A stretch of DNA of 64,000 nt from Pilatotrama ljubarskyi (Eukaryota; Basidiomycota; Agaricomycetes; Polyporales; Polyporaceae). The notes beneath the pieces were generated by a model. That model worked only from the letters and a program-made list of their open reading frames with translations, had not been told where the DNA came from and did no database searches. Positions 1 through 64,000 of this stretch are shown here, piece after piece. The stretch is taken from assembly GCA_022385805.1 (NCBI GenBank), contig MU277759.1:4203-68202 (forward strand), written 5' to 3'. The stretch's first letter is position 1, and every line of letters starts with the position of its first letter. Made by a program: the position numbers and the translations under genes.

Positions 1-26
1 GGACTTTGTGATCCGTTGCGGAGGCT

Positions 27-170
27 GCGAAGCTGCGAAGGCCTGCGGGTCTGTGCGAAGAAGTGCGAAGATGCGCGAAGATGCGAAGCTGCGAAGGCCT
101 GCGGGTCTGTGCAAAGAAGTGCGAAGATGCGCGAAGATGCGAAGCTGCGAAGAACTGCGAAGATGCGCGA
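27..170. repeat. 56-bp minisatellite built from TGCGAAG heptamers
   Basis: About two and a half copies of a 56-bp unit; the AGCT landmark recurs at 31, 87 and 143. Each unit is itself made of degenerate GCGAAG-containing words (TGCGAAG, TGCGCGAAG). The third copy loses register near 150. Open frames across it are artefacts of the repeat. It directly abuts the truncated KDZ transposase reading frame downstream. Confidence 0.85.
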
Positions 171-228
171 AGGGAGCGCCTTCGGTGCTCCGCAGCCTCG
201 TGTGCGGAGTGGGGTCACATCATCGTCG

Positions 229-2025
229 CCGCTGTTGGGAAGTACCATCTCGCAATGCACAAGGGAGAGTGCCGATACAAGCATTCACTGCACGTTTTGC
301 CGGGCTCTGCGATGGACGACGGCGAACCTCTGGAGCGAGTGTGGGCGATCACCAACACAATCGCACGACAGACGAAAGAGATGTCCGCGGGGCATTGGCA
401 CGACGTGCTGAACGACCACTATTCGGACTTGAACACTCGTCGCGTGCTTCATATAGGTAAGGGGGTATGCCTAGTGAAATCCGTATCCACTGACTGTTTG
501 CAGTTGAGGACCTGGTCGCATACCTCAACAAGGCCGAGGACCGTTACGGCACTGCGCTCACGTATATGGTGCAAATCGAGCAATCGATTGAGAAGCACCA
601 TAACGTCGACCTGGAGGAATGGCGGGACGAAGAGCGTGCGTTCAAGCAAAGAGTGGTCGACCTCGCACAACACAAGCACCTGGAGAATCCGTATGAGCCT
701 CCTCGGGACGTGGGTACGTGACGCTGTAGAGTCATGGCCCGCATGACTTGACATTTGCTCGCAGCGCTCACTGCAAACGCGATCGCCGCTCAGCTGAAGG
801 CAGAATGCCTGGCACAAGACGGCGTAGCCGATCTTGGAGGCATCGGAGCAGTAGAGCAGGTCCTGCAGCTGGAGGCGTCGAGGTGAGCGCGGATTCGTCT
901 TTCAGCTCGGCTCACACCATGAACCATCGGCACAAGGGAGGTACTTCGGAGAAAAATCAAGGAGCTCAAGGCAGGAGATGAGAGCGCACGTAGCCGTTTA
1001 GCGGATGAAGTGGCCGACTTCCGTCGCCTGAAGGACGCGTGTGATACCGATTATCAGGCGTGCATCCAACCGGCCCTGGACAGCGCTCTAAAGGGGGTGT
1101 CTGGTGAGATCATGAGCAGCAGTTTTCCGGCCCGGGACGCAAAAGACGACGCTGCGTGCGGGATACCAAGCGCCGCCGACGTCAAAGGGAAAGGTAGAGC
1201 TACTGCCTTATTGCCCGGCAGAGCTCGGCCCAGAACAACGTTGCAAGCTGCGGCGACGGAATGGCAGCAGATTATAGAGGACGGCGAATATCTCCTTCCG
1301 TCTGATTTGCACAGCGCCATCAGGACCGCCCCGGCGACGGCGGACCTCCTGAAGACGGAGCGCAAGCTTCGCGAAGGCCAGGCGAACGAGGCTCTGGACA
1401 ACCTAAGGCTGCATCTCACGACGCACCTCTCTCTGAACGTGCGACGCACGCAAGGTTCGGGGGTAGTTCACAACACTCAAGCGGACAGGCGGCTTCAAGC
1501 CAAGCGAGACGCGATAAACGAGGCGAAGGAACAATACCGGGCGGCACGTCACAGGTTGATCGTACTAGGCATGCCGGAAACCGACCAGACCTTCCGAGTT
1601 CTACAAGACTCGGACTGCCGGGCCTTCGTCATTGTGTCAGAGGAGCAACGGGCTGGAGACAGCTACCGCGACCAATCTTGGATTTGGGGCAACTTCAGCT
1701 TCGCGCACAGATTGGCGGAGGGAGATATCAAGAAGTTCGTCATCGGCAGTGAGTTACACGAACTCAGAGCCATCAACGAGACTCATACTGGGTTGCTCTA
1801 GGTGTCAAGGTGCACTGGTTCAGGCAGAGTGCACTTAAGAGCCGTTGGGAAGAGGAGGTCGAGCTGCGGTGGGAGGAAATGTGGCGCACGCTGAGATTTT
1901 TTGAGCACGAAGAGAACAAATGGCTCACAAAGTCTAGAGCGCTGCACGACCAAGGACTTTTCGGAGCCGCGGCTGCGGCCAGGAGGTGCGCATTTGAACG
2001 CTGCCAGCGCTGGAGGGCAAACTGA
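229..2025 (+). pseudogene. KDZ (Kyakuja-Dileera-Zisupton) transposase, C-terminal part only
   Basis: Conceptual exons carry the signature of the fungal KDZ transposase superfamily. The first (about 229-456) contains GKYHLAMHKGECRYKHS, DGEPLERVWA and TKEMSAGHWHDVLNDH. Spliceable introns at about 457-503 and 714-764 lead to a coiled-coil segment, then LREGQANEALDNLRLHLTTH, a GMPETDQTFRVLQDSD block and SWIWGNF (1010-1748). After an intron at about 1749-1800 comes VHWFRQSALKSRWEEEVELR. These are the C-terminal half of the family. The N-terminal cysteine cluster and first catalytic block are absent; the frame begins at the edge of a minisatellite close to the window start. It could be the 3' end of a longer gene whose 5' part lies outside the window, but the repeat at the junction favours a broken copy. 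Family assignment is firm, integrity is not. Confidence 0.72.
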
Positions 2026-4075
2026 CAGTGGGCTAGAGAAGGTCATTGCTTCACGAGGCTGCGCGACCGCGCGCGGACGTCCTTCCCACAGATGGTACAA
2101 TAGGTGAGACTAGGGTGGGCGCCTTCGTTCGGGTGCTGACGGCTCCACGGTATATGTCGGTCTCACAGGTCCGGCGGGCAGAGTGGCACAGAGTGGTATG
2201 TGCCTCTCTAGCTCGCGCTTTCCAGCGTCGGCGGTGTCTCCAAGACGTCCAGCATTGACGCTACCAAAACCTGATTACGTTGTTTGGCTACGTACATGGG
2301 CCTGAGCAAGCGTTCGTAGGGACGGCATAGGATCACATCGGAGTGGACATGCTCAGTCCGCGCCGACGTTCGTCTACGCTCTGACGTCGCGCATGGAGTG
2401 CAGGATAACAGCGGCGCCAACGTTGAGCACGGCGGATAGCAGCGGAGGCGTGAAGTGGAACGAAGGCGAACGAAGGTTGTTCGCATCACTGCGGACCCTG
2501 CGGTCACCGCGTTCATCTGGCAGCGTTTCTGAGGACCACAGGGCGATCGCTCGCCTCCTCTGAGGGTTCGAAAGCCTGGGTGCCTTCGACAAGCATTGTC
2601 AGACGTCATGATACATATTCCCGGGCGGGTCAAGGTCAACGGACGCAGTCGAAGCACTTCTCTCGCGAGCATGTTCTGACTTCGTGTCCGACGGGGGAGT
2701 CCAGCGTGAGCGCCGCAGCGCCGCTAGCGAGCTAGACTGTTGTATATGTCCACCATCGACGGCCTTTTCTCTAGGAGAGCGTCATCTCGGAGTCCTCGGA
2801 TTGGCGGCAGATTGACGGCGGCTAGAGACGACCTGCATTCATCAAGCGGACCTGACATGCAAGTCGAAATACGAGGTACGTTGGGAGTGCTTGAGCGAAG
2901 TCCATCCTGGGGTGGCAGAGGGGGGCGGGGAGGTGCAGTAGGACGATGATGTAGTGGGTGCTTTAGTCCATGGGTACGTTTGTGAGGACTTGGCCCTGAT
3001 GTGGGAGAGCTCGCGACACACACCCGCACGTAGGCAAGGGGCAGAAACCTGAACATCGTTCAGATTGGTGGCAGACATTCGGGAATGCGTACTGCCTTGG
3101 CAAACCAGTGAGCTCCTGGGTCTGACCATAGTAAGGCACTCCTAACAGCGTAGGTGGACTATATCTCACAAGCAGGGGGCCGCGACTTATGCGGATCGAT
3201 CTCGCGGGACGGTGTACTCGTGCAGCACGGGCTGGAGGGGGGGACGTACCTCATGAGCTAGACAGTAAACACGAGACAGTAAACATGAGGACGGGGCGTT
3301 CGCCTCTGCCCGAGTACAGCCAGAAGTATACCAGTATACGTGAGTGATGTACTCTTCTTTGCGTGATTCGCTCACGGACCACTTGCGCGTACAGAACGCG
3401 CAGATGAGAGCGCGCATAGCATGCACGCGCGATACAGCGGAGTGCTGCGGCGCAATCACGACATTGGTACGCGGGCGATGCGTCTGAGAAGGAAGATTCA
3501 ACGGCGCGGTCAGCGTCATCTTGATCCTGGCGAGATTCAATGACGGGCGCGTGGTTCATGAGCATGCGGGAGTATGGCCAAATTTTCGGGCTGAGGGGCC
3601 CCGAGTGGATGTTGGCGGCTTGGGGGCCGTTCTTCAGCCATCCAGCGGACGAATGTTGGGTACTTTTCCACTATAATGTCGGTTCTTCTAAGTGTTGGTG
3701 CATCAATTCTTAAAGTTGTGGTATAATAGGCGTGGGGACGACGAGTGCGCGAGGTAGCGGCAGAGCGCCTGTCCTCGCGCTCTTGCCCATACCACTGGAG
3801 CCTGTCGCTACTCCGTGTCTGCACACACAAGCCACAAGCAACGTCGCACGTGGGTGAATTAGCGACCTAGCCCTCCGTCTGCCACGCGCCCACTCGTCTC
3901 ACTCCAGTCTGAGCCTCGATCATCTACGCTCCCGCTCCAGTTGTCAGGCGAGCACGCGCCCGCTCGTTTTCCTACTGGCTACGCAAAGTGAGCGACCGCC
4001 GACCCATCGCGACCCATCAGACCCGACCTTGCTCACCCCTACCTTCACGGTTCTCTCCGGCAACCGACGCGTAGG
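2026..4075. other. No gene recognised (intergenic / decayed sequence)
   Basis: Only short overlapping open frames with no recognisable motif. A near-duplicated word, GAGACAGTAAACA, occurs twice around 3271-3289. Probably degenerate transposon flank. Confidence 0.5.
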
Positions 4076-4620
4076 ATGGTGCTATCCCGACAATCTCAAG
4101 AGGTGAGTGTGTTCGCTCGTGATCCTCAGCCTAACATATCTCCGTGCAGGTTCTCTTATCGATCTTCAAGGCTGAGGCGAACGCACGCGCTGAATATCGT
4201 TGGCGGGCCTTCGTTCGGGTGCGTCGGCACATGCTCGACGTGCAATGCCTCCAATAACCTGACTGACCTCGTCCAGGCCCTTACAGAGCTTGGTTTCACC
4301 TGCGAACAGCAAGGGGGGGTAATCTTTCGGTTCAGGGCACCGGAACGATGGGGCGGACAGGTGTTGGTCTATCACAAGGTGAGTACAAGGTCGTGACGAA
4401 GCCTGTGGGCTACATGCTGATATGGACGGCTGCAGATCCACAGTGACGTTCTGAACAAGGATGCTCAAGATTAGTTCGTTCCGGCTGGGAGCTTCTTCGT
4501 GCTGAGCACTGACGTTGTTGTGACAGTATCTCCACGCGTTTCGGGCGCAAGTACGGATGGGAGGCTTCTACCTTCCGCTGACCTGGGCACTTGCCAAGAA
4601 TCAACGTCCAAGACAGGGGA
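4076..4620 (+). pseudogene. HicA-like small protein gene, frameshifted
   Basis: An ATG at 4076 opens nine codons, followed by a plausible intron (4103-4149) and a basic segment (LLSIFKAEANARAEYRWRAF) that hits a stop near 4255. In another frame the sequence continues with NNLTDLVQALTELGF and GGVIFRF, then an intron (donor near 4378) and IHSDVLN. The run LGFTCEQQGGVIFRF followed by a His-containing strand resembles the HicA (YcfA-like) fold known from bacteria and found as small genes in basidiomycetes. The two halves lie in different frames, so as written this is broken. A further fragment (YLHAFRAQVRMGGFY) follows at about 4528. The family call is tentative: it rests on a short motif and no search was possible. 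Confidence 0.35.
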
Positions 4621-5264
4621 AGACTTCTGGTAACGAGATATGGGGAATGCTTGTATACACGGGTTCTGTAATTACATGTTTGGACACGCGTACTACGCCG
4701 CTCATGGCGTGGGAAATGGAGACAGGCTAGTGACGAGCGCGTTTTCGAGGCGCCAGGTGGTAGCCTAGATCGTCGGGCCATCCTCCTACCGAGCATGCGT
4801 GTATGAATGGATACGGGGACGAGTAGACGCCGCTCTTGTGGTCGGAAAGCAGCAACGATCGGCCGTGGACGGGTTGAACTAGACGATGTCGGTCTCGAGC
4901 TGTGAGGTGACGTAGTGCTCTTGGCCAATCAGCCTACAGTTCGATCACGGATGCGGGGTTAGACACCGGAAGCATCGTTATTTGCCGGACGCACCGACGG
5001 AACGGTCATGGTGCCCGAGTGCCCGGTGCTGTGGCTCTGGCCGGCAAAAACGTGCGGGCGGGGAGCAGGCGCCTCCCGTTGACCGGTATCCGTGCGCTGG
5101 ACAGTGAATCCCGCTTTCCGCTGCAAGTAATGCACAGAACATCAAGCAGCAACCGATTGCGAGAACTTACCAAGTTTGAGCACGCGACACGATTACCAGG
5201 AGGCTGAGGGAAGCGACGGCGACCAACACGGGGATGCGGGTGGCTCCGCGGGAGACGTCAGAGA
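4621..5264. other. No gene recognised
   Basis: Short frames only, on both strands, without coherent motifs or splice-joined continuations. No repeat structure seen apart from the array that begins at about 5265. Confidence 0.45.
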
Positions 5265-5365
5265 CGCCCGGCTGCGAAGGAGGCACCCGGCTGCGAAGGA
5301 GGCGGGATGGTTGCGGAAGAGGCGCCCGGCTGCGAAGGAGGCGGGGTGGCTGCGACAGAGGCGGC
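5265..5365. repeat. 19-20 bp minisatellite (GGCTGCGAAGGAGGC units)
   Basis: Five tandem units of 19-20 bp. The GAGGC landmark ends at 5284, 5303, 5323, 5342 and 5362. Two variants alternate: CCCGGCTGCGAAGGAGGC and GGGTGGCTGCGACAGAGGC-like. The core GCTGCGAAG is shared with the array at 27-170, suggesting a related origin or recurrent expansion of the same word. Confidence 0.8.
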
Positions 5366-5415
5366 CCGCCAGAAGGGTACGCTGGCATAGTATCAATTGT
5401 GTCCTCAGCATACAA

Positions 5416-5494
5416 GCAGCTATGGCAGAGCGGTCAATAGGTGTGCGTCGTTAAAGCTGGTGTCGAAGACGTCCTGGTTCGAATCCTGCATGTC
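5416..5494 (+). ncRNA. tRNA-like sequence with perfect Pol III A and B boxes (tRNA pseudogene or SINE head)
   Basis: TGGCAGAGCGG at 5423-5433 matches the A-box consensus TRGYNNAGYGG and GGTTCGAATCC at 5476-5486 matches the B box, 42 nt apart as in class II (Leu/Ser) tRNAs. The acceptor arm does not pair (GCAGCTA against ATGTCAC), the T stem has two mismatches, and no convincing anticodon stem is present. It is therefore not a functional tRNA; a decayed class II tRNA or the tRNA-derived head of a SINE fits better. Confidence 0.45.
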
Positions 5495-5731
5495 ACGAGT
5501 TGTGCCCACGTTTCACTTTTCTCGCGCGGGAGATCGACAACGCGACAATTCGATTGCAATTTTACATTGTATATGCTGGTTATCCGCGTCGACTGCAGGG
5601 ACGTCCGCCTATGCTTCGCAACCGCCCCCCAATTAGGCGGGCCGGTTGGCAGTCGGCAGTGTGGACTTTACGTAAGTGTCCGGGTGAAGTACAGTATCTA
5701 AAGCTAGTGCGGGCTCACCACAACGATTCTT

Positions 5732-6218
5732 GTGGCAGGCAGTAGTCTTTCTTGGGCACCGGTCAGCCTGATTCGCCATATCCGTCAGAGGGTCTTCCCT
5801 TCTCCAGACAATGCAGAGATCGATCAGCGGAAAGGCGACGCACCCGGAGACCTAACCGATCCCAGTTCGGCATATGTGGTACCCATCGATGCGCCGCGGA
5901 ACCTCAGGATCAAGTATGTCTTCAAGGGATCGAAAGGTACATCCGTGACTGTACGCGGCCCAGCGGATCCTTTCGTGTATACCTGGCGGCCTGGGACTAT
6001 GATGACGGTTTACGATGCACTCATCAATACTGCTCCGAGCGAGCATTACATATTCGGGCTGGTACATCTCACCGATTCCTGATATCCTCCAGGTCTATTT
6101 TAAGCTCAAGCCATTGCAGAACTTCTTCCAATCAATGTTCGTGGCTCTCCATAACAACAACCCTTCCGAACGCGTACATGGGGGACTATATGTGAGGCTA
6201 GCCGCTCAAGCCCAGTGA
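5732..6218 (+). pseudogene. Uncharacterised two-frame coding fragment, terminated by a transposon insertion
   Basis: Two overlapping frames (5732-6082 and 6015-6218) look like consecutive exons with ordinary amino-acid composition (VYDALINTAPSEHYIFG; then VYFKLKPLQNFFQSMF). I do not recognise the family. The second frame ends in a TGA at 6216-6218 that lies inside the left terminal inverted repeat of the 6211-7412 element. Joining the two target-site duplications conceptually (6210 to 7420) keeps the frame open for 15 further codons, to a TAG near 7465. That is consistent with the element having landed in coding sequence. Expression and exon structure are unknown. Confidence 0.3.
6204..6210. 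repeat. Target-site duplication GCTCAAG, left copy
   Basis: Seven bases directly abutting the left inverted terminus; identical to 7413-7419. Confidence 0.8.
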
Positions 6219-7412
6219 AAATCGACTTCTTTTAGATTCTTTTCGGTCGTTTTAATCCGTATTGAGACGTAAAATTTCGGTCGTTCCGGATTTTTACGAG
6301 TGACTGCAGGAATTACGATCCTGAGCGTATTAGATCGTATTCCATCGTACTAATGCGTGTAGCTCGGTTCCGACATTGCGGTCGCAAAACTGGTAAATCC
6401 GTATTGCGACGATACAGGGCGTACACCGTACTGCACGACCATGCAGGCCCAGACAGCTGTGGTCCCTGGGCCAGCCTGCTTCCCGCTCCAGCACTCCCCA
6501 CAGCAGCACCCCGCCCTGAATCCCGCGGTACTCACCTTCCTGCAGCGGCCGCCCTGCCGCTTCCTCGCACACACACCCCTGACGCCGCGCATCATGTTGA
6601 TGTCTTCAAATGCCCCGCCGCACCCCCGAAAGCCCTGTTTGTCACATGTGAGTCACACATATACTCCGTGACACATCTACCACGAGAGACGTACCTGCGC
6701 AACGGACATTCTCGGCTTTCTATGTAGATGTAAAGCCTAGAAAGCAGGGTTAACGAGGGCCAGTGATCCAGAAGATTCCTCTTACCCTGCACATCCAGGT
6801 TAGGCGGGTGGCGGGAGACTCCAAGCTCGTCAGCGCTAGCAACAAGGAGTAATCATAGATAGTACATACCGTCATCCGGCATACATGCATGTCTCTGTGA
6901 ATGAGCTCGAGAACCCCAGTTAGAGAGCAGGCATGACAAACCAAGCACCATGCCAGCGAGCAAGTGGTAGACGTAGGGGGAGCAGAGACAACCAGAGCGA
7001 AGGGAGATGATGGTGGTCGAGACGAGAGGTGTAGCGTCGAGGAGAAACGAACATGACGTCAAGAAAAGGGAAGGGACTCTTCCCACGACCGACGTTTGGG
7101 AGAGGGCCGAAGAGGGGGAAGGCGGTCGGACAAGTTGGTGGCGGGAGTGGCCAGACAGACAACCCAGAGCAGACGTGTCTTGGGACGACGCAGGACGATG
7201 TGCAGACAGTCCAGCCGGACTTGGACAAGGCGGAGCGCGACTTACCGGACAAAAATGGACTGTGCATCGAGCCAAACGACCGGAAGGCTTGACTGGCAGC
7301 GAGCGCCTATTTCCCTCGGATGTCCGATTTTACCTTACTTTTACAGCCTTGTACAGATATATACGGACTGAAACGTCCGAAAAGAATCTAAATAAAGTCG
7401 ATTCTCACTGGG
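6211..7412. mobile_element. 1,202-bp terminal-inverted-repeat DNA element (MITE-like), 7-bp target duplication
   Basis: The left end starts CCCAGTGAAAATCGACTT (6211) and the right end is its imperfect reverse complement (ending CACTGGG at 7412). The inverted repeats match over about 54 bp with only a handful of mismatches, including a shared TTTAGATTCTTTTCGG core and TCCGTAT. GCTCAAG immediately flanks both ends (6204-6210 and 7413-7419), a perfect 7-bp target-site duplication. No transposase frame is present inside, so it is non-autonomous. The CAGTG terminus resembles hAT elements, but hAT normally gives 8-bp duplications, so the superfamily is left open. Confidence 0.88.
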
Positions 7413-7419
7413 GCTCAAG
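7413..7419. repeat. Target-site duplication GCTCAAG, right copy
   Basis: Seven bases directly abutting the right inverted terminus; identical to 6204-6210. Confidence 0.8.
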
Positions 7420-7899
7420 ATGCAGAGTCTAGACATCTTTATGCGCTAGCCCCTGAAGTGGTGTAGGGACCTCCCTCGTCCAGACCCCTTACTACGATCA
7501 CGCGAATGCCAACTCCTGTGGATGTGTGCTCAGTTGCGCCGTATTACCGTCCGTAAAAATACAAGATGAGATTGCCTGGATTGTGTCCTGTCTGTCGCCG
7601 TCTCGTTGCTTGACTGGAATACCACAGGCAGAGTAAGTGATTGTCTGTGCTGTAAACTAGCATCCCGACCGGCAGATGGGCAGATATGTGAACGCGTGCC
7701 GTTTATTCAACGATGACAATACCAAGAAGCCAACGCCGTCGCCAGGGCCCAGAGCAAATGCAGGTATCAATCCAGCACCCTTCGCACACCAGCAATCAGG
7801 TTCGATAACCAGAATGTAGCACAATACACTTGAAACAGCGCGACCATTGGCGGTACTCTGACAAAGGGAGAGCTACCATAGGCAACCGTCCCAGCCGTA
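7420..7899. other. 3' flank of P450 gene 1; nothing recognised
   Basis: No coding motif, repeat or RNA signature seen. It probably includes the 3' UTR of the minus-strand P450 gene ending at 7900. Confidence 0.4.
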
Positions 7900-10304
7900 T
7901 CATGCTACGACACGAGTAAACCTCTTGACCAGCAGCGGCATCTGGCTACCCTTCTCGGGGGCGCTGCGGAGGAGCGGCCGCTGCACGATGCTCGTCTTCT
8001 TCTGTATGTCCTCCGCGGGCACAGCCAGCTCAAACTCGAATGCGCGTACGAGGGTGAAAAGCAGCGCCTTCATCCTGTCGCGTGAAACGTGAGCGATCGG
8101 ATCATAGAGAGAGCCGCGGATACGGATGAGACGCACTCGACGAGGGAGAAGCGGTAGCCGATGCAGGCGCGGGGACCGCCGAGGAAAGAGAGAATGTGGC
8201 CCCACACGCCTGGGATGCTGGAAACCGATTCTGGGGGGCTCTCCCAACGTTCAGGCCTTAGGACGCTGGCATGAGCGAGATATCCGCCGAGGCGCGCACG
8301 GGAGATACGCACTTGAACTCGAGGGCGTCCTCGCCCCAGAGCTTCTTCGACCGGTTGAGCGCAAGGATGGGGATGATTATCGGAGTGCCCTTGGAGACCC
8401 TGTCGCAGTGAAATCAGATCAGAATGAGCCGTAACTATATAGGAGGACACCTCCGACGGACGAGCAAACCGACACTCACCGGATACCCTCCTGAATCTTC
8501 CCATACCGGTCTACGAACGGCTCGCTAACCGGGATCACATCGTCATTGTTCGCTACTCGCATTGTGGTCGGTACGGGGGCGTGGATGCGTAGCGTCTCGC
8601 GGACGACGGCGTCCAGGTACGGCAGGCCGTTCAACTGATCCATCGTCGGCTTGTCGGTGTCAAGGGTGAACAGCTCGTCGCGGAGCTTCTTCTGCACTTC
8701 GGGGGACTGTGTGAGCGCATACAAGCACCACGTCGTCGCGGTGCTCGTAGTCTCATGGCCAGCGACAAGGAACCTACAATAGAAGATGAGACTGGAGGAC
8801 AAAAGCAGAGCGAAGCATGCCGTACGTGGGAACCTCTGTGTCGACAGGTCAGTGGGATAGAAGCCGTGGTCAAGGAAGGGACGTACGCGCGAGCACGTCT
8901 TCGTCCGAGAGCCTCTGGTTTTCAGGGATATCGGTCGCCATGTTCGCCTTCAGGAGCAGGGTGAGCAGGTCTCGGCCGTGCACGTCCTTGCGCTGCACGC
9001 TGCCGTCCCTGCTCTCGGCCAACTCGCGCCTGATCTCCGCTTTCTTCTCTTGCAGGAGCTCCATGCCAATACGACGCATTACATCTTGCGCGCGATCGAC
9101 ACGCCTGGAGCGCTCGTCGGGCTGGAGCAAACCGAGTTGAGCATATACCTCACGGGCACATAAGAGAGTTTCGTTACGATGAGCTCAAGGATTCGGATGA
9201 AGTTCTTCAGAATCATGAAGGCGGAGACCTGGATCGACGGGTTGAAGATCTCCTGGAACGCCTGGTTCAGTTCATTCGGCTTTCCAGCTAGAGAATCGAA
9301 GCGGTAGTTGAAGCCTGCCCAGAAAAGAAGTGGGTTTCAACGTGCGTTCCTGCGCAACGAAGGACATTAAGCCTTACCGGCCAAGCCGATGACGTCGAGA
9401 GTCATCTTGCTGAGACCTTGTAGGACATCGATACGCGCTACGGAACCGTCCTGCGGTATTTGCCCATCCCAGACGTCCCGGAGCTGCGTGAACAGCATAG
9501 TCCGGGTAAGTCCAACGATTACAATTATTTGGACATCGAAGGCGCACCTCGATCGCCTTGTCAACGAAGATAGGAGTTAACTCTCGGATCTGCGCAGGGC
9601 CGAAGGCCGAGTTCTACGCGGTATATGCACGCTCAGAGCCGTCCCTGCGTCGCTTTCCAGCAGAACTTACCATTATGCGTCTCTACGAGAATGATGTAAG
9701 GCATAGCCCTCGGAGCACTGCATGGAAAGCGTACCTGTTGTCTATGTTGTTCCCCTGCCACGGACATAATGTGAGAATGCCGTCATGCGCGCGGAAGAAG
9801 CATGGCAAACCTTCGGTGAAGAGAACACCTGAACACGAAGTGAATTTCAAGCCTTACATATTGCGATCTCTTTGAAGACGAACCTTTGCCGAGAATTCTG
9901 GCCAGATTCCGACGAGCCCCTTCAGGCTTCTGGTACTCAGCCGAGTGAGTTAGGATATGGTTCAATGCACGGGTGTCTATCGTCCATAGACGGTCGATCT
10001 GTGCAGCCTGCATCAGTAGGTACCTCACAATGCTAGGGTGATGGAATTGCCCGACATTGAGAAATCCCTTATACATGATTGTGGGTCCATATTCCGAAGC
10101 CCATCGCTCCTGAGGAACCGAGTTATCCTCTTCGTGGATCGCCTTCAGGTTCCCCCAGATCCAGCTCTGGCTGGGCGGCGCTGGGAGGTTCTTCAGGGGT
10201 GTGGTGAATGGCCGTATCAAGAATGGCCATATCTTCCACAGAACGAAACCGACGAGGCCTGCGAGGGCTGCAAGGACAGACTGTCCAAGAGAGAGCTGAA
10301 GCAT
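7900..10304 (-). CDS. Cytochrome P450 monooxygenase, paralogue 1
   Basis: Membrane-anchored haem-thiolate monooxygenase, expected on the ER; substrate unknown. The ATG at 10304 precedes a hydrophobic anchor and the proline-rich hinge [13 protein letters not shown]. Further exons give [26 protein letters not shown], a 12-nt microexon RRIM (9671-9682), [26 protein letters not shown] and [18 protein letters not shown]. The I-helix AGHETTS lies at about 8742-8764, the ExxR helix reads ETLR (about 8600), and PERW is followed by the haem loop [13 protein letters not shown] (about 8150-8195). The last exon starts [19 protein letters not shown] and stops at 7900. All P450 landmarks are present and no break was seen. 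It resembles basidiomycete families such as CYP5150, but the family name needs alignment. It is one of three paralogues on this strand (others at 18350-20780 and 21619-24030). Confidence 0.9.
9671..9682 (-). other. 12-nt microexon (Arg-Arg-Ile-Met) of P450 paralogue 1
   Basis: On the minus strand AGACGCATAATG is bounded by TCGTAG on the 5' side and GTAAGT on the 3' side. It joins in phase 0 between GEQHRQQ and [11 protein letters not shown], restoring the conserved P450 helix C region. The same microexon recurs at 20122-20133 and 23367-23378. Confidence 0.85.
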
Positions 10305-10766
10305 GTCGAGTGCGAAATCGTGCTGAAGACTGACTTGGTAGTCAAGAAGATAGAGGCCAAGAGGGACAGGAGACGACAATCTCTTCGTCAACTCCTGACC
10401 TATATGTGCTCCGCAGTACGTGGCAGCGTGCACTTGTGCCTGGGCCGCGGGCTCGCGCAGGCGGTGGAACTTTGGAAGCTGCTGACGCGGCTTGTGCGGC
10501 AAGACGCAGTCAATGCCCGTCCGACACAGCCACCGACCCTCTCTCCGAGAAAGTCGGAGTGCATTTCTGATACCCGGACCGAAGCTGGGCCAATCGCAAG
10601 CACGCCTTTCGTATCCTCCAAAGCTGCTGTAGTAGCATGTAGGCAGGTATCCAATGCATACTGACCAGTGCTCGAAGAGCTACACAGAGTACAAGCGTAG
10701 CTATGGTGAGGAGCTAGAGGAAGTCGTGTCGCCCAAGCGTCTAGTACATCTCTTCTGCTTGGACTT

Positions 10767-12263
10767 TCAGATAGATAGCTCGTAGACGTAGGCCAGAGCC
10801 ACTTTCGCGAACTCGAGGGAGTGGCTCCATGAGAAGCCCGACACCGACGTTGTATCCTGGGGCGAATGAATGTTCGGGTTGTCGTTGCCAGTGATGGCTT
10901 CGTAAAGCATGCCCGTGGTGTAACCCTGCTTGTACCAGCTCGCGTGGTCCGAGCAAGCATAACCGCACTAGTCGGAGGATTGGCCATGGTCAACAGACGC
11001 AGGCCCGATTAGAAAGGAGCAGACGCACCGCCTGGTCCATGGCCCAATCGAGCTTCGAGTACGTGTCGATAAGCTGCTGTAGGAACTTCGTCAAGCCCGA
11101 GTCGATGTAGTCCTATTGTACGGCATCAACATGCTTATCATCCATGTCAAAGTACCAGGACGCACGGCTTCGAGTGCGATGACTTCCTTTGAGCCCGGCG
11201 CGAAATACGCGCTCATGTCGAGCTCCAGGAACGCCTTGACCGAGGTGCCCTTGCTCTTGTAGCTCTTCGCAATCGCTTGACTCCCGAGCAGCCCGGCCTC
11301 TTCGCCTGAGTACCAGTGGAACTCGACGGGGGTCGACGGCTTGAAGTTTGCAGCGACAAGAGCGCGGAAGACCTGCCACGCCCTGAAGTCAGTCGTCTCG
11401 CATAACGAAGCGCTCATTGCGGAACAGAACCCTAGCTTACCTCAATAAGGTTGACCGTCCCGGACCCGTCGTCATCAGCCCCAGGCGCGCGGCCGCTCGA
11501 CGGACTATTCAGGTTGATCGAGTCCTCGTGCGCGCCGACAATGGTCACAGCCCCCGAGGACTTGCCCTCAATCCTCGCAATGACGGAGAACTGAGCCCAG
11601 GAGTGCGTGAACTGTGATACCGTGATGTCGCTATGGCCGGACGAAAGCTGCGCAAACGAGATGGGTGAGAGACCATGGGTTGCAAAAACGGAAGACCAGC
11701 TCTCACCTCGGTGATCTTGTCGTAGATCCACTGGCTTGCCGCCTTCCCCGTGGAACTCGTGTAGTACCGGTTGTTGTAGGAAGTCAACGTGGTGAGGTAC
11801 GACTGCATGTTCGACGTAGAGAGCGTGTTGATAATCGGCGTGACGGCTGACGAATGCGACGGCGCGGGAACTGCATCTTGATCAGTACAATAACTTCACT
11901 ACAGCAGGTTTTGCGGATGAGACTCGTACAAGTGGTCGCAGTCACAAGAGACCTGAAGCCTCCAGGAACCGAGTCCTCGGGATCGTACACCTCCGTGACA
12001 TCAAACTACACGCATCGTGATCCACAGTCAGCTTCACCACTCAGCTGCAGTGCATCGAGACTCACAAAGTGAATGTTGGCGCGCAGGAGCTCCAATTTCT
12101 CCTCCTCGGTCTTCCAGACCGGCTCTGCGCCCTCTGCGAGATCCAGCAGACGGTAGCCCTTTGCCGCCATGTCCGCAAGCTCCTTCAAGGAGATCGGAGC
12201 AGCGCAGGCAGCGCCGAAGGCCACAGCTGCAGTCAGAAGGTGACCGAGAGGGGAGAACTTCAT
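10767..12263 (-). CDS. Secreted M28 family aminopeptidase (leucine aminopeptidase type)
   Basis: Zinc exopeptidase removing N-terminal residues from peptides, probably extracellular. The ATG at 12263 begins [10 protein letters not shown], a typical signal peptide ending near ACAA; an upstream in-frame GTG is ignored. A propeptide-like region ([18 protein letters not shown]) is followed by [23 protein letters not shown] and [13 protein letters not shown]. The metal ligands are in order: His/Asp in GAHEDSIN (about 11540), Asp in [12 protein letters not shown] (about 11465), catalytic Glu pair in [12 protein letters not shown] (about 11300), Asp in ELDMSAY, and the last His in NIHSPQDT (about 10865). 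[11 protein letters not shown] provides a conserved disulfide. The C-terminus [14 protein letters not shown] stops at 10767-10769. It lies between a P450 and an M20 dipeptidase on the same strand, so peptide hydrolysis steps are clustered here. Confidence 0.92.
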
Positions 12264-12341
12264 CGCTTGAGGCTCTGGCACTGCACGCGATCCGATTGCC
12301 GAAGGTGGTCACTTCGACTCAAACGCACCGGGGAGCCAGCA

Positions 12342-12348
12342 TTTTATA
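12342..12348 (-). promoter_or_regulatory. TATA box of the M28 aminopeptidase gene
   Basis: On the minus strand the sequence reads GATATAAAATGC; TATAAAA sits about 80 nt upstream of the start codon at 12263, a normal position for a fungal core promoter. Confidence 0.55.
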
Positions 12349-12997
12349 TCAGCAGAACACCTGGAAGGCCGGAAGGTGCTATCGAACAGCCCAGCCCCAT
12401 CCTGAGGAAGAGTTGATGTCGAGCACGCTGTAGCACAAAGAAGGCGGCGACACCATGCGATGCCAAGCCAAAGTCTCGAAGATCAACGCGCTCGTCGGTA
12501 TCAGGCTCACCGAAGGAGCTTCGCGGAACATAAGCGCTGGAACGCCAAGAACGCATCCGCATGTGGTGCAGCGCGTCTTCTCGCGTCGTCTGCATGAAGA
12601 AAGAAGGGCAATATGGCGAGCGACTTGTGTCATGGATCTGCTGACGATACGGCCGTATGCCGAAGACTTGAGCGTGAATAGGAGATCGGAGACGGGCGCT
12701 CTGCACACCGCCGATATGGAAGAACAACGACCAAATGCTATGAAAAGAGTTGAAATTGCCTGCAAAGAAAAGGTAGCTTGCGATGGTCAGTACTGGTACT
12801 GTTTAACACTCTGTCGCTGATGACCATTCAATACACGTACATGCTCAACAAGCCGCGGGCCGATCGCGACATGCCCTACTCCATCCATCAGGCTGGTAAG
12901 CACTTCGCAGCTTGCGGACATGTGTGCACTGTGCCGTGATGTCGCCCCAGCTTCGACGTACTGTACAATCCCCACAGAGAAAGCGGAGATACGGGCT
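12349..12997. other. Intergenic between M28 and M20 genes; nothing recognised
   Basis: Promoter side of the M28 gene and 3' side of the minus-strand M20 gene. Open frames are short and motif-free. Confidence 0.45.
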
Positions 12998-14984
12998 TTA
13001 GGCGCTTGCAGCCGCGACCTCGTAGAGGTACGTTCCGAGTAGCTTACTCTGGGATATCATGTATCAGTGAATCATCGAACGGGATGTCGTATGCTCGTTA
13101 CGCACCCCTTCGATGAAGTTCGAACGATCGAGTTTCTCGTTGGTCGAACTGTGCGGAAGATATGTAAACATCGCACATTTACATTTACATCATCGGAAGT
13201 GCACCCACTGTGCGCCGTCATCACCGCGCCCCATAGGGAGCAGCAAAACGTTCACGCCCAAGCTCTCCGCGAACGTGAGGGTGACCGGGATCGAGCCGCC
13301 CTCCCGAGTCAGATCGGGAGTACGCCCGTAAATGGCCTACGAATGCATGTCACTCAACTTTAATGCCGTACAACTAGTACTACTGCTATGGAGAGCATGT
13401 AGAGAGGGGACGCACCTCGGTTGCTCGGATGGCAGCCGCGTAGTTCCAGTGCTTGTAGTCCGCCGCCCACGGCCTGCCGCTGCCCATCGTCTCAATCTTG
13501 AGCTTGTTCTTGGACTTGAGCTTCGCGAACTCCGCCTCCAGGTGCCTCCGCACGAGTGTATCAATCGCTTCTGGGGTCTGCGGCGGTACGATGCTGCCCC
13601 ACGCACCATCATCGGGTCAGAGAAACAGCAGCGACAGGGATACCGCTACGAAAGGGGAAAGGAAAACACGTACCGGAGAGAGAAGTTGCCCGTGACGCGA
13701 GCGGGAATGACAGTCTTACCGCCGGGTCCGCTAAACGCGCCCTCTATGCCATGCAGGGATAATGAAGGCATGCGCATACGGCCCATTATCACCGTGGCCT
13801 TGTCGTCCGAGATCGTGACCGGCGCCCCGACGGCAGCCTCGATGTCTTGCAGTGTATAGTCTAACCGCTCATATATCGCCCTGGGCGCGGCGCGTCAGCC
13901 GCAGCCCCACGAGTGCGCAAGAGATGCCGTTGAGACCCACCGTTCCTCCGCATCAGCCGCTGCAACCATGTCTTCGACGCCAGGAATCAGGATCGTGCCG
14001 TCGGGATCGACGAGCTTGTCCATGAGCCGTATGAGGTCGGTCATCGGCTCGTGCACTACCCTGCCGAACCCGCCAGAATGTAGGTCCCATGCGGGTCCGG
14101 TTACGGACACCTTGAAGTACACGATTCCGCGAAGGCCGTACGTGAGGCACGGTGTGCGACTGTTCAGCCAATAATTGTCCGACTGAGGGAGAGTTGGGCG
14201 TCAGCCGACTCTGCCGCCCCGGCGCCGCAAGCATAAGAGTACACAGGACCTACGATGCACACACAGTCGACACTGTCGAACCAGCCGTCCTTGCCCTTCG
14301 CGACCTCGGACTTGATGAGCTCGTCAATGCCCTGGCTCGCATTTTCCTCCATTCCCTCGAAGCAGAAGCGCAAATTGACCGGAAGCTCGAGCCCGAGCGC
14401 TTTGTGCGCTTCGAGGACGTTCAGCCATCCGAGGATAGGGCCCTTGTCGTCTGTTGATCCGCGTCCGATCAAGCGGCCGGTCTTTCCGTCGACGACAAGC
14501 GTGAACGGCTCCGTGTCCCAGCCATCGCTTTTCTCAGCCTTCATGGGGAACACACAAGCAATTCAATGAGCAAGGCGAGGATACCAGAGTATCGGGTTGT
14601 GCGGTGACATACCGGCTGGACGTCGTAATGACCGTATATGAGAACGGTCTTCTTCTTCGGATCTGCACCAACCCTTCCGAGAATAACAGGGGGCAAGGGC
14701 AGTTCTTGGCCCTCCATGTCATGTGTGCCAATGTCTGCTAGCTTGGTATCGACGTCTAACTTCTTGAGTTGGGCATCAAGCCATGTTGACATTCTGAGGA
14801 CGTCCGGCCTCCGCGCAGCCTCCGTGCTCACACTGTGTATATATAGCCGTATCATTTGGTTCTGAATTAACAAGGATCGCGCGCCCAAGACTGACCTGGG
14901 AATCGCGACTGCTTCCGCGAGTCTGTCTACAAACCTGTCGGCATGTTGGTCTATGAACTGCAGAAAGGGTGCTGGGGTCGCCAT
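12998..14984 (-). CDS. M20 metallodipeptidase, Cys-Gly dipeptidase (DUG1/CNDP2) type, copy A
   Basis: Cytosolic di-zinc dipeptidase of the family that hydrolyses Cys-Gly in glutathione turnover. The ATG at 14984 begins [16 protein letters not shown]. The exons carry [19 protein letters not shown], the metal His/Asp motif YGHYDVQP, the bridging Asp in [15 protein letters not shown], catalytic Glu pair [54 protein letters not shown], and the last metal His in [17 protein letters not shown]. That His codon is split by an intron (CA|T). It ends [13 protein letters not shown] at 12998. Length and motif order match intact family members. It forms a head-to-head pair with copy B at 15979-17938, with nearly colinear exons. 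Confidence 0.92.
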
Positions 14985-15978
14985 GCTCGAGCGGCTAGGA
15001 TACAAGACGATGCGGCTTGGGAAGAGAAGGCGAAATGATCCAATGTGACCCTCCCGTGGTGTTTGAGCGCAAACCGTAAGTATATGTAGTACTGTAGTAC
15101 CAGCGATTAGGGTTGATCTTATCTGATAAGCAGATCGGCCTCATGTGCCTGCGACGGCGCGATGTCCCGGCGGTGACGGTCTCGCTGAATGCAGCGGGGC
15201 GACAGTACTTGCAACTGTCGTCTAAGGGAGTCCGCAGATGGAGGCACATTTGAGAGGAGGAAGACATCGAATTGTGTGTAAGTGACTTGACGCGGAGGGG
15301 AGCACGCGCCATGCTATGCCGGGCATTCTGGGTGAATGCACCACGCAATGCAGTTTCAAGCTGAGAGCAGGCGATGCGAGCAACCTGTGGGATGACCATT
15401 CTGATAACAGACCTTACGGCTAGCAAGAAGTTCGAATGAGACAGTACAAGGCTGGGCAGTGGTATGCGCGTAGACGAGTGCGCAGGATGGCGTGTGAGCA
15501 ACAGACTTCGCAAATGCAGGGTCATGCTGAGTACGGACTTACCTAGGGTCATCTGAGATGCCTATCTCATAATCCTATGCCTACCAGCACATCTCAAGTA
15601 CATGCAACTCGTAAGACTTGAGGTGACCTGGTGACATGGAACGACACCGGTACATAGCAGGGTCCCGGAGGTAAGTCGTGGGCCGCCACTCAACAGTCAG
15701 ACATCCACATATTCTTTATTAGCCTACCAAGAGGAGCTTCCATCAGCTTCAGCTTTCAGCGAGATGTCCTCAAGAGAACAGGATCGAACGAAGAGTCAGA
15801 CGGCGCACAATTCCAAGAGACGGTCGGCTTTATCTATGCGCTGATTGGTTGGGCCCAACGGTCCGGTGAACCGGCTGGCTACGGGCGCTTTGGATCCTCG
15901 ATCACATATAGACGCCCATATCTATCTCCTGCCTCGCCGCTCTCCTCAGCCCTCCTTCACACACACACTCTCCGAGCC
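14985..15978. promoter_or_regulatory. 994-bp divergent intergenic region shared by the two M20 dipeptidase genes
   Basis: Separates two head-to-head paralogues, so it must carry both promoters. On the plus side CACATATAGAC near 15904-15912, about 70 nt before the ATG at 15979, is the best TATA candidate. No clear TATA was found on the minus side. No open frame with recognisable motifs lies in between. Confidence 0.5.
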
Positions 15979-17938
15979 ATGGCATCTCCTCCGCAATTCC
16001 TGCAATTCGTCGACCAGAATGCCGACAAGTTTATTGGCCGACTTGCAGAGGCCGTAGCTATCCCTAGGTCTGTGAACAGTACCACCGGCAGGCCAGGGAG
16101 AGTGATTGACGTCGGGGGCGTATCGCGCGTAGTGTGAGCGGAGACGGTTCCCGCCGTCCAGATGTCTTCAGGATGTCTGCGTGGCTCGATGGCCAGCTGA
16201 AGAGCCTCGGGGTCACCACCAAGCTGGTCGACCTCGGCAAGCATGTTATGGACGGCCAGGAGCTCCCGCTGCCGCCCGCCATCCTTGGCAGAATCGGCGA
16301 CGATCCCAAGAAGAAGACTGTCCTCGTTTACGGCCACTACGATGTTCAACCTGTATGTCATATCTTTATTGCTCGCTAGTATCGTTTGCTGTCGTGAAAG
16401 GATCCCACCGGGCGTGCTTGCTCACTTCTTCGTTCCCTTCCGCAGGCGGAGCAAAGCGATGGCTGGGATACCGAACCCTTCAAGCTCGTAGTCGATGAGA
16501 AGACAGGGCGTCTTATTGGCCGTGGTTCCACGGACGACAAGGGACCCATCCTCGGATGGCTGAACGTCCTCGAGGCGCACAAAGCGCTCGGACTCGAGCT
16601 GCCCGTGAACATGCGCTTCTGCTTCGAAGGTATGGAGGAGAACGGCAGCGAGGGCCTCGATGACCTCATCAAGTCCGAGGTCGCGAAGGGCAAGGACGGC
16701 TGGTTTGACGGCGTCGACTGCGTCTGTATTGTAAGACCCCTCTCCGCCCTTCTTGACATGTGCGCGAGTCAGAGCTGAGAGACGTCGCGCGCTACAGTCG
16801 GACAACTATTGGCTGAACAGCCGCACGCCCTGTATCACCTACGGCCTCCGGGGCCTCGTCTACTTTAAGCTGACCGTCTCCGGACCCACACGCGACCTGC
16901 ATTCGGGCGTGTTCGGCCGGATGGTGCACGAGCCGATGACGGACCTCATCCAACTCATGAGCAAGCTCGTCGCGCCCGACGGCACGATCCTCGTCCCTGG
17001 CGTCGACGACATGGTCTCCGTCGCAGACGCGGAAGAGCGGTCAGTCTATTGTCTCTTCGCGTCCTGAAGCGGTCAACTCAGGTGCCACCTTGAGCACAGG
17101 CAGATCTACGAGAAGCTGGATTACTCGGTAAAGGACGTCGAGGACGCGGTCGGCGCGCCGATCACGCTCTCGGACGACAAGGTGACGGTAATCATGGGCC
17201 GCATGCGCATGCCGTCACTCTCTTTGCATGGCATCGAGGGCGCGTTCTACGGCCCCGGCGCGAAGACCGTCATCCCCGCCTCTGTCTCCGGCAAGTTCTC
17301 CATCCGGTACGTCTCCCTGCCCCTCCCCCTTCGTAAGCAGTGAGTGTTGACCGTGACGCACACAGGATCGTTCCGCCGCAGACGCCGGAGAAGATCGAGC
17401 CGCTCGTGGTCCAGTACGTCGAGCAAGAGTTTGCGAAGCTCAACTCGAAGAACAAGCTCAAGATCGAGAACTTGCACGACGGTCGGCCGTGGCTCGCGGA
17501 CTGGAAGCACTGGAACTACGAAGCTGCGCGCCGTGCGACCGAGGTGCGTCCTGTCCCCTAGCTCTCCCCGTCGTTCCGCAACGTTGAATCGGCTGCAGGC
17601 CATCTACAAGCGCTCACCTGACCTGACGCGCGAGGGCGGCTCGATCCCGGTGACGCTCACCTTCGCCGAGAGCTTGGGCGTAAACGTCCTCCTGCTGCCG
17701 ATGGGCCGTGGCGACGACGGTGCCCAGTACGTGACTTCACCGCTATATCGCCAAACCTCTGCTAACAACCCGTGTGCCGCAGCTCGACGAACGAGAAGCT
17801 CGACCGCTCCAACTTCATTGAAGGGGTACGTGCATTATCGCCCATCCACAGCGTGCCGCGACTCACTCACATCTGTCATTCTTCCAGAGCAAGTTGCTCG
17901 GCACGTACCTCTACGAGGTCGCTGCGGTTAAGGCGTGA
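15979..17938 (+). CDS. M20 metallodipeptidase, Cys-Gly dipeptidase (DUG1/CNDP2) type, copy B
   Basis: Paralogue of the divergent copy A. The ATG at 15979 begins [16 protein letters not shown]. It has the same motif series: [120 protein letters not shown] and [20 protein letters not shown]. The final metal His codon is again split by an intron (CA|C at about 17727-17790). It ends [16 protein letters not shown] 17936-17938. All zinc ligands are kept, so both copies look active. Shared intron positions show that duplication copied genomic DNA rather than an mRNA. Expected role: cytosolic dipeptide and Cys-Gly hydrolysis. Confidence 0.92.
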
Positions 17939-18349
17939 ATGTTGTTGATCTGAGCACAGAAGGGGTCGAAGGACGAAGTCAAGTCAAGGGTTGCTGTAAT
18001 GTATCAATGTACGTCGTCCGCGTGAGTGGACTGATCATGATGAAGAAGTCAGGTCGTCCTGTATCTGCTGCTTTGCTGTTGTATCCATGGTCACTTTGCA
18101 ATGCACTGTATTCTCTAGGGACCTGCGATCGTCGTGAAGGGCATACCAGGTCGCATACCCGACGGCATGCTACGCGCGCTATCATCTGCAGGACCTCACG
18201 ATATTATGGCCTGCGACAATCAGAATGATACATGCCAGCCCTGGGGCCCTTCATCACTGAACACGGGAGCGGCGCAATCCAAGATGCTTTATGTCACAAG
18301 CGAACGTTGTGTTCTATGTCACGAGATTCCTTCACCACCGGTAAGTTAC
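17939..18349. other. Convergent intergenic between M20 copy B and P450 paralogue 2
   Basis: 3' flanks of two converging genes; no coding or repeat structure recognised. Confidence 0.45.
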
Positions 18350-20780
18350 CTACGCCCGAGTATACCTTCTCACCATGAGCGGCATCTGATTCCCCAGCTC
18401 CGGCTGGCTGCGCAACGTCGGCCTCTGAACGACTCCCGCGGTCCGCTTGATATCCGATGGCGGGACAGCGAGCTCGAACTCGAAAGCGCGCACGAGAGTG
18501 AAGATCAGCGCCTTCATCCTGCGCGGTACGGACGTCAGTCATTCCCCCGTATTCGTGTTGGCAAGCCTGAAGACGCTACGCACTCAACGATGGAGAAGCG
18601 GTAGCCGATGCACGCGCGCGGGCCGCCGAGGAAGGTGAGGAGGTGGCCCCAGACACCGGGGATGTTGGAGATGGCCTCAGGCGGGTTCTCCCACCTCTCC
18701 GGTCTGCGCGGAAGAGGGCCGCTAAGCTCATCCACGCTTATTCGTGCATGATAGAACTGGGCGTACCGGAACTCGTACGAATCATCGCCCCAGAGGGCCT
18801 TCGACCGGTTCAAGGTCAGGATAGGTATGGCGATCAGGTTTCCAGCGGAGATCCTGCGAGCAAGCTGTTGAGTGTCCCGCTGAATATGCGTGGCAGATCG
18901 GCGTACTTCACATGATCATGCAGCTTGCCGTCGCGGTCCACGAACGGCGTATTGAGCGGGATGACGTCGTCCTTTGTCGCAACGCGGATGCTCGACGGCA
19001 CGGGCGCATACAGACGTAAACTCTCGCGGACGACCATGTCGAGGTAGGGGAGGGCCATCAGCTCGTCCATTGTCGGCGTATCCGTATCCACGGCCAGCAG
19101 CTCCTCGCGAAGCTTCCTTTGGACATCCGGTGCCTGCGTCAGGGCGTAGAGGCACCATGTTGTCCCAGTGCTCGTCGTCTCATGCCCCGCCACGAGGAAG
19201 CTACGCCACGCCATGTCAGTGATCTTGACTTTATCACCAATGTACGATCTTACGTCGGGACCTCTGCATTGCAGGACGTTTAGCAAAGGAGGCATGCATG
19301 CAGGTTATTTGGGTATACTCACGAGCTATCACGTCCTCATCTGAGAGCCGCTGGCTATCTGGGATGTCGGTTGCCATGTTCGCCTTGAGCAGCAGCGTTA
19401 GGAGATCTCTTCCCTGTAGCTTCTCTCGACCGAAGCCAGTCGATTTCTTCTCAGATGCTTCGCGCAAGATAGCCGCCTTCTTCTCTGCGATGAGCTGTGC
19501 GCCAATACGCTGCATAACCTTCTTAGCCTCTTCCGCGCGCCTCGCCCGGTCGTCCCTCTGAAGAGCCCGTTTGACTTTGCCCCTGATGTGCGAGGGAAAA
19601 CGAGGTTGCTTACCAGCAGAGGGATATCTAACATCGGAATGAAGGATCTGAGGACCATCAGGACTGAGACCTTCTCCGGCATCCTGAAGATCTCCTCGAA
19701 GGCCTTGGCGAGCTCGTTCGGCTTATCATTGGGGTTGAGAGAGCCGAAGTCGTAGTTGAAGCCTGCGGAAGTGTGAGCCGTCGCGCTGACACTTCTGATT
19801 GCTTGCTCTGGCAGGCCAGAAGACGCACCGGCTAGTCCGATGACGTCGAGCGTCATCTTACTGAGGCCTCTCGTCACGTTGAGGCGTACCGGTTCAATCT
19901 GGGCTGAGAGCTCCGCCGCCCAGACATTTCGAAGCTGCGGGGCAACGCGCGATTGGTTATTGCTTTTCTAGCTGGGAGGCTTAACCCGGTACTCACCTCT
20001 ATCGCCTTCTCCAGGAAGGTTTCGGTAAGTTCCCGGATTTGTGAGGGCCCGAAGGCAGGGTTCTAGGGGGCGATATGCTGAGATGATTGCTGCGGAGCAA
20101 ATGATATACAAGATTCCATACCATGATTCTCCTCTGAGAGAGCACACGCCAAATGAGAGTTAGAGCCTTGTCGTTCTCCTCGTGCTATGCGCGCACATAC
20201 CTGCTGCCTGTGTTGCTCGCCTGTGTGACACGGGAGACGATGAGCACGGGGGTAGGTGCGACGCGCCAGACACTCACCTTCAGTGACCAGCACACCTGTG
20301 GGGAGGAGTAGTGAAGCATTCAGCATGGGACCCCGGGAGTCGCTCTCCTCTCACCTTTCCCGAGAAGCCTCGACAAGAAGCGTTGTGCCTGTGCGGGTTT
20401 CTGGTACTCCGCAGAGTGCGTCAATATGTAATTGAGGGCCCTGGTGTCCGTCGTCAACAGGCGAGGCATCTACAGGAAGGTCGGCATTCAGATCAGGGCT
20501 AGATACCGAACGCGGATGAACTAGTACGTACCTGGAGGAATCCCCTATACATGACGACGGATCCATACTCCTCGACCCATTGGTCGTGAATGCTGTCGTT
20601 CTCGGACTCGCGAACCTGCTTCAGGTTTCCCAGGAACCAGCTCGGGCTGGGAGGCCCCGGGAGCCTGAGCAAAGGTGAAGTGAATGGTCCTAGGATGAAA
20701 GTGCGTGCTTTCCACAAGCCAATGCATACGGTTGCCAGAAAGGCCGCCGTACAAGCCTGTATCAGAAAAGTGGTGTCCAT
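18350..20780 (-). CDS. Cytochrome P450 monooxygenase, paralogue 2
   Basis: ATG at 20780 ([18 protein letters not shown]) gives the membrane anchor, then [16 protein letters not shown] and [14 protein letters not shown]. Later exons: [26 protein letters not shown], microexon RRIM (20122-20133), [55 protein letters not shown]-helix [19 protein letters not shown] (about 19140-19200), ExxR helix ESLR (about 19020), [18 protein letters not shown] and haem loop [13 protein letters not shown] (about 18605-18640). The last exon, [19 protein letters not shown], ends YTRA with a stop at 18350-18352. It is intact by motif and more similar in motif wording to paralogue 1 than to paralogue 3. The substrate is unknown. 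Position beside two other P450s and a membrane protein suggests a local P450 expansion rather than a defined pathway. Confidence 0.92.
20122..20133 (-). other. 12-nt microexon (Arg-Arg-Ile-Met) of P450 paralogue 2
   Basis: Minus-strand AGGAGAATCATG between an acceptor CTCTCAG and a donor GTATGG; inserted in phase 0 between GEQHRQQ and NPAFGP. Confidence 0.85.
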
Positions 20781-20782
20781 AT

Positions 20783-20795
20783 CTGACGTCAGTCA
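20783..20795. promoter_or_regulatory. CRE-like palindrome CTGACGTCAGTCA, 5' of P450 paralogue 2
   Basis: The perfect palindrome TGACGTCA (20784-20791) lies four bases upstream of the start codon at 20780, within the longer word CTGACGTCAGTCA. The same 13-mer occurs at 24582-24594 upstream of P450 paralogue 3. TGACGTCA is the classical bZIP (CRE/ATF) site. Confidence 0.5.
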
Positions 20796-21618
20796 GTCAA
20801 ATTCCTAGTATGCTGTGAATAGCGGTGGGGTCAGCTATAAGCGGACCTATCGTTGCACAAAGATGGCCTTACCGCGGCGGCGGTAGCAGCTGGCGAAGAT
20901 GAGCTCAAGGACCTGAGAAGGAGCGACGCACGGGGGATGTACGATGGTCTCTGGAGTAGGAACAGGTGGACGTGCACGGTGGCTGCTATTTGTATACAGT
21001 CCACCGGTATCGGGAAGTCACGCCACGGGAGTGCGGACACATACCCGGCCACGGCGCAGTGCTGTGACCATGGCAGAGAGATCTGGGGAGCTTGTGAAGC
21101 TTCTGACCGTTGATCATGAAATTGCATCCGGCGGGCGTCAACGATACCACGAATCAGTATTCAGTGGTCCTTCGCATGCACGCACCTCCATGAGCAGTGC
21201 CGAGCTCGACATAACCTGGCAAATCCGAGAACAGACTATACACTAGAGGCACCAACACTGAGCTGGATGCCCAAGCACGTCCACGCAGCCGGAGCTGCAC
21301 AATCACTATAACACCGGCAGGCCGGTAAACTTGGGCGCATAGCCGGGCCCGACCTTCGCGGACGAGACGATACTGTGGTTACATCCGGACAAGGTGATCC
21401 AACCTCATGTACCAGCTAATGATACTATTAGACTATTTGAGTGTAGAGGTAAAGTGGTGTTGAGCGGAGTAGGAGCCTGCACTAAGACAGACGTCAATGA
21501 GCGGCCTATGCATCTTTCCGGGAGCTCCAGCAGGTACAGTACGCTATGAGGCAAGCCTGCGACTGCCGTGCACTGCCAGACCTGGACGTGCGGAATCGTT
21601 GATCCAAGATCTGTGGAT
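20796..21618. other. Intergenic between P450 paralogues 2 and 3
   Basis: Contains a TATA-like CTTATAGC (minus strand, about 20836-20843) that could serve paralogue 2. The rest has only short motif-free frames. Confidence 0.45.
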
Positions 21619-24030
21619 CTATGAAGTGCCGTATTGCTTGACTAGGAGAGGCAACTGGCTGCGCCCCCGCTGACCGACTACCATAGGGCGTTCGACGAGC
21701 CCCGGCGTCTTCTTGATCTCGGCGGGTTCGACCGCCATTGAGAACTCATAGGCCCTGATAAGGATGAAAATGAGGGCCTTCATCCTGGCGTTCGAAGTCC
21801 GGCTACGTCAGCTCTGCATGTCCGGGCACTAGAACGGCTACACGTACTCTATGATGGCGAAGCGGTAGCCGATGCAAGCACGGGGTCCGCCTAGGAAGGT
21901 GAGCATGTGGCTCCATATACCCGGGATGCTCGAGACAGACTCGGGCGGGTTCGCCCACCGCTCCGGTCTTCGTCAACATGATTAGCGGACCAGCAAAAGA
22001 AGGAACGAGAACGGCTCACATGAACCCATGCGCATCATCTCCCCACAGTGCTTTGGAGGTGTTGACGGCGGAGATCGGTATGAGGATCTCGGTCCCTGCG
22101 TTGACACTGCAGCCGAGTCTCAGCCATGGACGAACAGCTACGGACGAAGTACACTTACTGGTTAGAATTGCGCACTTTGCCGTCGAGGTCGGTGAACGAT
22201 GTGCCGAGCGGAATGGTGTCGTCCTTGGTCGCGACCCGCGTGGTCGACGCTACGGGAGCGTGGAAGCGGAGCGTCTCGCGCACGACCATGTCAAGGTACG
22301 GCAACGCCGACAACTCGTCCATCGTCGGACTATCCGTCTCAACGCCTAGCAGTTCCTCGCGAAGCTTGGACTGCACGCGCGGCGACTGTGACAACCCGAA
22401 GAGACACCATGCCGTCGCTGTGCTCGTGGTTTCATGTCCAGCCACCAAAAACCTGAACGGACTCAGCTCGCCGCCAAGAAGGAGCGAAGAGAGATCGGTG
22501 AGCTCACGTCAGGACCTCTGAGGATGGTCAAAGTAAGAAGGGGACAAGACGCCGCTTGCAGGTTCAGACGGCGCACTCACGATTCAAGATGTTCTCATCC
22601 GACAGACGCTGACTGTCAGGGATATCTTTCGCCATGTTCGCCTTGAGCAGCAATGTCAGGAGGTCCCTGCTCTTCAGGGAGTCGCCGAGGTCGATGTCCT
22701 TCTCAGTAGCTTCGCGGAGGATAGCTGCCTGCCTTTCCGCGATAAGCTGCAGGCCAGTGCGCCGTATAAACTCCTGCGCTCGGTCGAAACGACGCAGTGT
22801 CTCATCTTTCTGTGGCGGACATGAAGATGGTATTAGTAGCATAATAAGATCGACGCCCCAAGGACGATTGAACACTCACGAACACATCGAACACGGGAGA
22901 CATGGCCTGCAAGACGATCAGGGGGGATATCTTCTCCGGCACGGTCAGTATCTCGTTCAGAGCTGCAGAAAGCTCGCCCGGCTCCTCGTTGCGTGTAAGA
23001 GACCCCAGATCTTGGCAGAATCCTATCGTACAGCTCAGTACTATCCTCCAGACCGCATGAAGTCGGAAGAAGCACACCGGCAAGACCAATGACATCCAGT
23101 GTCATGCTCGTGAGGCCTTCAAAAACGTCGATGCGTGCGGGCTCTGACAGAGACACCTCTGCCAGCCAGACGTCACCCAGCTGGGAAGCGGGACGATGCC
23201 ATTCAGTTGACGAGTGGCAGCTACGTCTGCTGGCCTAACAAACCTCGGTAGCTTTACGAACGAAGATATCCGTGAGCGCGCGGATCTGAACGGGACCAAA
23301 TGCAGGATTCTGCGGCTATCTCTGAGCCAAGACAAGCCTCAGGCGTGCGCAGATGGGATCTCTTACCAGAATCCTTCTCTAACAATTTAGGTGAGCAAGA
23401 TGAGACAGCGTAATAATATCTGGATTTCTCTCTTACCTGCTGCCTGTGCTGCTCTCCTGAAAAGGTAGGGAGGTCAGATCTCGGATTCATTCATCGTGTA
23501 CTTTGCAAGTACCTTCAACAACCACCAAGCCTATTGATGCATGTGTACGTCAGTTCAACCTTCCAAAACGGCCGGACAGAAGACTGACCTTCACCGAGGA
23601 GTTTGGCTAGGCTGCGACGCGCGCTTTCCGGTTTCCGGTAGTCCATTGAATGTGTAAGTACATAGTGGATGGCTCGAGGATCTAACGTGAACAGGGTCGG
23701 ACTCTACGATCGAGGCGTCATTGTCATAGCGCGCCGGGATATTAATACGAAGACGCTTACATTCATAAATGCACCAAAATTGACGGCTGATCCATACTTC
23801 TCGGCCCACTCGTCGAGGGCAACGCGGTCGTGCGCCTCCCGAAGTTGTTTGAGGTTCCCGAAGAGCCAGTGTGCGCCAGGCGGCCCGGGGAGCTTCCGGA
23901 GCGGCGACGTGAGGCGGCTGTGCACGAACGAGAAGAGCTTCCAGACGACGGGGATGCAGACTGTGAGCGCAAGTACGATGCGAAGGTTCCCTCGCGGCGC
24001 CTTGTTAGCTGCGAGCGAGACGCTTTCCAT
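21619..24030 (-). CDS. Cytochrome P450 monooxygenase, paralogue 3
   Basis: The start is the ATG at 24030 ([15 protein letters not shown]); a longer frame to 24045 begins with TTG and is not used. After the anchor come [17 protein letters not shown] and [40 protein letters not shown], a 12-nt microexon RRIL (23367-23378), [52 protein letters not shown]-helix [17 protein letters not shown] (about 22395-22446), ExxR helix ETLR (about 22270), [18 protein letters not shown] and haem loop [17 protein letters not shown] (about 21855-21900). The last exon, [20 protein letters not shown], ends VKQYGTS at 21619. It is more diverged than the other two paralogues but all catalytic landmarks are kept. Confidence 0.92.
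23367..23378 (-). other. 12-nt microexon (Arg-Arg-Ile-Leu) of P450 paralogue 3
   Basis: Minus-strand AGAAGGATTCTG between acceptor TTGTTAG and donor GTAAGA, phase 0, same location in the protein as in the other two P450s; the last residue is Leu instead of Met. Confidence 0.82.
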
Positions 24031-24112
24031 CGTTCTTGGCGTCAATTGAGGTCAACTTGCGATGGTCAAAAACGGGAGCTGGGATTGGACAAGCGCTGCC
24101 ATCCTCCGCCGC

Positions 24113-24120
24113 TCTTATAG
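24113..24120 (-). promoter_or_regulatory. TATA box of P450 paralogue 3
   Basis: Minus-strand CTATAAGAGC about 85 nt upstream of the ATG at 24030. Confidence 0.5.
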
Positions 24121-24581
24121 AGGGGTCAGAACCTCACAGTGGCCCCAATAACCGCTTGCGGAACCGTGCGCATCACTCAGAAGTCTGACTCGCGAGTCTA
24201 CCCCGTGGTCCTCGACCAATGCCAATGGGCCTTGGCAGCCACATACGGGATACACCGGAACTCGACTCGGAGCTAGTAGGACAGTGATATGTGTACGGGA
24301 AAGACTGGAACATGTATGTTGCGAGGGGCCTGCCGATGTTCCAAGTCAGACACACGTGGTACCCAGATGCCGGACGTTGTACAGTTTGTTCATGTGTCGC
24401 TGCGAGACCCAGACTGCACCACAAACAATGCGCACACGTCGAATACATCATGCGCAATGCGCCGCGCCAACGGCGATGTGCCGAAACAACAACACGGCGG
24501 CACATCACGTCCCCAGAGAGGCTTCATAGGCCGTGCAGCGGCCCCGCTCTGCGGCCCACCGCGCGCTTATGACAAAACTGC

Positions 24582-24594
24582 CTGACGTCAGTCA
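24582..24594. promoter_or_regulatory. CRE-like palindrome CTGACGTCAGTCA
   Basis: Second copy of the 13-mer found at 20783-20795, here about 550 bp upstream of P450 paralogue 3 and just 3' of the DUF6533 gene. Its core is the bZIP site TGACGTCA. Confidence 0.4.
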
Positions 24595-24641
24595 AGCGAA
24601 GATCAGTTGAGATGCTACGGGGATGCACGGCGCGACTCACT

Positions 24642-26816
24642 TCAAAGTGGGCGCGGGCTGTCGCTTTGGATGACATGGGTCATCCTGCGAGCCCGGCCAC
24701 GACTGTCCACGACGAGCCAGGATTCCATCTCATAGTCGCGCGACCGCACCTCGTCCGCTCGGCTCCCGTAGTACCCGTCGTTGGACTCGAGAACGTCGAC
24801 CATGCCGACATCGAGTTCTGCAGACGGGCATCGCTCAGTGAACCCCACCACACGGACATCGGAGATTCACGCACTGCCCGATTGCACGCTCACGTCCCCA
24901 CCGCTCCTCTTCAGGATACCAGAGATGGAGGTGCCGCTGAGCTCACTTGGTCCGGAGATGCGGTCGTCAAGTTCGATGTCGTCGCCCCATCCGGCAGGTA
25001 AGTGGTTCCCATACACCGAGTCGCGTGTGTTGAGGCAAAGTCTGGATGCCTAGAAGAGAGGTGCGTCGATTGAGACAGGGATCACTCCTACGCAGAAGGG
25101 CACACACAGAGATTGCGTAAATGACCATCAGCCATCTGCACGACAGGATTCAATAAGGTGAACGGTGAACAGCAAGATCGGAATACGCACATCGTGCCCA
25201 TAGGAATCAGGGCGCGACCGGAAAAGACGATTGTGAAGACCAGATTCAACAGGTTACCCACTGGGTCAGTACCATTAACGACTCCAGTCAGGGTCACTTC
25301 CGACGATATTTGCCACTTACAAAACACTCTGTTACTCGTCAGCGGGGGAGCTCTAAATGCACCGGTGAGTGAGTAAAGAGACTCACAGGAAGAAGTAGAA
25401 TGCGCTGTCTCGCAGGAACGAGAAAACGAGTGGGCTAATCCTAGGCAAATCCCATATGGGCACCGTACTTGACGAGCCAGAGACGTTCCGCAGCGAGACG
25501 TTCCGTGCGAACTTGTACAGGATCAGGAGGAAGTAAACACCTGCATGAATGGCGTTCAGAAAGCGTCCTCGTCCAGAGTAGCAGCACCTACAAGTCACGC
25601 TCATAGCGACCGCCCTATATGCATGTCAGCTCGGCAAGACTGGAGCCGCAATAGGGTCAGGCAGGCTTACCAGACCATCGTTGACAAATTCACGTGCTTG
25701 GGCGGTGTGAACAGACACCCCGGTAGTGGGAAGTCCGCTGGACGAGGGGTGACGGAGAAAGAGGACACCACGAGCGAAGCGGTCGTGATGCCGGTCTGAT
25801 AACTTGTCAGAATGCGACATCTCCTGTGTTCCACGGTCCCGACACATACCACAAACTCAGCTGCGGGCCGCGCTGTCAGCTCACACTCATAGGAGAGACA
25901 GGGTGACTTACTCAGGAACAGACACACGATGGTGACCAGTACTATGAGATTGCAGTGAGCGAAGTCGGCGGGTGAACTGCAAGACGAAACGCACTCGTCT
26001 TCGTGCGGTTGTATGACGCATACAACCTCATGAGGAATATGGCCTCACCGACCACTGCAGAGAGAAGCGTGCCGTTGCTTGGATAGAGTCTCAGCAATCA
26101 GCCGGACGTGTCGTCAAAAGCGGAGGCATACAATCCATTATACCACCGCCATCCTTGGCAGCTGCAAGTAGACAACGTATGAGCAATTTGCCGCAACGGG
26201 AGCCAATCGACATTACAACTGCAGTGTACTTGATTAGGTATCTCGGCTGCATGGATGAGAAGAGGAAGTACACACTGTGAAGGATAGTTCATGGTTCGTG
26301 TTGACTGAAAGATAAAAGGCGTGAGCACATCATGGGGAGACTAATAAATGAGAGACGCCGCACCAGCGAGGGTCAAGCTACAGAAGAGGATAGTCAGACA
26401 TTCGTGAGATGGCACATCGCCAGGGGAAGATACTCACAGTAGTGACACTAGTGTGTAGTATCTCACCAGAAAGAACAGGAGTTTGGGGAACGACCATTTG
26501 GCCCTGCAGCAGATCATTACGCAGCTCTCACCATGGAATGCACACAGGGCCGCACCTCCAAATCAGTTCCACCTGTAAGATATCTGAGTGGTGCCCGAAC
26601 AGAACGTGGACGGGCGGACTTTACCTCTTGCGAGAACGTCAGCAGAATGTCATAGCTCAGCCAAGTGGCGGCGGCAGCTATACCAGATATCCGGTCAGAG
26701 TAGTTATGTGAAAGTGAGTGTTATTTACCTGTACAAAGGTTGGCCACATAGGTGTCGTGCACGACCTGGACGAGTTGCAGCAATTCCGTCTCTGCCGCTG
26801 CAGTAGGAGACGCCAT
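24642..26816 (-). CDS. DUF6533-type multi-pass membrane protein
   Basis: Agaricomycete-expanded integral membrane family of unknown function. The ATG at 26816 begins MASPTAAAETELLQLVQ. Short exons follow: AAATWLSYDILLTFSQE, VELIW, KWSFPKLLFFLVRYYTLVSLL (the conserved N-terminal DUF6533 block), CQGWRWYNG, GEAIFLMRLYASYNRT, VLVTIVCLFL, TGITTASLVVSSFSV with LPGCLFTPP, YFLLILYKFARNVSL, SFLRDSAFYFFL, LVFTIVFSGRALIP and RLCLNTRDSVYG. These give about seven hydrophobic spans and many introns, as usual for the family. The tail is acidic. A stop at 24867-24869 is reached unless the 55-nt intron GTGCGTGAAT..CTGCAG is removed, when the frame continues to 24642. Exact exon joins around 26100-26340 are uncertain and one could be damaged. 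Confidence 0.75.
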
Positions 26817-28035
26817 AGCGACGAAGGGGACACCTCCGACTGCGCTCCACTGGCGCCTTGCTTCTGGGACATTAAAAGGTTGCCAGGTATCGACGGCTCT
26901 CACAGGACGGGCACGGTGGAAGGTAGCTTTAGAACCATCTGTATACTATTCCCATGAGCGGATACCTCCGAAGCATAGAAGGTGAGCCGGTACCACCGGC
27001 GGCCGTCGTTGCCACGAATGTAATGTTGTCCCATGCTAAGAGCGACTGCATGAATGTATTGGTTCTCTCCATTACCTACTCCATGTAGGGAACTTCGATT
27101 TGCCTGCTCGCGCGAGCTCTACAACTTCTAGACGTCGACATGATCATGCGAAACTGACATGGTCACTATACTCTGTAAAACTCACTCACTGGCCCAGGTG
27201 CACAGAGTCGGCCTCGCCTGCGCAAAGCACAACAATATTGTGGCAAGGACTGTGTGGTAACAATGCGAACTTCATTGCCGTAGAAAGAGAACGATTAATC
27301 GATTGGTACGGACCGCGCGAGAGCGCCTGAGAAAGGGAGAGCGATGTAAGGCATCATCATGAACCGGCACTACCCGCGCACTAATGGCCGTAAGTAACTG
27401 TGATAAACCGACTCTCCGAATCATAAGTAGCACTACTTGTCATCGAAGGCTCAATCAATAAGTGGTACTTACAGTATATGCCCTGTCCGTAATTCCGTCG
27501 TGAATGAGATTTAGAGTCTCCCCTAGGCAGACGTCGCGACGTGCAAGCACAGATCTAGAGTCGACGCGCATGCTCCTCCCTTTGACCGAATTACCCCGTC
27601 ATCCAGCATATCGAAATGTCGATCAGACCTTGATCATGAACGTAAGTAAAGCTTTCAGCTCACACAATACGGGTCTTTGGGATTTGACAAATCATATGAC
27701 AAGTAGTCTCATTCCGTCCGCAAGGACCGTGTGCTGTTACGTTCCGCAGCAGTGGGAGATTCCACTCGCACCTGTTATACATGTTGCGAGTCTGCGACAG
27801 GCCTGCTGTAGGTGTGCGCATTGAGGACACTTGCGCCGAGTCTTGCGAGTTTCCTGGCTCCGTCATTAAACCACTGCCGGGGAACCCTGGACCTCTATGT
27901 CTGGCATATCCAACACCGCCTACAACTTAGGAAGGCCCCTGTACGGCTGAGCTTGCGGATCGGAGCAGCAATTGCCGTCCCCTTGGCTAGCAGTAATGGC
28001 CGAGTCTGGCCAGTCAGTCCTCGCGGTCCTGAAGG
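26817..28035. other. Intergenic; nothing recognised
   Basis: About 1.2 kb upstream of the DUF6533 gene with low motif content and only short frames. It is bounded on the right by the solo LTR. Confidence 0.45.
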
Positions 28036-28040
28036 GTAAG

Positions 28041-28259
28041 TGTAACGGCCTCGTTACACGTGACTTACCGTATCCGGGTTCTTGTACTTACGCGTTACGA
28101 TACGCGCCCGCTCTCTTGAACGAACCAACGCCATCCCGCCTTCCCGCCTCGCGGCGTCGGTGCTCGGGCTCCCCCTCGTCTCGTGCCTTGTATATCTCGT
28201 CCGGAATACATCGCTTTCGTCACGCATTCTCGTCCGGAGTCGGGTGCCGGCCCGTGACA
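28041..28259. mobile_element. Solo LTR, 219 bp, gypsy-like family, with 5-bp target duplication GTAAG
   Basis: Begins TGTAACGGCCTCGTTACA and ends CCGTGACA (TG..CA), flanked by GTAAG at 28036-28040 and 28260-28264. The hairpin-like TGTAACGG..GTTACA head and an internal CGAACCAACGCC word are shared with the 5' LTR at 61884-62211, so both belong to related families. No internal retrotransposon genes adjoin it. Confidence 0.82.
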
Positions 28260-28264
28260 GTAAG

Positions 28265-29440
28265 CGAGTCCGTCGTTATCGCCTAGCGAGACGAGGTACG
28301 TAACCAGCGCAAGCCTCATGCTTTCCCAGTGTGGAATATAACGCAGTCAGCAGCTCCTGTTATTCTCAAAGCCAACGTATTACTGTCAGCCAGCAAGAGT
28401 CGCGCAATTGGTGAATTGTGCATTTACATACGTTCATTCGGGCTCCCAAACCTTTTGATATTCAAACGATATCTTTTAAAAACTGTCAGCTGCTTACGAA
28501 GTCCGCCCCAGACAGTGACGTCCCATAATGCAAGGAGAACACGTTCAGATGTGCTGTCCATGCCGAGCACAGGACAGCATGTTGACTCGGCGCATCATTT
28601 TCGGCATCGAGACGAGGTCCTCACGAGGAGTAGGTGGGTTGCATGACTCCACCTCGCAGATTCTTGACGTATTGAAAACCATTGGTGAACACGCTGGACA
28701 CATAGAAGTTCATCGGATGCCTAGAGTGTCCTACGACGCTCCCAAGCCACTGTTGTCCGGTCATACATTGGTCAGTCCAATCCAGACTCACGACGTCTGA
28801 CCAGAAGCGTTCTTTCCGAGCACTCCTCCAACGACTCGGATGTGCCCTGCCATCTCTCCCCCGAGGCCGCACACAATACTTATGATGCAAGCAGGACGGC
28901 GGTTCCGCTCCGACAGGTTGTTGCATCGTGGTTGTCGCCGCCATGGCAAGCCCAGAATGCCTGTCCGAGTCCGCATTGTATGTTCCGTAACAGCATCGGC
29001 CAGCGAGCTCCGTCAACCAATTTGGGGTGTGGCTTCATGTTCTCGGGGCCGGAACGCCGATGTGTGGCGGTTCCGTCCTTGGGATTCGTTCGCTCGTGCA
29101 TTCCATGGTCTCCATCTTCATTATCGAAAGAATGTAGAGTCTGGTGCCTATGCCGTATTTACGAGTCAGACATACAACATGCGTATACATCCCTGGGACG
29201 TAGCATGGCATGGGAATTGGCATCTTCAACCAAGCCAACGGAGTGATCCTTGTTAGACTTCTTTGATGCATCGATGAATCATACGCCGTGACACATCAAC
29301 GTCGAGATGGTAAGATGCGAGTCTCGGCGAAGAGAGCGCCCGAAAGGAGAACGGACGCGGTCGGGGCAAGGTGAGGCTCGAATCGACCGTAGGCGACCTC
29401 GGCGCGCCGCCGCGTGGAGGTTGAACGCGTACCACCACCA
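28265..29440. other. Intergenic upstream of UDP-glucose dehydrogenase; nothing recognised
   Basis: Numerous short frames on both strands but no conserved motif or joinable exons. It serves as the 5' region of the UDP-glucose dehydrogenase gene. Confidence 0.45.
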
Positions 29441-29446
29441 TCATCT

Positions 29447-29452
29447 TATAAG
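29447..29452 (+). promoter_or_regulatory. TATA box of UDP-glucose dehydrogenase gene
   Basis: CTTATAAGC 47 nt upstream of the ATG at 29499. Confidence 0.5.
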
Positions 29453-29498
29453 CCCGCAGCCGGCTCACCTTATCACCCTCATCTCGACCACAACCGCC

Positions 29499-31506
29499 AT
29501 GGCACCCGTCAAAGTCACCAAGATCTGCTGCAGTGCGTCGCGGTCCGTGCAGAGCGTATGCGACGCGAGACTGACCCCGTTTGCATCACAGTCGGCGCTG
29601 GATATGTCGGTGAGTGCTCCTCCGAAACAGCATCAGACCGCTGTAAGCCCGCTGCCACTGACACGTCGATGGGCTGCTCCAGGTGGTCCTACCTGCGCCG
29701 TCATCGCGCTGAAGTGCCCGCACATCCGCGTTACCATCGTCGACCTCAACGAGGCGCGCATTGCCGCCTGGAACAGCCCTGACTTCAAGCTGCCGATCTA
29801 CGAGCCCGGACTGGAGGAGGTCGTCAGGCAGGCGAGGGGGAAGAACCTGTTTTTCTCTACGGACGTCGACAAGGGCATCCAGGAGGCGGACCTGATCTTC
29901 GTCTCCGTCAACACGCCCACCAAGAAGTCAGGTGTGGGAGCGGGCTTCTCTGCAGATCTCACGTACGTCCTCATATGGTACGCGTCTTGGACGCGTCGGG
30001 AAAGCTAATGTATGCGCCTTTTGCCAGCTATGTCGAGTCTGCCACGCGCCGCATTGCTGCCGTTGCAACTTCAAGCAAGATTGTTGTCGAGAAATCGACG
30101 GTGCCGTGCCGCACGGCCGAGTCTATGCGCACCATCCTCGAGGCGAACTCCAAGCCTGGCACCCGCTTTGACATCCTCTCCAACCCCGAGTTCCTCGCTG
30201 AAGGCACTGCCATCAGCGATCTCTTCCGCCCCGACCGTGTCCTCATCGGCTCCCTCCAGACTCCGGAGGGCAAGGATGCTTGCGCGTCGTTGACCGAGGT
30301 GTACGCGAACTGGGTACCGTGAGTGTTCCTAGCTTTATCGTCTTGTGCGCCCGCGTCTGTTTCCATCAATCGCACCACACGGGGGCGTTTATCTGGTGCG
30401 CCTGTGCTGTCGCCATACGTTACGGGGCTGCACTCCAGCGGGGTGCAGAAACATTGGCCCCGTCTGTTGGCGTGCCTGTCCCGAATACTGGACAGGCCCC
30501 CAAACGACGAGTGGCGTCATGTTGGATACGACACACATGCGCATGCGCCGGAGCCGGAAGCGATGTGCCTACTGACACCTGCGCTCCAGACGTGATCGGA
30601 TCCTCACTGTCGGCCTGTGGTCGTCGGAGTTGACGAAGCTCGCAGCAAATGCGATGCTCGCGCAGCGTATCTCCTCCATCAACGCGCTCTCTGCTATCTG
30701 TGAAGCGACGGGTGCCAACATCGACGAGGTCGCGCACGCCATCGGATACGACTCGCGCATCGGGCCCAAGTTCCTGCGCGCGTCCGTCGGTTTCGGCGGC
30801 TCATGCTTCCAGAAGGACATCCTCAACCTCGTCTACCTCAGCGAGAGCCTGCACCTGCCGCAGGTGGCGGCGTACTGGCGCCAGGTTGTGGAGATGAACG
30901 AGTACCAGAAGAGCCGCTTCTCCAAGACGGTCGTCGACACGCTCTTTAACACCATCACCGGAAAGGCATGTGTTTGAGCACCGGCGGGCGCGTACTTGTG
31001 TTTGACTGACGTATTGGCGGTGTTTATAGCACATCGCCGTGCTCGGATTTGCGTTCAAGGCAGACACGGGCGACACTCGCGAGTCTGCTGCGATCTCGCT
31101 CATCCGCGATTTCCTGTCGGAGCGCGCGTACGTCACCATCTACGATCCCAAGGTGGAGGAGGCACAGATCTGGCAGGACCTCGCGGAGGCTTGCCCGTCG
31201 ACGCCGCTGGAGACGATCAAGAAGCAGGTGACCATTGTGCACTCTGCCCTGGAGGCGTGCAAGCAGAAGGAGGCAGTCGTGATCGCGACGGAGTGGAAGG
31301 AGTTCAAGGAGATCGACTGGGAGACGGTATACGCCCAAATGTCAAAGCCCGCGTTTGTGTTCGATGGGCGTCTCATCCTTGACGTTGAGAAGCTCCGGAA
31401 GATTGGTTTCACCGTGAGTAGATTCTCTAGCTCTGCCTGCTCGGGTCTAGACTAAGCATGCATTCATGTGCAGGTCAAGGTCATTGGTCGCGGAGACCGG
31501 GTGTGA
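29499..31506 (+). CDS. UDP-glucose 6-dehydrogenase
   Basis: Oxidises UDP-glucose to UDP-glucuronate with two NAD+, the cytosolic source of glucuronate and xylose for cell wall and capsule-like polymers. [11 protein letters not shown] is joined through an 18-nt microexon (29592-29609) to complete the Rossmann motif GAGYVGGPT. Then come [100 protein letters not shown] with the catalytic Cys, [18 protein letters not shown], and the C-terminal domain to [10 protein letters not shown] (stop 31504-31506). All family landmarks are intact and the gene is divided by several introns. A decayed copy of its last exons and 3' UTR follows at 31779-32160. Confidence 0.95.
29592..29609 (+). other. 18-nt microexon of UDP-glucose dehydrogenase
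   Basis: TCGGCGCTGGATATGTCG lies between CATCACAG and GTGAGTG. Its inclusion is needed to build the NAD-binding GxGYVG motif from TGCTGCA (exon 1) and GTGGTCCT (exon 3). Confidence 0.85.
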
Positions 31507-31778
31507 GCTAGACGTGTTCGTCGACGTTCTGGCGAGACGGCGCTTGGGCGCCTCATCGACGCCGCCGCCCGACAGTGTCTGTGTCTTCCGGTGAGACTGT
31601 TAGCACAACTTGATATGGACGTTTGGGTTGAACACCGTCTCGGCTGTCGTAGTTTATTCGAATCTTGGTGATACCAGCGATGTTATTAGATATTAGACTA
31701 TACAACCGGCGGGCGCCCCCGCCTGCCGCTGCGTGTGTGCTGGATGGTGGATGAGTACTATACTTCGTTTGCAGAAAC

Positions 31779-32160
31779 ACCTCCGTGTTCAAGAGCGCGT
31801 TCGTGTCCGCCGGCCGCCTTAGCATCGAGAAGCTGTGGAATTGGTTTCACCGTGAGTAGATCCTCCAGGTACTGCCCCTGGCTCTTCCGGTCACGCATAC
31901 AGACTCATTTGCAATGCGCAGGTCAGGTCATCGGCTGTGGAGACCGGGTGTGAGAGGCGGGATGCCTTGTCAACATCATACGAGGCGTCAGATGCCTTTT
32001 AGACAGCGTCCGGGGTTTTACTGTGCGTTTCCTGTCCTGAAACTGTTGCGTGATGTGATATGGACGCTCCCGCTGCCAACCGCTGCCATATTGTACACGG
32101 ACCTCCTTGATACCGGTGCCCTCGACAGATAGTAGAGCTATACGATTTGCATTTGGGGTT
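31779..32160 (+). pseudogene. Decayed tandem copy of the UDP-glucose dehydrogenase 3' end
   Basis: Sequence at about 31779-31855 (CGCGTTCGTGTCCGCCGG.. to TTGGTTTCACCGTGAGTAGAT) repeats the penultimate coding block at 31345-31425. CAGGTCAGGTCATCGGC..GGAGACCGGGTGTGAG (31918-31957) repeats the final exon at 31472-31506. The 3' UTR also repeats (TGATATGGACG at 31610 and 32057; TTGATACC words at 31668 and 32108). The period is about 430-450 bp. A lost base in GGAATTGG against GGAAGATTGG shifts the frame, so the copy cannot encode the original C-terminus. Confidence 0.75.
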
Positions 32161-32447
32161 GCGCTCGTCGGGCGCGCAGGTGGGACAAATCGCGCGACAT
32201 TGCTGCGTCGCTCCTTGAGATAAATAGCCTCGTTGGACGAAACTCCCACCCGTGTTTCCCGTTTCCTTCCACCCACCTCCCCCCGGAGATTCCTGGTCTT
32301 CTTCAAATTTGTTCCGACTTCGTATCCAGGGATCGTTTCCTTCTCTTCGAATTCTTGTCAAGCGCTCCTTTACTTGATTCTCCGATTGTGCTCCGATAAT
32401 CTCCGATACTACTGTGTCTAGACCTTTGCTTACTTACTTGAACTCCG

Positions 32448-34703
32448 ATGCACCCGTCAAGCCCCCTCCCTTTTCCGCTCATAATTCGCACGGGGGCCTC
32501 TCCTGCCAACGACGAGAACCCCTCTCGACCGTCGCCGTCGTCGTTGAGCCCGCTGGAAATGCCCGCCAGGTCGTCGCCCATCGCTCTGAACCCGGCGTCG
32601 CCGAGTCCGTCCATCTTCAAGAAGAAAACGATCCCGGCGATGTCGACAGCAGCGTCGTACTTGTCCGCCGTCTCCGAAGCGGACGCACGGGCCCGCAAGC
32701 ATGGAGCAACCCCTGCGTCGACCCCTGCTCTTTCAATGTCCTCTTCGGTCACATCGAGGTCCGAGGACACTGTTCTCGACGACAGCAACGTCGACTTTGC
32801 CGATGGGTTGTCATATCCTCGCGTTCCTCCGACGTCCTCCCAGGTGTTCACGACGGTGCACTCCGAGTTCGGGCACTGCGGCAACGAGGAGTACCGCTAC
32901 ACCTCCCAGCACAGGAAGGGCGTACCGTACAAGAGCATTCCCGAGCAGGACCCTCCCTACTACATCCTCCTCACGACCTACATCAGCTACATCCTCGTAA
33001 TCTGTCTCGGCCATCTTCGGGATTTCGTGGGGAAGCGCTTCCGGGCGGCGAACTACAGGCATTTGCTTCCCTGGAACGTGAGTGTCGCCGTTGTTCGCTG
33101 TGTGTGCTACGTGTTGAACGTATCGCGAAATAGGGGTATGCCGCGTTGAACTCTGACTTCGACTCGTTCTACACGCGTCGTCTCAAGCTTAGGATCGATG
33201 ACTGCTTCTCCCACCCGGTCACCGGCGTTCCTGGACGCACCATCCTCCTCCTTGACCGGTACTCGTCTGATTACAACAAGACGATGGTCCCTACCGGCAC
33301 TCGCACCCGTGCGCTCAACGTTTCCTCATACAACTACCTCGGTTTCGCACAAGGCAACGGTCCCTGTGCCGACGCTGTGGAGGCCGGGATTGAGCGGTAC
33401 GGTGTCGCAGTCGGTGCATCGCGCCTTGAGGGCGGCACGCTCGACCTCCACCTGCAGGCGGAAGCGCTCGTTGCCCGGTTCCTCGGCACGGAGGACGCGT
33501 TGGTCAGCTCCATGGGATTCGCCACAAACTCCACGATCATCCCTGCGCTTGTCAGCAAGGGTTGCCTCGTCATCTCTGATGAGCTCAATCATGCCTCGAT
33601 CCGGTTTGGCGTGCGTCTCAGCGGAGCTAACGTCCGGACGTTCAAGCACAATGACATGAACGCTCTCGAGAACCTGCTGAGGGAGGTCATCAGCCAGGGA
33701 CAGCCCAAGACACATCGCCCCTGGAAGAAGATCCTGGTCATCGTCGAGGGCTTGTTCTCCATGGAAGGAACGCTCGCCAACCTTCCGGTAATCATGGAGC
33801 TCAAGAAGAAGTACAAGGTATACATCTTCTGTCATCCGAGCGAGGCCGACGTGCTCATAATGCCCACAGTTCTATCTCTTCGTTGACGAGGCGCATTCCG
33901 TCGGTGCTCTCGGTCCGCGCGGCCGCGGTGTCACGGACTACTTCGGGATCGATCCCCGTTCGGTAGACATCCTGATGGGCACATTCACGAAGTCCTTCGG
34001 CGCCGCAGGGGGTTACATCGCTGGTAGCAAGACCATCATCGACCGAGTCCGCATTCAAGGACACTCCGGCACTTACGCCGAGTCGATGTCGCCGCCTGTC
34101 CTCACCCAGGTGATCGCTAGCATGGCAAGTATCATGGGCATCACACTCCCCAACGAGAAGCCCTCCTCTCCTTCTCTGGCTCTCCTTCGCTCGTCCGATC
34201 ATACTCCCGTCGTTTCCGAGTCGGAACTCATCCCCGGCACGGCCCCCGCGTCTGCGCTTCCATCGTGGATGCCCCTCGCACGCGAGATGATCGATGGCTC
34301 GGACGGTCGTACCCGTCTCCGCCGTCTCGCCTTCAACGCGCGCTACCTCAACCGCGGCTTGCGCAGGCTTGGCTTCATCACCTACGGAAACGACGATTCT
34401 CCCGTCGTGCCTCTGCTGCTCTTCCACCCTGGCAAAATGGCGGTCTTCAGCCGCATGATGCGCACCCGCGCGACGCCCATCGTTGTCGTCGTCGTCGCGT
34501 ACCCGGCCACTCCGCTCGTCACCTCGCGTGTGCGGTTCTGCCTAAGCTCGGCGCACACGAAAGAGGATATCGACACCGTGCTCCGTGCCTGCGACGAGAT
34601 TGGCGACCTGCTCGACCTCAAGCAAGCGAGCGGGGAGCGATGGCCCGTCGAGGAGATCATCAGCCGGGCGGTCGAGATTGTGCACATGCCCGAGATGCCG
34701 TGA
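32448..34703 (+). CDS. LCB2: Serine palmitoyltransferase subunit 2 (LCB2)
   Basis: PLP-dependent catalytic subunit of the ER complex that condenses serine with palmitoyl-CoA, the first step of sphingolipid synthesis. The ATG at 32448 opens a long Ser/Pro-rich N-terminus. Then follow a membrane segment (YYILLTTYISYILVICLG), SSYNYLGFAQGNGPC, GASRLEGGTLDLH, the DELNHASIRFG block, FVDEAHSVGALGPRGRG, and the PLP lysine motif GTFTKSFGAAGGY. The C-terminal domain ends EIVHMPEMP at 34703. Introns at 33078-33133 and 33818-33869 give about 715 residues, longer than usual because of the N-terminal extension; a downstream Met (MSTAASYLSA) is an alternative start. It is intact. Confidence 0.95.
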
Positions 34704-35589
34704 GGTTTCTTTGCAGTGAGACCCGCACGTTCCCGGAGTTCTGCATCTCGGCGTTGCTTTGCCACAGGTTTGGCTAGCTGGTGGGTGGATTGGGCGGTTG
34801 GTCGGCCGACTTTTTTATTATGTAGATATACCCTACACTTCTCTATTCGCCTCTTTGGCGGTTTACACTTGCTTATTCTCAGCCTCGCTGTAATCATAAA
34901 CAACACGAATGACGCTTCAATAGACTATATTCCGTGCAGTCTGCGGAATAGAATGTTTGGCCTGGCGCGCATGCGCAGTCATTGGATCGTAGAGTTGTGC
35001 ATCCCTCTGGTACCCAGCATTGATATTACTCATAGTGCTAGTGCACGCCAGCAAGTCATGAGGCGTATATCGTGCACATATTGCCGTTGGTCGTGACTTT
35101 CAAACTGAAATATTGAGTGAGTGGTCCGAAGTGCAGTACTTGTCTTCTGTAGCCGCCGGGCAGCGACCCGCCGCCACCCCGCTCCTTGCTTCTTCCCCAG
35201 TGCTCCTCCCTCAGCATACACCAGATTTGACGGTCTCATCTCGCGTTTTTCGAAGGCTTCATCTCTCGCATTCTTCGTCTGCACTGTCGTCGGAGTGGCC
35301 AGATCACTGCTGAAGGCCAGCCAGGAACAGGCTATATCAGCCACTACACTCTACTCGGAGGTCTCGACTTCGCCTACATAGCTCCGCGGCCACATACAAC
35401 CATTTCCGCAATAGTGTCCACGACAATTGTCGGTATCGAACATTTGCTCAGTTGAGCGTTCGCGGCTCGCAAGGCAGCTCGGAGTGCTCTCCGTAAAGAG
35501 GTGAGTCCCTGCTCCTTGAGTTCTTCGTCAATGCCATTCGACACATTCCGTCGCTCAACGCGCCTCACATCCTGTTGTAGGCGACCGTC
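34704..35589. other. Intergenic between LCB2 and USP-like gene
   Basis: 3' UTR of LCB2 followed by the 5' region of the ubiquitin-protease-like gene. An acceptor-like TGTTGTAG just before the ATG at 35590 suggests a 5' UTR intron. No other gene seen. Confidence 0.45.
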
Positions 35590-38215
35590 ATGGGTACAGG
35601 CAGAGCTATGCCTGCTACGCCGCAGGAAGCAACGGATATTGAGACGTTGAATGCAATGATGGGTGGCTCGCTTGACCCAAGCCATGCCCTCCGTCTCTTG
35701 CGGAAGCATAGGAACAACTTAGAGAAGGCCGCATCAGCTCTGCTCGAAGGTGACACGGGCGAGGATGATACCGGACCCTACGCCGATATGCCCAACTTGG
35801 AACCAATCGACACGGGAACTGTCGGCCCTCGCACTCCTCCTCGTACGTCGTTCCTTCGCATACCAAGCTACCGGTCGTCTGTGAACATCGACGTCTAGCA
35901 TCAAGACCTGAGAAACCAGTCATCGACTTAACGAAGGATGATGATGACAATGAGCTAGCCCGGGCATTGCAAGCTTCACTGGAGGACCAACCGCCTACCT
36001 TCGGACCCAGCAACAGAGCACCCGACCCTAACTGGGCAATGGTACCATCCAACGTGCGATCCAGAACCTCCTTCTTATCGGGGTGTGATGCTCAAGTGCC
36101 GAGCTAGGCAGAAGTCAGCGCGCCCTCAGGCATGTCGCAGGACGACCAAGCGATGAGTCGAGCCATTGAAGCGAGCCTGTCTTACAATATCAGCGAGGAC
36201 ATCTTTGAGGAGTTGCCTCTGGAGGAGAAGGTTCGGAAAGGCGATACGTGAGGGTCTTTCCCCGACTCGATGGTGTGCGTGCTGACAGCGACCCTTAGGC
36301 CGATTGCCCTGCGTCCGACCGCATCAGGTCTTGCATACGCTGCGTTGGTCCTTCACGGCCTGTTTTTCGTTCCTCAGATCCGAAAGGCAATTGCAGAGTG
36401 GCTCCCACGGCCCGAGCCCGGTGCTGAAGATGCCAGCGTCACGGAAATTGTGCCGCCTACTGCTGGTCCTGGTGCGCTCCATATACCCGTCCGAGGAAAG
36501 ATGTTCGTCTGAGGTGGCAATACAGCGTATCAAGTCTGGACACTGCTAGAGTTGTTCGCGAACATGGATTTGGCTCGGTTGAGCGAGTTATGCGTGGACG
36601 CTGCGATGAATGCGTTTGCGGCTGAACCATGGAGCAACCCTGCAGAACGACCCGGGGATCTATCCTATCGTAAGCCCGATCCCCTGCGAAAGACTTTATG
36701 CCAGATTGATCAATCCGCGTTTTGCAGGATTCTACGAGAGACTTGTCTTCGTAGTCGAGCACACTCTCCACTACAACAGCCTACAGAACTCTGAGCGGAC
36801 ACGACACAGGTTCGTCTGGAGATCGAGGCTTACGGTAGAGAATCTGCTGAATTACGACCAGATTGTTTTCGTTACAATATGGCCGTCAAGACGCCGAGCC
36901 CGATGATCCAAGTCGGGACAACCTCTGCTGCGTGAAAGTCAGTGTAGGAGTAAACCCAGACGTGAATGATCTCGTATCTTCACTCGCGGCGGAGCTAGCT
37001 CCGGACCCCGCCAAGGTCGCATCTACGAAGCGACAAGTCATCCTCGAGCCTTCGGAGGTCATCGCGTTCCAGCTCATACGTGACGCAGCTCCCCCATCAT
37101 ACGACGCAGCCATCGGCCGTAAGTCGGAGCGCGCGATCTTCAAATACCCGAGGAGTGTGTACCTGGATCAGTTCATGAAGGAGTCTTCTGAGCTCGCCAA
37201 TGAGAAGCGAGCGGCTCAGCGGAAGCTCCTGCAAGACGTCAAGGATTTGGAGGCCAAGAAGAAGGACCTGCTGTATTTCAATGTGGGTGCCGTAATCGTC
37301 CGCGCGAGGCTTCTTCCTGAAACCGGGATCCTGTGCAGGACAAGGATACATTGGCGGACCTGCAATCCTGTCTGTATTACTATCAGAATGTAGCGGAGAG
37401 CAACGTCGACCCGAAGCGCTCGGGAGAGATCCGCGAGAACCAAGAAAAGCTCGCGCAAGTTATTGACAGGGTCCAAAACGAGGCGAAGGGTTTGTGTCAG
37501 TACTATCTTCACGGTTGAACCACGCTCAATGAACTTTCCCCCGTAGAAATCGAGTCAACAATAGTACGCTTGAAGGAGGAGGCTCATGGTATGCTCGATT
37601 GTCCCGAGCTGCAAAGGTATCAGGTAGGCAGCGCATATAGGCAGCTTTGATGAGGTGCTGATGGTCCTTGCAGTATGATCTGCGGGCTGTCATCGTCCAC
37701 GATGGTCTCTTCGGCAGGAGCCACCTCTATTCGTACGTCAAGTACAAGGGAAAGTGGTGGAAGACGGTCGACTATGTCGTAACCGAGGTCTGTCCGCTAC
37801 ATTCCACCCCGGTCATTCCCGCTGAACTCTTTGCAGGTCCCCGAGGAAAACGTACTTAACGATCCGGCGGGTCTGCACCTTGGCGCCGGGCCCTACTTCC
37901 TCTTGTATAGCCGTTCGACGTCTCAGGAGGAGGAAGATGCGCGAGCTCCATGGCACGAGAGCATCAAGGTCGGTGCTCCATCTGATCTCTACGTGATGGG
38001 CGCCTCCTCACAACAGCCCACCCTAGGACTCTGTGAAGCATAATAATCGCATATTCTTCCAACAACTCCCACCCGAGGTCGCATCGCAGGTCGTCGATCC
38101 GAACTCCCCTCCTTCATCGCCGTACATCGCGCCGACGCCCTCGGAGCACACCATTGAGTCGGACACCGTCGAACCGTCGGTATCGCAAGATGAACGAATG
38201 GATACCACCGTTTGA
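35590..38215 (+). CDS. USP25/28-like ubiquitin-binding protein with a degenerate protease domain
   Basis: The N-terminus has a UBA-like helix set (ETLNAMMGGSLDPSHALRLL to ALLEG) and two ubiquitin-interacting motifs (NELARALQASLED; QAMSRAIEASLS). The following domain has the USP fold order: start box RPIALRPTASGLAYAALVLH, fingers/palm region with a long coiled-coil insertion (ELANEKRAAQRKLLQDVKDL), and the C-terminal box YDLRAVIVHDGLFGRSHLYSYVKY with WWKTVDY. In active USPs the start box reads NxGNTCW/Y; here no Cys is present, and GHY of the His box is SHL. It should therefore bind ubiquitin but not cleave it. The tail is Pro/Ser/Asp-rich and stops at 38213-38215. There are many introns. It converges with DUS3, 96 bp apart. 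Confidence 0.8.
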
Positions 38216-38311
38216 TTCGAGTTGCAGTGATTTACGGTATATTACAAGGTGTAACAATACATTGTGCACAGTGTCCGTGTATATGCGCCATGACTTTTGC
38301 GAAGGGGTATG

Positions 38312-41050
38312 CTAGCCTTGGCCCTCTTCGCTGCCATAGGCATTGCTTTTGTGCTTCGGAGTGAATGACCACGATTCGGGCGCCGGACCAAGGAACATCT
38401 CTGAGATCTTCACCCAATCGCGGCTGTCCGGGCTGGCTAGGAGAGTCTCTGCAGAACCTAATGAGCAATCATCCATATGCGGGACGTGCAGCGCCTTACC
38501 GAGTTCGTCGCGACCGCGGAACGCAGGGGCGCGATCGTTGATCCGCGCCGGCAAACGTTCAAGCAGACCGATGGGAACGTAGCGGTATTGGAAGGAGAGG
38601 GCCTCGCAGAGATAGCGGCGGGTAGTGTTCACGCCCGCGGTATCTGACCCGAAGTGGCTGTTCGAGACTAGTCAGTGGCCGCTCACCGCCTGCACGGTGG
38701 AACACATTTCTTACTTCAGACCATACTCGGCGTACTATCGGACGCAGCGCCGTCAGGAACTAGGTCACCTCAGTGGCGGAGAGACATACTTTGCGGACGA
38801 GTTCAAGGCGCTCGCGCGAGCTGATGTCCCACTCCCGTCTTTCCTTGATCTCCGTGAATATCCATGGCTTGATGAGGGCCCCACGACCGATCATGATGCC
38901 GTCGACGCCGTAGTTATCCATTTTATGCCAGTAGTCCTCCGACGAGAAGCAGTCGCCGCCTCCAAAGATTGGCACCGGCGATACTGAAGAATCACAGAGG
39001 GAGTGTGTGTGAGACAGCGTGGCGGCGAATATATGGGTGAATCAACGCACAACCCTCCTCCTCCTCTCGCGCGCGGACCGCCTCGACGCACTGCTTGATA
39101 TAGTCCCAATCGGCAAGCTTGGTGTACCTCTGCTGCCTTGTGCGACCGTGCAGCTGAACCGCTTCGTCTCAATCAAACCAGCGCATACTGCAGCATGCTC
39201 ACAACCTACAGTGATCGCAGACGCGCCCCATTCGCACGCCAGGCGCGGCATCAGCTTGTGCGCGGTGTTCTTGCCGTCCTTGACACCCGTGCGTAGCTTG
39301 GCGGTGACAGGGATGTTGTCCAGCGCCTTGTTCATCCCGACGAGGATCTTGCCCAGCCTCCCTGCTGCGTCCAACACTGCACCCGCGTCCCCATGTCAGC
39401 CAACTTGCATTGTGCCCCGTATGCCATCTCTCCCCCATGGCACCTCTCCAGAAGAGGATACGTACAGGCTGAACCGCTGCCCGTCTTATATACGAGGTCG
39501 ATGGGACAGCCGCAGTTGACGTCCACGAAGTCGAGGTTGCCCGCGCACTCGCGCCCGATGATCTCCGCGGCAGGGACTAGCAGCTGCGGTTTGCTCCCCG
39601 CGATCTGCATGCCAAATATTGACTCGGACGGATGCCGTCGGACGAGCGACCACTCCTCTTTGGAACCCTGCAGGAAAGACATAGCGAGGCCCACTGCGTT
39701 GCGCCGACACTCGTTAGGAGGTCGAAGTGATGTGGCAGAAGGCGAGTGATGGCTTACTCTCTCCACAAGTGATGTCGGCACCATAATCCACGCACAGGCG
39801 GCGGAATGGCTTCGCGAGACGACACATGTCAGCACCAATGCCAACCAGGATACACCACCAGGGCATACCAAGTTCCCGACCGTCGTGAGCGGTGCTAGAT
39901 CTGCATGGGATATAAAAGATCAGCAAGAGCAGGACCATTGCTCGTACCCTACACTACGCACAAGTCTTCCCCGTCCAATGCAGCCGCTTTTTCTCAACAG
40001 GTCGCAGGGGCACGTCAGGGGTGTCATCTTGGGATTGATCTACCGCATCTGCACCATTTGGAGGAGCGACATCCTTGGGTCGATCGGCCGCAGGCTGAGC
40101 AATTGATTCTGTAGCTTGTGGTGTCTCCTCCACTTTCTTTTCGTGGTTCGCATTATTCTGAATCTCCTTCAAGTAGGCATTCGCGATAGGGTGTGGGTAC
40201 TGCATAGATATGACTATAAGCAAACGTGCTTCGCAAAGTGCTACGAGACCTACCTTCTTCGTCCGAATCTTGCGAAGCGTGTCGCCGTCGATGAAGTTGA
40301 GCTCCGTCTCCGCGGCTATCAAACGGGCCTTCTTCTCTTCGTCCACGACGAGCTCCAGCTCCCCATTCTCCTTCATGCGCACATGGTTGCCGAGGAAGCG
40401 GCACTTGAGCCCGTGTCTGCACTCGCCCGTATGCTGATAGATGGGGCAGGTAGTAGTGAAGTCGAGAGAGCTCTTCGTCGCATCGATTTCCTCCGTCATT
40501 TCGACATCCGGAAGACGAACAAAAGGTGGAGAATTGGACAGGTCTTCGGATGAGGGGAAGTGTATGTCTCGTGGCTTGGCGGCGAGATACACGGAAACAT
40601 CGTGCGTGAAACGACACCTGCGAGGCCTTCGGTTAACAGCACTTGGCGGTCGGCGAAAAGCACTCACTCGTTGCCGAACTCGCATTGCTGTCCATTCGCG
40701 ACCCTGAAACACAGCTCGACCTCATCGCGGACCTTTTGAAAGCGTCTTCCCTTGTTCGCGCCGCGCTGTTTCTTGCGCTCCTCCTTCGCAAGCTTCTTCC
40801 GCTGCGCGCCGGACAGCTTCTTGCCGCCCTCTTCCGTGCCCTGGGTGCCCGTCACTGTATCAGGGCGGCCGTTGACATGACTCGTGCTCCCTTCGGCCGC
40901 ATCATCGTCTGGGACATCCCGCGGCTGGACAGAGACCAAAAATCTGCCGGAAAGGAGGGCTTCATTCCCGTGTTAAGCAGATGCGATGGGGAATTGGGCT
41001 CACTCTGCTTTGATCGGAGCAGTGCCGGGAGGCAGCGTTGAGCTTGCCAT
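38312..41050 (-). CDS. DUS3: tRNA-dihydrouridine(47) synthase, DUS3 type with CCCH zinc fingers
   Basis: FMN enzyme that reduces uridine 47 of tRNA. A short first exon (ATG at 41050; [16 protein letters not shown]) is joined over an intron to [18 protein letters not shown] Lys-rich stretch precedes two CCCH-type fingers ([39 protein letters not shown]). The Dus TIM barrel follows: [37 protein letters not shown] (catalytic Cys region, about 39480-39545), [61 protein letters not shown] and the helical C-terminal domain with [16 protein letters not shown]. It ends [12 protein letters not shown] at 38312. The gene is intact, with the usual eukaryotic Dus3 architecture. Confidence 0.93.
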
Positions 41051-42149
41051 ATTTCTCAGGTATCAGGTTTTGAGGGGTGAGGTTGCACACTGCACTGCTG
41101 ACCGTTGATAACACAGTATAGGTCCAAAGGAACTTCGCCGGATCCACGAGAGAGGGCCTGCAAGTTGGGATGCGTTGCGAGAAATAGAGATAAGATTAGA
41201 TTACGTGGGCATACTTCATCTTATCTAATCTCAGCACGTCCACTTGCCGGACGACCGTAAGTCTGTCCACCCAACTGGCAACATACGAATTCCAGCAACG
41301 TTATTGTTCGCCTAGAACAGAAGAGAATGGTCAAAAGTAGCTGATACTGCTGCTTCCTTTGGGAGATCAGCCTTTCGTTGAGTCTGTAAACATTATTTTG
41401 ACACACAGCACAGTCCATGGACAGCGTAGTACCGCTCTTGGCAGGCCTCCTCTCAAAGATGTAGTAAGCCTCAGCCTGGGTACCACGGCAGGCATGCCTC
41501 GATATGGACCGGTACCATTTTCGGTCAATAGTCGAACGAAGAGTTTACCTTTGTCACGGCTATATGCCGACGATGTGACCGGTCCGGGAGGAAATCTATG
41601 CCCCGCGTATGTTCTGAATATTGTCCGGTCACAAGGATTAACTATTGCACTGTGGCATATTGATCCAACAGGCGTCTCATGGTCAAAGGATGTAACGCCT
41701 TTGTGACTAGACAATAGTCGTGTAATGATTAACCTCTGGACTGAAGCCATATCGGTCTCATAGTCGGATGCAGGTCTCAAAATGTGACCGGAACATACGC
41801 AGCTCATGCGTAAACTCCGAATCTAGCTGAACAGCGGGCGCTCCAGGTAGTGCAGGAGACGCTGAAGCTTGCGAGGTTGACGCGCCCGGGAGCCGTGCCT
41901 ACGCCTCCTCCCAAGTCAGTACATGCGCTTCCTGTACGTTATCTGAGTGATATCTTGCATTATGCAGAAGGAGAAAGAGGATACTAGCGCACACAGCCGC
42001 GTGAGCGGTCGACGTGTTCGTCAGTCGCGACTCGCAAGACGCAGATGTCCGCACGAGCGCGGTCCCGTAAGCTCCGCAACTCACGATGAGATTCCCGACC
42101 TGATGATACGCCACGCGAGGTAACGCGAGACGAGGCCTTCCTACCTCGC
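41051..42149. other. Intergenic between DUS3 and the giant element
   Basis: Contains the promoter side of DUS3 and a small imperfect inverted repeat (AGATAAGATTAGATTA near 41188 against CTTATCTAATCTCA near 41219). An open frame at 41359-41706 has no recognisable motif. The left boundary of the giant element probably lies toward the right end of this stretch but no terminal motif could be fixed. Confidence 0.45.
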
Positions 42150-42249
42150 CGTGTCAGCGCTCAGCCGCCGCCATTCTGCTCGACTAACCGTCCAGGCACT
42201 CCGTCCCACCCCCCGTCACGGCGCCCCGACCGTCACCGCCCCCACCGAC

Positions 42250-42294
42250 ACTTCCCCGACCAACACTTCCCCGACCAACACTTCCCCGACCCAC
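42250..42294. repeat. 15-bp minisatellite (ACTTCCCCGACCAAC) in the left end of the giant element
   Basis: Three tandem 15-bp units. The surrounding GC-rich, C-biased sequence (42200-42600) encodes a repetitive Pro/Ala/Thr/Arg frame on the plus strand that is not considered a gene. Confidence 0.8.
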
Positions 42295-42520
42295 GCCGCC
42301 CCGACCTGCGCCGCCTCGATCCGCGACGCTTCACTCGATGCCGCCTCGACCAATCCCGCTCTGCACCATGTCGCACCACGCCCCACCTCCGCGCACCACG
42401 CCAGGCCGCACCATACCGCCCCATCCGCCGCCAAACCACGCCGCATCACGACGATTGTCCGAACTGCCTCGCGCCACCCCGCTCCGCGCCAGACTGCGCC
42501 ACCCCGCTCCGCGCCAGTCC

Positions 42521-42620
42521 ACACCAGTCCGTGCCAGTCCGCGCCAGTCCGCGCCAGGCAACACCACGCTACACCGCGCCGCGCTGAGCCATGCGGCATG
42601 GCACAGCGACGTCGGGGAGC
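42521..42620. repeat. Subterminal inverted repeat, left copy, including 10-bp CGCCAGTCCG units
   Basis: Contains several 10-bp units (CGCCAGTCCG and variants) followed by GCGCCAGGCAACACCACG, CTGAGCCATGCGGCATGGC and CGACGTCGGGGAGC. The reverse complement recurs at 61782-61883 with about 90% identity apart from one 11-nt insertion and one missing 10-bp unit. Confidence 0.85.
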
Positions 42621-42688
42621 TCACAAGCGACGACCCCGCCGTATCTAATTTAGCTCTGTATAGCTCGCTGTCAATAATTGACACACGC

Positions 42689-45600
42689 TCAGACGAGTTC
42701 GCCACTTACCCTGTCCAGCAACTTGATGACAATACACTCCTCTCCAATGTCTACTGGAATGTACGTGAATGCGGCGAAGTGGCTGCGGATATCGTTCAGC
42801 GAGAGGATGCAGGGCGTTGACGTGGTACGGTTGTAGAAGAGCCGCGACTGAATGTCCTCGAGGTGTCGGAACAGGTCGACTTCCGCGTGCTCGGGAGAGA
42901 GGGGGACAAGTTCATTGATGACGAAGAACGGTTCAACAATGGCCTTCCCCGCGACCATACGACCGTGGAGGAAGATGTCTTGGATCTGCCCGGCCCGGGG
43001 AAAGTCCTGAGAACGCTCCGATCCGTCACGGAAGAGGATATACGAGTTTGCACGGGAGAATGCCTGTTTGGCGTAGGTGATCCCGAAGTGATCAAACGTT
43101 GAGACATGCTGCGCGCCTAGCGGGAGCCTTGGACGATGGTCCTCCAAACGCGCGAAGGTAGAGGCGAAGAGGGGACCCTCAAGTTCCGTAATTCGTCGGA
43201 GTAATCCGTCGTAGATATCCTGAGGAAGTTCGACGAGCTTTTTCTCATCATATCTTGCAGAGGGACTCAGGACGTCCTCCCCGTCTTGCTCGAGCACCGG
43301 TCGGAAGTCAGCGAGTCGAGTGCCACGCGTAGCGCTTCGGAAGGCATCGTAGTATGCCGTTCTCATAGCGCGGAAAGGTGTCGCATCTGGCCATTCGATT
43401 TCTTCCATCAGTGACCGAAGGTTCGCACCAGCATAGAAGTACTGCATGAACGTAATAGGCATGTCGCCTACATGATGTCCCACGAGTCAGATGTCAGTAC
43501 GCCGGATAGAGACAGGATACGTACTTGACTTGCTATTCGTATTCAGTTGCTGGAGCAAACCGTTGAAACGCTCGAAGGGAAAAGCCCACCACGCGTGGAC
43601 GGGTCCGAAAAGTTCTAAGCATTCCTTCAAGTGCAAAGAGAGGTGATGGTTAGGAACGAGCTCGTGGTCGAACAGTTCCCGCAGCGATTTGAGGTATTCC
43701 ATCATGTGGTAGTCGAACTTGTCTATCCGCTCCTGGTTCGTGGATCGTCTTGCCGCCAGCTCAACAGCCGAGACGAGATGCGCGAAGTTATGCAGCAGCG
43801 CCTTCTGTCGCGGACTGGCGTCTGGACCACCCCAGAGGCAAACGAGCGTGATGACCATGCTGACGGTACAGACGGTACGCCACACATCTGCTTTCAGCTT
43901 TCCGTGAGAGGGGCTGCCGAAGTTGCGTGGAGGGCGTTCTAGCCAAGAAGGAAAGAATGTAGAGTCGATGTCTTCGCGAAGTTTTGTGACCGTGGCTTGA
44001 TCGAGAACGCTGAAGCGTGAGATGTCGTACTCGTCTCGACTGAGATAGAAATCCGTAGTTGCTTCGTCAAGTACCGGGGGTAGACGTATTCCGCCAGGCG
44101 ACGTGGACCACTGCATCTCAGCGCATCAGTACATCCACCGAGGCGTTCGCGAATGGTTCATGAACTTACCCATCGCAGTAGAGCGTCGACGTAGTCCTTC
44201 TTCGCGAAGGTCGATGAAGGCGGGACCGCACCGTTCAATTCCGCCACAGCCGCGAGATATCCTTTGCGCACCTTGGAAAGTCGGCTTTTAGAGCTGGTGC
44301 GAATATAGGAAGCTACTCTCTCCAGCCAAGTCTGTTGTTCCGCGGGAGTGTGGGGGGCGAGCTTCGAGGAATCGGAGGACTTGTCTTTGACGTTAATTCC
44401 CCAGACATCTCGGCAATGATGTCGAAGTTCTCCTAGGAACAGGTTGTGCATAGCGTCGACAAGAGCGAACTTGGTGGGATCCCAGTATGGCAGTCGCAGG
44501 AGTTCCGACCAACGTATGCCGTACTTCTTGAAGAGTCTGTGACGCTCAGCCTCCGTCTCCGCTCTCTTCCACCTCTCCGCGTATTTCAGATGTTGCTCGC
44601 GTGTATAGCGCTTCCAGGAGGGTCGATCCAAATCGTTGATGTGAGATTTGCGCAGCCTACAGAACGAGCAGAAGTGATCGGACAAATGGCCAGCGAAGCC
44701 GCCCGCCTTGCGCAGGGCAGGTAGGTCACAAACGAGGGGGATTACCGCAGCGCGGATGAGGAGGCCAACGGAACCCAGGGCGGTACGCTCGAAGTACACT
44801 CCACGATGCCATAGGATCAAGAGCTCGTCGATGAGGGGTCATAGAAAGTGGTTGAGTTGGTGGAGCTCTGGCTCCTGGGGACCGGAAATGATACCGGCAA
44901 GGTACACGTTCTCGGGGCGGTAGCGCAGATCGGGAGGGAGATTCAGACAAACGAGATATATGACTCCAATGGAATGAGATTTCCCGGCCTTCTTGTTCCC
45001 GAACGGATTGCACCAGTCTATGAAGAGGGAGAACACAAGGTGCAATGAACCATCAGGTTGATGAGAGAACGGTGTCCTTCCATCCGGACCTAGGAATTGT
45101 CGCATGATCGGCGCATCCCAGATGTCCGTCCACCACGTTTTCGCCTTCTCCGCCATGGCTTTCCAGGCATTCCGGGTTGTGCGCACGAAGCCAACCCTGA
45201 GAACCATGTCGACGAGCCAAGACTCTAAGGGGCAATAAGGAAAGGGACGACGAGGCCGGTAGCTGACGCTGGTTGGCTGGGCGGATGACGACGGCAGAGG
45301 ATTATGATGGTAGAGCAGTTTTGCGTTGCAGGGGGCCTTGTCGGTCTCCTGGAATGTGCAACGGCGCGGATAGGGTCGAGTCGCCTTGGGCTGTGGCATG
45401 TATGTGCAACAACACTTGGGGCACGCTGCATAGCGGATGAAGTCCGTGTTGAGCTCGAGCTGGGACATGACCGTACGAATGTCGGCAGGAATGGCATTGA
45501 TGACATCGTGCTGCGCAGGGGTGAGATGCGCGGACGCGTTGCAGTAAACGAAGCAGCCATAGATCATGGCTTGGAGCGACGTGAGCACGAAGCGCACATC

Positions 45601-46693
45601 GGTACGGGAGACGGCGGCGAGTGCGTGGAGGACGGAGGCCATGAACAGCCCTACGAGGAGGAAAGGCTCCATCGTCTTCGTGACTGGAGATGGACGCTCT
45701 GTGAGAGATGAGCAGAGAACCAGAATGACAATGGATTATAGCCTCACGATATTCGGATACTTTGACCCCTGTAGTGTCGTCCGCAGACTCAGGCACCACA
45801 GCTTTCAAAACGAGCTCCTGCCACGCATCGTCTTTCTTCGTCTCTAGGAGTCGCAGATGACTCTCCGCAGTGGCCTTCAGGATCTCGAGGCGGCGGTCCA
45901 GATCCTTGTCCCCGATGCGTTCCAGCTGTTCCAACTGACCGAGAAGGACGTCAAGGGTGCTGACGATGCTGTGGTAGAGGGCGTTGTCATCCTTGTTCCC
46001 GTGCAGAGCCGGAACGGGATCCAGGGGAGCGCTTGGCGCGGTCGCAAAATGCAACTTCATCGTCGCCGGAATCATCTTGCGCTGAGCTGCTAGTGCAGAT
46101 TGGAGTGACGAGAGCTTTGACAGTCGTTCAGCGGCAGCAGCCGTCCGGCTTGACGCGGACATCTGCGAGCGTCATTCAGCTTGTATCTTGCGTAACGAGG
46201 GACCAGCACTCACCTCTGAGTTATGCACACCAGGCTCTTCGGCGTCGTCGAGGGCCGCAGCATCCGTTGACTCGGGAGTGGCAATGTGTATCTCAGACAT
46301 TCTAGCGGAAAGCTGAGAACGCGTCAGGCTCGCGCAGAGTTTGCACAGGCACAAACGTACTTCGGGTGTTTGCTCTCGGCCTTCACCTTGCTCAGAAGGG
46401 CCAGTCGAGGATGGCCAGGCCGCTTCGCCGTCGCGAGTTCGAACAAGCTGTGGTCCTGGCGTCGCTGAGGAGCTCGCCGCGGCCAAGAGGATCCTGCTCG
46501 CTATCTGCCGTTCATTCTCTTCAGTATATTCCTTCGTGCGCAGGACGTCGTTTTCGAGATGATACTGAACCGTCTTCTGACGATCCCATAATCGCCCCGG
46601 ATGTTCGCAGTTGTCCCTGTCGTACCAGACGTACTGTCAACACTTCGAACAGGTACAGAGATGCTTGCCCGGAGGGACGGACATCCCGTTCAT
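42689..46693 (-). pseudogene. Tnp2-type (EnSpm/CACTA) transposase, probably interrupted by an early stop
   Basis: DDE-type transposase of the large fungal Tnp2 family. The first reading block starts at 46693 (MNGMSVPPGKHLCTCSKC) and meets TGA at 46637-46639, directly after the CxCxxC motif. The sequence then continues in frame as QYVWYDRDNCEHPGRLW, as family members do without a stop. Later exons: a helical region (45750-46162), ACPKCCCTYMPQP, WWTDIWDAPIMRQFLGPDG, the catalytic-core block FIDWCNPFGNKKAGKSHSIG and NLPPDLRYRPENVYLAGI (44830-45100), CDLPALRKAGGFAGH with a HFCSFC zinc knuckle (44640-44740), FALVDAMHNLFLGELRHHC (about 44400-44475), GPVHAWWAFPFERFNGLLQQ (43545-43605) and a C-terminal domain to 42689. 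Apart from the early TGA no break was seen. Translation could begin downstream or the stop could be a recent C-to-T change. Confidence 0.8.
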
Positions 46694-47304
46694 CTTCGTT
46701 CAGACCCAGGCTTGAGCCACTGGACAAGCGACGGGCAGTAAGGTTACGGTAGTTTCTCGGGTAGTTGATGAGTGAGAGACAACCGCCGCTGATGATTGAG
46801 ATCAGTAATCAAGAATCGATGAGCATCTCGGATTATTCCTGGACATATCTGATGTATTGTATTGATGCACAGGTACTGATACAATCGTCACCTCACCAGT
46901 CCGGCGCGGCAGCGTCATGCGCACGATGAATGGCTGCTTCCCAGATAGGATGCTTGGTCTCCTGCACGTGGTGTAGGGGTTCCTTGGGAGAGTCGCCGAG
47001 ACCCTGGAGGACGGACACAATCAGGCAAGGGATGAGCCACGGTAAGGCATTCGCGAGTTCGAACACAGCGCGTGCTGAATATAGGACGGGTCCTTGGATC
47101 TATATGTTTCTGGAGTTAAGAGGGGCGACAGCGGGCGAGTAGCAGGAAGGGAATCCCGACACGTACTGTCCTAGCGAATGAGGTGTACCGGCGTTTTCCG
47201 GCTCCATGGGTCACATTCATAATCGCAAGAGGATGCGCCTGTGCACATTCTCAGAGCGACTACACGGCATCGGTACGCAGCACTTACCAGATAATGCGCG
47301 AAGA
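46694..47304. other. Intergenic inside the giant element
   Basis: Region between the transposase 5' end and the coiled-coil gene 3' end; no coding motif recognised. Confidence 0.4.
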
Positions 47305-48533
47305 CTATAGCCATGCAGAAAAGACGACACTCGTGCTGGCATCGCTCGAGACGTCTCTTCGAGGCTGCGGGGCTGCCGCTGTCTCTCTAAATGAGCTGTA
47401 GCGCGGTGCAGCCGGCAGTACTTCGTAGTCCTGGCAATTCCGACCGTTAGCGTCTTCTGCAGCACGAGAAGGGTCGCACTGACCTTGGCATCCCTCACGA
47501 TGGAGGCGTCGGGCGGGGACATAGAGGAACCAGAACTGCGAGATGACGACCGCTTCACGGATACGCTGGCGGACAAGGCAGAGGACGAAGTCTCTGCGGT
47601 ACCACTGGCAGTGAACGGGAACCGGTAGTCCAAGAGAGATTGATCGAGCCTGTCTTGAACGGTCTCTAGCATAGACCTTAGATGAGCGCCATCTTCTTCA
47701 AGCCGGGACAGCCTGTCGTCAGTCTCCCCGGCCCACTGCTTGATGGTAGAAAGGACGTCATCTAGCTCTGCCCGATTCCTAGCGCTACTGTCGAGCTTGC
47801 TCCTGAGAGCCGTCGTATCGGTTTCGATCCGCATCAATCTGCCACGTATTTCTGTCAGGTCATCGAGACATTGAGACTGGGCTTCCTCGAGGGCTTTCGC
47901 TTCCTTCTTGAGTTTCACTACAGAACTCTTAGACATCGTAAGGCTCCTGCAAAGAGTTGGCGTACCCTCTGCTTGGCGGTACGAAAGCCGCACTGGACCG
48001 GTCTTCTGATCACACTCTCGCCGTGTAGAAACAAGCTCATCTTCCAAGCGCGAGATCTGAGTGTTGCAGGAGTTCTGCCGGAAGCGTCAGAGATCAGGAC
48101 ATCACTAAGCGGTGTAAACGCACCATCTGGCGTTTGAGGAGAATAACAGCCTTGTACAGGGCCGCGCTACAAGCATTGAGCTCCTGCAACTCCTGCAGGG
48201 CCTCAGAATAATCTTGTTCGATCTGATCGCCATCTCCTTCCTCGCTAGTTGTGGCATAATTTAGTACATGAGAGGCACGCTCCGCAACAGCGCGACTCAC
48301 TGGATACGCAGAAGCTGACGAACGGTACGTTGGGAGAGACGATAGCGCGGAATGCCTTCCCAGCTCGACCTGGCCAGTGCATCGGGACTCTCGCTTAGTT
48401 CCGCTATCGAGTCTTCTGACCCTGATTGTAGACAGGAAAGGTCATGGCCTACGTCGGAGGTCTCAGAGAGTAGTTCAGACATCGCGGTGGGGCACGTAGA
48501 CCGCAGCATATCACCAGGTTGTACGAGCGACAT
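47305..48533 (-). CDS. Coiled-coil protein, giant-element cargo
   Basis: The ATG at 48533 (MSLVQPGDMLRSTCPTAMS) is the first in frame; an upstream GTG is ignored. Exons give an acidic Ser-rich start, RYRLSQRTVRQLLRIQ, then long heptad-rich helices (QDYSEALQELQELNACSAAL; KLKKEAKALEEAQSQCLDDL; LRSMLETVQDRLDQSLL) and a Ser-rich linker. Removal of a probable intron from 47466-47492 or longer joins this to DYEVLPAAPRYSSF and a stop at 47305-47307. Apart from the coiled coil, about 200 residues, I recognise no family. It is probably a scaffold or dimerising protein; function unknown. It lies on the same strand as the transposase and the two paralogous genes upstream. Confidence 0.6.
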
Positions 48534-48628
48534 GGTGGCTGTAGGAGGAGATGGACGCGCCACTGGCCGTCGGGGGGAAGGGGCTTTGTCGAGTGGTTCA
48601 AAGGCATTGAATTACCCGTTCGGTACAA

Positions 48629-49937
48629 CTAACGAGGATCCTCAGCGGACGTACTATATGGCGCACGAGCACGCACGACTAGGACGATACGACCTATACT
48701 ACATGGGCCTAACGAGGCTACAAGCGTTCTGCGAGGTCGGGATGAGCAAAGAGAGAGCGAGATCCGGACGCGACACTCACTCTGAACACCGCGCCTTGTG
48801 TACCAGTGCTCCCCCACCCAAGAAGGAATCCTTCTCTTCTCGGTGAGTGTGAGTCGTCTGCCGTCTTCACGTCGATATCCGACCTTCACACGCTTCCAGT
48901 GCGCACCCTGGGCCGGATCGACGCACCATATCCACAGTTGCGAATGCTTCCAGTTCTCGGTGTTACGGTAATAGAAGATATCTCCTACTTGAACGTCCTC
49001 TTGTCCCACGAAAGGAGGCGGGCTAGGAATTGGTTGCGTCCCTTCGGTCTCGAAAAAGGGCGTTTTGAGAGCACCATGGGCACCACTCTTGTCGCCTGCT
49101 GGGCGTGTAGTCACTTGGCGGACAAGTATCTGGTCCCACAGTCAGCTGAAGTTCCAGCACCATATAGACCAAACTCACAAGATCAAGAGCGCGTTGACTA
49201 TCAGCACGGGGAACAGGGCGCACTTGTATATCGTCTGTAGACGGCGCACCCTTCTCGGCCGACTTCACGAGGCTCTGGTCCGTTGAGGTAGATTGGGGTG
49301 CATGACCCGTCTGAGGAACAGGGGAGGATTCGCGAGAAGACGATCCCGATATGGCTGGTGAGGACGGGCTGACCTCTTGATTGCCGCACGGGGAGATCAC
49401 CAAAGCGACACGGCGAGTAGGAACAGAAGTGCGGGAAGATGAAGCGAGACTGAAACCTACAGTGCGGTGCGGGAAGCCACTGTGTCCGGCTTCTCGCCGG
49501 ACATCAGAGACGGGTGGAGGATGCGTCGCTTCCGCACGGGGCAGGGACGGCTCAGGAAGCGGCACAGTACTTGTACCAGGCGTCTTGGCCTCCGGCTGGA
49601 CCATTGCATTGGGATTGACAGCGAACGGTGCTCTGCGTGAAGCGAAGTGCATGAATAACATGAACAGCGGGCAATATCCACGGACTCACACGTGTGGTAC
49701 TCGTCCGAACTCACGCAAGATGGTGGGCTTGTACTCAGCGTAACTCTGAGGCAGGGGTACAAATAACTCGAGGTTCGTGGTGCGATGCTGCCTCAAAGTG
49801 GTCGAAGCGGCATATGCGAAGCCCTGTGTAGGACGACCGTCTCTCTTGCGTACTCGAGCGCGGCAACACTGGACCAGGGCCAAAGTCATGAGGCATGAGA
49901 ACGCAACCAAGGCTTCAAGGCATGGAGGATAGAGCAT
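48629..49937 (-). CDS. Membrane-anchored protein with unnamed GYRREDGRRL domain, copy 1
   Basis: The ATG at 49937 starts MLYPPCLEALVAFSCLMTLA, a single N-terminal membrane span followed by basic residues (CRARVRKRDGR), so the body is probably cytosolic. A Ser/Pro/Thr-rich linker follows (49200-49640). The C-terminal exon has DVQVGDIFYYRN, SQLWIWCVD, HWKRVKVGYRREDGRRLTLT and PSWVGEHWYTRR (48790-49010). The same C-terminal block occurs in the neighbouring gene at 50453-51792. Conserved Trp, Tyr and Arg spacing suggests a compact beta-rich domain, but I recognise no named family. The true 3' end may precede 48629 if the final frame includes an intron. Confidence 0.6.
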
Positions 49938-50452
49938 CGTGGATACTGTAGAGAGAGAGAGACATGGTGTGTGTTCACTCCGTGAATGCGAACGTCCGCG
50001 GCCGAGTCTCAGAAGTGGTGAATGTGGATTGTCCCAAAGCCAAAGCGCTTTGCTCTACAGTGCTGTGTGCTGAGCGCTTAGGCGGGATGTGGCGTGGGAC
50101 AATGGTGCTTTAGGCGCTCGATGCTCGTTCGTGCAGCACCGCACCACGCCAGACCACGCCGCGCCACGATGGCTCACTCGCACCCGCACCCTACGCTCCC
50201 CGACCGCCTCCGTCATGTCGCGCCAAACTCGTAGACCTGCGGCTCGCGTGTCTCTCACATTCGAAGATACGACACTGAAATTACTAGAACGTATGTAGCG
50301 TACAACCTCAACTGCAGGGATGGTTTAGAGTCGTAGTAGAGAACAAACGTGGAGAAGACAACAGCTCGGTCCAATGGTCGGTCTGCATCCCATAAGACAT
50401 CGGCCTCGACCGCGGTCAGCGACAGCCCTTGAAGAGGGTTGAGAGCGACGTC
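49938..50452. other. Intergenic inside the giant element, with degenerate subterminal-like sequence
   Basis: At about 50130-50215 the sequence (CGCACCACGCCAGACCACG..CGCCACGATGGC..CTCCCCGACCGCC) has the same C-rich CACGCC/CCAGNCC style as the element ends and could be a degenerate internal copy. No gene seen. Confidence 0.35.
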
Positions 50453-51792
50453 CTAAGGCTTCGCCAGGAATTCTGTAGTGGTTACACATATTGTGAGTGA
50501 AGCGTGCGTTCGTTGGATGAGGTATGTCTTACACTTCCTCGCTGCCCGCCGCTCGATATCCGTCTTCTTCTCCTTCCTGGCAATTCTGCGGTAATATTCC
50601 TCAGTCACCCATGAAGGGTCCTTCCTGGTGGCGGTGAGGATCAGCCGACGGCCGTCCTCGCGCCGATACCCCGGAGCGACTGCACGCCAGTGCAGCTCGC
50701 CGTTTGAGTCAGGGATCCAGAGCCACAGCTGGTACGCAGGAGGATCAGTCGCGGTGGCTGCGTGACAGAAGACGTCGCCAACGGTCAAGTTCTGGCACGC
50801 CGAGGGATCCGGAGGATTGTCGAAGAGGGCAGCCTCTTCGGAGGAGAACCAGGAAGTCACCACTGACGTAGCGATCAGTACAGCCCCGCGGGCGCAACTG
50901 TGCATATCCACTTACTGCCCTGGATCGTCTTCGTGCGACGCTGATACTGGACATCTTCCTGCGCAAGGTGAGCGATCCATCAGTAGTCATACAAGGTATC
51001 CATGCGTGACTCACATCCATGGGCTCCTCCTCATACCTCGTAGTAGCTGCAGATAAGGCCGTACGCGGGGAGGACCCCGGACTCGTGGGTTCCGGAGTTG
51101 CGGGAGGTGTGGTCAAGGAAGATGTCGAAGAGAGGGTACGTGAAATGTGATTGCGGTGTGCAGGGGCGTCCCCAGCAGTCCCACCGGTGCGTCCCACTTT
51201 CAGCGCCTGCGATATGGAGGAGAGACTCCGATCCAGATCGATGCGTGCAGAGGCAGGCCCAGCGATGATCGATGTGTTGGAGCGATGCAACATCTCAGGC
51301 CCAACAACCCCTCCATCGGGCCTTGCAGCTGGACGGGGCGTCGTGGACCGTGAGGAGGATGGGGTGTCCAAGGTCTCAGCTGGCGATGGACGAGGCCTTG
51401 CCGTGCTGGCCGAGGACGCCGAGCCTTGGATGAGCGCGTTCGCCGTCTGAGGCGCATCCTCAAATCTACCGCAATCGCTCAGACTACACACTGTGAAAGG
51501 GAGATGAGTGAACACACCTGCCAGTAGAAGCCGAGCCCTGCAGAGGCATCCTTGATCGGCCGCCGACACTCTGCTGCCGCTGGACGCCATCGACAACCTG
51601 CGGAGCCGCTGGCAAAAGGACGAGTCGTTCTCCGTCGGACCCAGAAACATGGCGCACAGCATGTTCCGGGCTATCGAGTAGCCGCTCGCGGAGGAAGAGT
51701 TTGACATAGAGCCCCGATACCAGTGCTAACGACAGCAAGGCGACGAAGGAGGGGAAGTCGAGCGTGATGGTGAACATATTGCGAGAGTCCAT
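50453..51792 (-). CDS. Membrane-anchored protein with unnamed GYRREDGRRL domain, copy 2
   Basis: The ATG at 51792 starts MDSRNMFTITLDFPSFVALL, giving one N-terminal membrane span. A Ser/Thr/Pro-rich linker with many potential phosphosites follows (51020-51440; HISRTLSSTSSLTTPPATPE). The C-terminal domain reads LTVGDVFCHA, YQLWLWIPD, HWRAVAPGYRREDGRRLILT and PSWVTEEYYRRIARKEKK (50540-50790), then a basic tail and a stop at 50453. It is paralogous to 48629-49937, tandem on the same strand. The linker is much more diverged than the domain, pointing to selection on the domain. Function unknown; probably attached to the ER or nuclear membrane. Confidence 0.62.
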
Positions 51793-52392
51793 ACCGTGGA
51801 TGCGAGCGGATGCCCCTTGGATGCGGGGATCCCCAGTCGCCTGCAAATTTATGTGGTGAGCAATCCCTTTTTGAGTCTGCGAGACATGTAGAATAGCAAA
51901 GACTTAAACATGGCATATACAATGGCCTTTGTCACTCTCGGCCTGACTGGAGATCTGCGCATGCACGTTATCGACCACGGCGGCTCTCAACAGTGAGCCT
52001 GTCACTTACATGTCGGCCTCGAGCGCAGAGCTATACGCCAAGTGCTTGTTGTCAACGCCGGATCTTGCACTGCGCGAGCATGTAGCTACTTAGAGTTGAC
52101 GGCGGCGGTGCACGATGCACGAACGCGTGCGCGGGAGGGAACAAATGCATTGCAGTACAACGAGCAATGGGCATTCAGACATCTATGCAAAGAAGGTACA
52201 TCAACGAGTAACCATCAGGAGGAAAGTACGTTGCGCAAGAGCAAAGCGGCACAGGACAGCACGAGAACATCTACGAAGGGAGTGGGTCGCTCAAAGCATG
52301 TTGTTCTGCATGGTATAACAATGAGATCAGAGCTGATCTTGAGACACGGCGACGGTAATTTCCGCTTACTGTACATCCGCTTTGCAGAGCAC
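51793..52392. other. Intergenic inside the giant element; nothing recognised
   Basis: Short frames only, no motif. Confidence 0.4.
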
Positions 52393-53776
52393 TCAATCAA
52401 AGGGCGCATACGGCATTACCTCCTGCCTGCGCGTCGGGGTGAGAAGTGGTGCCAGCTGCCGTTCGAGGTCTTTGCTGTAGTCGTAATAGTACCCCCAGAC
52501 GAGGCGGAAGACCTCTACGAGGACGGTGAGCGTCTGCACCTGCTCCCCCTTGCGATTGAGTTCGGCCTGCACCGTCGCGAGCTTGTGCTCAAGGCCCGCA
52601 AGATCTGTATGCATCGATGAGCGAGGTGGTTCTGCGGGCGGACAGCATCGCCCTCATCGCGAGTGCTTACAGTCAACCTCCACTTCGATGGTCCTTGCAC
52701 TGCCGGCTCGCATACCACTCTCCATTGCTACCAGGGAGGGACGCTCTCGCACGAGGACTTCGGGACGAGGGGAGCAGATAGGCGAACAGATGGAGGTAGA
52801 GATAGCGAGGCGGCGGGACCATAGGGAAGTCATAGCGTTCTTATGTAAATGCCACAGCACATGGGAGAGCTCGTGCAACGCGCCTGCTCAGATGACACAA
52901 CCTCGCAAGTCCTCGTGTATTATGATGCACGCTACCAGAAGGAGACTAATACCGAACCGGACAAGAATGAAGCCCTCCTCCCCTCATCTACGCAGCATCC
53001 TCGACAGCGACCTCACCCTTGCTAGGAGCGTCGCCCTCGGCTTCTCCCTCTACGAGGGTCTCGTGAGACGGAGATCATGATTTGAACGGCGGTAACTCAC
53101 CAATGTCTTCTTGTGCGTCTTCGAAATCGTCTGCGTCCCCAGTACTCGCTTCGTCGGGATCCTTGCATACGGTGGGAAAGGTGATGAGCACCTTGCGCAT
53201 GCACTCCGCGAGTTCCTCGCGGTGGACCTCGGCCTGACACTTGCCCTCCGTGACGGCGTGGAGGCAATCCCAGAAGTGGCGAGCGCACGTGAAGCGGATG
53301 TGATGCTGCCAGCCCGGCTGGGTACTGTCGATGAAGGTCAGGGTGCGGTTGACCTACGGGTATCTGTCTGCATATAGGGCCGACGCCAGAAACAGCATGC
53401 GACGTACCTCGTTGGAGTTTACGTGAAGATCAGGGTGCAGGAGGAACGAGAACATCGGGCGAGGGTTGCGCTCGCAGACATTGACGCCATTTTCAGTCGC
53501 AACGACACGGCTGGCAATGACCCCATCTGATACATTGTCCTGTTAGTTGATGCGCAGACTATGGATCGCGGAACTTATGGATCTGCGGTGCGAGCTCGGC
53601 TACCGCGAGGCGGATAGCCATCCAAGGGAGACTCTCCGAATGAGGTCCGTATGCGCAAGGGTCAGAAGCCCAGAAGGCGTCGCCGTTAGCGAAGGAAATC
53701 AGAGGATCACTGAAATATAGCATTAGCGAAGGGTGCAGGAGCTGAGTCCAGAAGACACGTACGAGAAGACGCTCAT
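52393..53776 (-). CDS. Uncharacterised conserved protein, giant-element cargo
   Basis: A 14-nt first exon (53763-53776, ATGAGCGTCTTCTC) spliced to TGATCCTCTG gives MSVFSDPLISFANGDAFWAS, then PWMAIRLAVAELAPQIHK, GVIASRVVATENGVNVCE, MFSFLLHPDLHVNSNE, TLTFIDSTQPGWQHHIRFTC, ARHFWDCLHAVTEGKCQAEV, an acidic stretch, ALHELSHVLWHLHKNAMTSL and a C-terminal helix pair (DLAGLEHKLATVQAELNRKG; VFRLVWGYYYDYSKDLERQL) ending at 52393. No domain name is recognised. HELSH resembles a HExxH zinc motif, but no metalloprotease context is visible. It is divergent from the plus-strand gene at 54255, with 478 bp between the starts. Confidence 0.6.
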
Positions 53777-54254
53777 GCTGACCGCGAAGAAATTATACGA
53801 TGGACGGAGTGCCACTGGATGTCCTGCGCAGAACCTCGTACAGCGATCGCGGGCCTATATAGGATTTGGCTACCCACAAGACAAAGGGCTTGGATCAGCC
53901 TCATGCTCTGGACAAGTTGACTTACCGCTCAGGTGTTTGTGCGGAAGCAGCAAGGTCATGACCTCAAAACTCGAAAGACACCGCTGCAACATAAGCCAAC
54001 CTGCGTCGCTACTTTGCTTGAGACCATTGTGACCTCACCGAATGACCAAATGACCAAAGCTCTCGAGTTCAGAACACTACGGTTCAGCAGCATCACAGTA
54101 CTGCGCCGTGGTTCTTCACGATTTCGGAGCTAGACCTAGTAGATAATCAGGCTTTGTATGCAGAGCGGACTGATAAGTCACCCGTGACCCCACAGCCCGC
54201 TCATCGTCACCAGTCCGGTACAGCTTCCTCCGCCACCGTAATCGCCACAAGACT

Positions 54255-55051
54255 ATGTCGAGCAGCATGCAATTTCCAGGGTGCGTCTTCATCGTGACTG
54301 TGATGACGTACCGGGCGCGGTGACCGACGCCTACCACCGAAGACTTTACCTCGGCGTCGTCGATGTGATCGTCTGGGGCAAGCAGTCCGACGACATGTAC
54401 ATACAGCACCGGGCCGATGTGTCGTTGCTACAGGACGGAGCACGCAACTGTAAGCACAGATTTGTGAAGCGATAGATATAACCCAACTTCGAGCTTTAGA
54501 TCTGGTGTTCTCCAATGACCTCAATGCAGACACTATCGCCGCCGCGGATGTGGCCGTCCTGCTAACTGCTTGGGAACTGCAGAGGCTTGTGAGTGCGATA
54601 TTTCCAAATCAATGAAGACTATACCCTCACCTTCGCATACGCCGCAGTCTCCACGCTCGCTCGCATACCGAGCTGCTCACGCAGGGATCCTGTTGATCTT
54701 CGAGGATACAAAAACTATGAACGCCTTCTTGAGCGTGGTCACCCAGCCGGGCAGGGTGACGGCGTCTCCCAGCGGCAAGGCGGGCTCGGGGTCGCGTACG
54801 GTTGGCCTTGCGATCTCAAACTGTCGCGAGACCTTACCTCTGCTGCTCTGGGAGGCTTCATGGGATACGACTCGGAGCCCTCCCCCACCCTAGCGGGCTA
54901 TGACTCGGACGACGACTTACTGACTGACTTGCTTGAAATAGACACGGACGCGGGGGATATGGAGGACATAGAGTTAGAGAGTACAGACGAGGACGTTGAG
55001 GAACTGACATCTGCGCCCTTAGATTATGTCTGGTTTCGCATTGACGTATGA
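54255..55051 (+). CDS. Uncharacterised acidic protein, giant-element cargo
   Basis: The ATG at 54255 (MSSSMQFPG) is joined over a probable intron (about 54281-54340) to LYLGVVDVIVWGKQSDDMYI. Later exons give ALDLVFSNDLNADTIAAADV with LLTAWELQRL, then YTLTFAYAAVSTLA, and a final exon with YGWPCDLKLSRDLTS and a strongly acidic tail (GYDSDDDLLTDLLEIDTDAG; ELESTDEDVEELTS). Stop at 55049-55051, only 15 bp from the stop of the converging WD40 gene. I recognise it only as a type of conserved agaricomycete protein with an acidic C-terminus; no function is known. The intron near 54596-54625 is uncertain. Confidence 0.5.
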
Positions 55052-55066
55052 CATACCGTAAAATGG

Positions 55067-56591
55067 TCATGTAATCGTGCTTTTGCCATCCTCGTTCGAG
55101 ATTTGTAGGCCATAGAGGACAGCGCAGAGCATAACGGTGACAGCCAGACAGATGTACAGCTTAGGAACAGCATCAGGTGCTGGTATGTTGTTGCGCAGAG
55201 AACTCATAGTGTACCGTCATATATGATCCCGTTCGGTCCACCAGCTTGCTGGAACGATCGTTCTCGCCTAGTTCGCTCTGTGACAAGGGGGAGGAGGATT
55301 CCTTGCATCACTCACGTGCAACCCACAGGACGATGAAAGAGTTGTCGCCATTGCTGACGCCACCAGCAAGGATGAATCGGTCGTAAGAGCGGCTGTAGTG
55401 CGCCTGTGGGCAAGAGCAGATTAAAATTAGAGCGCACGGAAGTTGGCGAGGATCACTACGTACAGCAATTGCAAGAACTTGATCATTCTCTGTGGGCCCG
55501 GCACCATGTCTGACGAGACATTATCTCGGTAATTGCACTTCACTCACTATCAAGGTGCAAAGTTTGATGGACGCGGCGACTCTGCACATGCCAGAGGTGG
55601 ACCTGCCCAACAGTGCTGCCTCCCAGCATTGCATGGCCCTCGTGAACGAACAGCACGGGTACAGGGCGCAGTCTACTCGAATCGTTGTTGCATCCTCCAA
55701 TACATGCCGTGGTCTCCAGGTCGTAGATGTCGAAACCTCTGGCAACGTTAGACACGGCACATAGCCTGCCATCAGCAGAGACACTGGAGCTTGCCCTGGA
55801 TAGCGATGTTAGTCCCGGAGAGTAAAGGAGCGCACCCAATCTCACACCATCCCCGGGGTCGGTATCGTGTGCACTCTGCTCCAATCCGCCGTGTTGAATA
55901 TTCTTCATTGGGCTGTCAGTGCGCAATCAAAGAGGCAGCATGAGTCACCTACATGATGCCATGGAACATGTACGACACGAGGAGCAGGGAAGAATGTCTC
56001 CGAGACTTTGTCCAGTGGATGCCGGTAACTAGCACCTCGCAACCCTTGTTTTGAGAACTGCGAGGAGGCATCGGAAGTTTGACTACGCGATGGAAGTCAC
56101 CTGCAAAGACATCGGGCTGTCTTTCAAACGTCCAGAACAATATATGCTTACCGGCGCGAACCTCCTTCCAAATTACGACCGTTACCTGGGCGCCGGAGGC
56201 TAACCATGGCCCGTTCAGAGCCAGGCACTCCACCGGACGATCGTGGGCACGAAATCCAGCAACACTGAAGGCCTATATGAAATATGATTCAGACATTCAG
56301 TACACATGAGGGCTGACGTACCGGCGCAAGCTCCAGACGGTCTATGTAGCCACCTTGAGAGCCGCATAACAGCCTGTCCTCCCGTTCTTGGTTCCACGCC
56401 AGAGACAGAAATGGGCTGCTACCCCTGTATGTCTGGATGAGTTTGCGGTCTGCGACTCGCCATATGTAGACAGTGCGATCGAAGGTCCCCCCCGCCGCAA
56501 TGAAGGTTCCCTGAGCACTGAAGGCGACGGCTGACACCCCCCCCTTCAATCCTCGTTTCAGGCGAGCATATTCCTCGTATCGTAGGACCAT
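55067..56591 (-). CDS. WD40-repeat protein with C-terminal membrane anchor, giant-element cargo
   Basis: The ATG at 56591 (MVLRYEEYARLKRGLKGG) places the first repeat at once: GVSAVAFSAQGTFIAAGG with RTVYIWRVADRKLIQTYRG. Next comes SLAWNQEREDRLLCGSQGG. Later blades are VECLALNGPWLASGAQVTVV, VSADGRLCAVSNVARGFDIY, HAMLGGSTVGQVHLWHVQ and DRFILAGGVSNGDNSFIVLW. The last exon gives PKLYICLAVTVMLCAVLYGL, a single membrane span, and ends EDGKSTIT (stop 55067-55069). A tail-anchored beta-propeller would face the cytosol on the ER or nuclear envelope. An upstream in-frame Met at 56747 would add 52 low-complexity residues and is less likely. Partners unknown. Confidence 0.78.
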
Positions 56592-56975
56592 TTGTTGCGC
56601 ATATGCGTTGGAGAATGCAGCAGTCGAACGGAAGCAGGCAGGAAGCGCAACGCGTATAGGACTCTGAAGACTCGATGCAGAGTCGAGGGCAAGAGGTACG
56701 CCACTGCGCGCACGTGGGCGCCGTGCGGCGGGGATCCCGCTGCGCATAAGCGCCCGGTACAGTGCACTTTGTCTTTGCTTCGCCTCTCTACTTCCACGGC
56801 TGCCTGGTGCTCGCGTCTCGTCTCAAGGCTGCAGCACATACTACTCGTTCCCATTCCACCCCCAAGTCACCACTGCATATACTCATGGCTAGCCGGCTCA
56901 CTGGTCGCTTTTCAGACTGTTTTGACTACGAAGACAACGTCGGATCGACGAGTGAGCACCCAGGCCAGCAGTCCC
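56592..56975. promoter_or_regulatory. Divergent intergenic region of WD40 and SUN-domain genes
   Basis: Lies between the WD40 start (56591, minus) and the SUN-domain start (56976, plus), so it holds both promoters. An open frame spans it on the plus strand but is low-complexity. A short exon from an ATG near 56885 (MASRLTGRFSDC) could belong to the SUN gene. Confidence 0.4.
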
Positions 56976-57962
56976 ATGCCACTACTACATAACTCAGGAA
57001 GGAGCGTACGATTCCGTCCGGAAGTGAAGTGGAGCACTCCCGACGACCTCAATGAACCTGATGATGCCGCACGTCACCGTCCGCCGACGCCGCCACTGCC
57101 CTCCGAGTCGGTTCGCTCTATCAGACGGTCTAACTCGAGGATATCTCTCGTCCACATGGCTCTCTGCATCGTCACCGGGTTCCTAGTGCTGTTTTTGGGT
57201 ACCCTGGCACATGGATACTTCGACGATCCTGGCAGCAGTACCCGGAGTCCCACCCTTCTCGCCGCCTCCAGGCAAGTCCTTGATTCCTCCTCGTCCCCGC
57301 CCATCCCTATCACGTTACAAGCCTACGTTGATCGTGTCATATCTGCCAAGCTGAGGGACCCCGTCGGGCGCAGAGACTTTGCTCTGCACGCTGACGGGGG
57401 ACGGGTCATGGAGGATCTGACATTTCCTCTGCCAATCCACACGTCGAAGCAACCTCCCGTCTCGCCCCTGCAAAACCCCGAGCGCGCATTACAAGACGAT
57501 ATTCATATCGGAAATTGTTGGCACATCCCTAGTCGAACCGGCCAGCTCGGAATCATTCTCCCCGTCCACGTCTATCCCACCCACGTTACAATAGACCACA
57601 TCCCGATCGAAATTGCTGCGGACATCGGCAGAGCCCCGAGGAACATGCTGCTGTGGGGTGTCGTCGATGGCGAGCTCAATCGTGCTCGCTATCTGAACTT
57701 CACGTCTTTCGAACAGTTGGTCCCTTCCGCTATGGGTCGTCGCGCCCCTCCTGTCATGGGTAACAATACATACATCCTCCTGTCTTCTCTTGAGTACGAC
57801 ATATACGCGTCTTCTCACATCCAGACATTTCAGATCGACCCGCGGCTCATCTACTCTCGTATGTATTTTGGCATTGTAGTCCTCGAGATCGTTGATAACT
57901 GGGGTAGTACTACAACCTGCTTGTACAGAGTACGCATTCATGGCGACGTTGCCGATATCTGA
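56976..57962 (+). CDS. SUN-domain protein, giant-element cargo
   Basis: Single-exon frame of 328 residues from ATG 56976 (MPLLHNSGRSVRFRPEVKWS). A basic, Pro-rich N-terminus precedes one membrane span (MALCIVTGFLVLFLGTLAHG) and a stalk. The C-terminal SUN fold follows: IGNCWHIPSRTGQLGIILPV, THVTIDHIPIEIAADIGRAP, NMLLWGVVDG, YDIYASSHIQTFQI and a terminal IVVLEIVDNWGSTTTCLYRV. SUN proteins sit in the inner nuclear membrane with this domain in the perinuclear lumen. The order span-stalk-domain agrees, although here the coiled-coil stalk is short. It is an unusual passenger for a transposon. The frame stays open far upstream (to 56592), so a longer N-terminus cannot be excluded. Confidence 0.78.
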   Translation: MPLLHNSGRSVRFRPEVKWSTPDDLNEPDDAARHRPPTPPLPSESVRSIRRSNSRISLVHMALCIVTGFLVLFLGTLAHGYFDDPGSSTRSPTLLAASRQVLDSSSSPPIPITLQAYVDRVISAKLRDPVGRRDFALHADGGRVMEDLTFPLPIHTSKQPPVSPLQNPERALQDDIHIGNCWHIPSRTGQLGIILPVHVYPTHVTIDHIPIEIAADIGRAPRNMLLWGVVDGELNRARYLNFTSFEQLVPSAMGRRAPPVMGNNTYILLSSLEYDIYASSHIQTFQIDPRLIYSRMYFGIVVLEIVDNWGSTTTCLYRVRIHGDVADI

Positions 57963-58250
57963 CACCCTCCTCTCCGCGACGCAAGCTGCCCTCTCAATCG
58001 GAATTGTGACAGTCCGTGAATGCTGCAGCGTTATTCGCCTAGTCATTCATGGCTCGGCGTTGGCCTTTGACTACCCTCGCAGCTTCGGGTCGACAAACCA
58101 AGACAAAGCGGCATCTCACAAAGAAGATCTCTGACAGCATGACGATATAAGCAGAAGACCCGCATCATTTTCACCCAGCTGAGAGCATACACATACTTTG
58201 CACACGCGAAGTCCCAACTCGCCACCCACTCCCACTTTCGTACCGCAGTC
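57963..58250. other. Short intergenic between SUN gene and the long cargo gene
   Basis: No feature recognised; the promoter of the gene starting at 58251 must lie here. Confidence 0.4.
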
Positions 58251-61200
58251 ATGTCTGAGCCACTCCCCCTGAACACCTTCGCGGATCTCAATGCTACAGG
58301 CGCGCCTGTAGCAGCACCGTCGAGTAAGTAGGAAGGAATCCGCACGGTCGCATGGATCTGACGCCCTTGCAGATTCTTCGTCCCACAACGTTCAGGCGTT
58401 CGTGCCTGGCCGGAAGAGACGCATGCAGGACGCTGCTGCGCACGAATACGCAAATATCAAGGTGAACAAGGTTCACGAGTTGGTAAGTTGTCTTACGGAC
58501 AATATCCTCCCCCATACGCACCTATAGGGTTTACTGCCATCCAATCGTAGGATTATCCGCTTCCCATCATGTTGCCATCGAGTATCGCGGAAGACATACG
58601 ATTGGAGGTTGGTCGCTCACAACAATGTGGTCGCTATCACTTACATTGTCCACAGCGCCGTGCTCATCGAGAGAAATTCAAGAGGCAGAAGTCCAGTGCA
58701 CCGGGCATCCCAGATCCCGTCCCGTGGGCTGCGTTCAGAGCGAATGCAATACAGCAACCCGAAAATGCGCGTCCACAAGCTGCACGCATGGAAGCTCCCG
58801 ACGACCCCGGGCAGCACGTCCCCGTACACCCAGGCCTTCAATCTGCCTCACAGCACAGTATCGTCCCACGCAGCGCCGACACCAGCACCAGCGCTCCCAT
58901 TGCTCGCAGACCTGTAGCAGCAGGTACCGCCGCTGCAGATGTCGCCCTTGCATCGGCCCCGGTGCAGGCTCCCGCTACTGGCCGCAGTGTATCCGCACGA
59001 TCCGTCGGCTTTGACGCTCCGCAGATAGAGCAGAGCGGCTTCCAGACTATCCGCGCGCACTACCCACAAGAAGGATCATCGATGCGGCCTACTACTATAC
59101 CTCTGCCCGATGGGAGCAGCATACAAGGCCCCGTCCGTGACGTTGCGCCTCCCTCAACTTCGCTGGCATCCCAAGGACCCGTTATCGCTGCCGAAGCTCC
59201 GTCGACTTCCATCCCCTCCGGGCTAGGCCCAGGCATGGTGGATGCGTCGGCTTCCTTGCCTGCTAGCGAGTCTCTATTCGAGACGGCTCGTACCGGTGCA
59301 GTCCTCCCGACGTCAGCCAGCGTCTATACGGCAGATGCCTCGGTGAGCTCTGGTGGGGCCAACCTCCCTGACAGTACGAGTTCAAGTGCAATGCCTGTCT
59401 ATGGCGCATCTGCGCGATTCGGACCTGAGGGCGCTTTGGCCGGTACCGCGGGCGCCGAGGCCCAGCGAACGGACACGGATACGCTGTCCCCCGGGATTGT
59501 TCGGACCATACAGCAGCTTTGGTCGCGCCAACACGGTAGTACACTAGTGAGTATCCTTCGCGCTATCCTTGTGGACTCACAGTCTCAGACCGTGATGTAC
59601 AGACGGATCAGGACGCGAAGCAGGTGTGTACGGCCCTGAACGAAGCTCAGAAGGACTACATCGTCGGATTGTACACGAGCTCGATGCGGGCCGTCGAGCT
59701 GCAACGCCAAGCGTCCGACGATGCCTTCAGCAGATTGCCTACGCAATATGTCAGGTTGCAGGATGGACAACGCCGTGCAGCAATCCCGCCCACGCTCAGC
59801 AGAAACCCGACACTCCAGTCCGTAGAAGAGGGACCGACCGCGTACCCTGCAAGGAAAAGTACTCATGCTTCTTCTCAATCGTTCGCCTCTTCTGTGACGC
59901 CCACTCAAGGCGATGCGGGAGCCGTAAGCGTGACCCAACCGATGTTCATACAGGGCTCATCGGTGTGTTCATGGCAAGTCCGATCCATCCTGGCTTGATT
60001 GACGAGATAATATAGGCTGCAAGTCACCCGCAAGCCACCCCTCTGGCACCCCAATCCTCCATGACGTCGTTTTCTATGTCGGAGGCCTCTTCAGGAGCGC
60101 ATCCGGATAAGGGCAAGGTAGTAGTGCATAGCCATACTGAGGTGTATACCGTAACTTACGAAGTCGCTCATTCTACAGGGCCGCGCGTCAGCACGCCAGG
60201 AGTCGTTCACTTCTGTCACGTCCGATAGCTCTGCCACAGAGAGGGGTGGACCTGCTGCCGATGCTGGTCAGTCGATGCCCCGCCAGCAACAGATGAGGCG
60301 TCTCCCTGCTTGCCCTGCAGCGCCACTCACAATTTCTGAAAGGCACCTCTCGGAGACGAATCAGCACACTTCAACCGGCAGATCGGTGCGCTCATGCTTC
60401 GCAAACTGGACGGCATGTGCAAGATGTTTGAAGAACAGACATCGGCACTCAAGGCGATGATGGAATGTAACCAGCGCTTCCAGTAAGTGGAATGTGCGCG
60501 CGTCGCGGCTACGATTTGACAAGGCCGGTATAGGGAGGGAGTCATGGCCACCCTGAAGAGCGTGCCGGGCACTGCGTTTGCAAGCCACTCCGCTGGATCG
60601 TCGGCAGGCGAGCCGTCAGCGACTTCGGGACGTCAGAAAGCGACCCCTACTAGGGCGTCCGATCGTATTGTGCAGCAAAAGATTGCAAAGGTTCGAGGTC
60701 AACCGGAGAACTTGAACGCTGAAGATGAGGAGAAGCTCCATCGCACACGGTTGCAGGTGCGTCTCCATGTGTTCCGTCTACTCCCCTCATCATCGGTACT
60801 CAAGCTCGACGCGTAGGCCCGTGTCCATAACCATCTCAATACTTTGTTGCACCTCTCGGACACCTCACTCCTCCCCGCCCAATTCCCTCCTCTGACCGAA
60901 GAGGAAGTTTCGGCCTTCCTCGCGGGCAGCCTCAAATGCACGCCTGAGGACTATCGCGTTGACTTTGTGCGGAAGTGGAAGCGGTTCTCTTTTAACAGGG
61001 CTGCAAGGGACGTGGCGATCACCTCGTTCCTACGCAGAGTTGAGGGAGGGGCCTTCCTGACCAACCCTACTCCTGCGTACCTCCTGACGCGGGAGATTAT
61101 TGGTGGGATAATTGACGTTTACATGAAGCGCTTGCGACGTCTCTACAAGGAAGCCCTCAGTCCGCCGAGTGAGGAAAGGAAGAATGAGATCAAGTGTCGC

Positions 61201-61745
61201 GCCTGCCAAGTCTCCCGCATGCATACAGTGAGTACTCTACCAGCTACTCAGGGCAGCTTAATATTCATGCATTACTTTAGTCCTACCGTGATCGGCGCTT
61301 CGTCATCATCTACCTGGGCCAGGCACGGCACAAAGCTCTGTTCGAGCGAATGTCAGCTGCGAACATGAGCGAAGACGAGACTGACGGGGACACGGTTGAA
61401 CACCCTCCTGTCTATCGCATCATCATTGCCGAGTGGCAGAGCGAGGAGCTGAGGCTGTTCCTGTGGACGCTGGACACACTGTATCGCGCATACTGGAAGA
61501 AGCCCCCCGGTAGCAGGCGCAAAGCCAGAAATCCCCCAAGGACACGTCTTCTGCGCGCCGGGTGTAAGACCGTGCCGGGTGTTGCGCCCGCAGGTCTTTG
61601 GAAGAATTGCTATAACCCAGCTTGGCTGAGCAAGCTGGCGCCCTGGGAGCGGGAGGCATTGGATATACAGGAGGGTAATTATGACTTCTCTCTGACGGGC
61701 ATCACCGCTCCCCTGGTATCGATTGATCCTCAGGACCGGGCTTGA
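58251..61745 (+). CDS. Long Ser/Ala/Pro-rich protein with conserved C-terminal domain, giant-element cargo
   Basis: The ATG at 58251 (MSEPLPLNTFADLNATGAP) is followed by a basic exon (FVPGRKRRMQDAAAHEYANI), then a long low-complexity region (58569-59540), a helix (NEAQKDYIVGLYTSSMRAVE), more disorder, and a coiled coil (RQIGALMLRKLDGMCKMFEE) near 60375-60483. The conserved part (60820-61745) has LLHLSDTSLLPAQFPPLTEE, VRKWKRFSFNRAARDVAITS, RFVIIYLGQARHKALFERM, LFLWTLDTLYRAYW, PGLW-like VAPAGLWKNCYNPAWLSKL and a stop at 61745. This C-terminal organisation recurs in agaricomycete hypothetical proteins, but I know no function. It may be two genes (58251 to about 60000 and 60300-61745). The coiled coil and open splice joins favour one. 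Confidence 0.55.
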
Positions 61746-61781
61746 CTCTACGCACCGCGCCTCCCCCGCAACTCTGAGCAC

Positions 61782-61883
61782 GCTCCCCGACGTCGCTGAG
61801 GGTGCGCTGTGCCATGCCGCATGGCTCGGTGCGGCGCGGTGTAGCGCGGTGTTGCCTGGCGTGGACTGGCACGGACTGGTGCG
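61782..61883. repeat. Subterminal inverted repeat of the giant element, right copy (truncated by LTR insertion)
   Basis: Reads GCTCCCCGACGTCGCTG, an 11-nt insertion, TGCCATGCCGCATGGCTC, GCGGCGCGGTGTAGCG and two GGACTGG units. It is the reverse complement of 42521-42620. It ends abruptly at GTGCG (61879-61883), where the LTR begins. Confidence 0.85.
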
Positions 61884-62211
61884 TGTAATGGCGCTGCCGT
61901 TACACGAGCCTCAAGACTCGTTCCGGCGCCTGTGAAGACCCAACTAGTTTAGTGTTTGTATTTGTTTGTAGTTCGATGGACCTCCCGCCTCGACCAACGT
62001 ACGGTAGACTCCGCGCCACTAGAATGTAGCTGGAGCTCGTCACTTATACGCTGGCCCTCGCCGTCCTGTACCCTCGTCGAACCAACGCCGTTTCTTCACG
62101 CACCTGGCTCCTCGCTTGCCTCGCTTCGCTCAGCCCGCCCGAACTCGGCTTCCGTCGTAACGCGCTCGCTCTCTCGTGCTCGTCTCGTCTCGCTCTCGAC
62201 GCGTGCCGTTA
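61884..62211 (+). mobile_element. 5' LTR (328 bp) of a gypsy-like retrotransposon
   Basis: Starts TGTAATGGCGCTGCCGTTACA and ends GCCGTTACA (TG..CA, with a matching head hairpin). It is followed directly by the internal region with Gag and protease frames. The 5-bp flank is GTGCG. It is related to the solo LTR at 28041-28259 through the head sequence and the CGAACCAACGCC word. The 3' LTR lies beyond the window. Confidence 0.8.
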
Positions 62212-62214
62212 CAG

Positions 62215-62228
62215 TTTGGTTCGACCAC
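62215..62228 (+). other. Possible primer binding site
   Basis: TGGTTCGACCACCA starts three bases after the LTR with the TGG expected to pair with a tRNA CCA end. It also lies within a small hairpin (TTTGGT..ACCAAA), so self-priming is an alternative. Confidence 0.3.
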
Positions 62229-62476
62229 CAAACCCCTATCCAGACGACTCGTCCCTAGGTTGTCCCCCATAGGATTTGGACTCGTCTGTGGACGACCGGT
62301 ATTTTTCTCGTCGTCGACTCTCTCGTTAAGCGCCAAAAGCGCCCGTATTCTACTGACAACATAGTTTCTAGCTTATGTCTTTCTCAGGTACATTCGACGC
62401 CTCCGGGATGGAATCCTAGGGCGATCCGTCGTCTGCAGGGCTCCCCTCAGAGCCCAGCGCGTCCTCCTCAGGCGTT

Positions 62477-63580
62477 ATGGACGACAACTCGCAGCCCGGT
62501 GCGGTCCCTCAAGCGGAGCCCCAACCCGCCGCTCCTGGCGCCCCCGATCTGTCCAACATAGCGGCCATGCGGCGGCTTCTCGAGTCCGTCGTGGCTCTCG
62601 GACAATCGACGGCAACCCAGCAGGAGATGCAACGGCTCCAAGGCCGCACCCTCGAGCTCCTCATCGACCGTCTCGAACGCAACCCCGTAGTCGTCAACCC
62701 GGCAGCGACCTGGACAGCGCCCTCCGCCTCGAACGGTCCCTCCGTCAAGGCGCCAGACCCGAGGAAGTTTACGGGCAAGGCGTCGGAAGTGGAACCATTC
62801 CTGCGCGAGGTCGAGGCCGTCATCTCGCTACAGCCCGGTTTACGTACCAACTCAGCTAAGTGTACATATTTCTCTTTGTTCCTCGGCGATGGCAGCCCCC
62901 AGTCGTGGTTCACCGCGCTTCGTCTGAAACAACCCGAGCTCATGCACAACTGGCCGGCCCTCGTTGCCGCTTTCCGTAAGCGCTTCGAGGACCCAGACCT
63001 CGTCATGAAGTACTTGCACAAGCTCGAAAGCTTGACGCAGACGGGGTCTGCGGCTGCCTACGCCAACCAGTTCGAGGAGTATTTGAGCTACCTCGACTGG
63101 ACGCCAAAGATGGCGATCACGCAGTTCGATCGGGGTCTCAAGCCCGAACTGCTGCTAACTCTGGTCACCAAGGATCGGCCTGCCACTCTGACGGAGTGGA
63201 TTCCGATCGTTGTGGACGCTGACAACAAGCTCCACAACCTTCAAGTCGAGGCGCGCCGACGCGGCAAACAGCCGTCGAAGCCGTCCTCGCAACCGTCTCG
63301 TTCTACTGACCGCTCCTCTACCTCTCGCACAGTCACCACCACCACCTCTGCTGTCTCCTCATCGGCCCCGTCCGCTTCATCCGCATCCAACGACGTCGTA
63401 CCGATGGAGGTCGACGCCATCAAGCACGGGAAGCTCACGGCCGCAGAGCGAGAGCGGCGCCGCAAAGAAGGTCTATGCTTCTATTGCGGCCAAGGTAAGC
63501 ATCGCATTTCCGACTGTCCAAACATGTCCAAAGCTGCAAAGAAGAACCGCAAGGCTCCTCCCGCTTCGGGAAAAGCCTAG
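62477..63580 (+). CDS. gag: Gag polyprotein of the LTR retrotransposon
   Basis: Uninterrupted 367-codon frame from ATG 62477 (MDDNSQPGAVPQAEPQPAAP). The capsid-like region has PRKFTGKASEVEPFLREVEA, SLFLGDGSPQSWFTALRL, LVAAFRKRFEDPDLVMKYL and AYANQFEEYLSYLDW, as in Ty3/gypsy Gag. A Ser/Thr-rich linker leads to a CCHC zinc knuckle, CFYCGQGKHRISDC, at about 63474-63515. A GGGAAAA heptamer (63568-63574) precedes the stop at 63578. The lack of stops indicates a recent insertion. Confidence 0.88.
   Translation: MDDNSQPGAVPQAEPQPAAPGAPDLSNIAAMRRLLESVVALGQSTATQQEMQRLQGRTLELLIDRLERNPVVVNPAATWTAPSASNGPSVKAPDPRKFTGKASEVEPFLREVEAVISLQPGLRTNSAKCTYFSLFLGDGSPQSWFTALRLKQPELMHNWPALVAAFRKRFEDPDLVMKYLHKLESLTQTGSAAAYANQFEEYLSYLDWTPKMAITQFDRGLKPELLLTLVTKDRPATLTEWIPIVVDADNKLHNLQVEARRRGKQPSKPSSQPSRSTDRSSTSRTVTTTTSAVSSSAPSASSASNDVVPMEVDAIKHGKLTAAERERRRKEGLCFYCGQGKHRISDCPNMSKAAKKNRKAPPASGKA
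63568..63574 (+). promoter_or_regulatory. -1 ribosomal frameshift heptamer GGGAAAA at the gag-pol junction
   Basis: In the Gag frame the bases read TCG GGA AAA GCC TAG, so G GGA AAA has the canonical X XXY YYZ layout, one codon before the stop. The downstream protease frame is exactly -1 relative to Gag. Confidence 0.7.
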
Positions 63581-64000
63581 CCGGGGACTCCGACGCAGTC
63601 CCAGAGCCCCCGGCACCACAAGGGACTCAGGCACCCGCGCCTGGGGCTCCGTCGCACATCCGTCTTGACAACGGCGTGTGGACACCAAGGCCTGCTGGTG
63701 CTCCGAAATATCGTCTCTCATCTCACGTTCATGCCTCTCAGTCTTCGTCTGATCATTTCTTTGTCTCTATCTCTCTTGAATTCCCTAACAGAAAACCCAT
63801 TCGGACGTACGCTCTCGTGGACTGCGGAGCGACGGCGTCCTGTATTTCCTATACGTTTGCTAATCGATATGGACTTCCCCGCCGTCTGAAGGACGAGCCT
63901 GTACCAATAACCGCAGTAGACGACCGCCCGATCGCGACGGGTCTGGTCACTCACGACGTTATCACGTCACTTCGTTTACAGGACCATGCAGAGATGATCG
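63574..64000 (+). CDS. pol: Pol polyprotein of the LTR retrotransposon, N-terminal part (aspartic protease), continues past the window
   Basis: The frame is -1 to Gag and open to the window end. It has a Pro-rich linker (DAVPEPPAPQGTQAPAPGAP), DHFFVSISLEFPNRK, and the retroviral-type aspartic protease site ALVDCGATASCIS (about 63811-63849), with D-C-G-A in place of the commoner D-S-G-A. RLKDEPVPITAVDDRPIATG follows as in gypsy proteases. Reverse transcriptase, RNase H and integrase would lie beyond 64000. Confidence 0.8.

Follow-up and report, generated by a model that had tools for sequence, protein, structure and literature searches.

Gene content and boundaries of the locus

The window, i.e. 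the whole stretch of 64,000 nucleotides analysed from the genome of the wood-decay fungus Pilatotrama ljubarskyi (Polyporales), contains the gene of a Tnp2-class DDE transposase, seven supported companion genes, terminal and subterminal repeats, and a nested LTR retrotransposon (Table 1). The element that carries these genes (copy A) extends from window position 41484 to C90:74110 (window-equivalent 69908), its right end lying 5.9 kb past the window edge, and measures approximately 21 kb once the nested retrotransposon is subtracted. The giant unit of about 20 kb or more proposed in the initial annotation is confirmed and extends further than had been annotated.

Table 1. Features of copy A and its insertion site (window coordinates unless a contig is named).
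Feature	Position	Strand	Description
Target-site duplication TAC, left	41481..41483	.	Left flank ends in TAC
Left terminal arm	41484..42608	+	Outer repeat 41484-41821 (CACGGCAGGCATGCC...) and inner subterminal repeat 42534-42608
Tnp2-class DDE transposase gene	42689..46636	-	Several exons; PF02992, DUF4218
Coiled-coil protein gene	47217..48441	-	Exon limits approximate; weak coiled-coil matches, under Pfam cut-offs
GYRR1	48629..50054	-	N-terminal hydrophobic segment (49.7-50.05 kb) and GYRREDGRRL-containing domain
GYRR2 (annotated BV20DRAFT_1039371)	50416..51792	-	N-terminal hydrophobic segment and GYRREDGRRL domain
Middle gene	52393..53723	-	Gene model
WD40 protein gene	55070..56591	-	PF00400, 42.2 bits; possible C-terminal hydrophobic exon 55070-55216
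SUN-domain protein gene	57156..57962	+	N-terminal hydrophobic (transmembrane-like) segment and SUN domain, PF07738 (Sad1_UNC), 65.2 bits
"Long" protein gene	60394..61745	+	Model of 395 aa; 3' part firm, further 5' exons possible from 58.5 kb
Right inner subterminal repeat	61805..61883	-	Cut by LTR retrotransposon
Nested LTR retrotransposon	61884..64000	+	Foreign to the element; continues past window edge
Target-site duplication TAC, right	C90:74111-74113		Sequence past right end reads GCCGTG, then TAC

The outer terminal inverted repeats of copy A are 338 bp long and identical at 337 positions (the left repeat against inverted C90:73773-74110), and they end in CACGGC...GCCGTG. An inverted subterminal sequence of about 100 bp had initially been taken to mark both ends: this repeat exists (75 nt, 93% complementary between the arms at 42534-42608 and 61805-61879), but it lies inside the true termini at 41484 and C90:74110. 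The right-hand repeat does not stop short; beyond the LTR element the unit continues into a terminus matching the left one, and the target duplication of 2-4 bp looked for there was found as the 3-bp TAC. Used as a genome query, the left inner repeat was located at three places (itself, its right copy and one on contig C28), and a fourth, on C125, was found via a different query. The left arm aligns with ends on C125, C28 and C154.

The right end of copy A is interrupted by the nested retrotransposon, comprising a 5' LTR (TGTAAT...GTTACA, 61884-62213) as well as a gag-like ORF at 62420-63580 whose CCHC knuckle was recognised by eye, and by a 660-bp MITE, after which the TAC duplication is seen again (GCCGTGTAC followed by CACATTTA). 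Up to the right outer repeat, C90:68372-73772 is a run of N. A genome search with the joined flanks of copy A returned no continuous empty-site copy, the right half of this query being the repeated MITE rather than the true right flank. No host gene was recognised in the joined flanks upon inspection by eye.

Transposase and companion genes

The Tnp2-class transposase reported in the initial annotation is confirmed by a PF02992 profile match at C90:48756-49244, which scores 62.2 bits (cut-off 28.6) in a reading that passes through one TGA. The same profile scores below its cut-off on single exons (21.4 bits) and on the spliced model (17.6 bits), which includes a false intron around the TGA, and DUF4218 scores 27.0 and 24, respectively, against a cut-off of 27. 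The window copy carries a premature in-frame TGA at 44839-44841, while the matched transposase frames on C125 and C28 are without an in-frame stop.

Eight companion genes had originally been counted. Seven are supported, including those with the WD40 and Sad1_UNC domains; the eighth is not clear, as the 58.5-59.6 kb region may either belong to the long gene as 5' exons or constitute a gene of its own. The SUN protein matches PDB structures of SUN1/SUN2 (best 1.1e-15) and displays the layout of the SUN family, a transmembrane segment (by hydropathy only) followed by the SUN domain. The GYRR2 model is 96% identical to protein P0004 across 96% of its length, and the long protein shares 67% identity with a protein of Trametes sanguinea along 79% of the query. 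The GYRR domain, folded with a mean pLDDT of 60.6, matched nothing in the PDB at E up to 0.001; the predicted structure of the long protein was poor (mean pLDDT 35.9), and the middle gene model had no match in Pfam. Hydrophobic segments were found in the regions of SUN (hydropathy peak 2.49), GYRR1 (1.92), GYRR2 (2.17) and WD40 (2.17), the first three with counterparts in a relative on contig C1; these membrane segments are suggestive only, since 25 frames in the element exceeded the threshold of the scan, many of them noncoding.

The transposase and the companion genes are under purifying selection, with Ka/Ks values of 0.10-0.19 in seven tests on spliced models, which lean low because the gene-model program rewarded synonymous change: 0.12 for the transposase versus copy B (three 3' exons), 0.11 for the GYRR1 domain region, 0.19 for GYRR2, 0.16 for the middle gene (two exons), 0.19 for WD40, 0.18 for SUN and 0.10 for the long gene. 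GYRR1 has one stop in copy B, yet the domain-holding stretch of C125 is open. Unspliced ORFs gave 0.32 and 0.41 for the coiled-coil gene and, among ratios under 0.45, 0.06-0.45 on the coding strand; equally low ratios came from antisense frames across these exons, so that ORF-level Ka/Ks alone is no proof of coding.

Further copies and relatives in the genome

Two further copies, B and C, have flanks that differ from those of A and target duplications of AGA and GGA; the ends of B (C125/C154) and of C (C28/C103) were paired across contigs by the target duplication alone. Copy B, joined from two contigs with a 284-base identical overlap, is collinear with A throughout, over 20.1 kb (17,347 of 20,095 aligned bases identical, 86%). 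The assembled part of C differs from B at four positions (5776/5780 identical), its interior being unassembled. The C1 relative spans 31.3 kb and has 1.9-kb terminal repeats, a TGA duplication and the modules in the order of the window copy, the coiled-coil gene having matches at the corresponding place and the middle gene weak ones. It also has extra DNA of about 6 to 7 kb, with a second match to the C-terminal part of the long protein at 794 kb. An 18.7-kb element with 964-bp repeats carries transposase, WD40, GYRR, SUN and long genes, some of them inverted. The terminal motif is CACGGC in A, B, C and the C1 element and CACGAG in that on C109, where a left flank of N hides the target duplication; the fetched stretch of C56 showed no termini, just a 181-bp inner inverted repeat (90.6%). 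Stops inside matched stretches of the relatives (one in the C1 GYRR, one in the C98 WD40 and three in the C56 long gene) may reflect introns or decay. The proposal of joint movement for every gene between the repeats is supported by the collinear second locus, the 3-bp duplications at four insertions (TAC, AGA, GGA and TGA) and the 31.3-kb relative.

Matches to the GYRR, WD40 and long genes lie almost exclusively in such clusters. With linkage defined as another module inside 25 kb, a neighbourhood covering at most 5.6% of the genome, all 13 matches of the GYRR family, all nine WD40 loci (collapsed from 15 matches), 10 of 11 long matches and 10 of 14 SUN loci were linked. For Tnp2, 21 of the 29 genome matches had no module inside 25 kb; six of these 21 score under the family cut-off, and a further one, on C28, corresponds to the cut end of copy C. 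In a tree, the four module-bearing transposases sampled formed one group, apart from four without module.

The lone Tnp2 matches, together with the presence of copies at several loci, would suit a resident host gene cluster lying beside an ordinary small Tnp2 element and copied by segmental duplication. This reading is barely credible: homology breaks off at terminal repeats that match each other and are flanked by 3-bp target duplications, and the arms within elements are 99.4-99.9% identical (those of B being paired across contigs). It was rejected on the termini and target duplications.

A second alternative is a Starship-like carrier whose companions are captured host genes, beneficial or burdensome, that vary between elements. 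The large size, the many genes with one transposase per unit, the occurrence of SUN and WD40 folds in hosts as well, and the additional DNA of the C1 element all speak for it. We consider it very improbable, as the gene set recurs, in kept or rearranged order, even where matched protein stretches of two elements share mostly about 40-75% identity; the searches, which give lower bounds, placed few GYRR, WD40-type or long matches away from the clusters; and the transposase is of the Tnp2 type, not a tyrosine recombinase. In the subset of 20 ORFs and four models given to Pfam, no tyrosine recombinase domain was seen. Starship membership was rejected because the copies compared do not vary in cargo and have a transposase of the Tnp2 type.

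We therefore favour, with a probability of about 0.9, the reading of the window element as a giant EnSpm/CACTA (Tnp2) DNA transposon with a recurring multi-gene module. It has a Tnp2-type (Transposase_21) transposase, CAC...GTG termini in inverted repeats and a 3-bp target duplication, and its placement in EnSpm/CACTA follows from the termini and the duplication. Cut-and-paste movement by the transposase is known from this family; here, the Tnp2 DDE transposase would act on the long terminal arms, with their CACGGC... ends and subterminal repeat, and the whole unit would be moved with duplication of 3 bp of target. In this reading the companions (SUN, WD40, two GYRR, coiled-coil, middle and long) travel along as a recurring, selected module. 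Literature searches yielded no description of such an element.

Possible role of the module and comparison with known systems

The SUN protein would be expected to reside in the nuclear envelope and might join the GYRR and WD40 proteins in a membrane-anchored complex working for the element rather than for the host, either by keeping the transposase or the DNA of the element at the nuclear periphery or by promoting maintenance or spread of the element among dikaryon nuclei. A more speculative proposal, which we regard as unlikely, gives these elements a nuclear-envelope bridge of their own: SUN and membrane-anchored GYRR/WD40 partners would act as a transposon-owned LINC-like complex that tethers the element to the nuclear periphery and helps it to spread between paired dikaryon nuclei or biases meiotic transmission. 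As transposon accessory machinery, such a bridge would be of a kind not known so far. The question of why a transposon carries nuclear-membrane proteins is now testable.

The same transposon might instead use its companions to counter host silencing, the membrane features being incidental, an account of the role that deserves some, if limited, credence. TET/JBP dioxygenases that are thought to act in this way are present in other EnSpm and Plavaka elements of fungi, as described in PMC12730594. No TET/JBP domain was present in the subset of 20 ORFs and four models scanned, and the SUN domain and hydrophobic segment point to the nuclear membrane.

Other polypores carry related SUN genes in multiple copies, with 299 matches in Polyporales; among the 120 of these that were listed, locus-tag prefixes assign at least seven to one Trametes sanguinea assembly and at least six to one of Lentinus tigrinus. 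Elements of the type described here may explain many of these scattered genes, which a gene-family study could misread as a host expansion, and the LINC-like bridge, if true, would provide a reason for their number.

Giant elements in fungi have been studied mainly as Starships, which have a tyrosine recombinase captain and variable cargo. The present elements show that a Tnp2 cut-and-paste transposon can be a multi-gene unit of 19-31 kb, with long terminal repeats and selected companions. Like Starships, they are giant, gene-rich DNA elements of fungi; they differ by their Tnp2 transposase, terminal inverted repeats and recurring gene set. The initial view of a giant Tnp2-based system different from Starships is supported with two amendments: by termini and target duplication the system is a member of EnSpm/CACTA, and its companion genes recur in divergent elements, in contrast to Starship cargo. 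Starships have also been reported in a basidiomycete, Tremella fuciformis (PMC13066641).

Like the KDZ group (Kyakuja, Dileera, Zisupton) and Plavaka, the elements are basidiomycete DNA transposons with passenger genes; within the descriptions in PMC12730594, Zisupton and Dileera have 8-bp target duplications and Plavaka has TGT or CATCA termini with duplications of 2-3 bp, in contrast to the CAC termini and 3-bp duplications found here. Plavaka was rejected on its termini, those of the present elements being CACGGC..GCCGTG and not TGT..ACA or CATCA..TGATG. Enlarged EnSpm families of 16-20 kb with 4-5 ORFs occur in the red alga Chondrus crispus (as cited in PMC6431247); compared by size and ORF number only, they are similarly oversized with several ORFs, but belong to a different lineage of life, the elements here reaching 31 kb and about eight genes. 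The closest counterparts are the fungal EnSpm/CACTA elements, including TET-bearing EnSpm, for which the account of Kojima 2025 (PMC12730594) gives 5'-CAC..GTG-3' termini, 3-bp target duplications and a CACTA-group transposase with the catalytic DDE plus C(2)C and H(3-4)H motifs. The present elements resemble them in termini, target duplication, transposase group and the carriage of an extra gene, and differ, as far as that account extends, in having no TET/JBP in the ORFs scanned, a length of 19-31 kb, terminal repeats of up to 1.9 kb and about seven companions, including SUN and WD40.

Termini and extent of the element

Several insertions in the genome of P. ljubarskyi (33.1 Mb searched, 173 contigs) bear a Tnp2 transposase with a module of companion genes (coiled coil, GYRR1, GYRR2, middle, WD40, SUN and 'long'; GYRR denotes a domain with GYRREDGRRL), and form a unit with EnSpm termini and 3-bp target duplications. 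We consider this unit an EnSpm/CACTA element (probability about 0.9). The initial annotation had placed a giant Tnp2 element at 42150..61883, with subterminal inverted repeats as its ends and eight companion genes; the unit is real, but it is larger and better bounded, by a terminal inverted repeat, the outer arm.

In the alignment of the window with the neighbouring contig sequence, the left outer arm of this element (copy A) was found again in inverted orientation, and the terminus reads CACGGCAGGCATGCC... on both sides. TAC closes the left flank and opens the right flank, which starts with a MITE bordered on each side by the 9-bp duplication GCCGTGTAC and therefore inserted onto the right junction. 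Past the MITE, GCCGTG, TAC and CACATTTA again follow one another, in keeping with a TAC duplication for copy A. Matches related to this MITE occur on C7, C25, C26 and other contigs. The right arm is split by a nested retrotransposon, in which a gag-like ORF with a CCHC knuckle was read by eye, and much of whose remainder is unreadable. Copy A spans 28,425 bp as assembled, and is reckoned at about 21 kb once the retrotransposon is left out.

The annotated subterminal repeat is present; a genome search with its left copy hit one place on C28 besides the two copies of the window, and a different query recovered the repeat on C125 too. The Tnp2 transposase likewise stood, with a Transposase_21 match of 62.2 bits and one TGA inside the matched frame, while the matched frames of C125 and C28 contain no stop. 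Since its transposase frame is interrupted, copy A may now rely on other copies for transposition. Inverted similar stretches lie on either side of the element, their visible frames presumably encoding an M20-type peptidase, and short tandem repeats occur near the left end of the window.

Features of copy A and related loci (plain coordinates are window positions; C90, the contig of the window, and other C numbers are contigs of the genome)
Feature	Position	Remarks
Left outer arm, copy A	41484-41821	outer end 41484
Right outer arm, copy A	C90:73773-74110	inverted, 337/338 identical; outer end C90:74110
Subterminal inverted repeat	42534-42608 / 61805-61879	75 nt, 93%
In-frame TGA	44839-44841	transposase catalytic region of copy A
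Nested LTR retrotransposon	61884-64000	splits right arm of copy A; LTR 61884-62213; runs on beyond the window
N stretch	C90:68372-73772	covers much of the rest of the retrotransposon
MITE	C90:74114-74773	660 bp, repeated, long inverted repeats; start of copy A right flank
Inverted similar stretches	13011-14834, 16131-17925 (left of element); C90:76142-77704 (right)	65-70% identity
Short tandem repeats	26-172, 5261-5368	GCGAAG-rich units
Surplus in C1 element	C1:790700-797000	6-7 kb
Second match to long protein	C1:794294-794704	C-terminal part; in surplus
Solitary module matches	C60:37725, C72:63482, C73:44218, C21:160074, C21:280376	one long, four SUN

Copies and distant relatives in the genome

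C125:49-10619 aligns with 41484-51937 at 85% identity, and C173, which overlaps C125 by 284 identical bases, covers the rest of the element (51693-61864, about 85%). Joined as copy B, they are collinear with copy A throughout (17,347 of 20,095 aligned bases identical). A third copy, C, has its left end on C28, where it is the same as C125 in 5776 of 5780 bases; the homology of both copies likewise breaks off at 41484. The outer arm occurs at six places in all: both ends of copy A, C125, C28, C154 and C103. The left flanks end in AGA at C125 and GGA at C28, and in the same orientation the flanks of C154 and C103 carry AGA and GGA. From this match of 3-bp duplications, between ends on separate contigs, we infer that the two left ends would pair with two presumed right ends, C125 with C154 and C28 with C103. 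Copy B sits shortly upstream of a gene (C125 flank beyond 10619) whose start, judged by eye, we take to be that of a methionine aminopeptidase 2.

A more distant element on C1 (31,255 bp) carries the modules in window order across 27 kb, with weak matches for the coiled-coil and middle genes; its 1.9-kb terminal repeats are identical at 1924 of 1928 aligned bases (5 gap columns), its terminal motif is that of copy A, CACGGCAGGCA, and its target duplication is TGA. Its surplus stretch is perhaps a nested related element. The C109 element comprises 18,713 bp between 964-bp repeats (963 identical) and holds transposase, WD40, GYRR, SUN and long genes, WD40 and GYRR in reversed orientation; its left flank is N, leaving the target duplication unreadable there. 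C56 has the same gene arrangement. Stop codons in some matched stretches of these relatives may represent introns or decay.

Within 25 kb, a neighbourhood amounting to at most 5.6% of the genome with the modules themselves included, whole-genome searches found another module beside 13/13 GYRR matches, 9/9 WD40 loci (15 matches collapsed), 10/11 long matches and 10/14 SUN loci (27 matches collapsed), the match counts being lower bounds. The solitary long match and four SUN loci are either host genes or solo remnants. Eight of 29 Tnp2 matches have a module at this distance and 21 have none, among which six fall under the family cut-off and one, on C28, represents the cut end of the third copy, C. 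A tree built from eight of the 29 transposases (the eight best loci minus the near-duplicate C28, plus C56) sets the four with modules (C1, C109, C125, C56) apart from four without (100/100).

Companion genes and their conservation

Between copies A and B, Ka/Ks was 0.12 for three transposase exons, 0.10 for long, 0.11 for the GYRR1 domain, 0.16 for two exons of the middle gene, 0.18 for SUN, and 0.19 for both WD40 and GYRR2 (Fisher p <=4e-6 each), values that lean low because the exon-model score favoured synonymous change. Copy B has one stop in the GYRR1 stretch and zero in the other six tested. The coiled-coil gene, outside this seven-gene test, gave 0.32 and 0.41 for its unspliced ORFs; unspliced coding-strand ORFs ranged from 0.06 to 0.45 among the values printed, antisense frames being equally low.

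The annotated WD40 and SUN domains were both confirmed, while the GYRR, middle and long proteins matched no Pfam family above cut-off. The SUN protein combines an N-terminal hydrophobic segment with its SUN domain; a hydropathy scan, in which 25 frames of the element, many noncoding, exceeded the threshold, placed such segments also in GYRR1, GYRR2 and the WD40 region. Counterparts on C1 were noted for SUN and both GYRR genes, and none for WD40.

Three relatives of the long protein came up, one from Trametes sanguinea (67% across 79%), an unnamed protein (63% across 70%) and one from Lenzites betulinus (40% across 29%), and GYRR2 (BV20DRAFT_1039371) has two proteins among the matches listed, both from P. 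ljubarskyi. A profile built from nine SUN proteins of the elements retrieved at least 299 relatives at E <=1e-5; the named ones we recognised among the 120 listed are, we believe, polypores. By locus-tag prefix, at least seven belong to one T. sanguinea assembly and at least six to one L. tigrinus assembly. In a quick tree of 73 SUN proteins (68 species-named among the 120 listed, five read in this genome), those of the P. ljubarskyi elements fall into several lineages, most beside genes of other species, with 26 of 70 inner branches weak and C6 unplaced; the presumed host gene C21a was fixed as outgroup, its separation thus being set.

Mechanism and relation to known systems

As follows from its family, the Tnp2 transposase would act on the terminal arms and move the element by cut and paste. 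The module might serve the element via the nuclear membrane, a hypothesis to which we give a low probability.

Among the best-ranked records of the open literature (a scope outside which subscription papers, Repbase and bioRxiv fall), no account was found of a Tnp2 element accompanied by SUN or WD40 genes, nor did a term search return one from PMC10799480, PMC5689174, PMC9674265 and PMC3411680. EnSpm elements of fungi end in CAC..GTG and show 3-bp target duplications (PMC12730594), oversized EnSpm elements of 16-20 kb with 4-5 ORFs occur in Chondrus crispus (PMC6431247), and Starships are reported from the basidiomycete Tremella fuciformis (PMC13066641). We regard the present element as a variant within EnSpm/CACTA.
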